Assembly: GCA_900321605.1 (NCBI GenBank)
Contig: ONWR01000014.1
Span: 1-45,752, forward strand
Source: an uncultured Bacteroidales bacterium
GTDB taxonomy: Bacteria; Bacteroidota; Bacteroidia; Bacteroidales; Paludibacteraceae
Direction: 5' to 3'
DNA: 45,752 nucleotides
Positions 1 to 45,752 of this stretch are shown piece by piece. Every line of letters begins with the position of its first letter. The first letter of the stretch is position 1. The position numbers and the translations under genes are program-made. The notes under the pieces are model-generated. The model worked only from the letters and a program-made list of their open reading frames with translations. It did not search any database and had not been told where the DNA came from.

Positions 1-13
1 AAACTCTGATAAC

Positions 14-1261
14 ATGAAAAAGTTAACAATCTTATTAGCTGCCCTTATGGTTGGTTGTACCGCCTGTGAGGCGCAGGAGAAAAAACAACGCCCGATGGAC
101 AACGAGGCGGTTCAGTTTGCTATGACCATGGGCATCGGCTGGAACCTTGGTAACCAGATGGATGCGCATTACAACGGCTGTTCATACGAAGAAGGATGGG
201 GAAATAAAGCCGCTACGCAACAGACTTTCAACGGTGTAGCCAAGGCAGGATTCAAGTCCGTTCGTATCCCTGTTACATGGATGGGACATATTGGAAACGC
301 GCCTACTTACACGATTGAGAAAGGCTGGATGGATCGCGTAGCAGAGTTAGTAGAAATGGCTCATAAAGCCGGTCTCGTGGTGATCATCAACATCCACCAT
401 GACGGATTCGGAGCATCGGGCACGCCGAGCAAAGGAGCACACTGGCTTGACCTGCCCGCTGCAGTAGCTAACGAAGAGGTGAACCAACGCATCAAACAAG
501 AGCTGACGTTGGTCTGGTTGCAAATCGGCAAACGATTTGCTAACTACGGCGAATGGCTTGTTTTTGAGACCCTAAACGAGATTCAGGACGGCGGATGGGG
601 TAACGGCAAAAACCGAACAGACGGCGGAGCGCAATACCGCGTCTTAAACGAATGGAACCAAGTATGCGTGGATGCTATCCGTGCAGCAGGAGGCGAAAAC
701 AGCCATCGTTATATCGGTGTGCCGGGTTATGTCTGCAACCCCGATCTTACGGTAGAGAACTTAGTTTTACCGACCGACGAAGCTCAGAACCGTCTGATGG
801 TAGCCGTACATAGCTACGACCCGTGGGATTTTGCAGGATCAGCGGAGAAGAACGAATGGGGACACACCGGAGTCGATGTCGTTCCCGGTTCGGACGAAAA
901 CGCCTATGTCTCCATGCTTAACCGACTCTATAACATGTATGTCCGCCGAGGCATTCCCGTTTATTTCGGCGAGTTTGGTGCCGTGCGTCGCGCGTCGTCG
1001 GCAGATGAGCCTTTCCGTCTCTATTATTTCCGGTATATATGCAAGGCGATGCGTGATAGACGCATCCCCGCACTCTATTGGGATAACGGCAATTCCAAAG
1101 CCGGCAATGACGGTTTCGGTGTCATCAACCATGCTACCGGTAAGTATATCGGTAATGGAGAACAAGCTGTAAGAGCTATGGTCGATTCCTGGGAAAACAA
1201 CGACCCGAACTACACCCTGCAATCTGTTTATGAAACAGCTCCGCAATCAAGTAGAAAATAA
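14..1261 (+). CDS. GH5 endo-beta-1,4-glucanase, lipoprotein
   Basis: Retaining glycoside hydrolase predicted to cleave internal beta-1,4 bonds of cellulose or related beta-glucans. The 415-residue protein starts with a lipoprotein-type signal (hydrophobic 5-14, Cys at 15 and 18), so it is probably anchored in the outer membrane. The GH5 core begins at GWNLGNQMDA (42-51), a motif typical of GH5 subfamilies 2/4. RIPVTW lies at 84-89 and the paired histidines at 128-129. The acid/base Glu is E189 in the TLNEI motif and the nucleophile Glu is E320 in YFGEFGA; H266 and Y268 form the usual HSY motif. No carbohydrate-binding module is fused, but the next gene encodes two candidate modules. It is the first complete gene of a same-strand PUL. 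The family call is firm; the exact substrate (cellulose, mixed-linkage glucan or xyloglucan) is inference. Confidence 0.93.
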   Translation: MKKLTILLAALMVGCTACEAQEKKQRPMDNEAVQFAMTMGIGWNLGNQMDAHYNGCSYEEGWGNKAATQQTFNGVAKAGFKSVRIPVTWMGHIGNAPTYTIEKGWMDRVAELVEMAHKAGLVVIINIHHDGFGASGTPSKGAHWLDLPAAVANEEVNQRIKQELTLVWLQIGKRFANYGEWLVFETLNEIQDGGWGNGKNRTDGGAQYRVLNEWNQVCVDAIRAAGGENSHRYIGVPGYVCNPDLTVENLVLPTDEAQNRLMVAVHSYDPWDFAGSAEKNEWGHTGVDVVPGSDENAYVSMLNRLYNMYVRRGIPVYFGEFGAVRRASSADEPFRLYYFRYICKAMRDRRIPALYWDNGNSKAGNDGFGVINHATGKYIGNGEQAVRAMVDSWENNDPNYTLQSVYETAPQSSRK

Positions 1262-1300
1262 TAATAACCTTTTTTATTAACTTAACAAATTTATTCACTA

Positions 1301-2203
1301 ATGAAAAGAATTTATTCGGTATTAGTGCTCGCTATTGTAGCACTGATGAGTCTTTCGGCTGCAGAAAGAGATTTATGGACCGGTAGTTGGAGCGTCTCAT
1401 GGGATTATCCCGAAGGAGATGAACACCGCGAATGGAAACAACTGGGACAAAGCGATTTCGCCGCTATGGAAGCAGGTAGTACGCTCTATTTCTATTTCGA
1501 GATAGAAACAGAAGCGGCATACCACAAGTACAATTTTGACAACTACGGATGGACCGCACTGCCCGGACATGAAGCCGAGCACGATTCCGATTTCGGTTTC
1601 GGCGAAAACACCAAGGTGACTTTTGTGGTAACCCAAGACATCAAGGACGCAATCGCTGAGGGTGGTTTTGCTATCCACGGACACGGATTTGAGGTTGTTC
1701 GGGTAACTCTCCTGGAGGAAGAGCCTGCCGAAGGAGTTATCTGGTCGGGCAACTGGTATGTATCCTGGGAATTGCCGGACGGCAACGAACACAAGGAATG
1801 GAAAGGAATCACTCCGGACGATTTTGCCGCTTTCAATGTCAATGACACCCTTTGTCTCTCCTTGGAGATCGTGCCGACAGACGAATACCATTCCTACAAA
1901 CTTGATGACTACGGATGGAACGCACTACCCGGACAAGCACAAGTCGATATCACTGCGAATACTGAAGTGAGACTAGTTATCACGGATGCGATTAAGAACG
2001 CAGTTGCTACCGGCGGTTTTGCCCTGCATGGACACGGAATCAATATCGTACAAGCCCGCTTAGCTGCTATGGTTACGCCAACGGCTATTGAGAATATCTC
2101 CATTCGCAGCAACGGTATCCGTTACAACCTCCTCGGACAACCCGTCGGAGAGGACTACAAAGGGATCGTCATTCTCAATGGACATAAAATGATTGTACGT
2201 TAA
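1301..2203 (+). CDS. Secreted protein with two tandem CBM-like beta-sandwich modules
   Basis: A 300-residue secreted protein with a signal peptide at about 1-21. It contains two homologous modules, at about 24-138 and 146-257. Each starts with a W-[TS]-G-[SN]-W pattern followed by V-S-W, has an EHxEWK segment and YGW..LPG in the middle, and ends with GGFA[IL]HGHG. A third, more diverged copy forms the C-terminus of the lipoprotein at 7120-8352. Aromatic residues and duplication suggest surface glycan binding, but I do not recognise a named family with certainty. The last 40 residues (YNLLGQPVG ... GIVILNGHKMIVR) resemble the short C-terminal tails of many secreted Bacteroidetes proteins, possibly a type IX sorting signal. 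It lies 39 bp after the GH5 gene and 19 bp before susC, so it is probably co-transcribed. It may be a substrate-binding accessory protein of the PUL. Confidence 0.7.
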   Translation: MKRIYSVLVLAIVALMSLSAAERDLWTGSWSVSWDYPEGDEHREWKQLGQSDFAAMEAGSTLYFYFEIETEAAYHKYNFDNYGWTALPGHEAEHDSDFGFGENTKVTFVVTQDIKDAIAEGGFAIHGHGFEVVRVTLLEEEPAEGVIWSGNWYVSWELPDGNEHKEWKGITPDDFAAFNVNDTLCLSLEIVPTDEYHSYKLDDYGWNALPGQAQVDITANTEVRLVITDAIKNAVATGGFALHGHGINIVQARLAAMVTPTAIENISIRSNGIRYNLLGQPVGEDYKGIVILNGHKMIVR

Positions 2204-2222
2204 ACTTTAAATCCTTAGTACC

Positions 2223-2972
2223 ATGAAAGCATATTTCAGGTATATGCTTAGCCTTGTAGTTCTCCTCGTGGGAACTACAGGCTTGGCGTTCTCACAAAAC
2301 ATCGTTACAGGTACGGTTGAAGATGCAGACGGTCCGCTGATCGGAGCATCGGTACTTGTCAAAGGAACCACCGTCGGCACTATTACCGATATGGATGGTC
2401 AGTTCTCTATTGAGGCGAAAGTAGGTGATGAACTGGAGTTCTCGTACATGGGCTACAACTCACAGAGCATCCAAGTAACAGGTGAACCTATTCGCATCAC
2501 TATGTCTGAAAACACCGAAGTCTTATCTGAGGTTGTTGTCACCGCTATGGGTATCAAGCGTGACCGCAAAGCTTTGGGTTATGAAGTAGGTGAAGTCAAA
2601 GGTGAAGAACTGGTTAAGGCGAAAGAGGTCAATGTAGCTAACTCGCTCGCCGGTCGTGTAGCCGGTCTGGTTGTTCAGGGAACAGCCGGCGGTGCTTCGG
2701 GTTCTACCCGCGTTGTGTTACGTGGTGCTACAGAGATGACCGGTAATAACCAGCCGCTCTACGTCATTGACGGTGTGCCAATGGACAACACTAATTTCGG
2801 ATCTGCAGGTACGGAAGGCGGTTATGACCTCGGTGATGGTATCTCGGCTATCAACCCTGATGATATCGAGTCGATGTCTGTCCTCAAAGGCCCTGCTGCA
2901 GCAGCTCTCTATGGTAGCCGTGCAAGCCACGGTGTTATTCTGATAATACCGGCGATTCTAAATGGTCGGTAG
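2223..2972 (+). pseudogene. SusC-like TonB-dependent receptor, N-terminal part (frameshifted)
   Basis: N-terminal quarter of a SusC-family outer-membrane transporter that imports oligosaccharides with SusD and TonB energy. Visible parts are a signal peptide (about 1-25), a carboxypeptidase-regulatory-like domain (about 28-95, with the usual GTTVGTITDMDGQF stretch) and the plug domain, ending in the hallmark AALYGSRASHGVIL at about 229-242. The reading frame then fails: the expected continuation after GVIL (ITTKKG-like) is missing, eight unrelated residues follow and the frame stops at 2972. The barrel resumes in another frame, open from about 2939 and reading DNTGDSKWSVEYNG. This fits a small deletion, not a multiple of three, near 2936-2945. 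Flanking coding sequence is otherwise intact, so it is either a recent mutation or an assembly/sequencing error. Confidence 0.85.
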
Positions 2973-2986
2973 AGTACAACGGTACA

Positions 2987-5350
2987 TTGACCTTCGACTC
3001 CCAGCTTAGCAAATGGGACAATGTACAACAGGAGTATGGTATGGGATCGAATGGTATGTATAACGTTGATGCGGTCAGCAATACCAACAAGTCTTGGGGA
3101 CCAAAAGCGGATGAAGGACTGATGTTGCGCTATTTCGACGGTCAGGAGCATCCTTTCAAGATCATCCCGAACAACACCGCTAACTTCTTCCGACTTGGTT
3201 TGACTGCTACCAATACAGCTGTCATCTCTATGAACACCGGTAAGACCGGTCTCCGTTTCACTTACACGGATATGCGAAACAGAGATATTCTGCCGAACTC
3301 CAACATGAGTCGTAACACCCTCAACCTGCGTGCCAACACTTCCTTGGGTCCGGTGGATTTAGATTTCAATGTCAATTTCACACACGAGGACGTTAAAAAC
3401 CGTCCTGCCCTTGGTGATGACAAATCCAACGTAGGTAAGAACCTGATGACGCTGGCTACCACTTATGATCAGGCGTGGCTTAAGAACTATCAGGACGTTA
3501 ATGGTGAGTACCAGAACTGGAACGGTATGGATCCTTATAACGTCAACCCGTATTGGGATATCAACAAGAACAAGAACCGGTCCTACAAGAACCTGCTTCG
3601 TATGAACGGAAAGATTGTGTATAACATCATTCCGCAGTTGAAGATTCAGGCAACGATCGGTACGGAGATCAACCGATTTGAGTTCTCGGACTTCAAGTAC
3701 CCAACCACACCGGGTTATGAGTCCGGACGTCTCCAGAACAGCTATTTCAACAATCGTATGATCAATGCTGAGTTCTTGGGTATCTATACGGATACATGGG
3801 GCGATTTCGACTTCACCGCTACTGCCGGTGCTAACGTCTATGACGTACATAATATTACGACCATCAACACCGGAACAGATATGGGTATCCGTGAGGTAGT
3901 TGCGATGTCGAGTTTCGAAGAGCAGTCCGTAGAGGAGAATACATACAACAAACGTATTGTCTCTGTCTTCGGTTCGGCGAACTTAGGTTGGAAACATATG
4001 TTGTATTTGGATGCTACGGTACGTGGTGACAAATCCTCGACCTTGGCAAGCGGAAAGAATATCTACGTCTATCCTTCCGTCAGCGCTTCGTGGGTCTTCT
4101 CTGAGTTGATCAAGACTAACCGCAAAGTGCTGCCGTATGGTAAGATCCGTTTGAGTTGGGCAGAAGTAGGTAGCGATACCGACCCGTATCAGCTTAGCCT
4201 GCGGTATACCAAATCGCAGTTCGGTTATCCGGGTTATACCATCGGTTCTATCTTTGGTAACACCGTGCCTAACTCCGACCTCAAACCGACCCGTACACGT
4301 TCTTGGGAAACCGGTTTTGAGACCAAATGGGCAAACAACCGCATCAGCCTCGACTTCACCTTCTATCATCAAGTGTCTCGTGACCAGATCATCGCCATGG
4401 CTGTATCGCCTACCAGCGGATATGACTATCGCATGATTAACGCCGGTGCTATCCTCAACCAAGGTTTTGAAATCACCTTCGGCGCTCGTCTGGTACAAAC
4501 CAAGGACTTCTCTTGGGACCTCAATGTTAACTGGTCTAAGAACAAAAACAAAGTGCTCAAACTCACGGAAGGAACGACGGAGTTAGAGTTAGCAAAAGCA
4601 ACTTGGTGTAATGTCTATGTAGCTGCCCGTGAGGGTGAGAACTACGGTTCTATCTGCGGTCCTGCATTGGCTCGCAATGCTGAGGGACGCGTCATCGTGG
4701 ACGCTAAGACTGGTCTGCCTACTTATACCAAAGAGAACAAAGTGCTCGGTAATGCCCAATGGGATTGGACCGGCGGTTTAAGCACCACTCTTCGTTGGCG
4801 TATGCTGAGCCTCACTGCTTTGTTCGACGTTAAGGTAGGAGCTGACATCTTCTCTATGTCCGAGCGTTCGGCATATGAGACCGGTAAAGCCAAAGAGACT
4901 CTCCGCGGTCGTGCTGAGTGGTACGCATCTGAGGAAGCTCGCAGAGCTGCCGGCGTGACATCGGGATGGACAGCCACAGGAGGTTATCTCGTGGATGGTG
5001 TCATCGACAATGGTGACGGTACGTATCGCGAGAATAACATCTACGTTAACCCAGAGACCTATTGGTACGAGGTATCGCGTAACTCGCCTGAGATGTTTAT
5101 CTATGACAACTCCTATATCAAGTGCCGTGAGTTGACTCTCAGCCTTGATTTCCCAAAAGAGTGGCTCGATAAGAAAGGTATTATTAAACAGGTAGGTATC
5201 AGCTTCGTGGCTCGTAACCCGTTCATCGTATGGAAGAATATCAAAGATATCGATCCTGATGCGCAGTACAACACCTCCGGTCTCGGACTGGAGTATGGTT
5301 CGCTCCCAAGCCGTCGTAGCTACGGTCTGAATTTCAATATCAAGTTCTAA
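2987..5350 (+). pseudogene. SusC-like TonB-dependent receptor, beta-barrel part (frameshifted)
   Basis: The remaining part of the SusC-like receptor: the 22-strand barrel with the alternating aromatic/polar pattern, ending in the typical terminal strand RRSYGLNFNIKF, whose final Phe is the outer-membrane insertion signal. The frame is open from about 2939; 2987 is only a TTG codon inside it and unlikely to be a real start. With the N-terminal part the whole protein would be about 1,040 residues, normal for the family. Apart from the junction near 2940 there are no stops or gaps, which argues for a single recent lesion or an error. susD follows after 45 bp. In a working locus this receptor would form the SusCD uptake complex for cello-oligosaccharides or other beta-glucan fragments. 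Confidence 0.85.
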
Positions 5351-5381
5351 ACTCGTAAAATATAGTGTAAAATGATTAATG

Positions 5382-5388
5382 AAAGGAG
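5382..5388 (+). promoter_or_regulatory. Ribosome binding site fixing the susD start
   Basis: AAAGGAG lies 7 bases before the ATG at 5396. It supports that codon over the in-frame ATG at 5372, which would put eight extra charged residues before the signal peptide. Confidence 0.5.
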
Positions 5389-5395
5389 AATAATT

Positions 5396-7090
5396 ATGAA
5401 AAAGATATTTTATGTAGCACTTTGTGCAATCTTCTTCGCATCTTGCTCTGATAAAATTTACGAGGAGATCAATACCGACCCGACGAAGGCGGATCATATT
5501 AATCCTGCTTCGCAATTGAGCTATGCAGAGTTGCAGATGTTCGGCGATATGAACTACGTCGATGTACATCGTCTCTACACCTACGCGTTTACGCAGCATC
5601 TGATGGGTTGCTGGAATACCACCAACTACGGCGGTCAGCACCGTATGGATGACAACGAGATGTCCCGTCCGTGGAATAATCTTTATGTAGGTGCGATACG
5701 TAACTTAACCGATGGTATCGAGAAAACGAAGGATGATCCGGCGATGGTAAATATCAATGCCGCATTGCGTATCTTCCGCGTTTATGTAGGATCATTGCTC
5801 GTGGATTTTTATGGCGATGTACCTTTCACGGAGGCAGGTAAGGGTTATATTGACGGCAACGCCAAAGCGCAGTATGACACCCAAGAGAACTTATATAAGT
5901 TCTTCCTATCCGAACTGAAAGCAGCAGCCGGTTTGTTTGACATCCATGCGAGCGCGATCTCCAGCGATCCTATCTTCGGCGGAAATGTGGACAAATGGCG
6001 TACTTTCGCTAATTCGCTTCGTCTGCGCTACGCGATGCGTATCTCGGATGTATTGCCGGATTTGGCCAAGGATGAGTTTACTAAGGCGCTCGCAGATGGT
6101 GCCATGCAGAGTGCTGCGGACAATGCATGCGTTAAGCACATGAATGTTAGCTATAGCTTCGGACAGGAGTCTTTCCGAGATTTCCGCGGCAATGCCATGT
6201 CGAAGTATTTCTATGGCAATGACCCTGCCAATAACCCGTCTTATATCTGCGAGACCTTCTGGAAACAACTCTACGACAACAAAGACCCGCGTACTACGCG
6301 TCTCTGCCGTTTCTATATCGATAACTTCATGTCTTCCACCAGTGCTGATGGTCGTATCGACATGACCGATGCGATGATAGCTACACAGGAAGCCAACCCG
6401 GGCACAGGGATCATTTCACTGATCGCTCCGGGCGAGTTCTCTTGGGACAACTGGCCTAGCTATACCGATATCCCGGGTAGCCCGCTGGCTCTGAAAATAG
6501 CAGAGGTACAGAGTGCACATCCGGACTATAGTCCCGCAGCCAACCCCCGTTGGATGAAACCGAAGTTGGCGAATAACTTCCTTCGCTCTGATAACCCCGG
6601 CGTCATCATGACTTATGCAGAGGTTTGTTTCCTCCGTTCCGAAGCAGCAGCAATGGGCTGGACAGGAGATAATGCACAAAACATGTATGAGACGGGTATC
6701 CGCGAAGCGATGAACTTCCTATCGGAAAACTACGGTTGCGAGGCAGTTACCGATGCTGAGTACGCTGCGTATATCGCACAGCCGGCTATCGCTTTCGGTG
6801 CCGGAATAGACCACCAGAAGATGCAGATCAACACGCAGGCGTGGATTCTACATTTCCACAACCCCGCAGAGGCTTGGGCAAATATACGCCGTTCGGATTA
6901 TCCGAGACTGACTCCTCCGAACCCGGCAGGCAAAAACCCGCTGATTGACGGAGAAAAGATACCATTGCGTCTATGCTACCCCCTCAAAGAGGAAACCTAT
7001 AGCCAAGAGGCTTACCAGGAAGCAAAAGGCCGTGTAGTGGGCGGATATGACTGGCATGCTCCTCTATGGTGGGATAAATATCAGTTTTAA
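5396..7090 (+). CDS. SusD/RagB-like glycan-binding lipoprotein
   Basis: Surface lipoprotein that forms the lid of the SusC transporter and binds oligosaccharides. The start at 5396 gives MKKIFYVALCAIFFASCSD, a signal with lipobox FASC; the upstream ATG at 5372 is less likely. The 564-residue protein has the SusD-type TPR fold with typical features: the early NTDPTKAD segment, YAELQMF, WNNLYVGAIRNL, a VDFYGDVPFTEA motif and a C-terminal region ending YDWHAPLWWDKYQF. Length fits the SusD-like families of 500-600 residues. It follows susC by 45 bp, and the next gene's upstream ATG overlaps its stop codon, so all are likely one operon. Ligand specificity cannot be read from sequence; the GH5, GH9 and GH3 neighbours point to beta-glucan. 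Confidence 0.93.
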   Translation: MKKIFYVALCAIFFASCSDKIYEEINTDPTKADHINPASQLSYAELQMFGDMNYVDVHRLYTYAFTQHLMGCWNTTNYGGQHRMDDNEMSRPWNNLYVGAIRNLTDGIEKTKDDPAMVNINAALRIFRVYVGSLLVDFYGDVPFTEAGKGYIDGNAKAQYDTQENLYKFFLSELKAAAGLFDIHASAISSDPIFGGNVDKWRTFANSLRLRYAMRISDVLPDLAKDEFTKALADGAMQSAADNACVKHMNVSYSFGQESFRDFRGNAMSKYFYGNDPANNPSYICETFWKQLYDNKDPRTTRLCRFYIDNFMSSTSADGRIDMTDAMIATQEANPGTGIISLIAPGEFSWDNWPSYTDIPGSPLALKIAEVQSAHPDYSPAANPRWMKPKLANNFLRSDNPGVIMTYAEVCFLRSEAAAMGWTGDNAQNMYETGIREAMNFLSENYGCEAVTDAEYAAYIAQPAIAFGAGIDHQKMQINTQAWILHFHNPAEAWANIRRSDYPRLTPPNPAGKNPLIDGEKIPLRLCYPLKEETYSQEAYQEAKGRVVGGYDWHAPLWWDKYQF

Positions 7091-7119
7091 TGTGTAACCA
7101 GTTAATGCGAAACAAGAAT

Positions 7120-8352
7120 ATGAAAAAGAAATATTTGTGGCTTATAGCTGTCGTAGCGCTTTTCTTCGCTTCGTGCGAAAAGAAAGAGCCGTTTGACACA
7201 CAGTCAGCGGATGATGCCCCGCTCATCCTCAAACCGTACAACGAGTCCGGCACCGGTTCGTTCACCTATAAACTGGCGAACCCTGATACGCCGCTCTTTG
7301 ACTCGGTCACTGTTACCCCGTCCAACTATACGACGGTAAAATGGTATCTCGACGGTGCATTGGTCTTCACCGGATTGCAGATTAACATGACCTTCCCTGC
7401 GGGTGATTATGAGCTCCTTATCAAGGCGGTGACAACGGCAGGCAAACGTACCGAACGAAAAGGTACGGTTACCGTCAGCCCTTATGACACAGATCCTACT
7501 TCGGCTGCTCCGGCTGCCGGAAGACATGCAGTACCGGGCAACCCGACGACTCTGGATGGTTCCAACCTCAGCAAGGTGGACAAGGTGATTATCGCCAAGG
7601 ATATCTTTGCCAAAGAGGTAGTACACACTCTCTCTCCTGAGGCAGGCGCTACCGATTCCCAGTTGGCAATTACCATGCCGGAGACTCCGGACGGACGATA
7701 TTATGTTCGCTTCCAAGATGCTGAAGGCAAGATCTATGGTGCCGGAGATATCAATGTACACAATGTCTCTGTAGCTTTGGATGGTTATGCTTCCTTCGTA
7801 CCGGGTACCGAGTGGACTATCACCGGTGTGAAACTGGAGAACGTAGCTTCTGTCCAAGTGGACTCGATCGTGATCACCGAATTGACCAGAACCGCTACCT
7901 CCATCACCTTTACCGCTCCGACGGCTGAGGTAGGTGAGCATAAGCTCTCTATCAAAAATGCCGACGGCTCTAATGTATATTTCATTACTGCTGAAGGCTT
8001 GAAGGATGAAGTGACGACTAACGTCAGCGCGGAGACTACCATCTGGGAAGGCTCATGCGTCATCAACTGGGGTGACTCCAAAGTTGAACTGACTAAGGAT
8101 ATGATGAGCAATGTACCGGTAGGTGCAACGATCTATATCTATTTCAATATACCCGAAGCCGAGTACCATGCGCTTCGTATCACCGATGATTGGTGGGCTC
8201 ATGACCTCTTGCCGCAAGTCGATGGTATGGAAGGCCAACCGAATCCCTACACCTTCGTCTATGACGCAGCAGGACAAGCGGCTGTCGAGCAGACCGGCAA
8301 AGCACTCATTACCGGATTTGGTTTGGAAATCACTAAAGTTACCTTCAAATAA
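7120..8352 (+). CDS. SusE-position IPT/TIG-domain surface lipoprotein with CBM-like C-terminus
   Basis: A 410-residue lipoprotein; the start at 7120 places the signal MKKKYLWLIAVVALFFASC directly at the N-terminus, while an in-frame ATG at 7090 overlaps the susD stop. The body is a string of Ig-like domains, including a PKD-like N-terminal part and one or two IPT/TIG-like segments (PGTEWTITGVKLENVASVQV is typical). Residues about 306-410 (IWEGSCVINW to the end) repeat the module found twice in the protein at 1301-2203. In PULs the gene after susD usually encodes a surface glycan-binding protein (SGBP/SusE-like), and the architecture of Ig spacers with a terminal binding module fits. A heptamer-type repeat follows the stop codon. 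Confidence 0.75.
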   Translation: MKKKYLWLIAVVALFFASCEKKEPFDTQSADDAPLILKPYNESGTGSFTYKLANPDTPLFDSVTVTPSNYTTVKWYLDGALVFTGLQINMTFPAGDYELLIKAVTTAGKRTERKGTVTVSPYDTDPTSAAPAAGRHAVPGNPTTLDGSNLSKVDKVIIAKDIFAKEVVHTLSPEAGATDSQLAITMPETPDGRYYVRFQDAEGKIYGAGDINVHNVSVALDGYASFVPGTEWTITGVKLENVASVQVDSIVITELTRTATSITFTAPTAEVGEHKLSIKNADGSNVYFITAEGLKDEVTTNVSAETTIWEGSCVINWGDSKVELTKDMMSNVPVGATIYIYFNIPEAEYHALRITDDWWAHDLLPQVDGMEGQPNPYTFVYDAAGQAAVEQTGKALITGFGLEITKVTFK

Positions 8353-8383
8353 ATCGTACATCGTAAATTGTCAAATCATAAAT
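8352..8383 (+). repeat. Degenerate 7-mer array, ATCGTCA-like class, intergenic
   Basis: Fills the gap between the SusE-position gene and the MFS gene. Units of about seven bases (CGTACAT, CGTAAAT, TGTCAAA, TCATAAA) share an (A)TCGTA/CA core with the array at 27331-27396. Confidence 0.5.
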
Positions 8384-8387
8384 CCCT

Positions 8388-9731
8388 ATGATACCTCTAC
8401 GAGAAAAAATAGGATATGCTCTGGGTGATGCCGCTTCTGGCGGCATCACCTGGAAAATTATGTCCGTAGCATTTCCGCTCTTCTTTACGAATGTGTTCGG
8501 TCTTACGTTCGCCGATGCCGCTGCACTGATGTTATTAGCGCGTATGTTCGATGTCGTCACAGACCCGCTCATGGGCTCTATAGCCGACCGTACACAGTCG
8601 CGTTGGGGTACCTATCGTCCTTGGCTGATTTTTGGAGCTATTCCTTTTGGAATCATCTTTGCCCTGCTCCTCTATACACCCGAATTAGGCATGACCGGTA
8701 AACGCGTATGGGCGTATGGGTTCTACCTGCTGATGATGGTCTGCTACACGATGGTCAATGTTCCCTACGGCTCATTGCTCAATGTCATGACCGAAGATAG
8801 CGACGAGCGAAACCAGTTCTCCGCTTTCCGTATGGTAGGAGCGTATGCCATGGGTTTTGTGACCCTGCTGACTTTTGCTATGGTGCAGAAATGGGCAGGT
8901 GGATCGGCGCAACACCAATACGCCGTCGTTGGAGCAGTATTCGGACTGCTGGCTATGGTGATGACTCTCGCATGCGGACTTCTCACCAAAGAGCGGCACG
9001 AACCCGTACGCGCAGAGAAATTCTCCTTCAAGCAATACGGAGACCTCTTCCGCAATAAACCATGGGTATATATGACTCTTGTGGCGGTATGTACGAATTT
9101 CTTCAACGGCTTCCGATATGCCGTGGTGGGATATATGTTCACCTATTGCCTTGACGGCGATGTGACGGTCGGACGATTCATCATCAACTATACCGCTTTC
9201 ATGGCGTTTGGCGAAGTGACCTGTATGATCTTCGGTGCTGTCAGCCCGTGGTTCACACGTAAAGTAGGTTCTAAACGTATCGCTTTCGTATGGGCTTCTA
9301 TCATCTGTGTCGTTTGCTCTGTGGCATTCTTCTTTATTCCCATGGACGCGAGCTATATATGGGTGATGGTTGCGGTCTCGATGCTGACATCCGTTGGTGC
9401 CGGACTGTACTCACCGCTTTTGTGGTCTATGTACGCCGATGTGGCAGACTATGCTACGGACACATACGGCAGTTCTTCGACAGGACTGATTTTCTCCTCG
9501 GGAACGATGGCGCAGAAGTTTGGCGGAGCTATCTCCGCCAGTCTCATCGCCTTCCTTTTGGGCGTAGCGGGATTGGTGTCAGAAACGGATATACTGACCG
9601 GCGAGACGGTGGTTACCATCACCAATGAACAGTCCGTACGCACCATGGTCTGGGCGCTCTTCAGCCTCTTCCCGGCGGCGATTGCATGTATCATGGCTTT
9701 CCTTGCCTATAAATTCCCATTGAAAAAATGA
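8388..9731 (+). CDS. GPH-family (MelB-like) sugar:cation symporter
   Basis: A 447-residue inner-membrane carrier of the glycoside-pentoside-hexuronide family within MFS, with about 12 hydrophobic segments. The N-terminal REKIGYALGDAASG and the loop DPLMGSIADRTQSRWGTYRP (about 60-80) are the classic GPH/MelB motifs; the aspartates there line the cation site in characterised members. Located inside the PUL, it probably imports glucose or cellobiose released in the periplasm. The stop codon overlaps the ATG of the GH9 gene (ATGA), indicating translational coupling. Substrate and coupling ion (Na+ or H+) are inferred. Confidence 0.9.
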   Translation: MIPLREKIGYALGDAASGGITWKIMSVAFPLFFTNVFGLTFADAAALMLLARMFDVVTDPLMGSIADRTQSRWGTYRPWLIFGAIPFGIIFALLLYTPELGMTGKRVWAYGFYLLMMVCYTMVNVPYGSLLNVMTEDSDERNQFSAFRMVGAYAMGFVTLLTFAMVQKWAGGSAQHQYAVVGAVFGLLAMVMTLACGLLTKERHEPVRAEKFSFKQYGDLFRNKPWVYMTLVAVCTNFFNGFRYAVVGYMFTYCLDGDVTVGRFIINYTAFMAFGEVTCMIFGAVSPWFTRKVGSKRIAFVWASIICVVCSVAFFFIPMDASYIWVMVAVSMLTSVGAGLYSPLLWSMYADVADYATDTYGSSSTGLIFSSGTMAQKFGGAISASLIAFLLGVAGLVSETDILTGETVVTITNEQSVRTMVWALFSLFPAAIACIMAFLAYKFPLKK

Positions 9732-11575
9732 CCAATAACCCATTGCATATGTCACATTTCAGATTTACACAAAACGCTGCCTTTTTGGCATGCGCTTTTG
9801 TGTTGGTTGCCTGCAACCATTTCAACCCCGACAACGGTCCTATCCGCCTCAATCAGGTAGGCTTTGCGCCGGACCAGGAGAAAACAGCAACGGTAGTTAT
9901 CTCCAATCCTCAAATCATCAAATCATCAAATTGCTATATTTTAAATATAGCAGGTGATACCGTTTGGCGCGGAGAAGCATCCGGGACGATGCTTAACCCC
10001 GTTTCCGGCAAACCGTGCCAGATCGTTGATTTCTCCGATTTGACTGCTTGTGGCGAATATACGCTTTATGTGGAGAATGATCAAATGTCAAATCTTCAAT
10101 TTCAAATCTCCAATTCGCCTTACCGTGAGTTAACACGGCAGGCACTTCGTGCCTACTACCATCAGCGGGCTTCCATGGCAACCGAAGAGCCCTATGCAGA
10201 GGGATATGCGCGCCCTGCCGGACACCCGGATGATCATGTGATTGTTCATGCTTCGGCGGCGACCGACGAACGCCCTGCCGGAACAATAATCTCCTCACCG
10301 GGAGGCTGGTACGACGCAGGAGACTATAACAAATACATCGTCAATTCCGGTTTCACCATGGGCGTATGGCTCATGGCGTACGAGTTTAATAAAGCTTATT
10401 ACGATACCCTCTATCTCAACATCCCGGAATCTCAAATGAACAAATGTCCCGACATGTTGTCGGAGGCGATGTATAACCTCCGCTGGATGATGACGATGCA
10501 GGATCTGGACGGCGGCGTCTATCATAAGTTGACAGAGCCGGCTTTTGAGGGTTTTATCCGTCCCGATCAATGCAAAAAGCCCCGGTATGTAGTGATGAAA
10601 ACGACTGCGGCTACGCTGGATTTTGCGGCGACTATGGCGCTCGCTGCGCGAGTTTATGAGCCGTATGATCCGGATTTCTGCAAGGAGGCGAAAGAGGCGG
10701 CAATCAAAGCATACGCTTGGGCGGTAGAGCACCCCGAAGTCTATTACGATCAGCCGAAGATGAATGCGCAGTTTGCGAGCACATCGTGCCCCGATGGGGC
10801 TAAGAACGAAGAGATGAAACAATGCGGAGAGGTAGAGATCACCACCGGTGCGTATGACGATTTTGATGTGAACGATGAGTTTTATTGGGCGGAGGTAGAA
10901 CTGTATCTGCTCACCGGTGACGAACAATACAAAGCCAATGTAAAAGACCATGCTGGTGCTATTGCTAACACCCTTGCCAAAGACGGCAAGTATTATCTTC
11001 CGTCAACATGGGGCAATGTAGCTGAATTGGCGTACCTCGAGCTTCTTCTGCAAGGAAAGACCGACGCCGATGCTCTTTTAACTTACCTCGCGCCTTATCT
11101 CGACGAGGCAGACACCATCTCCGTGTTCCGTTCGCCCTACGGCAACCGCGAATCGGATTTCTTCTGGGGCTGCAACTCCGAGGGATGCTGCTGGCGTGGG
11201 GTAGAGTGCCTCTATGCCTACCGACTCACCGGAGACGAACAATACCGCATCAATGCCCAGCGGTGCCTCAATTATATCCTCGGGCAGAACGCGACAGGCT
11301 ATTGTTATGTCACCGGCTTTGGTTCCCGTCCTACCTCTCACCCCCACCACCGGCTCTCGTACACCAACCCACACGGCACCATCCCCGGTTTCCTTGCCGG
11401 AGGACCCAACCCTGCCCAGCAGGATCGGATTACCGATGGCGTAAAATACACCAAGAACGTGCCTGCCGATGAGTCCTACCTCGATTTTCAGCCCTCTTAT
11501 GCCTCCAATGAGGTCACTATTAACTGGAATGTAACACTCTTTGCTCTAACAGCCGGAATCGATGCGCTGGAATAA
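9728..11575 (+). CDS. GH9 cellulase with N-terminal Ig-like domain, lipoprotein
   Basis: Inverting endo- or exo-glucanase of family GH9, 615 residues. A lipobox (VLVAC) follows a hydrophobic stretch at about 15-28. The CelD_N Ig-like domain begins at IRLNQVGFAP (about 38-47). The catalytic (alpha/alpha)6 barrel shows GGWYDAGDYNKY at about 192-203, holding the two catalytic-base Asp residues, the SRPTSHPHHR segment near 535, and the acid Glu E595 in NEVTINWN. The start overlaps the MFS stop; an ATG at 9749 is an alternative. Two short repeat arrays (9903-9936 and 10080-10117) lie in frame in the Ig-like domain, encoding QIIKSSN and QMSNLQFQISN, an unusual feature shared with other genes here. 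The gene end overlaps GH3 by 14 bp. Confidence 0.93.
   Translation: MTNNPLHMSHFRFTQNAAFLACAFVLVACNHFNPDNGPIRLNQVGFAPDQEKTATVVISNPQIIKSSNCYILNIAGDTVWRGEASGTMLNPVSGKPCQIVDFSDLTACGEYTLYVENDQMSNLQFQISNSPYRELTRQALRAYYHQRASMATEEPYAEGYARPAGHPDDHVIVHASAATDERPAGTIISSPGGWYDAGDYNKYIVNSGFTMGVWLMAYEFNKAYYDTLYLNIPESQMNKCPDMLSEAMYNLRWMMTMQDLDGGVYHKLTEPAFEGFIRPDQCKKPRYVVMKTTAATLDFAATMALAARVYEPYDPDFCKEAKEAAIKAYAWAVEHPEVYYDQPKMNAQFASTSCPDGAKNEEMKQCGEVEITTGAYDDFDVNDEFYWAEVELYLLTGDEQYKANVKDHAGAIANTLAKDGKYYLPSTWGNVAELAYLELLLQGKTDADALLTYLAPYLDEADTISVFRSPYGNRESDFFWGCNSEGCCWRGVECLYAYRLTGDEQYRINAQRCLNYILGQNATGYCYVTGFGSRPTSHPHHRLSYTNPHGTIPGFLAGGPNPAQQDRITDGVKYTKNVPADESYLDFQPSYASNEVTINWNVTLFALTAGIDALE
9903..9936 (+). 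repeat. CAAATCAT tandem array inside GH9 gene
   Basis: Near-perfect units CAAATCAT, CAAATCAT, CAAATTG, period 8, in the Ig-like domain and in frame. Confidence 0.6.
10080..10117 (+). repeat. TCAAATCT-type array inside GH9 gene
   Basis: Units TCAAATG, TCAAATCT, TCAATT, TCAAATCT, CCAATTCG; period 6-8, in frame. Same word class as the array at 9903-9936. Confidence 0.5.
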
Positions 11576-13835
11576 ACTGATACTGACCTTTCTGCTCCTC
11601 TCCCTCTTCACTGCCTGTATGCATAAGAGCGAGGAGGACCGTTTTATTGATGACCTCCTTCAGCGCATGACTATCGAGGAGAAAATCGGACAACTTAACC
11701 AACTTGACCCCTCATGGGACACGGCCGCAAAGGAACAACTCATCAGAGAGGGAAGAGTGGGATCCCTTTTCAATGTGGTTGATCCCCAAGAACTCAACCG
11801 ACTCCAGCGATTGGCGGTTGAGCAATCGCGACTGGGTATTCCTCTTGTCTTTGCGCGTGATATCATCCACGGCTTTCGAACAATCTATCCGATTCCTCTG
11901 GGGCAGGCTGCTTCTTGGGCCCCCGGACTGGTCGAAAAGGCGGCACAACGGACCGCCGTTGAGACCGTGCAAACCGGCATCCGATGGACTTTCTCTCCCA
12001 TGGTTGATGTAGCACATGACCCCCGATGGGGACGCATCGCTGAGGGATACGGAGAAGACCCCTTCCTCACTTCCGTCATGGGAGCCGCTGTCATCAGAGG
12101 CTACCAATATGACCAAATAGTAAATGACCAGAAGGTAAATGGCCTGGCTGCTTGCGTCAAGCATTTTGCCGGATATTCCGCTTCCGAGGCTGGGAGAGAT
12201 TATAATACCACCTGGATTCCCGAGACACAACTCCGGGATATCTACCTCCCGCCTTTCAAAGCAGCACTCGATGCCGGAGCTATGTCTGTTATGTGCGCCT
12301 TCAACAACCTCAACGGAACACCTCCCTCCGCCAACAAGCATCTGAATATAGACATCCTCCGTCACGAGTGGCACTCGTCCGCTCTACTCGTCAGTGACTG
12401 GGGATCCGGTGCAGATCTGGTCCCACACGGCCTCTGTGCCGATAGAGAAGAGGCAGCGCTCCGTTGTATCAACGCGCGGATGGAGATGGATATGCAAGGC
12501 AATATTTACCATGACTACCTCTCCAAACTGCTAAATGATAAAATGGTAAATGAACAAATCGTAAATGAATGCGTTCGTTCCGTCCTCCGTTTCAAATACC
12601 GCCTCGGGCTCTTTGAGCATCCCTACGCTCCCGAACAAACACCAACCTTCTACTCCTCCGAAGCACTCGCCCTGGCGCAGCAGGCGGCGGAAGAGTCCGC
12701 TATACTCCTCAAGAATAACGGCATACTTCCGCTGGATACCTCTTCTGCATGCAATATATTGATTACCGGCCCCATGGCGCACCAACCCAAAGAGCAACTC
12801 GGTACCTGGGTCTTTGACGCGCAGCCCGAGCACTCCGTCACCCCCGTGGATGCGTTCACTGCCATCTGCGAGAGAAACCACAAACTGAAGATCCGTTTCG
12901 AACCGGGCTTGACCTATTCGCGCGATAACGCCTCCGCAGGAATCGCCAAGGCACGAGACGCGGCACGGCAGGCGGATATAATACTCTTCTTCTGCGGAGA
13001 AGAAGCAATCCTGTCCGGGGAAGCACGATGCCGCGCGGAACTCAATCTGCCAGGAGCGCAGACCCGAATGATGAATGAACTGGTGGCAACAGGCAAACCC
13101 GTCGTCATGATCGTCATGGCGGGCAGACCACTCACCATAGGACGAGAGGTAGAGCAAGCTACTGCCGTACTATACGCCTTCCATCCGGGTACCATGGCGG
13201 GACCCGCACTCGCCAATATACTTACTGGAAAGGTATCACCTTCCGGTAAGACACCCGTCACTTTTCCAAAGATGGTCGGGCAGATACCTTTCTACTATAA
13301 TCGCATGAACACCGGTAGGCCCGCTACGGACAAACTCATGCTTATAGATGACATTCCCGTCGGATGCGAGCAATTCAGTATCGGAGCTTCGTCATATTGG
13401 CTCGAGACACCCGTTGAACCACTCTTCCACTTCGGATTTGGACTTACTTATACCAACTTCGAATATTCAGAACCGCAAATCACGGTGACTGAAGGAAAGA
13501 ACGAACCCACAAGGTTCACCATCTCCTGCGACATTACCAATACCGGCAATCGCGCAGCTTCGGAGGTGGCACAACTCTACGCCCGACAACTCTACGGCTA
13601 TATGGCTCGCCCCATCAAAGAACTTAAAGGATTTCAAAAAATAAACATCCCCGCCGGAGAAACACGTACCGTCACTTTCACACTCACCCGGGCGGATCTC
13701 GGCTATTGGCATGAAGCCTATGATGACCTGAACAGCCGTGTTTGGTTCGACACAGACACCGCGGATTTCCTCTTTTGGATAGCACCTGACTCTCGTTGTC
13801 AAACAACACCTTGCCATTTCTCGCCATGTTATTAA
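11562..13835 (+). CDS. bglX: GH3 beta-glucosidase, lipoprotein
   Basis: Retaining beta-glucosidase that removes glucose from cello-oligosaccharides. The 757-residue protein has a lipobox (LFTAC, Cys 19), the TIM barrel (about 25-340) with FSPMVDVAHDPRWGRIAEGYGEDP, KHFAGY and the nucleophile D279 in LLVSDWGS, then the alpha/beta sandwich and a C-terminal FnIII-like domain (about 640-730, with ASEVAQLY and LKGFQKINIPAGET). It overlaps the GH9 gene by 14 bp and is the last gene of the PUL, with a terminator 31 bp downstream. Two degenerate repeats (12113-12145 and 12531-12572) lie in frame in surface-loop positions, encoding QIVNDQKVNG and NDKMVNEQIVNE. The family is certain; the symbol is by analogy. 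Confidence 0.92.
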   Translation: MRWNKLILTFLLLSLFTACMHKSEEDRFIDDLLQRMTIEEKIGQLNQLDPSWDTAAKEQLIREGRVGSLFNVVDPQELNRLQRLAVEQSRLGIPLVFARDIIHGFRTIYPIPLGQAASWAPGLVEKAAQRTAVETVQTGIRWTFSPMVDVAHDPRWGRIAEGYGEDPFLTSVMGAAVIRGYQYDQIVNDQKVNGLAACVKHFAGYSASEAGRDYNTTWIPETQLRDIYLPPFKAALDAGAMSVMCAFNNLNGTPPSANKHLNIDILRHEWHSSALLVSDWGSGADLVPHGLCADREEAALRCINARMEMDMQGNIYHDYLSKLLNDKMVNEQIVNECVRSVLRFKYRLGLFEHPYAPEQTPTFYSSEALALAQQAAEESAILLKNNGILPLDTSSACNILITGPMAHQPKEQLGTWVFDAQPEHSVTPVDAFTAICERNHKLKIRFEPGLTYSRDNASAGIAKARDAARQADIILFFCGEEAILSGEARCRAELNLPGAQTRMMNELVATGKPVVMIVMAGRPLTIGREVEQATAVLYAFHPGTMAGPALANILTGKVSPSGKTPVTFPKMVGQIPFYYNRMNTGRPATDKLMLIDDIPVGCEQFSIGASSYWLETPVEPLFHFGFGLTYTNFEYSEPQITVTEGKNEPTRFTISCDITNTGNRAASEVAQLYARQLYGYMARPIKELKGFQKINIPAGETRTVTFTLTRADLGYWHEAYDDLNSRVWFDTDTADFLFWIAPDSRCQTTPCHFSPCY
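12113..12145 (+). repeat. GTAAATG-type array inside GH3 gene
   Basis: Degenerate words AATAGTAAATGACC and AAGGTAAATGG; weak, but the same word recurs at 12531-12572. Confidence 0.35.
12531..12572 (+). repeat. TAAATGA-type array inside GH3 gene
   Basis: Words TAAATGA, TAAAATGG, TAAATGAAC, AAATCG, TAAATGAA repeat with a period of 6-9, in frame. Confidence 0.45.
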
Positions 13836-13866
13836 GATAACTATCGGCATTCGGGCTAATTTTTAT

Positions 13867-13905
13867 GAGGCGGAGCACTTTAATGGTGCTTCGCCTCTTT
13901 TTTTT
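13867..13905 (+). terminator. Rho-independent terminator after GH3 / end of PUL
   Basis: Twelve-base-pair stem GAGGCGGAGCAC / GTGCTTCGCCTC (one G-U pair), 7-base loop, then eight T. It marks the 3' end of the PUL transcript. Confidence 0.92.
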
Positions 13906-13979
13906 GTGTCCTTTTGTGCGTGCAAGGGTTTTCTTCGTTCATTTCAGGTCGATACTATCAACAGTTCAAAATTATTTCT

Positions 13980-14202
13980 ATGACCAAGTATCAATTTCTG
14001 CTCAAAAAAAAAACAGGAGGGAGAACTGAGCATTCTCATCAAAGATTACGGATTTCCGTCCTACTATCCTAAATGGATGGAGTATTATGCATTCCATTTG
14101 GCTCATCTAGAGATGAGTAACGTGGAAATTTCGTACTATTTTACAGCAACGAAGAGTACAATTCAACGAGCTATCACATTTATGGAGTCTCCGATTGGAT
14201 AG
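13980..14202 (+). pseudogene. Small HTH-like protein, frame broken at an A10 tract
   Basis: From the ATG at 13980 the frame reads MTKYQFLLKKK and then stops early because of a run of ten A (14004-14013). With nine A it would continue to 14202 as a roughly 74-residue protein, including ILIKDYGFPSYYPKWM and a helix-turn-helix-looking end (LEMSNVEISYYFTATKST followed by IQRAI). The coherent protein on both sides of the tract suggests a real gene that is off in this copy, a slippage-controlled gene, or a homopolymer sequencing error. Function is unknown; the HTH resembles those of small DNA-binding or transposase-type proteins. It sits alone between two strong hairpins. Confidence 0.5.
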
Positions 14203-14215
14203 CATTCTATTCACA

Positions 14216-14246
14216 CAAATGCCGACCAATTGAAGGTCGGCATTTG
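14216..14246. terminator. Bidirectional hairpin between HTH remnant and ATPase gene
   Basis: Perfect 12-bp stem CAAATGCCGACC / GGTCGGCATTTG with a 7-base loop, next to the ATPase stop codon (minus strand). There is no long T tract on either side, so termination may be weak or the hairpin may protect the 3' end. Confidence 0.65.
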
Positions 14247-14247
14247 C

Positions 14248-15669
14248 TTATTCTTGGAACAGGTCGTCCATCGTCAATTGGTTCGGTATGCCTTTGGCAT
14301 ATGCATTGCGAACCAAGCCGTACGAAGTAACCATCACGATACGAACCGCTTTGCGTGTTTGGGTGACATTCTGAAATATTGTTTTCTTATCTCGCACGTC
14401 CTCATCGTCCGCTTTCGTCATCGCGTACGGGTCGCTATAAAATTTCATCTCGCACAGATTGATCACATTATCACTGCGATCTATCAGCAAATCAATCTGT
14501 GTCCCTTTCTCTTTGTCATTCTGCGGACGATACGTCCATGAGTAGATTCCGCACTCCATACCGGATATACCCAATGCTTTCAGTATTTGATCCTCATGAA
14601 GCAAGCAAACGCGCTCGAAGGCTAAGCCGCTCCATGCGCGATATTCTGGTGTCCCGATCATAGTAGTCCAACGCGTGCGGCTTCCTTTGCTGGCTTCTGC
14701 GATGAACTTAAAATGGAACAAGGTAAAATTATCAATCAACTGATAACGGGTATCCTTTTTTACTTTGCCCAAGGCTGTATAAGAACGAATAAAGTTACAT
14801 TGCTCCAACTCTTCCAACTTCTCTGCCAACTTACCACCCAAGTTGATTGTCAATGCTTTATCCAGTTCGTCAAATGTCATTCCAACTTTCTTCGTGCCTA
14901 ATGCCGTGATAATCTCAATATACGGTTGCGGTGCACGGAATAGCGAAGCGTATAACGCTTTGAACTCATCACGCAACTCTGCCGTATCGTCAAAGAACAG
15001 ATTGTCGATGTTCTGTGCCCACGACCACTCTGGTCGCAGCAAACTCCAATAATACGGCACACCGCCTAATACCATATACGTCTCCAATATATCGCGATGC
15101 ATCATCTCTAACGACCGTTTCTGAGCGTACAATTCACATTCTTTCAAGTTAAACGGCCGCAGATGAATTTGACGCGTTAAGCGATTATGCAAACCACCTT
15201 TGTTATGAACGATATTGCCGATGATCCATGAAGTGGCGCTACCGCATACAATCAACACAATGTCATCGCGCAGGTTGGCCCAACCGTTCCAGAAATGCTC
15301 GAAGGCAGTCAAGAAACGGCTTTTCGGTGTATCTAACCATGGCAATTCGTCAATAAACACAATCTTCTTTCCTTCCGGCAACGAAGTTAGATAGTCTTGC
15401 AACATATGGAAGGCTTCAAACCAAGTCTTTGGTAACTTGCATTTCTTCACACCTGCACTGCGTAGCGACTCACGGAACTCCCAAAGCTGTTCTGCCTTAG
15501 TCGCCTTGGCCAATCCTGTGTGCACGAACGCAAACTTTCCTCCGAAAGTCTGCTTTACCAAATACGTCTTTCCTACGCGGCGTCTGCCGTAGATAGCGCA
15601 AAATTGTGACTCATCGCTCTCTAACAATTCCAGCAATGCCTGCTGCTGTTTTTCTCGTCCGATTAACAT
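14248..15669 (-). CDS. AAA ATPase with C-terminal nuclease-like domain (ATP-binding protein, DUF234-type)
   Basis: A 473-residue member of the archaeal-type/bacterial AAA ATPase family that is common in Bacteroidetes but functionally obscure. I start it at 15669 (MLIGREKQQQ); the open frame extends to 15978 but that stretch crosses the promoter and operators. Walker A is GRRRVGKT (28-35) and Walker B IVFIDELPW (103-111); a sensor-like VCGSATSWI follows. The C-terminal region contains TQIDLLIDR and NLCEMKFYS, which match the D...ExK pattern of PD-(D/E)XK folds (DUF234-type). It stands alone on the minus strand. A promoter at 15700-15731 and four copies of a 10-bp operator-like word upstream suggest tight regulation, perhaps by its own product. 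Family call good; role unknown. Confidence 0.82.
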   Translation of the reverse strand: MLIGREKQQQALLELLESDESQFCAIYGRRRVGKTYLVKQTFGGKFAFVHTGLAKATKAEQLWEFRESLRSAGVKKCKLPKTWFEAFHMLQDYLTSLPEGKKIVFIDELPWLDTPKSRFLTAFEHFWNGWANLRDDIVLIVCGSATSWIIGNIVHNKGGLHNRLTRQIHLRPFNLKECELYAQKRSLEMMHRDILETYMVLGGVPYYWSLLRPEWSWAQNIDNLFFDDTAELRDEFKALYASLFRAPQPYIEIITALGTKKVGMTFDELDKALTINLGGKLAEKLEELEQCNFIRSYTALGKVKKDTRYQLIDNFTLFHFKFIAEASKGSRTRWTTMIGTPEYRAWSGLAFERVCLLHEDQILKALGISGMECGIYSWTYRPQNDKEKGTQIDLLIDRSDNVINLCEMKFYSDPYAMTKADDEDVRDKKTIFQNVTQTRKAVRIVMVTSYGLVRNAYAKGIPNQLTMDDLFQE

Positions 15670-15699
15670 AATTTGAGTGGTTTTAGTTAAAAATCGCTG

Positions 15700-15731
15700 C
15701 AAAGATACGAATAATTTCCGAAATGTGCAAG
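15700..15731 (-). promoter_or_regulatory. Bacteroidetes-type promoter of the AAA ATPase gene
   Basis: On the minus strand: CTTG (15731-15728), 20-base spacer, TATCTTTG (15707-15700), matching -33/-7 consensus spacing. One operator-like copy lies in the spacer. Confidence 0.65.
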
Positions 15732-15814
15732 AAAAAAATGAGATTTCGGAAAAAATAATGTAATTTTGTATTGATATTTTCCGAAATGTATGTAATTTCG
15801 AGTAGATTTCGGAA
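15715..15814. promoter_or_regulatory. Four-copy operator-like repeat TTTCCGAAAT
   Basis: Copies at 15715-15724 (+), 15743-15752 (-), 15778-15787 (+) and 15805-15814 (-) form two inverted repeats of about 37 bp, duplicated with 62-63 bp spacing. The shared core extends to TTTCCGAAATGT ... AGATTTCGGAAAA. The first copy falls between the -33 and -7 elements of the ATPase promoter, so binding there would block transcription. Confidence 0.65.
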
Positions 15815-16004
15815 AATATCTTAAGAAATACGCCGATAATCAAAAAGAAAAGCATACAGCGCAGCAGATCGTTCGTTTGCGGACAACGACCGCAAAAAGA
15901 AAAGAAGCAAAAGGAAAAACAAAAAATGTACAAAAGGGTGTTACGTACTGCGCGTATGAGTAGCACCATATGTAACACCTTTATGTAACACCAATTAATA
16001 ATTT

Positions 16005-16380
16005 ATGAATGATTTTCACGACATCTCTTTGCTATCGCCGCCACCGTTACCAAACGACGCATCGAAGCAGGAGACACTCGGAGACGGCAACTAATCTTCA
16101 AAGAAGTCTATGCTTCCCTCAAAAACCAACTATCGCATCGGGAGCGGAAAGGGAGCGGAACGAGAGCGGAAAGGGGGCAAGTGCTAACGAGGTAGCGAAA
16201 CGCAACCGTTTTGCAGCCGTTCGTGCAGCCGTGGCAGCCCGCGCAAAAGACCTGATGAAGATCAGTGCCGACCAAGCGGCATTCGCTGCGCAGAAAGACG
16301 CCCCGAATGGCAAGACCACGATGAACGCGTACCTCTGGAAAGTCTGCGGCGAGGAGTACGATACTGAGCACAACGGCTAA
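16005..16380 (+). pseudogene. Decayed or frameshifted small gene
   Basis: Coding-like sequence switches frames. One frame opens with MNDFHDISL at 16005; a second reads AIAATVTKRRIEAGDTRRRQ between about 16028 and 16140; the third reads RNRFAAVRAAVAARAKDLMK and ends AYLWKVCGEEYDTEHNG at 16380. The longest single frame is 16009-16380 (123 codons). Three tandem 11-bp units (16141-16173, GGAGCGGAAAG-like) sit at the second switch; insertion of such units changes the frame. I do not recognise the family; the basic, helical composition would suit a small DNA-binding protein. It may instead be a genuine short gene covering only the last part. Confidence 0.4.
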
Positions 16381-16387
16381 GAGCCGA

Positions 16388-16415
16388 ATTCACAATTCAC
16401 AATTATCAATTATCA
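16388..16415 (+). repeat. Exact period-7 array ATTCACA/ATTATCA
   Basis: Four units with exact 7-base period: ATTCACA, ATTCACA, ATTATCA, ATTATCA. The array at 16493-16520 is of the reverse-complement class. Confidence 0.75.
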
Positions 16416-16492
16416 AAGGGCTTACGGAGTTTGGTACGGACTAAAAGAATACGTACGGACTTATCAGTTTGTACAAAACCCTATAGGACGCC

Positions 16493-16520
16493 TTGTGATT
16501 TGTTATTTGTGATTTGTGAA
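16493..16520 (+). repeat. Exact period-7 array TTGTGAT
   Basis: Units TTGTGAT, TTGTTAT, TTGTGAT, TTGTGAA. Being complementary to the array at 16388-16415, the two could pair across the 77-bp gap. Confidence 0.75.
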
Positions 16521-16531
16521 TTGAAAAAAGG

Positions 16532-16558
16532 AAAAATCGCTCAAATCGGGCGATTTTT
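16532..16558 (+). terminator. Terminator-like hairpin upstream of the amidase promoter
   Basis: Stem AAAAATCGC / GCGATTTTT with a 9-base loop, followed by a T-rich run. It would insulate the amidase operon from upstream transcription. Confidence 0.55.
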
Positions 16559-16567
16559 CGCTTTTTA

Positions 16568-16599
16568 TTTGCATATATGCAAAAAAAAGTGTACCTTTG
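16568..16599 (+). promoter_or_regulatory. Promoter of the amidase-mlaD operon
   Basis: TTTG (16568-16571), 20-base spacer, TACCTTTG (16592-16599). The -33 element is part of a perfect 16-bp palindrome, TTTGCATATATGCAAA (16568-16583), a possible operator. The ATG lies 25 bp downstream. Confidence 0.85.
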
Positions 16600-16624
16600 C
16601 AGCCGATTTTAATTTAGGAGTAGT

Positions 16625-17761
16625 ATGCAGAAATGTTTCTATATAATAATGGCATTGCTGTTGAGCGTGGCGGTGTGGGCGGAGAAACCCTATACCGTGG
16701 TGCTCGATGCCGGACACGGCGGTAAGGATCCCGGCGCTGTCGGGAAGTTCTCCAAAGAGAAAGATCTGAACCTCACATTAGTCCTTAAAATGGGTGAACT
16801 CATCGCGGAGCGTTACCCCGATGTCAAAGTGGTATATACCCGTTCGACCGATGTGTTCATTCCCCTGCAGACCCGTGCGGACATAGCCAACAAAGCGGAT
16901 GCCGACCTGTTCATCTCGATCCATACTAACTCTGCTGAATCGAAAGCTCCGAGCGGTGTGGAGACCTTCATCCTTGGTACCGACCGCATGGAGGCGAACC
17001 TCGATGTGGCGATGCGAGAGAACGCTGTGATGAAGTTGGAGTCCGACTACAAAACGACCTATCAGGGTTTTGACCCTAACTCGATAGACTCGTATATCAT
17101 GTTCGAGTTGATGCAGAACAGCTACATGGATCAGTCCCTGCGTTTTGCGGAACAGGTGCAGCAGCGGTTTGTGGGTCACCTGAACCGTTCCGACCGAGGC
17201 GTCAGACAAGCGGCATTCTGGGTGTTGCTCAAGACGGCGTGTCCTTCGATCCTTTTTGAAATGGGATTTATCTCGAATCCCGAGGAAGAGCGGTACCTGA
17301 ATCAGCCTGCTTCGATGGCGCAGATGGCAAATGCGTTGGTGAACGCTTTCGGCGCTTATACCCACAAACAAGCGGTGAGAAAAGAAGCGAGTGAGAAGAA
17401 TTCAGAAGTCAGAATTCAGAGTTCAGATATTCAGAGTTCAGATGTCAGAATTCAGAGTTCAGATACTCCGACCAATGACCAAAAACCAACGACCAGCGAC
17501 TTTCGACCAACGACTAACGACCAACGACCAACTACCTTGTATGCTATTCAGATTTGTGCGTCCAAGAGTCCGCTGCAACCCAATGATCCGCAGCTCAAAG
17601 GGCAAGTTTGCGAATGTATGAAAGTGGGAGAATGGTATAAATACTATACCGCAGCCGATCCCGACCGTGCGAAAGTGGTGGAGGCACGCAAGAAATTGCT
17701 GTCCCTCTTCCCCGATTGCTGGATTATTAAAGTGGACAAGGGACAAAGGACTAACGACTAA
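16625..17761 (+). CDS. amiC: N-acetylmuramoyl-L-alanine amidase (Amidase_3) with SPOR-like tail
   Basis: Periplasmic zinc amidase that cuts the bond between MurNAc and the stem peptide during cell separation. Signal peptide 1-19; the Amidase_3 domain (22-245) has zinc ligands H31 (DAGHGG), E45 and H100 (ISIHTN), with the catalytic Glu E212 in FEMGFISN. Residues about 306-372 (LYAIQICASKS ... CWIIKVDKG) look like a SPOR/peptidoglycan-binding tail. The linker (about 259-304) is encoded entirely by two period-7 repeat arrays, giving IQSSD and NDQRPTT repeats, and the last few codons plus the stop lie in a third array (17737-17775). It has a strong promoter and is followed 29 bp later by the mlaD-like gene. 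The symbol is by family only. Confidence 0.9.
   Translation: MQKCFYIIMALLLSVAVWAEKPYTVVLDAGHGGKDPGAVGKFSKEKDLNLTLVLKMGELIAERYPDVKVVYTRSTDVFIPLQTRADIANKADADLFISIHTNSAESKAPSGVETFILGTDRMEANLDVAMRENAVMKLESDYKTTYQGFDPNSIDSYIMFELMQNSYMDQSLRFAEQVQQRFVGHLNRSDRGVRQAAFWVLLKTACPSILFEMGFISNPEEERYLNQPASMAQMANALVNAFGAYTHKQAVRKEASEKNSEVRIQSSDIQSSDVRIQSSDTPTNDQKPTTSDFRPTTNDQRPTTLYAIQICASKSPLQPNDPQLKGQVCECMKVGEWYKYYTAADPDRAKVVEARKKLLSLFPDCWIIKVDKGQRTND
17401..17463 (+). repeat. AGAGTTC/AGAATTC period-7 array in amidase linker
   Basis: About eight units of TTCAGAN type (AGAATTC, AGAGTTC, AGATATTC, AGAGTTC, AGATGTC and so on). The same class and orientation relative to transcription is found in mtaB (27965-28027). 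Confidence 0.75.
17466..17533 (+). repeat. ACGACCA period-7 array in amidase linker
   Basis: Degenerate units GACCAAT, GACCAAA, AACCAAC, GACCAGC, GACTTTC, GACCAAC and GACTAAC, then GACCAAC twice, encoding heptapeptides like NDQRPTT. Same class as 17737-17775, 22926-22967 and the centre of 26355-26436. Confidence 0.75.
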
Positions 17762-17775
17762 CGACCAACGACCAA
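17737..17775 (+). repeat. ACTAACG/ACCAACG array over the amidase stop codon
   Basis: Units GGACAAG, GGACAAA, GGACTAAC, GACTAAC, GACCAAC, GACCAAT. The amidase stop TAA (17759-17761) lies inside the array. Confidence 0.7.
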
Positions 17776-17790
17776 TAATTATTCATTACA

Positions 17791-18705
17791 ATGAAGTATA
17801 CACGAGAAATAAAAGTGGGTGTACTCGCAATCATTTGCGTGTTCCTGTTGTTTTATGGGTTTAATTTTCTCAAAGGCGTGAATATCTTCTCGCCGACCAA
17901 CAGTTATCATGGCGTCTATACGAACCTCCATGGTTTGGAAGAACAGGCGTCGGTGTTTATCTTGGGACATAAAGTGGGACAGGTGGATCGGCTCCATTAT
18001 GATTTCACGAAAGATAGTGCTTTTACCGTGGATATATCTATCCGCAAGGATATTGTTCTGCCCGAGGGCACGAGTCTGGCTCTCCGTGCAGACGGACTGT
18101 TAGGCGGCATGGCGCTGGAATTGCTGTTCCCCGAGGATGCCACAGAGAAACTGCAGCAACAGGCGCTGATAGCTCACGGAGCAACCCTTCCGACGGTGTA
18201 TCTCCCGGGTATCGTGGAGAACCTGCAGAACGAGCTGATTGCCAAGATCGCGAATGCGGTGGAGCAGGTAGATACGCTCGTGGCGCAGCTGAACGGTCAG
18301 TTGGAGGGCAATCATCTCAAATCGACCTTGGCGAACGTCGATCGTATATCCGGCGACCTGACCGATGTGTCGGGTGACTTGCGCCGGATCATGAACACGC
18401 AGGTACCCGGTATTGTCAATAACGCCGACACCGCTATCGCTAATCTCAATACGGTCATTGCGGACATCAAAGCGGCTGATCTCAAAGCAACGGTAGCTCG
18501 TGTGGACACCGCCATCGAAGGGGTGAATGCGGTGGTGGCTGATGTGCGTGCGCAGAAAGGTACGCTCGGGCAGTTGATCTATAATAAATCGCTCTACAAC
18601 CATGTCGATGCGACCGTCATCTCAGCCGACTCTCTGCTGACCGACATCAAAGCACACCCCAAACGCTATGTTCACTTCTCAGTCTTTGGAAAAAAAGATA
18701 AATAA
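17791..18705 (+). CDS. MlaD/MCE-family lipid transport protein
   Basis: A 304-residue inner-membrane-anchored MCE protein, part of ABC systems that move phospholipids between membranes. One transmembrane helix at about 10-27, then the MCE domain (about 38-118: YHGVYTNLHGLEEQASVFIL, VGQVDRL, LALRADGLLGGMALEL) and a long helical C-terminal region (about 150-290) of the type forming hexameric tubes. In Bacteroidales this gene often sits between an amidase gene and dnaA, as here. ATPase and permease partners are not in the window. It probably shares the amidase promoter; a terminator lies about 70 bp downstream. Confidence 0.9.
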   Translation: MKYTREIKVGVLAIICVFLLFYGFNFLKGVNIFSPTNSYHGVYTNLHGLEEQASVFILGHKVGQVDRLHYDFTKDSAFTVDISIRKDIVLPEGTSLALRADGLLGGMALELLFPEDATEKLQQQALIAHGATLPTVYLPGIVENLQNELIAKIANAVEQVDTLVAQLNGQLEGNHLKSTLANVDRISGDLTDVSGDLRRIMNTQVPGIVNNADTAIANLNTVIADIKAADLKATVARVDTAIEGVNAVVADVRAQKGTLGQLIYNKSLYNHVDATVISADSLLTDIKAHPKRYVHFSVFGKKDK

Positions 18706-18773
18706 GTGTTCCACAGACCCAAAAAACGACATTCTGTTATTTGTATATTTTCTAAATTAATACTTTTTTTCAG

Positions 18774-18815
18774 AACTCGTAACCCCCCGAAAATGCAGGA
18801 GTTACGAGTTTTTTT
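18774..18815 (+). terminator. Terminator after the MlaD-like gene
   Basis: Stem AACTCGTAAC / GTTACGAGTT with a 17-base loop, then a T-rich tail; separates the amidase operon from dnaA. Confidence 0.85.
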
Positions 18816-18861
18816 ATCAAAAAAATGCAATAAGGTATTGCGAAATTCAAAGGTGCTATAA

Positions 18862-18884
18862 ATCAACATATTAGATGTTGATAA
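18862..18884. promoter_or_regulatory. Inverted repeat with a DnaA-box-like half site upstream of dnaA
   Basis: ATCAACAT-attag-ATGTTGAT is an 8-bp inverted repeat. Its right arm contains TGTTGATAA, the complement of TTATCAACA, close to a DnaA box. Only one such site is visible, so autoregulation is more likely than an origin. Confidence 0.35.
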
Positions 18885-18977
18885 CTTAGTTAAAGTGCTG
18901 AAAATGAGTGATTTGCTTGTAAGTGCCTAAAAATGCGCTAATTAGGGGCAGTTTTAAAAACGGCTAAGAGGTGCAAA

Positions 18978-19009
18978 TTTGGTCATGTCAAAAAAAAGCA
19001 GTACCTTTG
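18978..19009 (+). promoter_or_regulatory. dnaA promoter
   Basis: TTTG (18978-18981), 20-base spacer, TACCTTTG (19002-19009), 52 bp before the dnaA start. Confidence 0.85.
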
Positions 19010-19061
19010 CACTCGTTTTCGTTACAAACGGGAGTTAGAAAAGCGATAAAAATAGAACAAA

Positions 19062-20441
19062 ATGATGCAACCGATACAACAACAATGGGCTCAGTGTCAG
19101 ACCATCTTGGCTGATAACTTGACAGCGAGTGCGTACCAGACATGGTTCGCGCCCATTGTACCTCTGCAATACGCGGAGGGCGTGCTCGTGTTGCAGGTGA
19201 AATCGCAGTTCGTAGCGGAGTACATCGAGGAGAACTATATCCCTCTGCTGTCGGCAGCTATCTACCGTGTGTTCGGACAGGGTACGAGGTTAGAGTACCG
19301 CGTGCTGATTGATTCAGCCTCAGGCGCAGGTACGAGTCTTCCGTCCGCGGGCGCACCCGCACGTACCTTTAATACTCAGTATGGGGTGAGTCATCCGGCG
19401 GCTGTGTCCAACGATGATCTGCCCAAACTGAACGAACTCTATACCTTTGATTCGTTCATCGCCGGTGAGCCGAACAAGTTAGCTCGTACGGCAGGTCTGG
19501 CAGTAGCTAAGCAACCCGGTTATACAGCTTTCAACCCGCTCTTTATCTACGGAGGCAGCGGAGTTGGTAAGACCCACTTGGCTTGCGCGATCGGTCATCA
19601 GGCGCTTGCGCTCAATCCGCAGGCACGCGTGTTATACGTATCGGCGAACACCTTTAAGTTGCAGTTCCAAGACGCACGGAAGGAGAACCGGATACCTGAT
19701 TTCCTCAATTTCTATCAGTCGGTGGATGTGCTCATCGTTGATGATATCCAGTATTTCGCAGGATTGAAAGGTACGCAGGACACGTTCTTCCATATCTTCA
19801 ACTACCTGCAGCAGAGCCGTAAGCAGTTGATCCTGACTTGTGATCGTCCTCCGGTGGAGCTCAAGGACATCGAGGAGCGTTTGCTGACCCGTTTCAAATG
19901 GGGTCTGTCAGCAGAGATTGCTCGTCCGGACTATCTGTTGCGTAAGAATATCTTGCTCAGTAAGATGCGTCGGGACGGTATCATGCTCTCGGACGAGATC
20001 GTCGATTTCATTGCGATGAACGTACGCGAGTCGGTACGTGACTTGGAGGGCATCCTTGCATCGCTCTTGGCTCACTCTACGCTGACGGATCGGGAGATCG
20101 ACCTTCCGTTGGCAGAGCAGGTGGTGAGTCATATCGTGGCTATGCAGCCGCAGACGACGACTGTGGATGATGTGCTGCATGCTGTCTCGCAGCACTATAA
20201 CATCCCCGAGAAAGCCCTTGTGGCGCAGAACCGCTCTAAGGACATCGCTTTGGCGCGTCACGTAGCCGCGTACCTCAGTAAACAACTGACCGACAGTTCT
20301 CTCACCGAGATCGGTTTCCGTATGGGACGACGGACACACGCTACTATCTTGCACTCGATTGATTATGTGCGTGATACCATGGAGTTCGATCCCGTTCTTC
20401 GTCAACACGTAGCGCAGTTGCAGTCCGCTTTACAGCATTAA
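19062..20441 (+). CDS. dnaA: Chromosomal replication initiator DnaA
   Basis: AAA+ initiator that binds DnaA boxes and opens the origin. The 459-residue protein has domain I (1-80, WFAPI), a short linker (about 85-122), AAA+ domain III starting at LNELYTFDSFIAGEPNKLA with Walker A GGSGVGKT (164-171) and Walker B LIVDDIQYF (224-232), and the C-terminal DNA-binding domain (about 355-459) with ARHVAAYLSKQLT and the signature MGRRTHATILHSI, where most bacteria have GGRDHSTV. Two Met codons open the gene; the second (19065) is an alternative start. A strong promoter precedes it, and the AddA-like gene begins 11 bp after its stop. Confidence 0.97.
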   Translation: MMQPIQQQWAQCQTILADNLTASAYQTWFAPIVPLQYAEGVLVLQVKSQFVAEYIEENYIPLLSAAIYRVFGQGTRLEYRVLIDSASGAGTSLPSAGAPARTFNTQYGVSHPAAVSNDDLPKLNELYTFDSFIAGEPNKLARTAGLAVAKQPGYTAFNPLFIYGGSGVGKTHLACAIGHQALALNPQARVLYVSANTFKLQFQDARKENRIPDFLNFYQSVDVLIVDDIQYFAGLKGTQDTFFHIFNYLQQSRKQLILTCDRPPVELKDIEERLLTRFKWGLSAEIARPDYLLRKNILLSKMRRDGIMLSDEIVDFIAMNVRESVRDLEGILASLLAHSTLTDREIDLPLAEQVVSHIVAMQPQTTTVDDVLHAVSQHYNIPEKALVAQNRSKDIALARHVAAYLSKQLTDSSLTEIGFRMGRRTHATILHSIDYVRDTMEFDPVLRQHVAQLQSALQH

Positions 20442-20452
20442 TTGATACACCA

Positions 20453-23400
20453 TTGATAGACGTTCGACACCCGTTAAATGTCTGCCGTGCTTCCGCAGGA
20501 ACCGGTAAGACATATACCTTGGCAGCCTACTATGTGGGGTTGCTGCTTTCCGGTGAGGACTACCGTTCTATCCTTGCCGTTACTTTTACCAACAAAGCTA
20601 CAGCCGAGATGAGCGAACGTATCATCGCGTATCTGTATGGTATCTCGCAGGGCACAGAGCCTGCTTTTTTATTACGCGCGCGTGATTTCATGCTGCGTGA
20701 CGCCGATGCGCCGGATGAGCTCTTGGCGAAACGGGCAGGGGACTGTTTTCGGAAGATGCTCTTGGATTACGACAATATGCATATCCGCACCATCGACTCG
20801 TTCCTGCAGACCCTCTTGGGCGGTTTGACGAGCGTGTTGCAGATGAGTGCAGGGCTGTCCATCGAGCTGGATCTGGATCATGTGATCCGGCAATCCGTGG
20901 ATCAGCTGCTGACGACCGATATGACACCTTCCGACCGAACGATCCTCGAGGACTATATGCGTCTCAAGCTCGATCAGGAGTCCCATTGGGATGTGCGGCA
21001 GAGTCTCTGTATGATGGCGAAAGAGCTGTACAACGAGTCGGTGCAGATGTTGGATGCCGAGGGACGGATCCTCTTTGATGCGGCGTCTATCGCTCGTCGC
21101 CGGCAAGCCGTGGAGCAGCAGTGGAGAGAGTGCCCTGAGTTAGCGGAACTGAAGTCGCTGCTTGCCCGTTGTAACCCCGAGCCCTATAACCGCTATACGA
21201 AAACGGCTTACGAACGTCTCTTGCAGAGCGTGGAGCACCCGGAGCAGTTGGCTGCCAAAGATCGTTTCAGAGGCGTGAGCGACAAGAGCTGCAACGCCGA
21301 CGAGATGGCGCAAGCTACCGAACTCGCAGCCCGCGTAGGACGGATATACAACACCCTTCAGCTTACTGTCCGTTTCAGTCGGGACATGGAGCTGATGGCA
21401 TCCCTGCAGAAACTGATACATCGTAACTTAGAGGAAGCCAACTGCGATCTGTTAGCGCGGACAGCGAACCTGCTGAGCAATGCTCTCAAAGCCGGAGATG
21501 CCGATTTCATCTTGGAGAAAGCCGGTATCCGTTACCGGCATATCCTCATGGATGAGTTTCAGGACACGAGTCGTTTACAATGGTCGGTGATCAACCGTCT
21601 GGTGCAGGATGTGTTAGCCGGTGAGGGACACACGATGCTCGTCGTGGGCGATATCAAACAGTCTATCTACCGCTGGAGAAACGGGGATTGGAAAATCATG
21701 TCCTCCCTCGGAATGGACGAGGCGCATTACGGTGCGCAGATCAACCGTGCCTTCCCGAACCTCACCCGTAACTACCGCAGCAGCGAGCAGGTGGTGAACT
21801 TCAACCTCTCGCTTTTTAAACATATCATGGCGCATTACCCTTACGAGGAGGAGCAGGAGCTGATCCATGCTATCTACGACGAAGGGTTTACGCCCGAGAC
21901 GCTGGACGAGTTCTATCAATCCGATAAGAAACGAGGCGGATATGTCCGTTTCCGTGCGTTCCCCAAAGGCACCAAGGAGGAGTTGGCGTTCGATATGTTC
22001 GACCAGATGGAGGCGCTCTTGGCGAAAGGTGCCGAACCGTCCGACATGATGATCCTCGTGCGTGAGAAGAAAGAGGCGGCGCTTATCACCGACCTCAAGA
22101 CACAACTCTCTGAGGAGCAGTACCCCCTTCTGACGGCGGCACCGATGGTCTCGTCGGATAGTTTTCTGTTGGAAGCTTCGGAAGATGTGCAGACTATCAT
22201 TGCGGGACTGAAGATCCTTGTTCGGAACGATGAGGTGGCTGCGCAGTGGATAGCTATGCGAACGGGCAAACCCGAACTCATCGAGCAGATCAAGAGCTGT
22301 GTCTCAGCCCGTACGCCTCTCTACGAGGCTGTCTGCGAACTGCTGCGACTGCTGCTGACCGATGCTGACGGACAGTACCACGGCACCGAGACGGCGTATG
22401 TCAATAACCTCCTCGACCGTACCCGTGAATATGTCAGCTCGTACGGCAGCCGTATGGAGGATTTTCTGGTCTATTGGGACGATACGATGCATTCGAAACC
22501 GATCCCTGCTTCGTCCACCGATGCGATCCGTATACTGACCGTGCATGCTTCCAAGGGCTTGCAGGCACAGACACTCTTCGTGCCTTTCTGCACGTGGACC
22601 AAAGAGGCAGGCAGACATCCGCAGAAGATATGGTGCGAAGTGGCTGAAGGCATAGGCGGCAATGACTATGTACCTGTGCCCGACGGCGCAGAGATGGCGG
22701 AGTCCGCTTACCGACCGGTCTATGACACCGAGCACCTGAACATGCGCATTGATAACATCAACATGCTCTACGTGGCGCTCACCCGTGCCGAGGATAATCT
22801 CTATGTCTCCACCTCGTACCCCGTCACCTCCAAAGGCGTCATGGGCACCTGCAACCATGTGGGACGGTATATCATGGACTTCGTAGGAGCAGACGAGTAC
22901 GAAGCAGGAGAACCTGTCATTAAAGGACCAAAGACCAACGACCAACGACCATCGACCAACGACCAACTCTGCGTAGCAGAGATCTGGGCGAACAGCGACC
23001 AAGTGCGGTTCGTGCAGTCGCAGGAAGGTGCGCTCTACACCGACTACGGCGAGGAAGCGTACCGGCGTGTGGCACGTATGGAGGAGGGAACGCTCTGCCA
23101 TGAGATCTTCGCGCATCTCAGCAAAGCCGATGAGTTGGAACAGGTGCTCGATGATTTTGCTACGCGAGGTGAGATAGCTTCTTCGGAGCAGCGGAACGAA
23201 CTGCGCACGCTCATCTCCTCCGCTTGGAAAGGCAATGACGAGATGCGGGATTGGTTTACGGCGCCTTGGCAACTCAAACTCGAGCAAGCCATCTATATCG
23301 ACCGGCGTGAACTCCGTCCCGACCGTGTGATGATCAATCCCGATACCCACGAAGCCATCGTGCTGGACTATAAGTTCGGTCAATGGGAAGACAAATATAT

Positions 23401-23509
23401 CCAACAAGTGCAGGACTACAAAGAGGCACTGCGTCGTATGGGCTACAACCCTGTGCGAGGATACCTCTGGTTCGCGCGACAAAACAAACTGGTAGAAGTC
23501 CATGGATAG
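20453..23509 (+). CDS. addA: AddA-like UvrD-family helicase/exonuclease
   Basis: Predicted helicase-nuclease subunit for double-strand break repair. Superfamily 1 motifs appear in order: Walker A ASAGTGKT (13-20), Ia (AVTFTNKATAEM), II DEFQDTS (about 367-373), III VVGDIKQSIYRWR, IV NYRSSEQVVNFN, V TVHASKGLQ (about 696) and VI LYVALTRAEDNLY. A C-terminal PD-(D/E)XK nuclease shows VLDYKFGQ (D972, K974) followed by QVQDYKEAL. The start is TTG at 20453, as the Walker A motif lies only 12 codons in and no upstream ATG fits. Residues about 825-838 (KTNDQRPSTNDQ) come from a period-7 array (22926-22967) inserted between the helicase and nuclease regions. Its end overlaps the next gene by 8 bp, so the two are coupled. 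Confidence 0.9.
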   Translation: MIDVRHPLNVCRASAGTGKTYTLAAYYVGLLLSGEDYRSILAVTFTNKATAEMSERIIAYLYGISQGTEPAFLLRARDFMLRDADAPDELLAKRAGDCFRKMLLDYDNMHIRTIDSFLQTLLGGLTSVLQMSAGLSIELDLDHVIRQSVDQLLTTDMTPSDRTILEDYMRLKLDQESHWDVRQSLCMMAKELYNESVQMLDAEGRILFDAASIARRRQAVEQQWRECPELAELKSLLARCNPEPYNRYTKTAYERLLQSVEHPEQLAAKDRFRGVSDKSCNADEMAQATELAARVGRIYNTLQLTVRFSRDMELMASLQKLIHRNLEEANCDLLARTANLLSNALKAGDADFILEKAGIRYRHILMDEFQDTSRLQWSVINRLVQDVLAGEGHTMLVVGDIKQSIYRWRNGDWKIMSSLGMDEAHYGAQINRAFPNLTRNYRSSEQVVNFNLSLFKHIMAHYPYEEEQELIHAIYDEGFTPETLDEFYQSDKKRGGYVRFRAFPKGTKEELAFDMFDQMEALLAKGAEPSDMMILVREKKEAALITDLKTQLSEEQYPLLTAAPMVSSDSFLLEASEDVQTIIAGLKILVRNDEVAAQWIAMRTGKPELIEQIKSCVSARTPLYEAVCELLRLLLTDADGQYHGTETAYVNNLLDRTREYVSSYGSRMEDFLVYWDDTMHSKPIPASSTDAIRILTVHASKGLQAQTLFVPFCTWTKEAGRHPQKIWCEVAEGIGGNDYVPVPDGAEMAESAYRPVYDTEHLNMRIDNINMLYVALTRAEDNLYVSTSYPVTSKGVMGTCNHVGRYIMDFVGADEYEAGEPVIKGPKTNDQRPSTNDQLCVAEIWANSDQVRFVQSQEGALYTDYGEEAYRRVARMEEGTLCHEIFAHLSKADELEQVLDDFATRGEIASSEQRNELRTLISSAWKGNDEMRDWFTAPWQLKLEQAIYIDRRELRPDRVMINPDTHEAIVLDYKFGQWEDKYIQQVQDYKEALRRMGYNPVRGYLWFARQNKLVEVHG
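22926..22967 (+). repeat. ACGACCA period-7 array inside addA
   Basis: Units GACCAAA, GACCAAC, GACCAAC, GACCATC, GACCAAC, GACCAAC; in frame in the interdomain linker. Same heptamer as in the amidase gene 5.4 kb away. Confidence 0.8.
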
Positions 23510-26363
23510 TTTCTTGCAACAAACAGCGCGCTCCATCATCGAGACGATCCCTTGGGAGCAACTGAGCCGCACGACCTTGGTGCTGCCCTCTCATCGTGCC
23601 GGTCTGGTGCTCAAGGACGAACTGCTGCGGCTGCAACAGGAGCGTCATGCGCAAGCCGTATGGGCACCGCAGGTACAGACCCTGCCGCAGTTGCAGGACG
23701 CACTCAGTCCCCTCTATGCCGAGGACGAACTGTTCACCATCGTGCGCCTCTATCAGATATACCGCACCATCGAGACCGATCCGGGCAAACAGATGTCGCT
23801 CGATCTCTTTTATAACTGGGGCAGGCAGATGGTGGCGGATTTCACGAATATAGACGCTTCGATGCCGGCATCCGAGGTGGAGAATTTCTTTGCGAACACG
23901 GTAGCCGCGCATGAGTTGAGCCGTTGGCAGTTGGATCCCGAGACGGAGGAACGGCTTCGTTCGCTCGTCAATCCGCAGGCTTCTACGGCTGCCCATGACT
24001 CCGTTAGGCATCAGTACGAACTGCTTTGGAGACAGTTGTACGACTTGTATAAGACCTTGCGCCAACAGATGGAGGCGGAGCAGAAAGGGTACCCCGGAAT
24101 GCGCCAACGTGCCGTCATTGAGCATTGGAGCGACGAGAACACGCAAGCCCTCGTGGCAGGAAGGACGTATATCTTCGTCGGCTTCAATTATCTGCTGCCG
24201 GTGGAGCGGGAACTGATGACGCTCTTACGCGATGCCGGACAGGCGCAGTTCTATTGGGACTTCGTGCCCGATTTCCAAACGAACGAGAAAGCCTTCTCCT
24301 TCGCTCAGATGAACAGCGCTATCTTAGGTAGTGCAAATCTGAAATCTGAAATCTCAAATCTGCATACGGCGAAGCAGATCGTTCGACCGGAGGGAGATAA
24401 GAAATCTCCAATAAATCTTGTTTCCTGTTCTTCCCGTGAGGCACAAGCGCAGTACGTCCATCGGTGGTTGCAGGAGAACTACACCGCCCATGGGCAGAAA
24501 GTGGGAGTTGTCATCTGTGACGAGACGATGTTGGAGCCGGTGATCTATACCCTGCCTGCTATCACTCTGGAAGGCGATACCGAGCCTGAGCCGGTGAATA
24601 TCACCAAAGGCTTCCCGCTGCGGAACACTGCCGTCTATGCCCGTGTCCTGTCTTGGCTCTCCGACCGTCAGAACGGCGATGCGGACGATCTCGTCACCAC
24701 CGATCTCATTGATCGCCTGATAGCCGAGACTCTCAACACTCAACCCTCACCTCTCACCTCTCACCTCTCACCTCTCACCTCTCACCTCTCACCTCTCACC
24801 TCTCACCTAACATGGCAGGAACTGCTGATCTTGGAGTCTGAGTACCAAGTGCGTAAGATCGTACATCAGATGCGTCTGTTGGTGGAGACCGGTTTGGGCG
24901 TGCCCTTCACTCTGAGGCTGCTGAGGCTGCTGATGAGAAGAACGATGGAGAGTGTCACAATGCCGTTTCATGGAGAACCCGTGACGGATATTCAGGTCAT
25001 GGGTGTGCTGGAGACACGACTGTTGGATTTTGATCGGTTGTTGCTCCTCAACGTGGAGGAAGGTGTCATTCCGCAGCGGCAAACCGACTGCTCGTTTATA
25101 CCGTTCTATCTGCGCAAAGCGTGGCATATGCAGACACCCGACGAACGGGCTACGGTCTATGCCTATAACTTCTTTAGGCTCCTGAGCCGTGCAGGGGAAA
25201 CGACGATCCTCTATTCCTCGGCAGACACCTCAGACGGCGGAAGGGGAATGTCCCGTTTTGTGATGCAGCTGCTCTATTCGTCGGAGTTCGAGATCACCCG
25301 TCAGACGCTGCAGGAATCCGCAGTCCTGACACCGATGGATACCTTCGACGCACCGCTGAAGACCGACTCGCTGCTCTCTATGCTGAAGGCCGAGAACGGG
25401 GTGCTTCTGCGTTCGGACGGAAGACGTTACAGGCTCTCACCCAGCGCACTCAATACCTATATATCCTGCCCGCGTAGTTTTCAGTTGCAGTACATCCTCG
25501 GACTCTGTCCGCAGGAGGAGGAAGAGGTGCTCTTTGCAGCCAACACACTCGGTTCGTTTGTGCATCATGCGATGGAGTTTATCTACCGCACCTATATGCA
25601 TTGTGACAACCGTCAGCCGGTGCGTGTCACACCCGAAGCGATTGAAGCCGTTCGGACGGACGAGACGAAGATGCAGGCAGCGCTCATGGCGGCGTACGAG
25701 GCAATGAACGAAGAGCGAGCCGTTCGGCAACCTTCTGCCGAGCCCTATATACCCGAGTTCCACACCGGTGAGAATGTGATCATCAAGGGCTATGTCTCTA
25801 ATATCTTGGAGCGTGACCGTGAGGACGCCAAGACAGGGCTGCAGATATACCTTCTGGAGCAGGAACGGACGTTCCCTGTGCGTATCGAGGGAGTTGGGGA
25901 ACTGCTTACCGGCGGTACCATTGACCGACTCGATATATACGGTCCTCCGGGCAATGAACGGCTGCGTGTGGTGGATTACAAATCCGGTTCGTATAACGAC
26001 ACTACGCATGCTAAGAAAATGACTTCCTCGTGGGAGGAGATGATGGCGAGCGAAGAGAAAGGCTACGTGCGTCAGACTTTGATCTACAGTCAGGCTGTCA
26101 TGACCCATGACCATACGGGGCTGCCGATCGAGCCGAACCTCTATTTCTGCCGACGCAAACTGACGGACATAGAGACTACTATTGACGTGGAAGGCGAGAC
26201 CGTTCGGGACTACCGTTTGATCGAGCAGCCTTTCATGGATGCTCTGCAGACGCAGATCCAAAAACTCTTGCAAGCTATCGATTTCCCGCAATGCGAACCC
26301 GAACAGTGCCCTTCGTTCTGTCCCTTCTTCGCCCTCTGCGGCCGCAAACCACAAGAATTCTGA
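23502..26363 (+). CDS. addB: AddB-like PD-(D/E)XK nuclease with Fe-S cysteines
   Basis: Partner of the AddA-like protein in end resection, 953 residues. The N-terminal part is an inactive-helicase-like fold (LPSHRAGLVLKDELL near 25-40). The C-terminal nuclease begins LSPSALNTYISCPRSFQ and has GGTIDRLD and VVDYKSG (D825, K827), then RQTLIYSQAV. Cysteines C656, C936, C940 and C946 match the iron-sulfur staple of AddB-type nucleases. Most striking, residues about 415-436 are three SPLTSHL heptapeptides encoded by nine perfect copies of CTCACCT; a smaller array lies at 24335-24362. A change of one unit would shift the frame. It overlaps addA by 8 bp. Confidence 0.88.
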   Translation: MDSFLQQTARSIIETIPWEQLSRTTLVLPSHRAGLVLKDELLRLQQERHAQAVWAPQVQTLPQLQDALSPLYAEDELFTIVRLYQIYRTIETDPGKQMSLDLFYNWGRQMVADFTNIDASMPASEVENFFANTVAAHELSRWQLDPETEERLRSLVNPQASTAAHDSVRHQYELLWRQLYDLYKTLRQQMEAEQKGYPGMRQRAVIEHWSDENTQALVAGRTYIFVGFNYLLPVERELMTLLRDAGQAQFYWDFVPDFQTNEKAFSFAQMNSAILGSANLKSEISNLHTAKQIVRPEGDKKSPINLVSCSSREAQAQYVHRWLQENYTAHGQKVGVVICDETMLEPVIYTLPAITLEGDTEPEPVNITKGFPLRNTAVYARVLSWLSDRQNGDADDLVTTDLIDRLIAETLNTQPSPLTSHLSPLTSHLSPLTSHLTWQELLILESEYQVRKIVHQMRLLVETGLGVPFTLRLLRLLMRRTMESVTMPFHGEPVTDIQVMGVLETRLLDFDRLLLLNVEEGVIPQRQTDCSFIPFYLRKAWHMQTPDERATVYAYNFFRLLSRAGETTILYSSADTSDGGRGMSRFVMQLLYSSEFEITRQTLQESAVLTPMDTFDAPLKTDSLLSMLKAENGVLLRSDGRRYRLSPSALNTYISCPRSFQLQYILGLCPQEEEEVLFAANTLGSFVHHAMEFIYRTYMHCDNRQPVRVTPEAIEAVRTDETKMQAALMAAYEAMNEERAVRQPSAEPYIPEFHTGENVIIKGYVSNILERDREDAKTGLQIYLLEQERTFPVRIEGVGELLTGGTIDRLDIYGPPGNERLRVVDYKSGSYNDTTHAKKMTSSWEEMMASEEKGYVRQTLIYSQAVMTHDHTGLPIEPNLYFCRRKLTDIETTIDVEGETVRDYRLIEQPFMDALQTQIQKLLQAIDFPQCEPEQCPSFCPFFALCGRKPQEF
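24335..24362 (+). repeat. AAATCTG exact period-7 array in addB
   Basis: AAATCTG, AAATCTG, AAATCTC, AAATCTG; in frame, encoding LKSEISN. Same words occur in mtaB (about 28005-28020). Confidence 0.75.
24746..24808 (+). repeat. (CTCACCT)x9 perfect heptamer array in addB
   Basis: Nine identical 7-base units, 63 bp or 21 codons, read as SPLTSHL three times. This is the longest and purest array in the window. Confidence 0.97.
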
Positions 26364-26436
26364 ATTTTTAATTTTGAATTACGATGGACTAACGACCATC
26401 GACTAACGACCAACGACTAATTTTTAATTTTTAATT
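26355..26436 (+). repeat. Compound period-7 array between addB and the P-loop gene
   Basis: Three classes in a row: AATTTTT/AATTTTG units, GACTAAC/GACCATC/GACCAAC units, then TTTTTAA units running up to the ATG at 26437. The first units overlap the addB stop codon. Confidence 0.7.
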
Positions 26437-27309
26437 ATGACGTTCCATTACCAAGTAGGCGACCATATATTCGCTATCGAAGCAACCGACGAGCAGTTCG
26501 CACAACTGCCTAACTATGCTCCTTTCCGTATATCCACCGATGCCTCTCCGCTCTTTGTGATCCATGTCGAAGACGGAGATATCCCTTCGTCGGACAACTG
26601 GGAGCATGTCTATACCGACCGTTCGGACGAAGATATGCCGCGCATTGAGATGTACCGCCTTGCGGGGCAGTGGTTGTTCCGCGTCTCGATGTCTCGGGAA
26701 GGGGAGATCGTGTGTGCGATGCGTTGCTCGGAGGATTGGAGCGAAGTGTCGCTTTTCATGCACCCTGCCTATGTGCGTTTCGCTATTGATAATGCCGCAA
26801 TGCTCGTCTATGCGTTCGCTACGGTAGGGCATAAGACCCTCCTTTTTCATTCGTCCGTCACGGTGCGTGATGGGTTCGCTTATATGTTCCTCGGGCATTC
26901 GGGAACGGGTAAGAGCACACATTCGCAGCAATGGAAAGCGGCTTTTCCGGAGGTGGAACTGCTCAACGATGATAATCCTGCCGTGCGCATCATGGACGAC
27001 CGGACTGTGCGTGTCTATGGTACCCCTTGGAGCGGTAAGACACCTTGTTACAAAGCGTCCTCGGCACCCGTGGCAGCACTCGTTCAGTTGGCGCAAGCAC
27101 CTCAGAATAGCATCACTCGGTTGCGGATGTCGCAGGCATATCCCTTCATCCTTGCGTCCGTCAGCGGACTCAAGGTACTGCCTAAGATGATGGATCAGAT
27201 CTACGAATCCATCGCTCTGCTCTTGGAACTCTGTCCTGTCTATAAACTGGAATGTCTCCCTAACCCTGATGCGGCACGGGTTTGTTACGAGGAAATCAAC
27301 AGAGAGTAG
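26437..27309 (+). CDS. HPr-kinase-like P-loop protein of unknown function
   Basis: A 290-residue cytoplasmic protein resembling the C-terminal kinase domain of HPr kinase/phosphorylase (HprK). Walker A is GHSGTGKST (153-161), preceded by LLFHSS (135-140), where HprK has a comparable His-Ser element, and followed by LLNDDNPAVRI (175-185), which resembles the HprK acidic motif. The N-terminal half (1-125) is beta-rich with no family I recognise. Proteins of this kind in Bacteroidetes are usually annotated only as hypothetical or PEP-carboxykinase/HPr-kinase-fold, and some relatives work in peptide maturation. No obvious substrate gene is adjacent. It follows addB behind a repeat array and converges on mtaB. 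Confidence 0.6.
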   Translation: MTFHYQVGDHIFAIEATDEQFAQLPNYAPFRISTDASPLFVIHVEDGDIPSSDNWEHVYTDRSDEDMPRIEMYRLAGQWLFRVSMSREGEIVCAMRCSEDWSEVSLFMHPAYVRFAIDNAAMLVYAFATVGHKTLLFHSSVTVRDGFAYMFLGHSGTGKSTHSQQWKAAFPEVELLNDDNPAVRIMDDRTVRVYGTPWSGKTPCYKASSAPVAALVQLAQAPQNSITRLRMSQAYPFILASVSGLKVLPKMMDQIYESIALLLELCPVYKLECLPNPDAARVCYEEINRE

Positions 27310-27330
27310 TATTTACGGTTTACGTGGTTT

Positions 27331-27396
27331 TCAATCGTCAATTATTCTCAATCGTCAATCAATCGTACATCGTCCATCGTCAAATCGTCAATCTCT
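27331..27396 (+). repeat. ATCGTCA-class period-7/8 array between convergent genes
   Basis: Units such as TCAATCG, TCAATTATTC, TCAATCG, TCAATCAATCG, TACATCG, TCCATCG, TCAAATCG, TCAATC. It runs over the 3' end of mtaB, so the last mtaB codons (FERLTI) lie in it. Confidence 0.65.
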
Positions 27397-28711
27397 CGAA
27401 GGTATTGACCTTCGTCTTGTCGTACGGACAACTGACTTTGATATAGTTCTCCGTGAAGCCGAACATCAGTCCGTCTTTGTGTGTGCTTTCCCAAAGAACC
27501 GTCGCCTCGTAGCCCTCGTGCTCGCGGTAGAAAGCCTCGGTCTTACGGGCTGAGATAGCATGCAGCTCTTTGCTGCGACGCTCACGCTCTTTCTGCGGAA
27601 CAACCGTCAGATCCATCTCTAACATACGCGTGTTCGCGCGTTCCGAATAGGTGAAGACATGCAACTGACTCACCGGCAGTTGCTCTATGAAATCCACATA
27701 GTCGCGCCAGCATTCTTCCGTCTCTCCGCGTACGCCTACCATACAATCCACACCGATGAACGCATGCGGCATCACGCGTTTGATATGCGCTACGCGTTCC
27801 GCGAACAACTCCCGCGTGTAACGTCTGCCCATGATCTTCAGCACCTCGTTGCTGCCGCTCTGGAGAGGAATATGAAAATGCGGTGCGAAATGTTTGCTAT
27901 TCGCTACAAAATCAATGATTTCATCGCTCAGCAAATTCGGCTCACAACTACTAATCCGTATCCTGTAATCTGAATTCTGACTTCTGACTTCTGAATCCTG
28001 ACTTCTGAAATCTGAAATCTGTATTCTGTCTAACTCCTTCAGCAGATCGATGAACCGTTCGTTGGTGCTTCGTCCGAAATCGCCGATGTTTACTCCGCTG
28101 AGAATGAGTTCCTTAGCTCCTCCCTTTAGCGCCTCCTGCGCCTCTTTGACAACCGATGCAATGGACGGGTTGCGGCTCTTACCGCGTGCCAGCGGGATCG
28201 TGCAGTACGAGCAGAAATAGTTGCATCCGTCCTGCACCTTCAAAAAGCACCGCGTCCGGTCATCCTTACTGTACGCCCCATGAAAATCCTCCACCTCACG
28301 GATAGGGGAGATTTGAATCTTCAAATCTTCAAATTTTCGAATCTTCGAATCTTCAAATTTTCGAATCTTCAAATCTTCTAATCTCTTGACGAACTCCGGC
28401 AAATGGAACTTCTCGTCTTGTCCCAATACGAAATCCACGCCCTCTATCTGGGCAATCTCGCCCGGCTTTAGCTGCGCGTAGCAACCCGTCACGATCAGTA
28501 TCGCATTCGGGTTCTGCCTCCGAATACGATGAATCGCCTGCCGGTCTTTATGATCCGCAGTATCGGTTACAGAACACGTATTGATGATACATATATCCGC
28601 CTCCTCGCCCTGTTTGGCACGAGTATGTCCGCGCTCCAGCAATGCCTTGCCCAGCGCACTGCTCTCCGCAAAATTCAGTTTGCAGCCTAATGTGGTGAAA
28701 GCTATTTTCAT
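27380..28711 (-). CDS. mtaB: tRNA t6A37 methylthiotransferase MtaB
   Basis: Radical-SAM enzyme that adds the methylthio group to t6A at position 37 of tRNAs, making ms2t6A. The 443-residue protein has the N-terminal MTTase domain with cluster ligands C10, C46 and C77 (LGCKLN, NTCSVT, TGCYAQ), the radical SAM motif CNYFCSYC (C163, C167, C170), HIPLQSGS and a short C-terminal TRAM-like region. Two period-7 arrays lie in frame: about residues 111-133 (KIRKFED repeats) and about 238-258 (SEVRSQNSD-like). MtaB orthologues lack these. A promoter at 28720-28751 puts the transcript start within a few bases of the ATG, so the mRNA is probably almost leaderless. Confidence 0.93.
   Translation of the reverse strand: MKIAFTTLGCKLNFAESSALGKALLERGHTRAKQGEEADICIINTCSVTDTADHKDRQAIHRIRRQNPNAILIVTGCYAQLKPGEIAQIEGVDFVLGQDEKFHLPEFVKRLEDLKIRKFEDSKIRKFEDLKIQISPIREVEDFHGAYSKDDRTRCFLKVQDGCNYFCSYCTIPLARGKSRNPSIASVVKEAQEALKGGAKELILSGVNIGDFGRSTNERFIDLLKELDRIQISDFRSQDSEVRSQNSDYRIRISSCEPNLLSDEIIDFVANSKHFAPHFHIPLQSGSNEVLKIMGRRYTRELFAERVAHIKRVMPHAFIGVDCMVGVRGETEECWRDYVDFIEQLPVSQLHVFTYSERANTRMLEMDLTVVPQKERERRSKELHAISARKTEAFYREHEGYEATVLWESTHKDGLMFGFTENYIKVSCPYDKTKVNTFERLTI
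27965..28027 (-). repeat. TTCAGAA-class period-7 array in mtaB
   Basis: On the coding strand: ATTCAGA, AGTCAGG, ATTCAGA, AGTCAGA, AGTCAGA, ATTCAGA-like units. Same class and sense as in the amidase linker. Confidence 0.75.
28318..28386 (-). repeat. AATCTTC-class period-7/8 array in mtaB
   Basis: On the + strand: AATCTTC, AAATCTTC, AAATTTTCG, AATCTTCG, AATCTTC and so on; encodes the KIRKFED repeats. Confidence 0.75.
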
Positions 28712-28719
28712 TTTCGCTG

Positions 28720-28751
28720 CAAAATTACAAAAAAAGATTCAAATACACAAG
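28720..28751 (-). promoter_or_regulatory. mtaB promoter (near-leaderless)
   Basis: Minus strand: CTTG (28751-28748), 20-base spacer, TAATTTTG (28727-28720). The -7 element ends 8 bases before the ATG. Confidence 0.6.
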
Positions 28752-28797
28752 GATTTGAGTGATAAATTCACTTTTTTTGCACTTTTCTCTCCATATA

Positions 28798-28829
28798 TTT
28801 GCATATATGGCTTTTTTTTCGTACCTTTG
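28798..28829 (+). promoter_or_regulatory. Promoter of the GxxExxY gene
   Basis: TTTG (28798-28801), 20-base spacer, TACCTTTG (28822-28829). The -33 region is flanked by CCATATA / TATATGG arms (28791-28810) and shares ATTTGCATATATG with the amidase promoter. Confidence 0.85.
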
Positions 28830-28913
28830 CACGCTCAATTTGTAATGTGTGTAATTGTGCCGGATATGTATGTAATACTAAGCAACGACTAAACTACAAT
28901 TTTCGAAATAGGA

Positions 28914-29333
28914 ATGGAGAACGATAGAGACATATGGAAGCAAATGGTTTACCCGGTTATTGGCGCGTGCCAAGAGGTGCATAAACAACTCGGACCATTC
29001 CTGAATGAATATATGTATCAGGATGCATTAGCTATCGAGTTGAACCTCCGCAATGTAACTTTTGATAAAGAATATTATTTTACGGCAGAATACAAGGGAT
29101 ATACGATTGACCATAGACATTTTGCGGATTTCCGTGTTATTAATGGCGACACGCCGATTTTAGTAGAGTGTAAGGCTGTTGATAATCTCGCGGATGCACA
29201 TCGCCAACAACTTTGGAACTATATGCGCCTCACTGGCATCAATTTCGGAGTGTTGTACAATTTTGCTCCGGTATATGCCAAATGCGAGAAATATCACTAC
29301 GACCCGCAAACATTTAAGATGATCGCCTTTTAG
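28914..29333 (+). CDS. GxxExxY protein (PD-(D/E)XK fold)
   Basis: A 139-residue member of the GxxExxY family, small PD-(D/E)XK-fold proteins common in Bacteroidetes and without an established function. The family segment is LGPFLNEYMYQDAL (26-39), a variant of LGxGxxExxYxxAL. The nuclease-type residues are D72 (HFADFRV), E85 and K87 (LVECKAV), followed by the QLWNYMRLTG helix. It has its own strong promoter with an 84-bp leader and stands between mtaB (divergent) and the glycan locus. Catalytic activity is not proven for the family. Confidence 0.85.
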   Translation: MENDRDIWKQMVYPVIGACQEVHKQLGPFLNEYMYQDALAIELNLRNVTFDKEYYFTAEYKGYTIDHRHFADFRVINGDTPILVECKAVDNLADAHRQQLWNYMRLTGINFGVLYNFAPVYAKCEKYHYDPQTFKMIAF

Positions 29334-29357
29334 AAACTGAAAATTATAATAAAAATA

Positions 29358-29484
29358 CCGTTATGAGATAGATCCCGGCCATATGGCCTTACGCGTACTG
29401 GATATCAGATTGCTTGTGAGCAAGCTCCCAGACACTCTTATCTCCTATCAGCAGCAGCAATCCTGCTTATCTATCTCGCAACGG
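29358..29484 (+). ncRNA. Candidate structured RNA upstream of the glycan locus
   Basis: A long closing stem pairs CCGTT (29358-29362) with AACGG (29480-29484) and, after a 2/2 internal loop, GAGATAGAT (29365-29373) with ATCTATCTC (29469-29477). Inside are a GGCC-ATAT-GGCC hairpin (29377-29388), a GCTTG-TGAG-CAAGC hairpin (29412-29425), alternatively TTGCT/AGCAA, and a small GCAG/CTGC hairpin (29454-29466). No long ORF fits. It could be a leader regulating the downstream locus, or an independent small RNA. I do not recognise a known RNA family. No T tract follows the closing stem, so it is not a simple terminator. Confidence 0.5.
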
Positions 29485-29554
29485 AGAATAATACTAATTA
29501 TAAAAACTATGCAGCGAGTGTGCTAGCATAAAACTAACAACGAAGTTGAACAAG

Positions 29555-29937
29555 AAAAAACTATTTTTAATATAATCTCTTTTTTGAAATGACTACGAAG
29601 GTAGGTTTATTGGATTGAAAATTTGTAGTGAAAATTTATTTCGACTATAAATTATCAAGACAAGAAACAAGATGATGGAATCATGATTTCAAAAAAGTTA
29701 TAATTAATATAATTTTCAATTCAAAAAGCAATAGTAATAAGAAATAAAAGTTGTTCGAAGTGGAACAAAAAAAGTATAATTAATATAATCTCTTTTTTGA
29801 AAATGATACATTAGTATCATGATTTGTATAGAGAATTTTTCAGTGAAAGTTTATTTTTGACTAAAAATTATCAATATAAAGCATTAGACAACGAAAGTTG
29901 TTTTTCAAAAAAGTTATAATTACTATAATTTTCAAAA
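29555..29937 (+). repeat. Imperfect tandem duplication with four quasi-palindromic elements before the Wzt gene
   Basis: Very AT-rich non-coding leader. Four related elements occur at 29555-29589, 29687-29719, 29766-29802 and 29903-29937, each built around AAAAAAG-TATAATTAATATAAT or its inverse (TATAATCTCTTTTTTGAAA). Elements 1 to 3 and 2 to 4 are 211-216 bp apart, and the intervening sequence is also similar (GAAAATTTATTTCGACTA and GAAAGTTTATTTTTGACTA), so a unit of about 212 bp has been duplicated. The outer parts form inverted repeats about 100 bp apart, like a small MITE or a multi-site regulatory region. No gene is present. Confidence 0.6.
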
Positions 29938-29940
29938 TAT

Positions 29941-31185
<1,245 letters not shown>

Positions 31186-31227
31186 ATTCTGAAAAACATT
31201 AATATCACACAAATAAAATTAAAAGTT

Positions 31228-32559
31228 ATGGACGTGAAAGATGTTATTATCAAGGTACAAGACTTTGGACCGGTGAAAGAAGCTCAAATAAGATTGAATT
31301 CTTTTGTTATTTTCTCGGGGGCGTCTAGTGTGGGGAAGAGTTATCTTGCGATGCTTGTGCATTTTGTTTACCGTGTATTGTTAGGGGGTGAATTGATAGA
31401 TTTTCTCCAGTCGCAAAAAATCAATGTAGAGGAATTGTATAAGCAATTCGAATCGTTACCAACGGAAAATAAAGACTATTTTTTTCGTTGTAGTGCGTCC
31501 GATTTTAAGAAATGGGTTGGAAAACGTGCAATTGAGTATATGCAGACTACTTTAGGAAATTCGGATTTCAAGGGAAAAGTGGATGTGAATTTCGTAGGTC
31601 TTCCTGATTTCTTTACTTTTGAATTAAGAAAGCAGAATGCATTAACTGAAGATTCACAAGTTATTAATAAAGTTTTCAGAATAAGCTTGAAAGAACTGGA
31701 TTCTTTCGGAGTATATTTAGAGCATGATGTAAGTATCTATCCTTTTGCTTTCTTGTTGTCTAGATATTTCCGAATAGTTCTCAATCTTCATCCCACAGAT
31801 ACGTTCTTTTTACCTCCTTCGCGTGGTGCGGTTGTTGCATTACCGGATACGGTAAGGTATACTTTGATGGAAGGTGTTGGAATGTATAAGGAATTCATTG
31901 AGGATATGTCTTATCTTAAAAATCGTGTTGAACGGTTTGTGGTAAGTGATACTTCTAAAAAGCGCAAACCTAATTTCCCTTTGATAGATGGAGTTATTTC
32001 TATTAAAGATAACGAACTCTTTTTTGCTCCCAGTTCAGGCAAAGAGAGTGCTCCGCTTCCTATATCAGCAGTTGCCTCTTCGATTAAGGAATTGGCTCCA
32101 TTGGCAATAATGATGCAAAAGAGCGTTTTAGGGCGTTATTCTATTTTGTTTGAAGAGCCGGAAGCCCATCTCCATCCGGAGCTTCAAATTAAGGCAGCTG
32201 ATGTCTTGGCGCAAGGCTTGTTAAGTGGTGCACATATACAAATAACGACACATAGTGATTATTTATTGAGGAGGCTTAACGATTTGATGCGCTTGTATAT
32301 ACTCAGAGAGTACAATGTTAAAAAGTACGAAAGTTTCTGCCGAAAATATAATTATCCCAAGGATTTAGTGATAAATCCAAATATGGTAAGTGCCTATTTC
32401 GTTAGCAAAAACGAGGATGGTTTTTCTGTAGTGGAACAGCAGGATGTAAGGAATGGAGTTCCATTCGATACGTTTGATACTGTGACGGATAAGCCTTTTT
32501 ATAGTAGTTCTATATTATATGAATTAATAGATACTATTCGCTCGGATGAAAATAATTGA
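31228..32559 (+). CDS. OLD/AAA_15-type ATPase, possible defence protein
   Basis: A 443-residue ABC-type ATPase of the RecF/OLD-like group. Walker A is GASSVGKS (31-38) after FVIFSG. The long central region is family-specific. Walker B is SILFEEPEAHLHPELQ (about 307-322), followed by the ITTHSDYLLRRL motif typical of OLD/AAA_15 proteins. No TOPRIM domain is fused. The next gene starts 14 bp before its end and encodes a nuclease-like protein, so the two are coupled and probably act together. Such ATPase/nuclease pairs are common in phage defence. It is AT-rich and inserted between glycan genes, 42 bp after the Wzt gene with no visible promoter. Not a known named system that I can identify. Confidence 0.75.
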   Translation: MDVKDVIIKVQDFGPVKEAQIRLNSFVIFSGASSVGKSYLAMLVHFVYRVLLGGELIDFLQSQKINVEELYKQFESLPTENKDYFFRCSASDFKKWVGKRAIEYMQTTLGNSDFKGKVDVNFVGLPDFFTFELRKQNALTEDSQVINKVFRISLKELDSFGVYLEHDVSIYPFAFLLSRYFRIVLNLHPTDTFFLPPSRGAVVALPDTVRYTLMEGVGMYKEFIEDMSYLKNRVERFVVSDTSKKRKPNFPLIDGVISIKDNELFFAPSSGKESAPLPISAVASSIKELAPLAIMMQKSVLGRYSILFEEPEAHLHPELQIKAADVLAQGLLSGAHIQITTHSDYLLRRLNDLMRLYILREYNVKKYESFCRKYNYPKDLVINPNMVSAYFVSKNEDGFSVVEQQDVRNGVPFDTFDTVTDKPFYSSSILYELIDTIRSDENN

Positions 32560-33199
32560 GGAATATAATGCATTGTTCCCTCGGGAGAAAGCAGTTAGAA
32601 CCGCTGGTGCATGCACGATTGCAGAGCACGAGGATACGGTAAATCTAACCAGTAGTTTGAGAGAAGTTACTTATACAGGAGTAGATTCATATCTATTTCC
32701 ACACTTGTTACCTAAAAAACTATCGGGATCGTTTCAGAAATTAGGAATTAAAAAGGATTCTACTTATGGTGCATTGTTAAAAGATTGTGATGGTATTTTT
32801 TGTGTTGATAGAGAGGACGCTATTCATGTTTATTTTTGCGAACTGAAGTCTTCTTTTTCAACGCAAGAAATAATAAAGGCAAAAGACCAAATAATAGGTT
32901 CATATTTGAAAGTAAATAATTTATTACAATTGTTGCAGGGATATAGGAGTTCTAAATTTGTATTTCATGGTATAATTGTTTCTTATGAAGCAAGTACGGA
33001 AAATTTAGCATATTTAAAAACCGTTACAAGACAAGATGAGCGATTTGTTTCTATGATATATAACGAGAGACAATATATGATGCCAACTCAGAAATTGGAG
33101 GCGTTTTATCAACCTATAGCATATAATGAACTGTTGTTTCATTATGTACCAGTGCCGGCAGGTCAATTAACATATTCCTTCCCTTTTGCAAGTTTGTAA
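32546..33199 (+). CDS. Nuclease-like partner of the AAA_15 ATPase
   Basis: A 217-residue protein of no family I recognise by name. It shows a PD-(D/E)XK-like pattern: D82 in CDGIFCV, then E99 and K101 in VYFCELKSS, with a following helix carrying K113 and Q115 (KAKDQIIGSYLK), as in many restriction-endonuclease folds. The pattern suggests a DNA or RNA nuclease, but this is inference. Translation is coupled to the ATPase gene by a 14-bp overlap. It ends 6 bp before the next epimerase gene, so the pair sits seamlessly in the glycan operon. It could alternatively be a non-catalytic partner. Confidence 0.55.
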   Translation: MKIIEEYNALFPREKAVRTAGACTIAEHEDTVNLTSSLREVTYTGVDSYLFPHLLPKKLSGSFQKLGIKKDSTYGALLKDCDGIFCVDREDAIHVYFCELKSSFSTQEIIKAKDQIIGSYLKVNNLLQLLQGYRSSKFVFHGIIVSYEASTENLAYLKTVTRQDERFVSMIYNERQYMMPTQKLEAFYQPIAYNELLFHYVPVPAGQLTYSFPFASL

Positions 33200-33205
33200 A
33201 AAACC

Positions 33206-34240
33206 ATGAAAATATTAATAACAGGAGCAGCGGGATTTATTGCCTCGAAGATTGCAGCGATGTTAGCGCAACGGGGCGATGAGGTGATTGGTGTGGATAA
33301 CATCAATGACTATTATGATGTGCGCTTGAAATATGCGCGTTTGAGAGAGTTGCTGGGGATAGAGTATGATGGAAATGACATGCCATTCTCAAAAGAATAT
33401 ACATCTACGAAATATCCAAACTTCAGTTTCATCCGATTATCAATTGAGAACAAGATGGCTGTGGATGCGGTGTTTGAGTTGATGCATTATGATGTGGTGG
33501 TGAACCTAGCTGCGCAAGCTGGTGTGCGATATAGCATAACGAATCCGTATAGTTATATGCAGAGTAACTTGGTGGGATTTCTTAATATTCTAGAAGCTTG
33601 CCGGAACTATAACGTACCCAAACTTGTTTTTGCATCTTCTTCCTCTGTGTATGGAATGAACGAGAAAGTGCCGTATAACGAGGAGGATAAGGTAGATACT
33701 CCAGTGAGCCTCTATGCAGCAAGCAAGAAGAGTAATGAGCTGATGGCGCACTGCTATAGCAAGTTGTATGGATTGCAGACAATCGGTTTGCGGTTCTTTA
33801 CGGTATATGGTCCATGGGGACGCCCGGATATGTCTCCGATGCTGTTTGCAACGGCAATGCGTGAAGGCAAACCGATTAAGGTATTCAATCATGGCGATAT
33901 GATAAGGGACTTTACATATATCGATGATATTGCGGAGGGAACGATATGTACGATTGATCATGATATTCCGGAAGATAAGCGAGAGAATGGGGTGGCATAC
34001 AGGATATACAATATCGGTTGCAGCCATCCGGTGAAACTGATGGAATTTATCACGGAGATGGAGAACGCATATGGTGCTGAGGTTCAGAAGGAGTTTCTGC
34101 CTATGCAACTTGGGGATGTGTATCAGACGAATGCGGATACGCGTAGGTTGGAAGCCGAGATGGGGTATAAGCCGCATGTGTCGCTGCATGAAGGAATAGG
34201 AGAGTTTATGAAGTGGTTCAAGGAGAAATCATTAGATTGA
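33206..34240 (+). CDS. NAD-dependent epimerase, likely UDP-glucuronate 4-epimerase
   Basis: Extended short-chain dehydrogenase of 344 residues making a nucleotide sugar for the glycan. Nucleotide-binding motif TGAAGFIAS (6-14; usual GFIGS), then VIGVDNINDYYDVRLKYARL, which is characteristic of UDP-GlcA 4-epimerases (CapI/WbpP-like), catalytic YAASKKSNE (Y near 170) and YGPWGRPDM, typical of the same group. It probably converts UDP-glucuronate to UDP-galacturonate. It begins 6 bp after the nuclease-like gene. Confidence 0.85.
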   Translation: MKILITGAAGFIASKIAAMLAQRGDEVIGVDNINDYYDVRLKYARLRELLGIEYDGNDMPFSKEYTSTKYPNFSFIRLSIENKMAVDAVFELMHYDVVVNLAAQAGVRYSITNPYSYMQSNLVGFLNILEACRNYNVPKLVFASSSSVYGMNEKVPYNEEDKVDTPVSLYAASKKSNELMAHCYSKLYGLQTIGLRFFTVYGPWGRPDMSPMLFATAMREGKPIKVFNHGDMIRDFTYIDDIAEGTICTIDHDIPEDKRENGVAYRIYNIGCSHPVKLMEFITEMENAYGAEVQKEFLPMQLGDVYQTNADTRRLEAEMGYKPHVSLHEGIGEFMKWFKEKSLD

Positions 34241-34273
34241 GTTTTAATAACGAAATAATTATTATCTGTAAAA

Positions 34274-35197
34274 ATGAAAATATTTCGAATCATAAAGCAG
34301 TTCGTATCAGATCCAGAGTATAAATTATGTCAATTAGCACTAAGGTTTATGCCCGCGGAGAGTATACCTGATAGAATGTGGATTAAATACCAATTTCATT
34401 ATGCGTTTGGATACCCATTGAATCTAAAAGAACCTCTTACATATAACGAAAAACTAAACTGGTTGAAGCTGTATGGTAAGAATCCAATGTACACTGAGTT
34501 GGTAGATAAAATCGCAGTTAAAGAATGGGTTAAAAAGCGTATCGGTGGCGAATATGTTATTCCTACGATTAATTCGTATAAGTCATTTGACGAAATTGAT
34601 TTTGATAGTTTACCAAAACAATTCGTTCTAAAATGTAATCATGATAGTGGAAGTGTGATTATTTGTGAAGATAGAGACTCCTTTAAAAAGGATAAAGCAA
34701 GGGAGATATTGTCGAATGCACTCAAAAAGAATTTCTATAAGGTAAACAGAGAATGGCCATATAAGCATGTAAAACCCATGATTTTCGCCGAGCAATATAT
34801 TGCCTGCAATGATACTAAAGAAATTGCAGACTATAAATTTTTCTGCTTTAATGGGAAGGTGAAAGCATTATTTATAGCAACAGATAGGCAAAATAATGAA
34901 GAAGAAACAAAGTTTGATTTCTTTGATGAAGATTTTAATCATTTAGCATTCACTAATGGACATCCCAACGCTAATATTTGTCCTGCAAAACCAAAATGTT
35001 TTGATTTGATGAAAACATTAGCTGAAAGATTGTCAAATGGCATACCTCATGTAAGAGTTGATTTCTATGAAGTGAATGGGCATGTTTATTTTGGCGAAAT
35101 GACTTTTTTCCATTGGGGAGGATTTATGAAATTTGAACCAAAAGAATGGGATAAAAAATTTGGAGAATGGTTAGTTCTTCCTCCAAAAACTAAATAA
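34274..35197 (+). CDS. TupA-like ATP-grasp protein, glycosyltransferase-type
   Basis: A 307-residue ATP-grasp protein of the TupA-like family, widespread in glycan loci and often annotated as glycosyltransferase. Typical segments are EPLTYNEKLNWLKLYG (54-69), ADYKFFCFNGKVKAL (about 184-198), HVRVDFYEVNGHVYFGEMTF (about 258-277) and the closing FHWGGFMKF. Strongly AT-rich, more than its neighbours, which suggests separate acquisition. It may attach an amino acid or other group to the glycan; the exact reaction is unknown. Confidence 0.8.
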   Translation: MKIFRIIKQFVSDPEYKLCQLALRFMPAESIPDRMWIKYQFHYAFGYPLNLKEPLTYNEKLNWLKLYGKNPMYTELVDKIAVKEWVKKRIGGEYVIPTINSYKSFDEIDFDSLPKQFVLKCNHDSGSVIICEDRDSFKKDKAREILSNALKKNFYKVNREWPYKHVKPMIFAEQYIACNDTKEIADYKFFCFNGKVKALFIATDRQNNEEETKFDFFDEDFNHLAFTNGHPNANICPAKPKCFDLMKTLAERLSNGIPHVRVDFYEVNGHVYFGEMTFFHWGGFMKFEPKEWDKKFGEWLVLPPKTK

Positions 35198-35206
35198 TTG
35201 AAGAAT

Positions 35207-35992
35207 ATGAAAGTAGTGATTTTAGCTGGAGGGTTCGGCACTCGTATTAGTGAAGAGAGTCATTTGAGGCCGAAGCCGATGATTGAGATAGGAGGTAAGC
35301 CGATACTATGGCATATCATGAAGTGGTATAGCAAGTTTGGTATCAATGAGTTCATCATATGCGCCGGATATAAGCAGGATGTGATTAAGGAATGGTTCGC
35401 GAACTATTTCCTGCACACCAGCGACGTGACTTTTGATTTTACTAACGGCAATGAGGTGATCGTGCATAGTCGCCATGCAGAACCGTGGAAGGTGACAGTA
35501 GTAGATACCGGACTCAACACCATGACTGGAGGACGCGTGAAACGTATCAAGGACTATGTCGGCAATGAGACCTTCATGCTCACATACGGTGATGCCGTCG
35601 GTGATATTGACATCAATGCATTATTGGCATATCATAAGCAAAAGGGTAAGATAGGTACGGTATCTGTTTATAATTTCGGACAGAACAAAGGCGTGCTGGA
35701 AGTTCAGGATGGCGATGTGAAAGCTTTCCGCGAGAAGTCAGATTTGGATGGAGACTTGATTAATATTGGTTTTATGGTTTTTGAACCGCAGTTCTTCGAT
35801 ATGATTGATGGGGATGATACGATTCTGGAACGCGAACCGATGGAGCGACTACTGACCAAGAATCAATTATCTGCATATACGCATCTCGGCTTCTGGCAAT
35901 GTATGGATACGATGCGAGAAAAGGAAAAGTTGGAGAAACTATGGGAGAACGGAAATGCTCCATGGGTTGCGAATACCCCCCCCAGAAGATAA
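35207..35992 (+). CDS. rfbF: Glucose-1-phosphate cytidylyltransferase
   Basis: Makes CDP-glucose from CTP and glucose-1-phosphate, the first step to CDP-3,6-dideoxyhexoses. ATG at 35207 is preferred over the in-frame TTG at 35198. Of 261 residues, the N-terminal LAGGFGTRISEESHLRPKPM is the nucleotidyltransferase signature; HIMKWYSKFGINEFIICAGYK and REPMERL also fit RfbF/AscA. The last codons contain a run of eight C (35976-35983), giving an odd ending NTPPRR in place of the usual conserved tail; with seven C the frame would run to a stop at 36009-36011. Followed 42 bp later by rfbG. Confidence 0.93.
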   Translation: MKVVILAGGFGTRISEESHLRPKPMIEIGGKPILWHIMKWYSKFGINEFIICAGYKQDVIKEWFANYFLHTSDVTFDFTNGNEVIVHSRHAEPWKVTVVDTGLNTMTGGRVKRIKDYVGNETFMLTYGDAVGDIDINALLAYHKQKGKIGTVSVYNFGQNKGVLEVQDGDVKAFREKSDLDGDLINIGFMVFEPQFFDMIDGDDTILEREPMERLLTKNQLSAYTHLGFWQCMDTMREKEKLEKLWENGNAPWVANTPPRR

Positions 35993-36034
35993 AATATCTA
36001 TTCGTGTATAAATATGCCGCATAATTAGCAAAAT

Positions 36035-37102
36035 ATGATTTATGATTTCTATAAAGGCAAACGCGTACTTGTAACTGGGCATACCGGGTTTAAGGGATCG
36101 TGGCTGAGTATCTGGCTGCACGAAATGGGTGCGGAGGTTATTGGTGTGGCATTAGAGCCTCAGACAGAAAAAGATAACTATGTGCTTTCCGGTATCGGTA
36201 AGAAAATCAAAGCTGATTTGCGTGCTGACATCCGAGATGCAGCAGCAATGCAGCGATTCTTGGATGAGTACCAGCCTGAGATAGTGTTTCACTTAGCAGC
36301 GCAGCCGTTGGTGCGGTTGAGTTATGATGAGCCGGTGGAGACATGGCTGACGAATGTGATGGGAACGATCAACGTGATGGAAGCGTTCCGGCATTGCGAG
36401 TCGGCTAAGGTGGCTGTGATGATCACGACGGATAAGTGCTACGAGAACCGTGAGACGAACCATGCGTACACAGAGGATGAGCCGATGGGTGGTTATGATC
36501 CGTACAGCAGCAGCAAGGGTGCATGCGAGATAGCTATCAGCAGTTGGCGCAGGTCGTTTATGAATCCGGCTGCGTATGCAAAGCATGGCAAGGCGATTGC
36601 AAGTGTGCGTGCCGGAAATGTGATCGGTGGAGGCGATTGGGCAAAGGATCGAATCATTCCGGATTGTATCCGTGCCATTGAAGCGAACGAGCCGATTAAG
36701 ATACGCAACCGTCATGCGGTGCGTCCCTGGCAGCACGTGCTGGAACCGTTGAGTGGGTACTTGTTGCTTGCTCAGAAGATGTGGGAGCATCCGACGGAAT
36801 ACTGCGAGGGATGGAACTTTGGTCCGAAGATGGATGCCGTGGTGCCGGTATGGGATGTGGCGACGATGTTGACGAAGGAGATGGGAAAAGGTGAGTTGCT
36901 CGACCAGACGGATCCGAATGCGCCGCATGAGGCGAACTTGCTGATGCTGGATATCACGAAGGCGCAGACGAGATTGGGATGGAAGCCAAGATTGTGTACG
37001 GCAGAGGCAATCGCTTTAACTGCGGATTGGTATAAGCGGTATCAGAGCGAAAACGTATACGAGTTATGCGTTGAGGAGATAAACTCATTTTGTGGATTTT
37101 AG
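36035..37102 (+). CDS. rfbG: CDP-glucose 4,6-dehydratase
   Basis: Second step: CDP-glucose to CDP-4-keto-6-deoxyglucose. The 355-residue extended SDR has VTGHTGFKGSWLSIWL (14-29), a signature of this enzyme, HLAAQPLVRLSYDEP, TTDKCYEN and YSSSKGACE (catalytic Tyr/Lys), plus RPWQHVLEPLSGYL near the C-terminus. Adjacent to rfbF and rfbH, as in Salmonella and Yersinia dideoxyhexose clusters. The stop codon is inside a short TTTTAGA repeat array. Confidence 0.95.
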   Translation: MIYDFYKGKRVLVTGHTGFKGSWLSIWLHEMGAEVIGVALEPQTEKDNYVLSGIGKKIKADLRADIRDAAAMQRFLDEYQPEIVFHLAAQPLVRLSYDEPVETWLTNVMGTINVMEAFRHCESAKVAVMITTDKCYENRETNHAYTEDEPMGGYDPYSSSKGACEIAISSWRRSFMNPAAYAKHGKAIASVRAGNVIGGGDWAKDRIIPDCIRAIEANEPIKIRNRHAVRPWQHVLEPLSGYLLLAQKMWEHPTEYCEGWNFGPKMDAVVPVWDVATMLTKEMGKGELLDQTDPNAPHEANLLMLDITKAQTRLGWKPRLCTAEAIALTADWYKRYQSENVYELCVEEINSFCGF

Positions 37103-37117
37103 AATTTAGATTTTAGA
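37097..37117 (+). repeat. TTTTAGA period-7 array over the rfbG stop
   Basis: TTTTAGA, ATTTAGA, TTTTAGA, exact 7-base period; the first unit contains the rfbG stop codon (TAG, 37100-37102). Confidence 0.6.
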
Positions 37118-37124
37118 TTGCGAT

Positions 37125-38462
37125 ATGACACGTAAGGAAGAACTGAAAAAGCAGATATTAGACTTAACTCGTGAGTACTATCATGAGGTGCATGAAGTGA
37201 AGCCGGAGTTTGAGAAAGGAAAGACGTTTGTGAACTACGGTGGACGGTACTACGACGATGAGGAGATGGTGAATCTGGTGGATTCGTCGTTAGACTTTTG
37301 GTTAACAGCCGGTCCTTGGGCTCATAAGTTTGAGACACGTTTGGCGAAGTGGTTGGGCGTGAAATACTGCGCAGTAACGAACTCCGGAAGTAGTGCAAAC
37401 CTATTGGCGTTCTATGCGTTGACATCTCCGAAACTCGGGGAACGTGCTATCAAACGTGGGGATGAGGTGATCACGGTGGCTGCCGGTTTCCCGACAACAG
37501 TGAATCCGATTATTCAGTTCGGTGCTGTGCCAGTGTTCGTGGATGTGAAGACGAGTACGTTCGATATCGACGAGAGCCAACTGGAGGCTGCATATAGTCC
37601 GAAAGTGAAGGCTGTGATGTTGGCACATTCGTTGGGCAATCCGTTCAATCTGAAGGCAGTGAAGGCGTTCTGCGAAAAGCATAACTTATGGCTGATTGAG
37701 GATAACTGCGACGCGTTGGGTTCGGAATATACCATCAATGGCGTGACGAAGAAAACAGGTACGTGGGGGCATATTGGTACGAGCAGTTTTTATCCTCCGC
37801 ATCACATAACGATGGGTGAGGGTGGTGCTGTGTATACCGACGATCCGCTGCTGGATAAGATTGTTCGTTCGTTCCGCGACTGGGGACGCGACTGCTGGTG
37901 CGTAGGCGGTGTAGACAACACCTGCAAAATGCGCTTCACGGGTAAGTTTGGTGAGCTGCCGCAAGGCTATGATCATAAGTATGTGTACAGCCATTTCGGG
38001 TTTAATCTGAAGATCACAGATATGCAAGCAGCCATCGGTTGTGCGCAGTTGGAGAAACTGGATCGAATCGTGGAGGCGCGTCGCAAGAACTGGCAGACGC
38101 TATATGATGGTCTGAAGGACCTGCCGCAGTTGATGATGCCGGAGCCGGAGGAGGGTAGTAATCCGAGTTGGTTCGGATTCCTGATTGCGGTGCGTCCGGA
38201 GGCAGGGTTCACGCGGAATGAGTTGACGGGATTCCTGGAGAACCGTAAGATTCAGACACGTAACCTGTTTGCGGGAAATCTGCTGCGTCATCCGGCATTC
38301 GATGAGATGCGGAAGAGTGGTGAGGGTTATCGTGTGGTAGGTGAACTGAAGAACACCGATTTCGTGATGAACAACGGATTCTGGATTGGCGTTTATCCGG
38401 GTATGAAGCCGGAGATGCTGAATTGGATGATAAAATCAATTCGTGAATTTTGTAAGAAATGA
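37125..38462 (+). CDS. rfbH: CDP-4-keto-6-deoxyglucose 3-dehydrase (E1)
   Basis: PMP-dependent, [2Fe-2S] enzyme that removes the C3 hydroxyl. The 445-residue protein has the aminotransferase-like fold, and the usual PLP lysine is replaced by histidine in FYPPHHITMGEGG, the hallmark of E1. The cluster cysteines appear as CWC..8..C (CxC-x7-C) with a further Cys in NCDALGSE about 60 residues upstream. The activating reductase E3 (AscD/RfbI) is not in the window. The stop codon overlaps the next start (ATGA). Confidence 0.93.
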   Translation: MTRKEELKKQILDLTREYYHEVHEVKPEFEKGKTFVNYGGRYYDDEEMVNLVDSSLDFWLTAGPWAHKFETRLAKWLGVKYCAVTNSGSSANLLAFYALTSPKLGERAIKRGDEVITVAAGFPTTVNPIIQFGAVPVFVDVKTSTFDIDESQLEAAYSPKVKAVMLAHSLGNPFNLKAVKAFCEKHNLWLIEDNCDALGSEYTINGVTKKTGTWGHIGTSSFYPPHHITMGEGGAVYTDDPLLDKIVRSFRDWGRDCWCVGGVDNTCKMRFTGKFGELPQGYDHKYVYSHFGFNLKITDMQAAIGCAQLEKLDRIVEARRKNWQTLYDGLKDLPQLMMPEPEEGSNPSWFGFLIAVRPEAGFTRNELTGFLENRKIQTRNLFAGNLLRHPAFDEMRKSGEGYRVVGELKNTDFVMNNGFWIGVYPGMKPEMLNWMIKSIREFCKK

Positions 38463-38995
38463 GTATAGAAAAGACACCGATAGAAGGTTTGCTGATACTG
38501 CAAACGAATAACTTCCAAGATAATCGTGGCAGTTTTCAGAAGTTGTTTAACTATGACTTCTCTAAAGAATATGGTTTGGCTACAGAATTCAAAGAGTTCT
38601 ACTACTCGCTGAATCGCAAGAACGTAGTGCGTGGTATGCATTTTCAGACTCCTCCTGCAGAACATGTGAAGATGGTATATGTGAGTTATGGACGTATCAT
38701 GGACGCTGTAGTGGATTTGCGGAAAGATTCAGCAACGTATGGGAAGGTGTATACTGTTGAATTGGATGCAGAACAAGGACGATATCTATACATTCCGGCT
38801 GGATTGGCACATGGTTTCGTGTCTTTGGAAGATAATACGATTGTGAACTATGCGCAGACAAGTTGTTATGACAGAGAACATGACTGTGGGGTAGATAGCA
38901 TGTCGGTAGGAATAGATTGGGGTGTGGAAGAACCGATTCGATCCGGCAGAGATCTGACATTCCCTAGATTTGAGGATTTTAATTCGCCATTTTGA
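38459..38995 (+). CDS. RmlC-like sugar-nucleotide epimerase
   Basis: A 178-residue cupin of the dTDP-4-dehydrorhamnose 3,5-epimerase family. Family residues are DNRGSFQKLF, the catalytic His in VVRGMHFQTPP, DAVVDLRKDSATYGK and IPAGLAHGFVSL. Because it sits directly after rfbF-rfbG-rfbH and no dTDP-rhamnose genes are near, it more likely acts on CDP-4-keto-3,6-dideoxyglucose as a 5-epimerase (AscE-like), leading to an L-sugar. Coupled to rfbH by ATGA overlap. Confidence 0.85.
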   Translation: MSIEKTPIEGLLILQTNNFQDNRGSFQKLFNYDFSKEYGLATEFKEFYYSLNRKNVVRGMHFQTPPAEHVKMVYVSYGRIMDAVVDLRKDSATYGKVYTVELDAEQGRYLYIPAGLAHGFVSLEDNTIVNYAQTSCYDREHDCGVDSMSVGIDWGVEEPIRSGRDLTFPRFEDFNSPF

Positions 38996-38997
38996 GT

Positions 38998-39846
38998 ATG
39001 AAGATATTGGTAACAGGTAGTAACGGTTTCATAGGTAGCCATCTATGTGCACGGCTGAGGAAAGAACATGAGGTGTTCTACTTGGCTCGTCCGCATAATG
39101 CGATGCAACTCCCGGGTGCTAATGGTGCAACGTTCTTCTTCGAGAACAACAACATTGGTGCATTAAAGCGATTTATGCGAGAGAACCAGATTGAGGGTAT
39201 CATCCATTTAGCATCTTGTTATATCCAAGCACATCAAGAGGAAGAGATTCCGGATCTTATTCAATCGAATGTGTATTTCGGAACAGCCGTACTGGAAGCT
39301 GCGGCTAAGGCGGACGTGAAATGGTTTATTAATGCCGGTACTATTTGGCAGAATTTCAATGCTCCTGATGGTTCGGATGCCTATTGTCCGGTAAACCTCT
39401 ATGCTGCAACCAAGCAAGCGTTTATGAATATCGCAAAATTCTATTCGGGTACGACAGATATGCGTATCTGTACGCTTAAGCTGTGTGATACGTATGGGCC
39501 AAATGATACGCGCCGCAAGATATATTCATTGTTTGAGGAAATAGCGCGTACTGGAGAAACGTTGCAGATGTCTGCCGGAGAACAGAAGTTGGACATGCTA
39601 CATGTAGATGATGTGGTAGAAGGCTTTATTCATTTGGCAGAGATGATGCATAACAGTGAGGACTTGCGAGATGAGTATGTCTTATCATCAGGTCAGCAAC
39701 TGACACTTCGTCAGATAGCGGCTAATTATGAGAAAGAGCACAATGTGCATTTAAATATACAGTGGGGAGCGCGTCCGTATCGAGTACGGGAAGTGATGAA
39801 ACCCTATAAAGGAAATGTGTTACCAGATTGGAGTCCGAAAAGATGA
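38998..39846 (+). CDS. NAD(P)-dependent sugar reductase (AscF/RfbJ-like)
   Basis: A 282-residue extended SDR with TGSNGFIGS near the start and YAATKQ as the active-site Tyr/Lys motif. ATG at 38998 is chosen; the TTG at 38992 overlaps the previous stop. By position at the end of the RfbFGH-epimerase series it would reduce the 4-keto group to give the final CDP-3,6-dideoxyhexose; family members include CDP-abequose synthase. Substrate is inferred from context. Confidence 0.8.
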   Translation: MKILVTGSNGFIGSHLCARLRKEHEVFYLARPHNAMQLPGANGATFFFENNNIGALKRFMRENQIEGIIHLASCYIQAHQEEEIPDLIQSNVYFGTAVLEAAAKADVKWFINAGTIWQNFNAPDGSDAYCPVNLYAATKQAFMNIAKFYSGTTDMRICTLKLCDTYGPNDTRRKIYSLFEEIARTGETLQMSAGEQKLDMLHVDDVVEGFIHLAEMMHNSEDLRDEYVLSSGQQLTLRQIAANYEKEHNVHLNIQWGARPYRVREVMKPYKGNVLPDWSPKR

Positions 39847-40700
39847 AAAAACAGAAAATTATAATATTGAATATTACACACGGAAAAAATCCGTACTGTA
39901 AGAAACGTCATTTCTTGCCCATAGCAGCAGGAGCATGCCGTTCGGATATTACGAATGATGCGTGTGGGGAGGATAATATTAGTGCAAAGAACAAGTGGTA
40001 TGGAGATTTTACATCTCTATATTGGGCATGGAAAAATCTTAAAGAAGTGGATATAATCGGTACATCACATTATAGAAGATATATAGCTGACGTTGATGGT
40101 TTGTCAAATGCTTGGTATCAAATGCGCTGGTGGCAATTTAAATGCAACAAATATGATGTGTTTAAATTTGAGAAGGATTTGAAATCCTATGATTTTATTA
40201 TGATAGGAACCAATATGCTAGACCATACGGTAGCAGAGCGTTATATAATAGGTTATCGTCAACCTGAGAATTTAGAGATAACAACGAATGCTTTACGGAA
40301 AATTCATCCAGATTGTGTAAAAATATGGCAGGATTACTTATCTCAAAATGAATTCCGATATGGATATCTATTTATAACAAAGTGGGATTGTTTTGATAAA
40401 CTAATGAAATGGTTGTATCCTGTATTGCTTGAAATAGAAAACAATATAGATTTGACAGATACATCAAAGGATCATACAAGAGTGATAGCTTTCTTGTATG
40501 AGCGACTAGTACCCATATTTCTAATCAGATACAACTACAAAATTAAGGACTACGGAATGTACTTTATTAACACGCAAGAATTTCAAAGCCCAATTACGAT
40601 TAAGATAAAACATTCTAAATTATGGCAACAATTAAAGCAAAAATTCTATGCCATAAAACTAAAACTACAGCATCTATTTAGTGCAAGCAAAAATGATTAA
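39843..40700 (+). CDS. DUF4422 glycosyltransferase
   Basis: A 285-residue member of the DUF4422 family, found in capsule and O-antigen loci. ATG at 39843 overlaps the previous stop (ATGA). Typical segments are FLPIAAGACRSD, WYGDFTSLYWAWKNL, GTSHYRRYI and the C-terminal DHTRVIAFLYERL. AT-rich. Acceptor and donor unknown. Confidence 0.8.
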   Translation: MKKQKIIILNITHGKNPYCKKRHFLPIAAGACRSDITNDACGEDNISAKNKWYGDFTSLYWAWKNLKEVDIIGTSHYRRYIADVDGLSNAWYQMRWWQFKCNKYDVFKFEKDLKSYDFIMIGTNMLDHTVAERYIIGYRQPENLEITTNALRKIHPDCVKIWQDYLSQNEFRYGYLFITKWDCFDKLMKWLYPVLLEIENNIDLTDTSKDHTRVIAFLYERLVPIFLIRYNYKIKDYGMYFINTQEFQSPITIKIKHSKLWQQLKQKFYAIKLKLQHLFSASKND

Positions 40701-41613
40701 GCGTTTTGTGGTATATACGGTAATTACCGGTGGGTTTGATAATGTGAAGCAACCAGCGGTGATTGATGAACGGTTCGATTATGTGCTGTTCACAGATAAC
40801 GTATCAAAGGATAAAATAGGTGTATGGAACATACGTCCTATAGAATACAATAATGCGGATGCACGTATCAAATCTCGCTATCCGAAGGTGTATCCAACAA
40901 AAGTGCTTGCGGAATATGAGGCATCGCTCTATATCGATGGGAATATACAAATTCTATTGCAGAAAGTATATGATCGATGTGTGGAGTTGAGTGAGGAAGG
41001 TGTAGAGTGGGCTGGAATTAAACATCAAGGACGCAAAGGGTTATACCAAGAATTGAATGCGATAATCGGACTAGGATGGGTACATGATTATGATGTGTTA
41101 GATTGGTATCAATTCTTACGGAAGGAGAAGTTTGCAGACGATTTGGGAATGTTCGAAAATAACATCATATTCCGTAAGCATTGCAAGCATGTAGAAGAAG
41201 TGAGCGGATATTGGGGTGATGTGTGTGTGGACAGACAGTTGGTGAAGAGAGATCAATTTTCGCTGATGTGGGCAATATCGAAAGTTCCTAATCTCAAGAA
41301 GGCATACCTATTATCCGAGAATGAGAATGCCTGGAATAATAGCGGGTACTTTACGTGTGAAGCACATCAGCCGCATAAGCGAGTATTAGATAAATCGCTA
41401 TGGGAGAAGATGCGCGATAGGTATGTGCAGATGAAATATTCTAGTGGCGATTGGGAGATATATTATACGAAGTGGTTAGATACATTGATTAAATGGCCAT
41501 GTCCACATGTCGCAATGCATGTATGGACATTTGGAATGATGATACGGTATGATTTGGGCTTCCTGTTAAGGAGGGCATTAAATCGTATTAAAAAGAGAAA
41601 ATTAAAGAATTAA
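40693..41613 (+). CDS. DUF616-type glycosyltransferase
   Basis: A 306-residue protein resembling DUF616/TOD1-MUCI70-type glycosyltransferases: VVYTVITGGFDNVKQP, FDYVLFTDN, SRYPKVYPTKVLAEYEASLYIDGNI (usual DxD replaced by DGN) and CVDRQLVKRDQFSLMW. Starts at ATG 40693, overlapping the DUF4422 gene by 8 bp. Probably adds one sugar of the repeat unit. Confidence 0.7.
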   Translation: MIKRFVVYTVITGGFDNVKQPAVIDERFDYVLFTDNVSKDKIGVWNIRPIEYNNADARIKSRYPKVYPTKVLAEYEASLYIDGNIQILLQKVYDRCVELSEEGVEWAGIKHQGRKGLYQELNAIIGLGWVHDYDVLDWYQFLRKEKFADDLGMFENNIIFRKHCKHVEEVSGYWGDVCVDRQLVKRDQFSLMWAISKVPNLKKAYLLSENENAWNNSGYFTCEAHQPHKRVLDKSLWEKMRDRYVQMKYSSGDWEIYYTKWLDTLIKWPCPHVAMHVWTFGMMIRYDLGFLLRRALNRIKKRKLKN

Positions 41614-41618
41614 GAAAT

Positions 41619-43679
41619 ATGAAACTGATGATTATTGGAGGAGGAGCGATTGCGGATTGCAATCATATCCCCTCTGCAAAGAAGGAATTGGGCGTGGAGA
41701 ATATAGTGCTAGCAGAGCCCAATCAAGCACAAGCAGAGAAATTGAAGGCTAAGCATGGATTGACGTGTGTGGTGAGCGATTATCATGAGGCGTTGAAAGA
41801 TGTAGATGCCTGCGTCATTTGTACGCCACCGCATATTCACAATGCGATATTGAAGGATTGTATTGCAGTGGGGAAACATGTGCTGTGCGAGAAACCATTG
41901 TCGCCATCCAGCAATGAAACGAAGGAGATAATCAAGAATGCGCCGAAGGATTTGGTGTTTGGGATGTGCCATTCGTATCGATTCTTCCCGAATAGACAGG
42001 ATGTGCATCAGAAGATAGCAGAAGGATTCTTCGGGGAGAATGTAAATATCACGATACATGAGGGAATGCCATCGGCATGGCCGACTGTGTCTGGATATTG
42101 CTACCGTAAGGAGTTAGTACCGGGTGGTGTGCTGTATGATAATGGTATTCATTCGATGGATTTTGCATTGTGGAACTTAGGTACTCCGACCGAGGTAGAA
42201 TATTCGGATGACAATATGGGTGGCTTGGAGAGCAATGCACAAATGCACTTGGCATTTGCCAAAGGTAGTGCCTCGCTCTATTTCAGCCGTACGATTGAAC
42301 TATCCAACACCATTGTCGTAGAAGGCAATGGGCACAAAGCGGTTCTTGAAGTGTACGTGGGTGGGAAATATGTATTGGATGGCGAAGAGATCGAGTGCTC
42401 TCCGGCTAAAGAAAACCAATTGCAAAACTTCTTGAATGCTATTGAAAGCAAAAGTGCAATTATGTGTTCGATAGATGGGGGATTAGCGGTTATTGATTTG
42501 CTGGAACAATGCTATGCGCAACGTAAACAGAAAGAGATAAAGCCGAATCCTGTAGGAGGATTGAAGGGTAAAACAGTGTTTGTAACCGGCGGAACCGGTT
42601 TTATCGGAGGACAATTGGTAGAACAATTGGTGGTGCATGAAGGCGCTAAGGTGCGAGTGCTGATTCACCGCTGGGCAAAGGCTGCGTATGTGAGTCGATT
42701 TGATGTAGAGTTTGTAGAGGGAAATATCTACGATAAAGACTCCATGATAGCAGCCACTAAGGGATGCGACTATATTATGCACCTAGCTATTACAGGTGGT
42801 GGCACTTGCGCTGAAGCCAAAGCGAATAGTGAAAAAGCAGAAGAAGCATTGTTAACTGCGGCTAAGGAGAATAAGATTAAGCATATTGTCCAGATGAGTA
42901 GCGTGGTGGTACATGGGGAGACGGTTCCTGAAGACTTAACGGCTGATTCTCCACTTATCGCGTATGATGATGCCTATGCCGCAGGTAAGTTGGCAGCTGA
43001 GAAGCGATTCTGGGAGTTGATAGACAAATATAAGTTACACGGCAGTATTATCCGTCCAACCTATGTCTGGGGACCATACTCGATGTGGTACACAATCTTT
43101 ATTTTGCAGTTGATGCAGAAGGGTGAGTTCGCGTGGGTGGATGAAGGACGAGGCATTTGCAACGCGGTATATGTGGGGAATGTGGTAGATATGTGCATCA
43201 AATGTTGCACGACACCAGATGCAGATCATCAAGCGTTTATTGCGAAGGACAATGAGACGCTAACATGGCGCGAGTTCTATGGACAATATGCTACAATGAT
43301 CGGCAAGAAACCGGAAGAGTTCTTATCTGTACCTCTGCAACCATCTATGTTTAGAAGAATGCGATTGGCGATGCGTGACAGATTAGAGAAACGGATGGCA
43401 AAATTGATGGCAAAATATGAGGCTAGAGCAGAGACATCACCAAAGATAGCTTTATGGCTATACAAAGCACCACGCAAACTACTTCGACACACACGCGATA
43501 TAATAATGTATCATATCGCGGAGAAGGGTGCAGTTGAGATGGCTATCTATAGTCAGATGAAGGCGATTGATGTAACGAAGAACAAAGAGGTGTTGCATTT
43601 AGAGCCAAGATATAGCGTAGCAGAAGGCATGAAGTTAACAAAAGAGTGGCTTGATCAAACCGATCTTTATAATGTATGA
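41619..43679 (+). CDS. Fused Gfo/Idh/MocA oxidoreductase and NAD-epimerase
   Basis: A 686-residue two-domain protein. Residues 1-305 form a Gfo/Idh/MocA oxidoreductase: IIGGGAIAD (5-13), ICTPPHIH, CEKPLS (EKP motif) and GGVLYDNGIHSMDF with the catalytic His/Asp pair. From about 310 a second Rossmann unit begins with KTVFVTGGTGFIGGQLVEQL, with YAAGKLAAEK as the Tyr/Lys motif and IIRPTYVWGP. The two halves normally occur as separate enzymes that oxidise or reduce C3/C4 of nucleotide sugars, so the fusion may channel an intermediate of an unusual sugar. The final 100 residues are helical. No stop or frame break separates the halves. Confidence 0.85.
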   Translation: MKLMIIGGGAIADCNHIPSAKKELGVENIVLAEPNQAQAEKLKAKHGLTCVVSDYHEALKDVDACVICTPPHIHNAILKDCIAVGKHVLCEKPLSPSSNETKEIIKNAPKDLVFGMCHSYRFFPNRQDVHQKIAEGFFGENVNITIHEGMPSAWPTVSGYCYRKELVPGGVLYDNGIHSMDFALWNLGTPTEVEYSDDNMGGLESNAQMHLAFAKGSASLYFSRTIELSNTIVVEGNGHKAVLEVYVGGKYVLDGEEIECSPAKENQLQNFLNAIESKSAIMCSIDGGLAVIDLLEQCYAQRKQKEIKPNPVGGLKGKTVFVTGGTGFIGGQLVEQLVVHEGAKVRVLIHRWAKAAYVSRFDVEFVEGNIYDKDSMIAATKGCDYIMHLAITGGGTCAEAKANSEKAEEALLTAAKENKIKHIVQMSSVVVHGETVPEDLTADSPLIAYDDAYAAGKLAAEKRFWELIDKYKLHGSIIRPTYVWGPYSMWYTIFILQLMQKGEFAWVDEGRGICNAVYVGNVVDMCIKCCTTPDADHQAFIAKDNETLTWREFYGQYATMIGKKPEEFLSVPLQPSMFRRMRLAMRDRLEKRMAKLMAKYEARAETSPKIALWLYKAPRKLLRHTRDIIMYHIAEKGAVEMAIYSQMKAIDVTKNKEVLHLEPRYSVAEGMKLTKEWLDQTDLYNV

Positions 43680-43700
43680 TGTTTGATGTGTAATGTATGA
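43673..43700 (+). repeat. TGTATGA period-7 array spanning a gene junction
   Basis: TGTATGA, TGTTTGA, TGTGTAA, TGTATGA, exact 7-base period. It contains the stop codon of the fusion gene and the start codon of the GT2 gene (43697). Confidence 0.7.
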
Positions 43701-44665
43701 TAAAGTTAAGTATCATAATACCGTTCTATAATGTTGAGCAGTATATCGCTCAATGTTTGGATAGCGTGTATCAGCAGGATATTCCGGAAGAGGAGTATGA
43801 GGTGATATGCGTGAATGATGCATCGCCGGATGGGTCGAGGGAGATTATAGAGGTATATCAGAAGCTGCACAAGAATCTGATATTGGTGGAGCACGAGGTA
43901 AATAAGAAATTGGGCTCAGCACGGAATACGGGATTAAAGATAGCCAGAGGAGAATACATTTGGCATATGGATTCGGATGATAAGATAGAACGGAATTGCT
44001 TAAAGAAAATGTTAACTATATGCGAGTCAAAGCAATTGGATGTGTTAGAATTTGGTTTTATAGATTGGTATCCTGATAAGACGATTAGTTGCCGAGAGTG
44101 GGAGGTTGCTCGAAAGGAAGGAGTAACGACCGGTCAAGAATATATTCATGCTCATTTCATGCAACGCTTTGGATTGATATGCCCGATATGGCGCAGAGTA
44201 TATCGGAATGAGTTCCTGCAAGCTAATCATATCGTTTCGCCACCGATCAATATGGGCGAAGATGAACCATTTGCTATCCATGTTTTTGCGACAGCGAAGC
44301 GAGTAACATTTGAGCCTCAGGACTGGTATTATCATCGGATAAACAGGGCGTCTTTGGTAGGCGAGAATAAGCAATCATGGAGTGCTCAGAAATGGTATGA
44401 AGCCAGTATGGTATGTTCCTATTACGTTCATCAGGTGTATCATCGCATTAAGCCTATTATATCTAAAGATATAAGGAAAGCGATAGAAGATATGATAGCG
44501 TATGATATACTATATTTTGATACGTTCGAAGCTAAATTCAGTGACGAGGCAAGAAACGATTTTTGGAGTCTATGTAGGAATAATGCCATTCGAAATCTAT
44601 TTGTGCTTCGGTACCTATCTCGAAAGAAAAGATATGTTTACGTCCGTAATCTAATTGTAAAATAA
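43697..44665 (+). CDS. Family 2 glycosyltransferase
   Basis: A 322-residue GT2 enzyme, GT-A fold: LSIIIPFYNVEQYIAQCLDSVYQQ at the N-terminus, VNDASPDGS, LGSARNTGLKIARGEYIWHMDSDD (DSD metal-binding motif at about 96-98) and a later GEDEPF (acid) segment. Cytoplasmic, makes the glycan repeat unit. The start codon lies in a short period-7 array. Confidence 0.93.
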   Translation: MIKLSIIIPFYNVEQYIAQCLDSVYQQDIPEEEYEVICVNDASPDGSREIIEVYQKLHKNLILVEHEVNKKLGSARNTGLKIARGEYIWHMDSDDKIERNCLKKMLTICESKQLDVLEFGFIDWYPDKTISCREWEVARKEGVTTGQEYIHAHFMQRFGLICPIWRRVYRNEFLQANHIVSPPINMGEDEPFAIHVFATAKRVTFEPQDWYYHRINRASLVGENKQSWSAQKWYEASMVCSYYVHQVYHRIKPIISKDIRKAIEDMIAYDILYFDTFEAKFSDEARNDFWSLCRNNAIRNLFVLRYLSRKKRYVYVRNLIVK

Positions 44666-44679
44666 ATGATTGAGAACAT

Positions 44680-45717
44680 ATGAAAGTCTATGCTATACAT
44701 CCTCGAATCTCCAGTGTAGAAGAGTTGCTAAGGTCTTTACATATAGAAGGGGAATTTGATTTGACATGGGATGCTGAATCCCCAGAATTGCTCTTTGCAT
44801 CAGAGTGGATCTATTTTAAGAAAGAATATTTTGAACAGTTCAAGACCCTGACTGCGACGGCAAAGATTCGAGTTTTTTTTGCAGGAGAGGCGATGTCTCC
44901 GGATTGGAACCTATTTGATTATGCCATCGGATATGATAATCATTTGCAGAATGGGGATCGATATATCCGTCATATGTCCCCATACGATTTTTTCAATCGT
45001 TTTGTTACCACCCGTGAAAACACAATAACGACAAAGGCACAAGCGAAACAGGAATTGTCTCGTAAAGAAGGCTTCTGTAATTTTCTCTATTCGAACGCTT
45101 TTGCGCATCCTATGCGCGACAAGTTGTTCTATGCCATATCAGAGTACAAGCGCGTAGATTCATTAGGTAAACATCTGAATAATGTGGATGTTGAGGGCAC
45201 GGGATTTGAAGGACATTCAATGGAGTGCGTGCCGCTTAAGAGCCGGTATAAATTCTCAATAGCATCTGAGAATGCCTCTTATGCCGGATATACATCAGAG
45301 AAACTACTTACCAGTTTGGAGGCTCATACAGTTCCTATCTATTTCGGCAATCCGGATATTTCTGAGGATATCAATCCGAAGGCTTTTATTAATGCCAATG
45401 ATTTTAGCTCTTTAGACGAGCTGGTGGCGTATATACAAAAAGTGGATGAAGATGATGAATTATGGTGTCAATATGTATCCCAACCATGGATGACGGAGGT
45501 ACAAGTGGAACATCATAAAAAGCGCACAGATGTGTATAACTCACTTATTACCAGTATTTTAATGGGGGGGGGGGGTAAATCTCGATTACCAGAAGGAACG
45601 CATGTTGCAAACTATCGAAATGCGGTATTATATAGAAACTACTGCATGGACGAATATAAGCCCACATGGAAAACCAGAATAAAGATGGTATTACGGAAAT
45701 TGCAATTAATGAAATAA
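44680..45717 (+). CDS. GT10 alpha-1,3/4-fucosyltransferase with G12 tract
   Basis: A 345-residue GT10 enzyme, transferring fucose from GDP-fucose. The donor-binding motif is clear: SENASYAGYTSEKLLTSLEA then VPIYFG and NPKAFIN (about 205-245). A run of twelve G (45564-45575) encodes M295 and Gly 296-299, with about 46 residues beyond. With 11 G a different 40-residue tail would follow; with 10 or 13 G translation would stop at once. Homopolymer tracts in GT10 genes control phase variation in Helicobacter pylori. The catalytic region lies before the tract, so variation would change or remove only the tail. Confidence 0.9.
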   Translation: MKVYAIHPRISSVEELLRSLHIEGEFDLTWDAESPELLFASEWIYFKKEYFEQFKTLTATAKIRVFFAGEAMSPDWNLFDYAIGYDNHLQNGDRYIRHMSPYDFFNRFVTTRENTITTKAQAKQELSRKEGFCNFLYSNAFAHPMRDKLFYAISEYKRVDSLGKHLNNVDVEGTGFEGHSMECVPLKSRYKFSIASENASYAGYTSEKLLTSLEAHTVPIYFGNPDISEDINPKAFINANDFSSLDELVAYIQKVDEDDELWCQYVSQPWMTEVQVEHHKKRTDVYNSLITSILMGGGGKSRLPEGTHVANYRNAVLYRNYCMDEYKPTWKTRIKMVLRKLQLMK

Positions 45718-45722
45718 GAAAC

Positions 45723-45752
45723 ATGAATCCAATCAATATAGTCTGTGCGACG
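45723..45752 (+). CDS. Partial gene, probable GT8-type glycosyltransferase
   Basis: The window ends ten codons into this gene. MNPINIVCAT resembles the first residues of GT8 family glycosyltransferases; too little remains for a firm call. Confidence 0.4.
   Translation, partial: MNPINIVCAT

What the first reader, a model, noticed from the sequence alone, without database searches (positions are those of the whole stretch)
8352..43700. Family of period-7 micro-arrays scattered through genes and gaps
About 19 short arrays share a 7-base (sometimes 8) period while their unit sequence differs by class: ACGACCA, TTCAGAN, ATCGTCA, AATCTTC/AAATCTG, CTCACCT, ATTCACA, TTTTAGA, TGTATGA. The same class recurs at unlinked loci: ACGACCA in the amidase gene, addA and two gaps; TTCAGAN in the amidase gene and mtaB. 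They lie in gaps and, in frame, inside conserved genes, where orthologues are not expected to have them. A seven-base period dispersed this way recalls the heptanucleotide STRR repeats of filamentous cyanobacteria, though sequences differ. Slippage alone does not explain transfer of a class between loci, so a dissemination mechanism may exist.
Basis: partly seen in the sequence, partly recalled or inferred. Interest (0 to 1): 0.85.

Follow-up and report, generated by a model that had tools for sequence, protein, structure and literature searches.

The report
Seven-base arrays rewriting gene linkers
This gut bacterium and many of its relatives carry many tiny seven-base repeat arrays in gene gaps and protein linkers, and the same spot sometimes holds a completely different repeat in the next species, which suggests that arrays are copied around the genome rather than made only by local stuttering of the DNA copier.

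Summary
The window has 12 period-7 arrays against 0 in shuffles; a 446-kb sample of the genome has 126, with 49 dominant units. Across stretches of 49 genus genomes the spectrum starts sharply at 7: 366 arrays at period 7, 7 at periods 2-6 together. The genus appears to belong to Paludibacteraceae. A sister species about 5% diverged has the same unit at 44 of 75 sites, a one-off unit at 2, another class at 17 by rule, none at 12. AddA residues 820-839 hold arrays in 12 of 28 genomes, with about nine units. ACGACYA dimers number 151 here and 17 in the sister. Arrays are mosaics of a shared vocabulary (124 of 160 variant units recur elsewhere in the genome; control 0.35), and arrays seen only here are as heterogeneous as shared ones. 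Seeded slippage alone therefore fits poorly; copying from a genomic pool, held to dispensable slots by selection, fits best. One subset forms the arms of a dispersed palindromic element. The copying machinery is unknown.

The parts
8350..8384 (.). weak period-7 array (TAAATCG) at a gene junction
   Evidence: TRF score 40; below the thresholds
9901..9931 (.). period-8 array (AATCATCA)
   Evidence: score 17
16387..16416 (+). left heptamer arm (AATTCAC / CAATTAT) of the palindromic element
   Evidence: score 17
16413..16497 (+). 85-bp imperfect-palindrome core (ACAAAGGGCTT...AGGACGCYTTGT) of a dispersed element
16493..16523 (-). right heptamer arm (TTGTGAT), inverted relative to the left arm
   Evidence: score 15
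17397..17463 (+). TTCAGAN arrays inside the N-acetylmuramoyl-L-alanine amidase-like gene, frame open (named by eye)
   Evidence: scores 15 and 12; same unit in sister species
17469..17536 (+). CGACCAA array in the same amidase gene; shorter remnant in sister species
   Evidence: TRF score 73
17734..17775 (+). GGACAAA/ACGACYA array over the end of the amidase gene and the gap; sister species has a TTAATTA array here
   Evidence: score 23
22926..22967 (+). GACCAAC array in AddA (slot residues 820-839); AAAGGAC in sister species; arrays in the slot in 10 more genomes, 9 of them with other units
   Evidence: score 26
24335..24361 (+). AAATCTG array in AddB (residues 278-287); CATTAAA in sister species
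   Evidence: score 17
24732..24808 (+). CTCACCT array in AddB (residues 411-436), peptide LSPLTSH; same in sister species
   Evidence: score 61
26355..26436 (+). compound gap: GAATTTT, then GACTAACGACCAAC, then TAATTTT arrays; sister species has other arrays here, with a stretch that in this genome lies inside AddB
27348..27393 (.). ATCGTCA-type array over the 3' end of mtaB and the adjoining gap
   Evidence: TRF score 41; one search score 10
27969..28029 (-). TTCAGAN array in mtaB (residues 228-248), frame open
   Evidence: score 27
28316..28384 (-). period-8 AATCTTCA array in mtaB (residues 110-132), frame open; other units in this slot in nine other genomes
   Evidence: score 34
37098..37119 (.). 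TTTTAGA array over a gene end and a short gap
   Evidence: score 12
43668..43696 (.). TGTATGA array at a gene junction
   Evidence: score 10; TRF score 40

Best explanation
Short arrays of 7-base (less often 8-11-base) units behave as non-autonomous, mostly neutral DNA that is copied from other arrays of the same genome into dispensable places: gene gaps, gene ends and protein linkers. Shown: excess over chance, a period edge at 7, units that differ between genomes, a vocabulary of variant units that recurs across loci, a large imbalance of one class between two sister species, sites where one species has an array and the other has a different class or none, and signs of selection (gap preference, lengths divisible by three in genes). 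Inferred: the copying step is ectopic, probably repair synthesis or template switching that lands on another array and copies several units from it, sometimes with adjoining sequence; local slippage then adds or removes units. Selection removes arrays that break genes, so the same few slots are filled again and again. One class also occurs as the two arms of a dispersed palindromic element. Why the unit is at least seven bases long is not explained.
For: Period edge: 366 arrays at period 7, 74 at 8, 43 at 9, 57 at 11, but 7 at periods 2-6 in 1.90 Mb from 49 genomes; 34 of 49 have period-7 arrays in their stretch. Genome-bound repertoires: fraction of array pairs with identical unit is 0.037 (this genome), 0.068 (G015) and 0.092 (G006) within genomes, 0-0.013 in 18 of 21 between-genome comparisons, composition null 0.001. 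Class imbalance: ACGACYA dimers (overlapping hits) 151 here, 17 in sister G128; in the pieces not picked for the class 15 of 78 arrays against 2 of 59, p 0.007; at orthologous sites 10 only here and 5 shared, against 0 and 2 in the sister. Vocabulary: 103 of 116 units in 27 ACGACCA arrays are one of four WCGACYA forms; variant units recur in another array of the genome in 124 of 160 cases, random-variant control 0.35 (46/70 vs 0.28, 41/58 vs 0.19 and 11/32 vs 0.13 in three other genomes). Mixed when possibly young: 24 arrays seen only here have 0.122 substitutions per site between their own units, 37 shared arrays 0.116 (p 0.74), while the median flank mismatch between the species is 0.05. Swaps in place: at 17 of 75 sites by rule the sister has another unit or period; six of these, and window 22926 (one-off by the rule), are clean by eye. 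Slots: AddA residues 820-839 hold 12 of the 15 arrays found in 28 AddA genes; two slots hold 16 of 17 in MtaB. Moved sequence: the sister's gap after AddB holds, between AAATCTG arrays, a stretch that here lies inside AddB. Selection: 133.5 against 14.2 arrays per 100 kb in gaps and ORFs; non-zero length differences divisible by 3 in 15 of 19 coding and 15 of 35 non-coding sites.
Against: No donor-recipient pair with both flanks resolved was found for the ACGACYA class, so copying is inferred from statistics. Arrays seen only here may be old arrays lost in the sister, since no close outgroup exists; that would weaken the heterogeneity argument. Units may mutate faster than flanks, and the random-variant control does not model mutation bias. 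The vocabulary is not private to one genome: of the 160 variant units here 106 are also in G128 arrays, 50 in G035, 49 in G015. Identical-unit sharing within a genome is not always higher: 0.012 in G035, 0.024 in G128, 0.000 in G046 (6 arrays), and three between-genome values are high (0.025 for the sister pair, 0.032 G015-G030, 0.056 G046-G006 from 72 pairs). Shared non-periodic sequence beside arrays is rare: 24 hits among 31,184 flank pairs here, about half at places of the palindromic element, 1 of 6,816 in the sister; random 60-mers gave 2 pairs of about 31,600. Array-in-array nesting was not above what confinement to gaps gives (5 against 7.1). Some of the 17 'different' sites are compound or weak (window 17504, L129:480, L139:13901). 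The same ACGACCA unit exists in many phyla, so unit choice may be partly intrinsic.
Confidence: 0.55

Rival explanations
1. Replication slippage alone: a chance 7-base duplication is expanded by the polymerase at each locus, as proposed for bacterial heptanucleotide repeats (Mrazek 2007 as cited in PMC4679880).
For: Seven is reported as the commonest unit length of long repeats in most genomes surveyed (PMC4679880, introduction); nearly homogeneous long arrays exist (24732-24808); adjacent identical units are slightly above a within-array shuffle in this genome (129 of 336 against 118, z 1.8, 47 of 1000 shuffles reach it).
Against: Arrays seen only here are as heterogeneous as shared ones; variant units recur across loci above control; the adjacent-unit excess is absent in three other genomes (z 0.01, -0.13, -1.26) and weak in the sister (1.06); among 18 non-zero length differences at same-unit sites only 4 are multiples of 7, though flank indels were not removed; one class is about nine times more frequent than in the sister.
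Confidence: 0.2
2. A dedicated mobile system: an unrecognised enzyme or small element inserts or rewrites arrays, with the palindromic element with heptamer arms as one visible form.
For: A dispersed 85-bp palindromic core has matches in 12 of 30 genomes, 38 rows here including both-strand duplicates; heptamer arms scoring 10 or more lie on at least one side at 27 of 28 distinct fetched places; at one of five sites compared, L139:9770-9925, core and arms together are present here and absent in the sister.
Against: The element accounts for only a small share of arrays; near most arrays no shared core was found. Reverse transcriptases are in 2 of 16 array-rich and 6 of 15 array-poor genomes, with no match here or in the sister; DinB-type polymerases in 15 of 16 and 11 of 15. 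Other families were not tested.
Confidence: 0.17
3. Arrays are kept because they are useful: as regulatory sites (as proposed for TAACTGA in Beggiatoaceae) or as adjustable protein linkers.
For: Gap preference; recurrent occupation of the same linkers.
Against: Units change completely between species at many sites, so no sequence is kept there; 15 of 49 sampled genomes have no period-7 array in their stretch, and four of these (G002, G041, G026, G027) have AddA, AddB and MtaB orthologues that align over the slots without arrays.
Confidence: 0.08

Closest known systems
Long heptanucleotide simple sequence repeats of bacteria (Mrazek 2007, as described in the introduction of PMC4679880, read; the original was not seen) and cyanobacterial STRR (recalled)
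   Same: Unit of 7 as the commonest length, dispersed arrays, patchy taxonomic distribution.
   Different: Here tens of dominant units per genome sample, 57 of 126 sampled arrays inside predicted ORFs (simple caller), class turnover at fixed sites and a class imbalance between sister species.
TAACTGA direct repeats of Beggiatoaceae, Cyanobacteria and a few Bacteroidetes (PMC4679880; abstract and sections 3, 10, 15 read)
   Same: Heptamer arrays in many copies; other heptamers mixed in; close relatives with shorter gaps without obvious repeats; Paludibacter propionicigenes has two sets.
   Different: One unit, mostly upstream of start codons in the best-studied genome, against many units in gaps and protein linkers here.
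Nostoc trnL intron P6b repeats, Class I TDNGATT and Class II NNTGAGT (PMC4476775; passages and section 18 read)
   Same: Two different heptamer classes replace each other at one fixed place; the authors infer repeated replacement of the whole repeat region.
   Different: A single structured RNA locus and two classes; here many loci, genes and classes. The closest precedent for the swap.
GGGNATC repeats of Xanthomonas and Nostoc (PMC4692102; abstract and sections 14, 16 read)
   Same: Dispersed heptamers, 83% of places shared between two relatives, length and sequence variation, inverted pairs.
   Different: One G-rich quadruplex-forming unit; no class replacement described in those sections.
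BrickBuilt MITE of Porphyromonas gingivalis (PMC4596501; abstract read)
   Same: A Bacteroidales miniature element that holds a tandem array.
   Different: 23-base unit, array inside the element; here heptamers form the two inverted arms.
Tandem repeats of archaeal Borgs (PMC9879509; passages read)
   Same: Repeats that rewrite protein regions and evolve fast.
   Different: Borg repeats are near perfect, unique to each locus and judged to arise from local sequence; here units are shared across loci and arrays are mixed.

Membership tests
Bacterial heptanucleotide long simple sequence repeats / STRR | tandem units of 7 bases above chance, dispersed in the genome | tested here: met
Bacterial heptanucleotide long simple sequence repeats / STRR | copy number changes in whole units (slippage) | tested here: inconclusive
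   4 of 18 non-zero differences at same-unit sites are multiples of 7; flank indels were not removed
TAACTGA-type repeats | unit TAACTGA | tested here: not met
   not among the 49 dominant units of the sample; place relative to start codons was not tested
Seeded slippage microsatellite | young arrays are homogeneous | tested here: inconclusive
   0.122 against 0.116 substitutions per site in arrays seen only here and shared, against the feature; but youth is inferred from one sister species without an outgroup
Reverse-transcriptase-templated repeat addition | RVT_1 gene in array-bearing genomes | tested here: not met
   no match in G000 (95% complete) and G128 (91%); 2 of 16 array-rich genomes
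MITE (palindromic element, window 16387-16523) | dispersed copies with conserved inverted ends | tested here: met
MITE (palindromic element, window 16387-16523) | clean presence or absence at one site | tested here: met
   one of five sites compared, L139; direction of change not known. Of the others, one is shared, one has other short sequence, one another interior, and the window's own site could not be placed on its left side
MITE (palindromic element, window 16387-16523) | target-site duplication and a helper transposase with the same ends | not tested
   no duplication was called; no transposase was searched

The most novel reading that the evidence does not exclude
A whole genus maintains a mobile vocabulary of heptamers: arrays are assembled from a genome-wide pool of units, written into and overwritten at fixed slots with a length quantum of seven bases, so that protein linkers and gene gaps are repeatedly rewritten without any classical transposon.
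Probability: 0.33. Interest if true: 0.85.

Novelty: new variant of a known kind. Interest (0 to 1): 0.66.

Why it matters
Why seven-base repeats dominate in a number of bacteria is an old open question, usually answered with polymerase slippage. Here two sister species about 5% apart, and 176 further genomes of the genus, make the question testable: one can see arrays present, swapped or absent at the same site, and the mixture of units argues that slippage alone does not suffice. It also shows how linkers of conserved enzymes such as AddAB and MtaB can be rewritten by repeat DNA, which could mislead alignment and domain prediction.

Tried and rejected
Array-in-array nesting as the cause of swaps: 5 neighbouring pairs here against 1.1 if uniform and 7.1 if arrays are confined to 15% of the DNA, an assumed fraction; 2 against 0.4 and 2.7 in the sister; rejected. 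A common mobile core for all arrays: repeated 16-mers near arrays are few, and the most frequent look promoter-like by eye; rejected, save for the palindromic element found later. Reverse transcriptase: rejected. DinB polymerase: not discriminating. For these two tests 16 array-rich and 15 array-free genomes were given, out of 49 with stretches; G003, also rich, and 17 of lower density were left out. A folded RNA for the palindromic core: 17 pairs, one with a compensatory change, and a covariation term that counts against the structure; no Rfam match in the window. The alignment first included a chance gene match in L189, dropped before the model was built. A first classification of orthologous sites allowed long gaps and merged insertions with copy-number changes; it was replaced by the rule, and only its printed sequences are used. 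The sites aligned were picked by hand. Rows dropped: 4 of 151 array clusters had no room for flanks and 72 of 147 had no place in the fetched sister stretches. ORFs for coding counts came from a simple caller that covers 90% of the DNA and certainly includes false ORFs. Papers: in the listings of eight searches (titles and abstract starts, often only part of the papers found) none announces such swaps in Bacteroidales; most subscription papers are not in that library.
Full report
What was checked. Tandem Repeats Finder gives about 20 rows of period 7 or 8 in that span. A separate scan with a fixed score finds 12 at period 7 and 2 at period 8, and none in twenty dinucleotide shuffles. The window is contig C21 of a 2.32-Mb genome in 64 contigs. 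By its genes it looks like a Bacteroidales genome (SusC/SusD-like pairs; recognised by eye). One genus member, G035, has the same contig places and score for AddA as a named genome, Paludibacteraceae bacterium RGIG3224 from goat reticulum, so I take them to be one and the genus to belong to the Paludibacteraceae.

How widespread. With the window this is 445,752 bases: 126 arrays of period 7, 31 of period 8, 15 of period 9, 7 of period 10, 14 of period 11, none of periods 4-6, and none of period 7 in local shuffles. Five pieces were chosen near ACGACCA hits; fifteen come from three long contigs read from the first base, contigs that I knew from the same hit list. In stretches of 49 genomes of the genus (1.90 Mb, this genome and its sister included) there are 366 arrays of period 7, 74 of 8, 43 of 9, 11 of 10, 57 of 11, and only 7 of periods 2-6; 34 of 49 genomes have at least one of period 7, 15 have none in their stretch. 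The common units differ from genome to genome. ACGACCA dimers were found in 10 of 61 genus genomes.

Sister species. A search of 178 genus genomes with AddA found one very close relative, G128 (98% protein identity), about 94-95% identical in DNA in the long matches. Of 151 array clusters in the own sample, 147 had room for flanks and 75 could be placed in the 260 kb fetched from G128. In G128 the site holds the same unit in 44, a unit one base off in 2, another 7-base unit in 8, another period in 9, and no array in 12; in the reverse direction 62 sites gave 40, 1, 6, 6 and 9. Some of the 17 are compound or weak. Clean by eye are six of them, window 24335 (AAATCTG against CATTAAA), L129:824, L129:19089, L130:2535, L139:4492 and L140:16557, and also window 22926 (GACCAAC against AAAGGAC, one-off by the rule). 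At least two gap swaps (L139:4492, L140:16557) run from about the stop codon of one gene to near the start of the next, so selection, not a hot spot, may set their edges.

Slots in genes. In AddA, 15 arrays were found in 28 genomes and 12 of them lie at residues 820-839, with about nine different units; in MtaB 16 of 17 arrays lie at residues 110-134 or 228-249; in AddB 17 of 19 lie in four stretches. The genomes are related and so not independent. Array-free orthologues also vary in length at these places, so these are probably tolerant linkers. Arrays are nine times denser in gaps than in ORFs, and non-zero length differences are divisible by three in 15 of 19 coding sites against 15 of 35 others (simple ORF caller).

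Copying against slippage. Four results speak against local slippage as the only cause. First, ACGACYA dimers (overlapping hits) number 151 here, 17 in the sister and 0-61 in 18 other genomes; the reversed pattern gives 0 in this genome and its sister, though up to 16 elsewhere. Leaving out the window and the five pieces picked for this class, 15 of 78 arrays belong to it against 2 of 59 (Fisher p 0.007). At orthologous sites the class is only here in 10 and shared in 5; the sister has 0 of its own and 2 shared. Second, in 27 arrays of this class 103 of 116 units are one of four forms of WCGACYA. Third, variant units recur in other arrays of the same genome in 124 of 160 cases against 0.35 for random variants, and likewise in three other genomes; many also occur in other genomes (106 of 160 in the sister, 50 in G035, 49 in G015). 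Fourth, arrays seen only here are as heterogeneous as shared ones (0.122 and 0.116 substitutions per site; 24 and 37 arrays; p 0.74), more than the 0.05 median flank mismatch between the species would allow for growth from one unit after the split. The last point assumes that these arrays are young; without an outgroup they could be old arrays lost in G128. Variant units are nearly randomly ordered within arrays (z 1.8, 1.1, 0.0, -0.1, -1.3 in five genomes). Sharing of identical units within genomes is mostly but not always above sharing between genomes (exceptions are listed under evidence against).

Evidence of moved sequence. The sister's gap after AddB holds, between AAATCTG arrays, a stretch that in this genome lies inside AddB. 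A spacer of about 35 bases lies between AGTTGAT-type arrays here and between ATTTGAG arrays at a place some kilobases away in the sister, each site lacking it in the other species. Outside such cases shared flanks are rare.

A palindromic element. Flank comparison led to an 85-bp imperfect palindrome, ACAAAGGGCTT to AGGACGCTTTGT, at window 16413-16497, with heptamer arrays on both sides in inverted orientation. A sequence model from nine copies matches 12 of 30 genus genomes: 38 rows here, 37 in G148, 11 in G034, 9 in G128, counts that include the same place found on both strands; three genomes have only a single partial match. In 30 fetched loci (28 distinct places) 27 places have a heptamer arm scoring 10 or more on at least one side. 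Of five sites compared with the sister, one (L139:9770-9925) has core and arms here and neither there, one is shared, one has 62 other bases there, one has another interior, and the window's own site could not be placed. Heptamers are thus part of this element, and its arms vary in unit from copy to copy. It has no Rfam match in the window and no convincing RNA structure.

Rivals tested. Reverse transcriptases gave no match here or in G128 and are in 2 of 16 array-rich and 6 of 15 array-poor genomes. DinB-type polymerases are in 15 of 16 and 11 of 15. Array nesting is not enriched over confinement to gaps.

Known kind. Heptanucleotide repeats are a known feature of some bacteria (PMC4679880 and PMC4692102, sections read). 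Replacement of one heptamer class by another at a fixed place is described for the Nostoc trnL intron (PMC4476775, section read). What appears new is the scale, the mixture of units from a recurring vocabulary, the class imbalance between sister species, the linker slots and the palindromic element. No listed title or abstract start in eight searches announces this in Bacteroidales.

Verdict. Observation confirmed; interpretation partly supported; a new variant of a known kind. Copying from a genomic pool under selection is the best account (0.55). The machinery and the reason for seven remain open.

Noticed in passing
window 16387-16523; copies at L142:11934-12103, L134:9244-9400, L134:19864-20000, L130:3758-3890, L133:9922-10058, L139:9770-9925, L145 near 13191: Dispersed 85-bp imperfect-palindrome core with inverted heptamer arms, matches in 12 of 30 genus genomes searched; possibly a miniature mobile element.
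   Followed up: partly
L199:10723-11221 (sister) against L130:3750-3890 (own): Same slot with similar heptamer arms but a different interior (497 against 141 bases), as if the cargo between arms had been exchanged.
   Followed up: no
L188 from 1518 (sister species): An insertion of about 130 bases with AATTAAA arrays and a palindrome (TTCGCGCAAATATGCGCGAA), absent in the own genome at that site; a similar sequence stands in the sister at the place matching L127:13623.
   Followed up: no
contigs (L009-L125): ACGACCA triplets occur in many phyla (Acidobacteria, Chloroflexi, Cyanobacteria, Meiothermus, Bacteroidota and others); C to T at position 6 is the commonest variant there too.
   Followed up: partly
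L171 (G009), L176 (G011), L181 (G033): Period-11 arrays (5, 3 and 2) in stretches of genomes that have no period-7 array there.
   Followed up: no
G000:C24:27161-29716: A second, distant AddB-like gene in the same genome.
   Followed up: no
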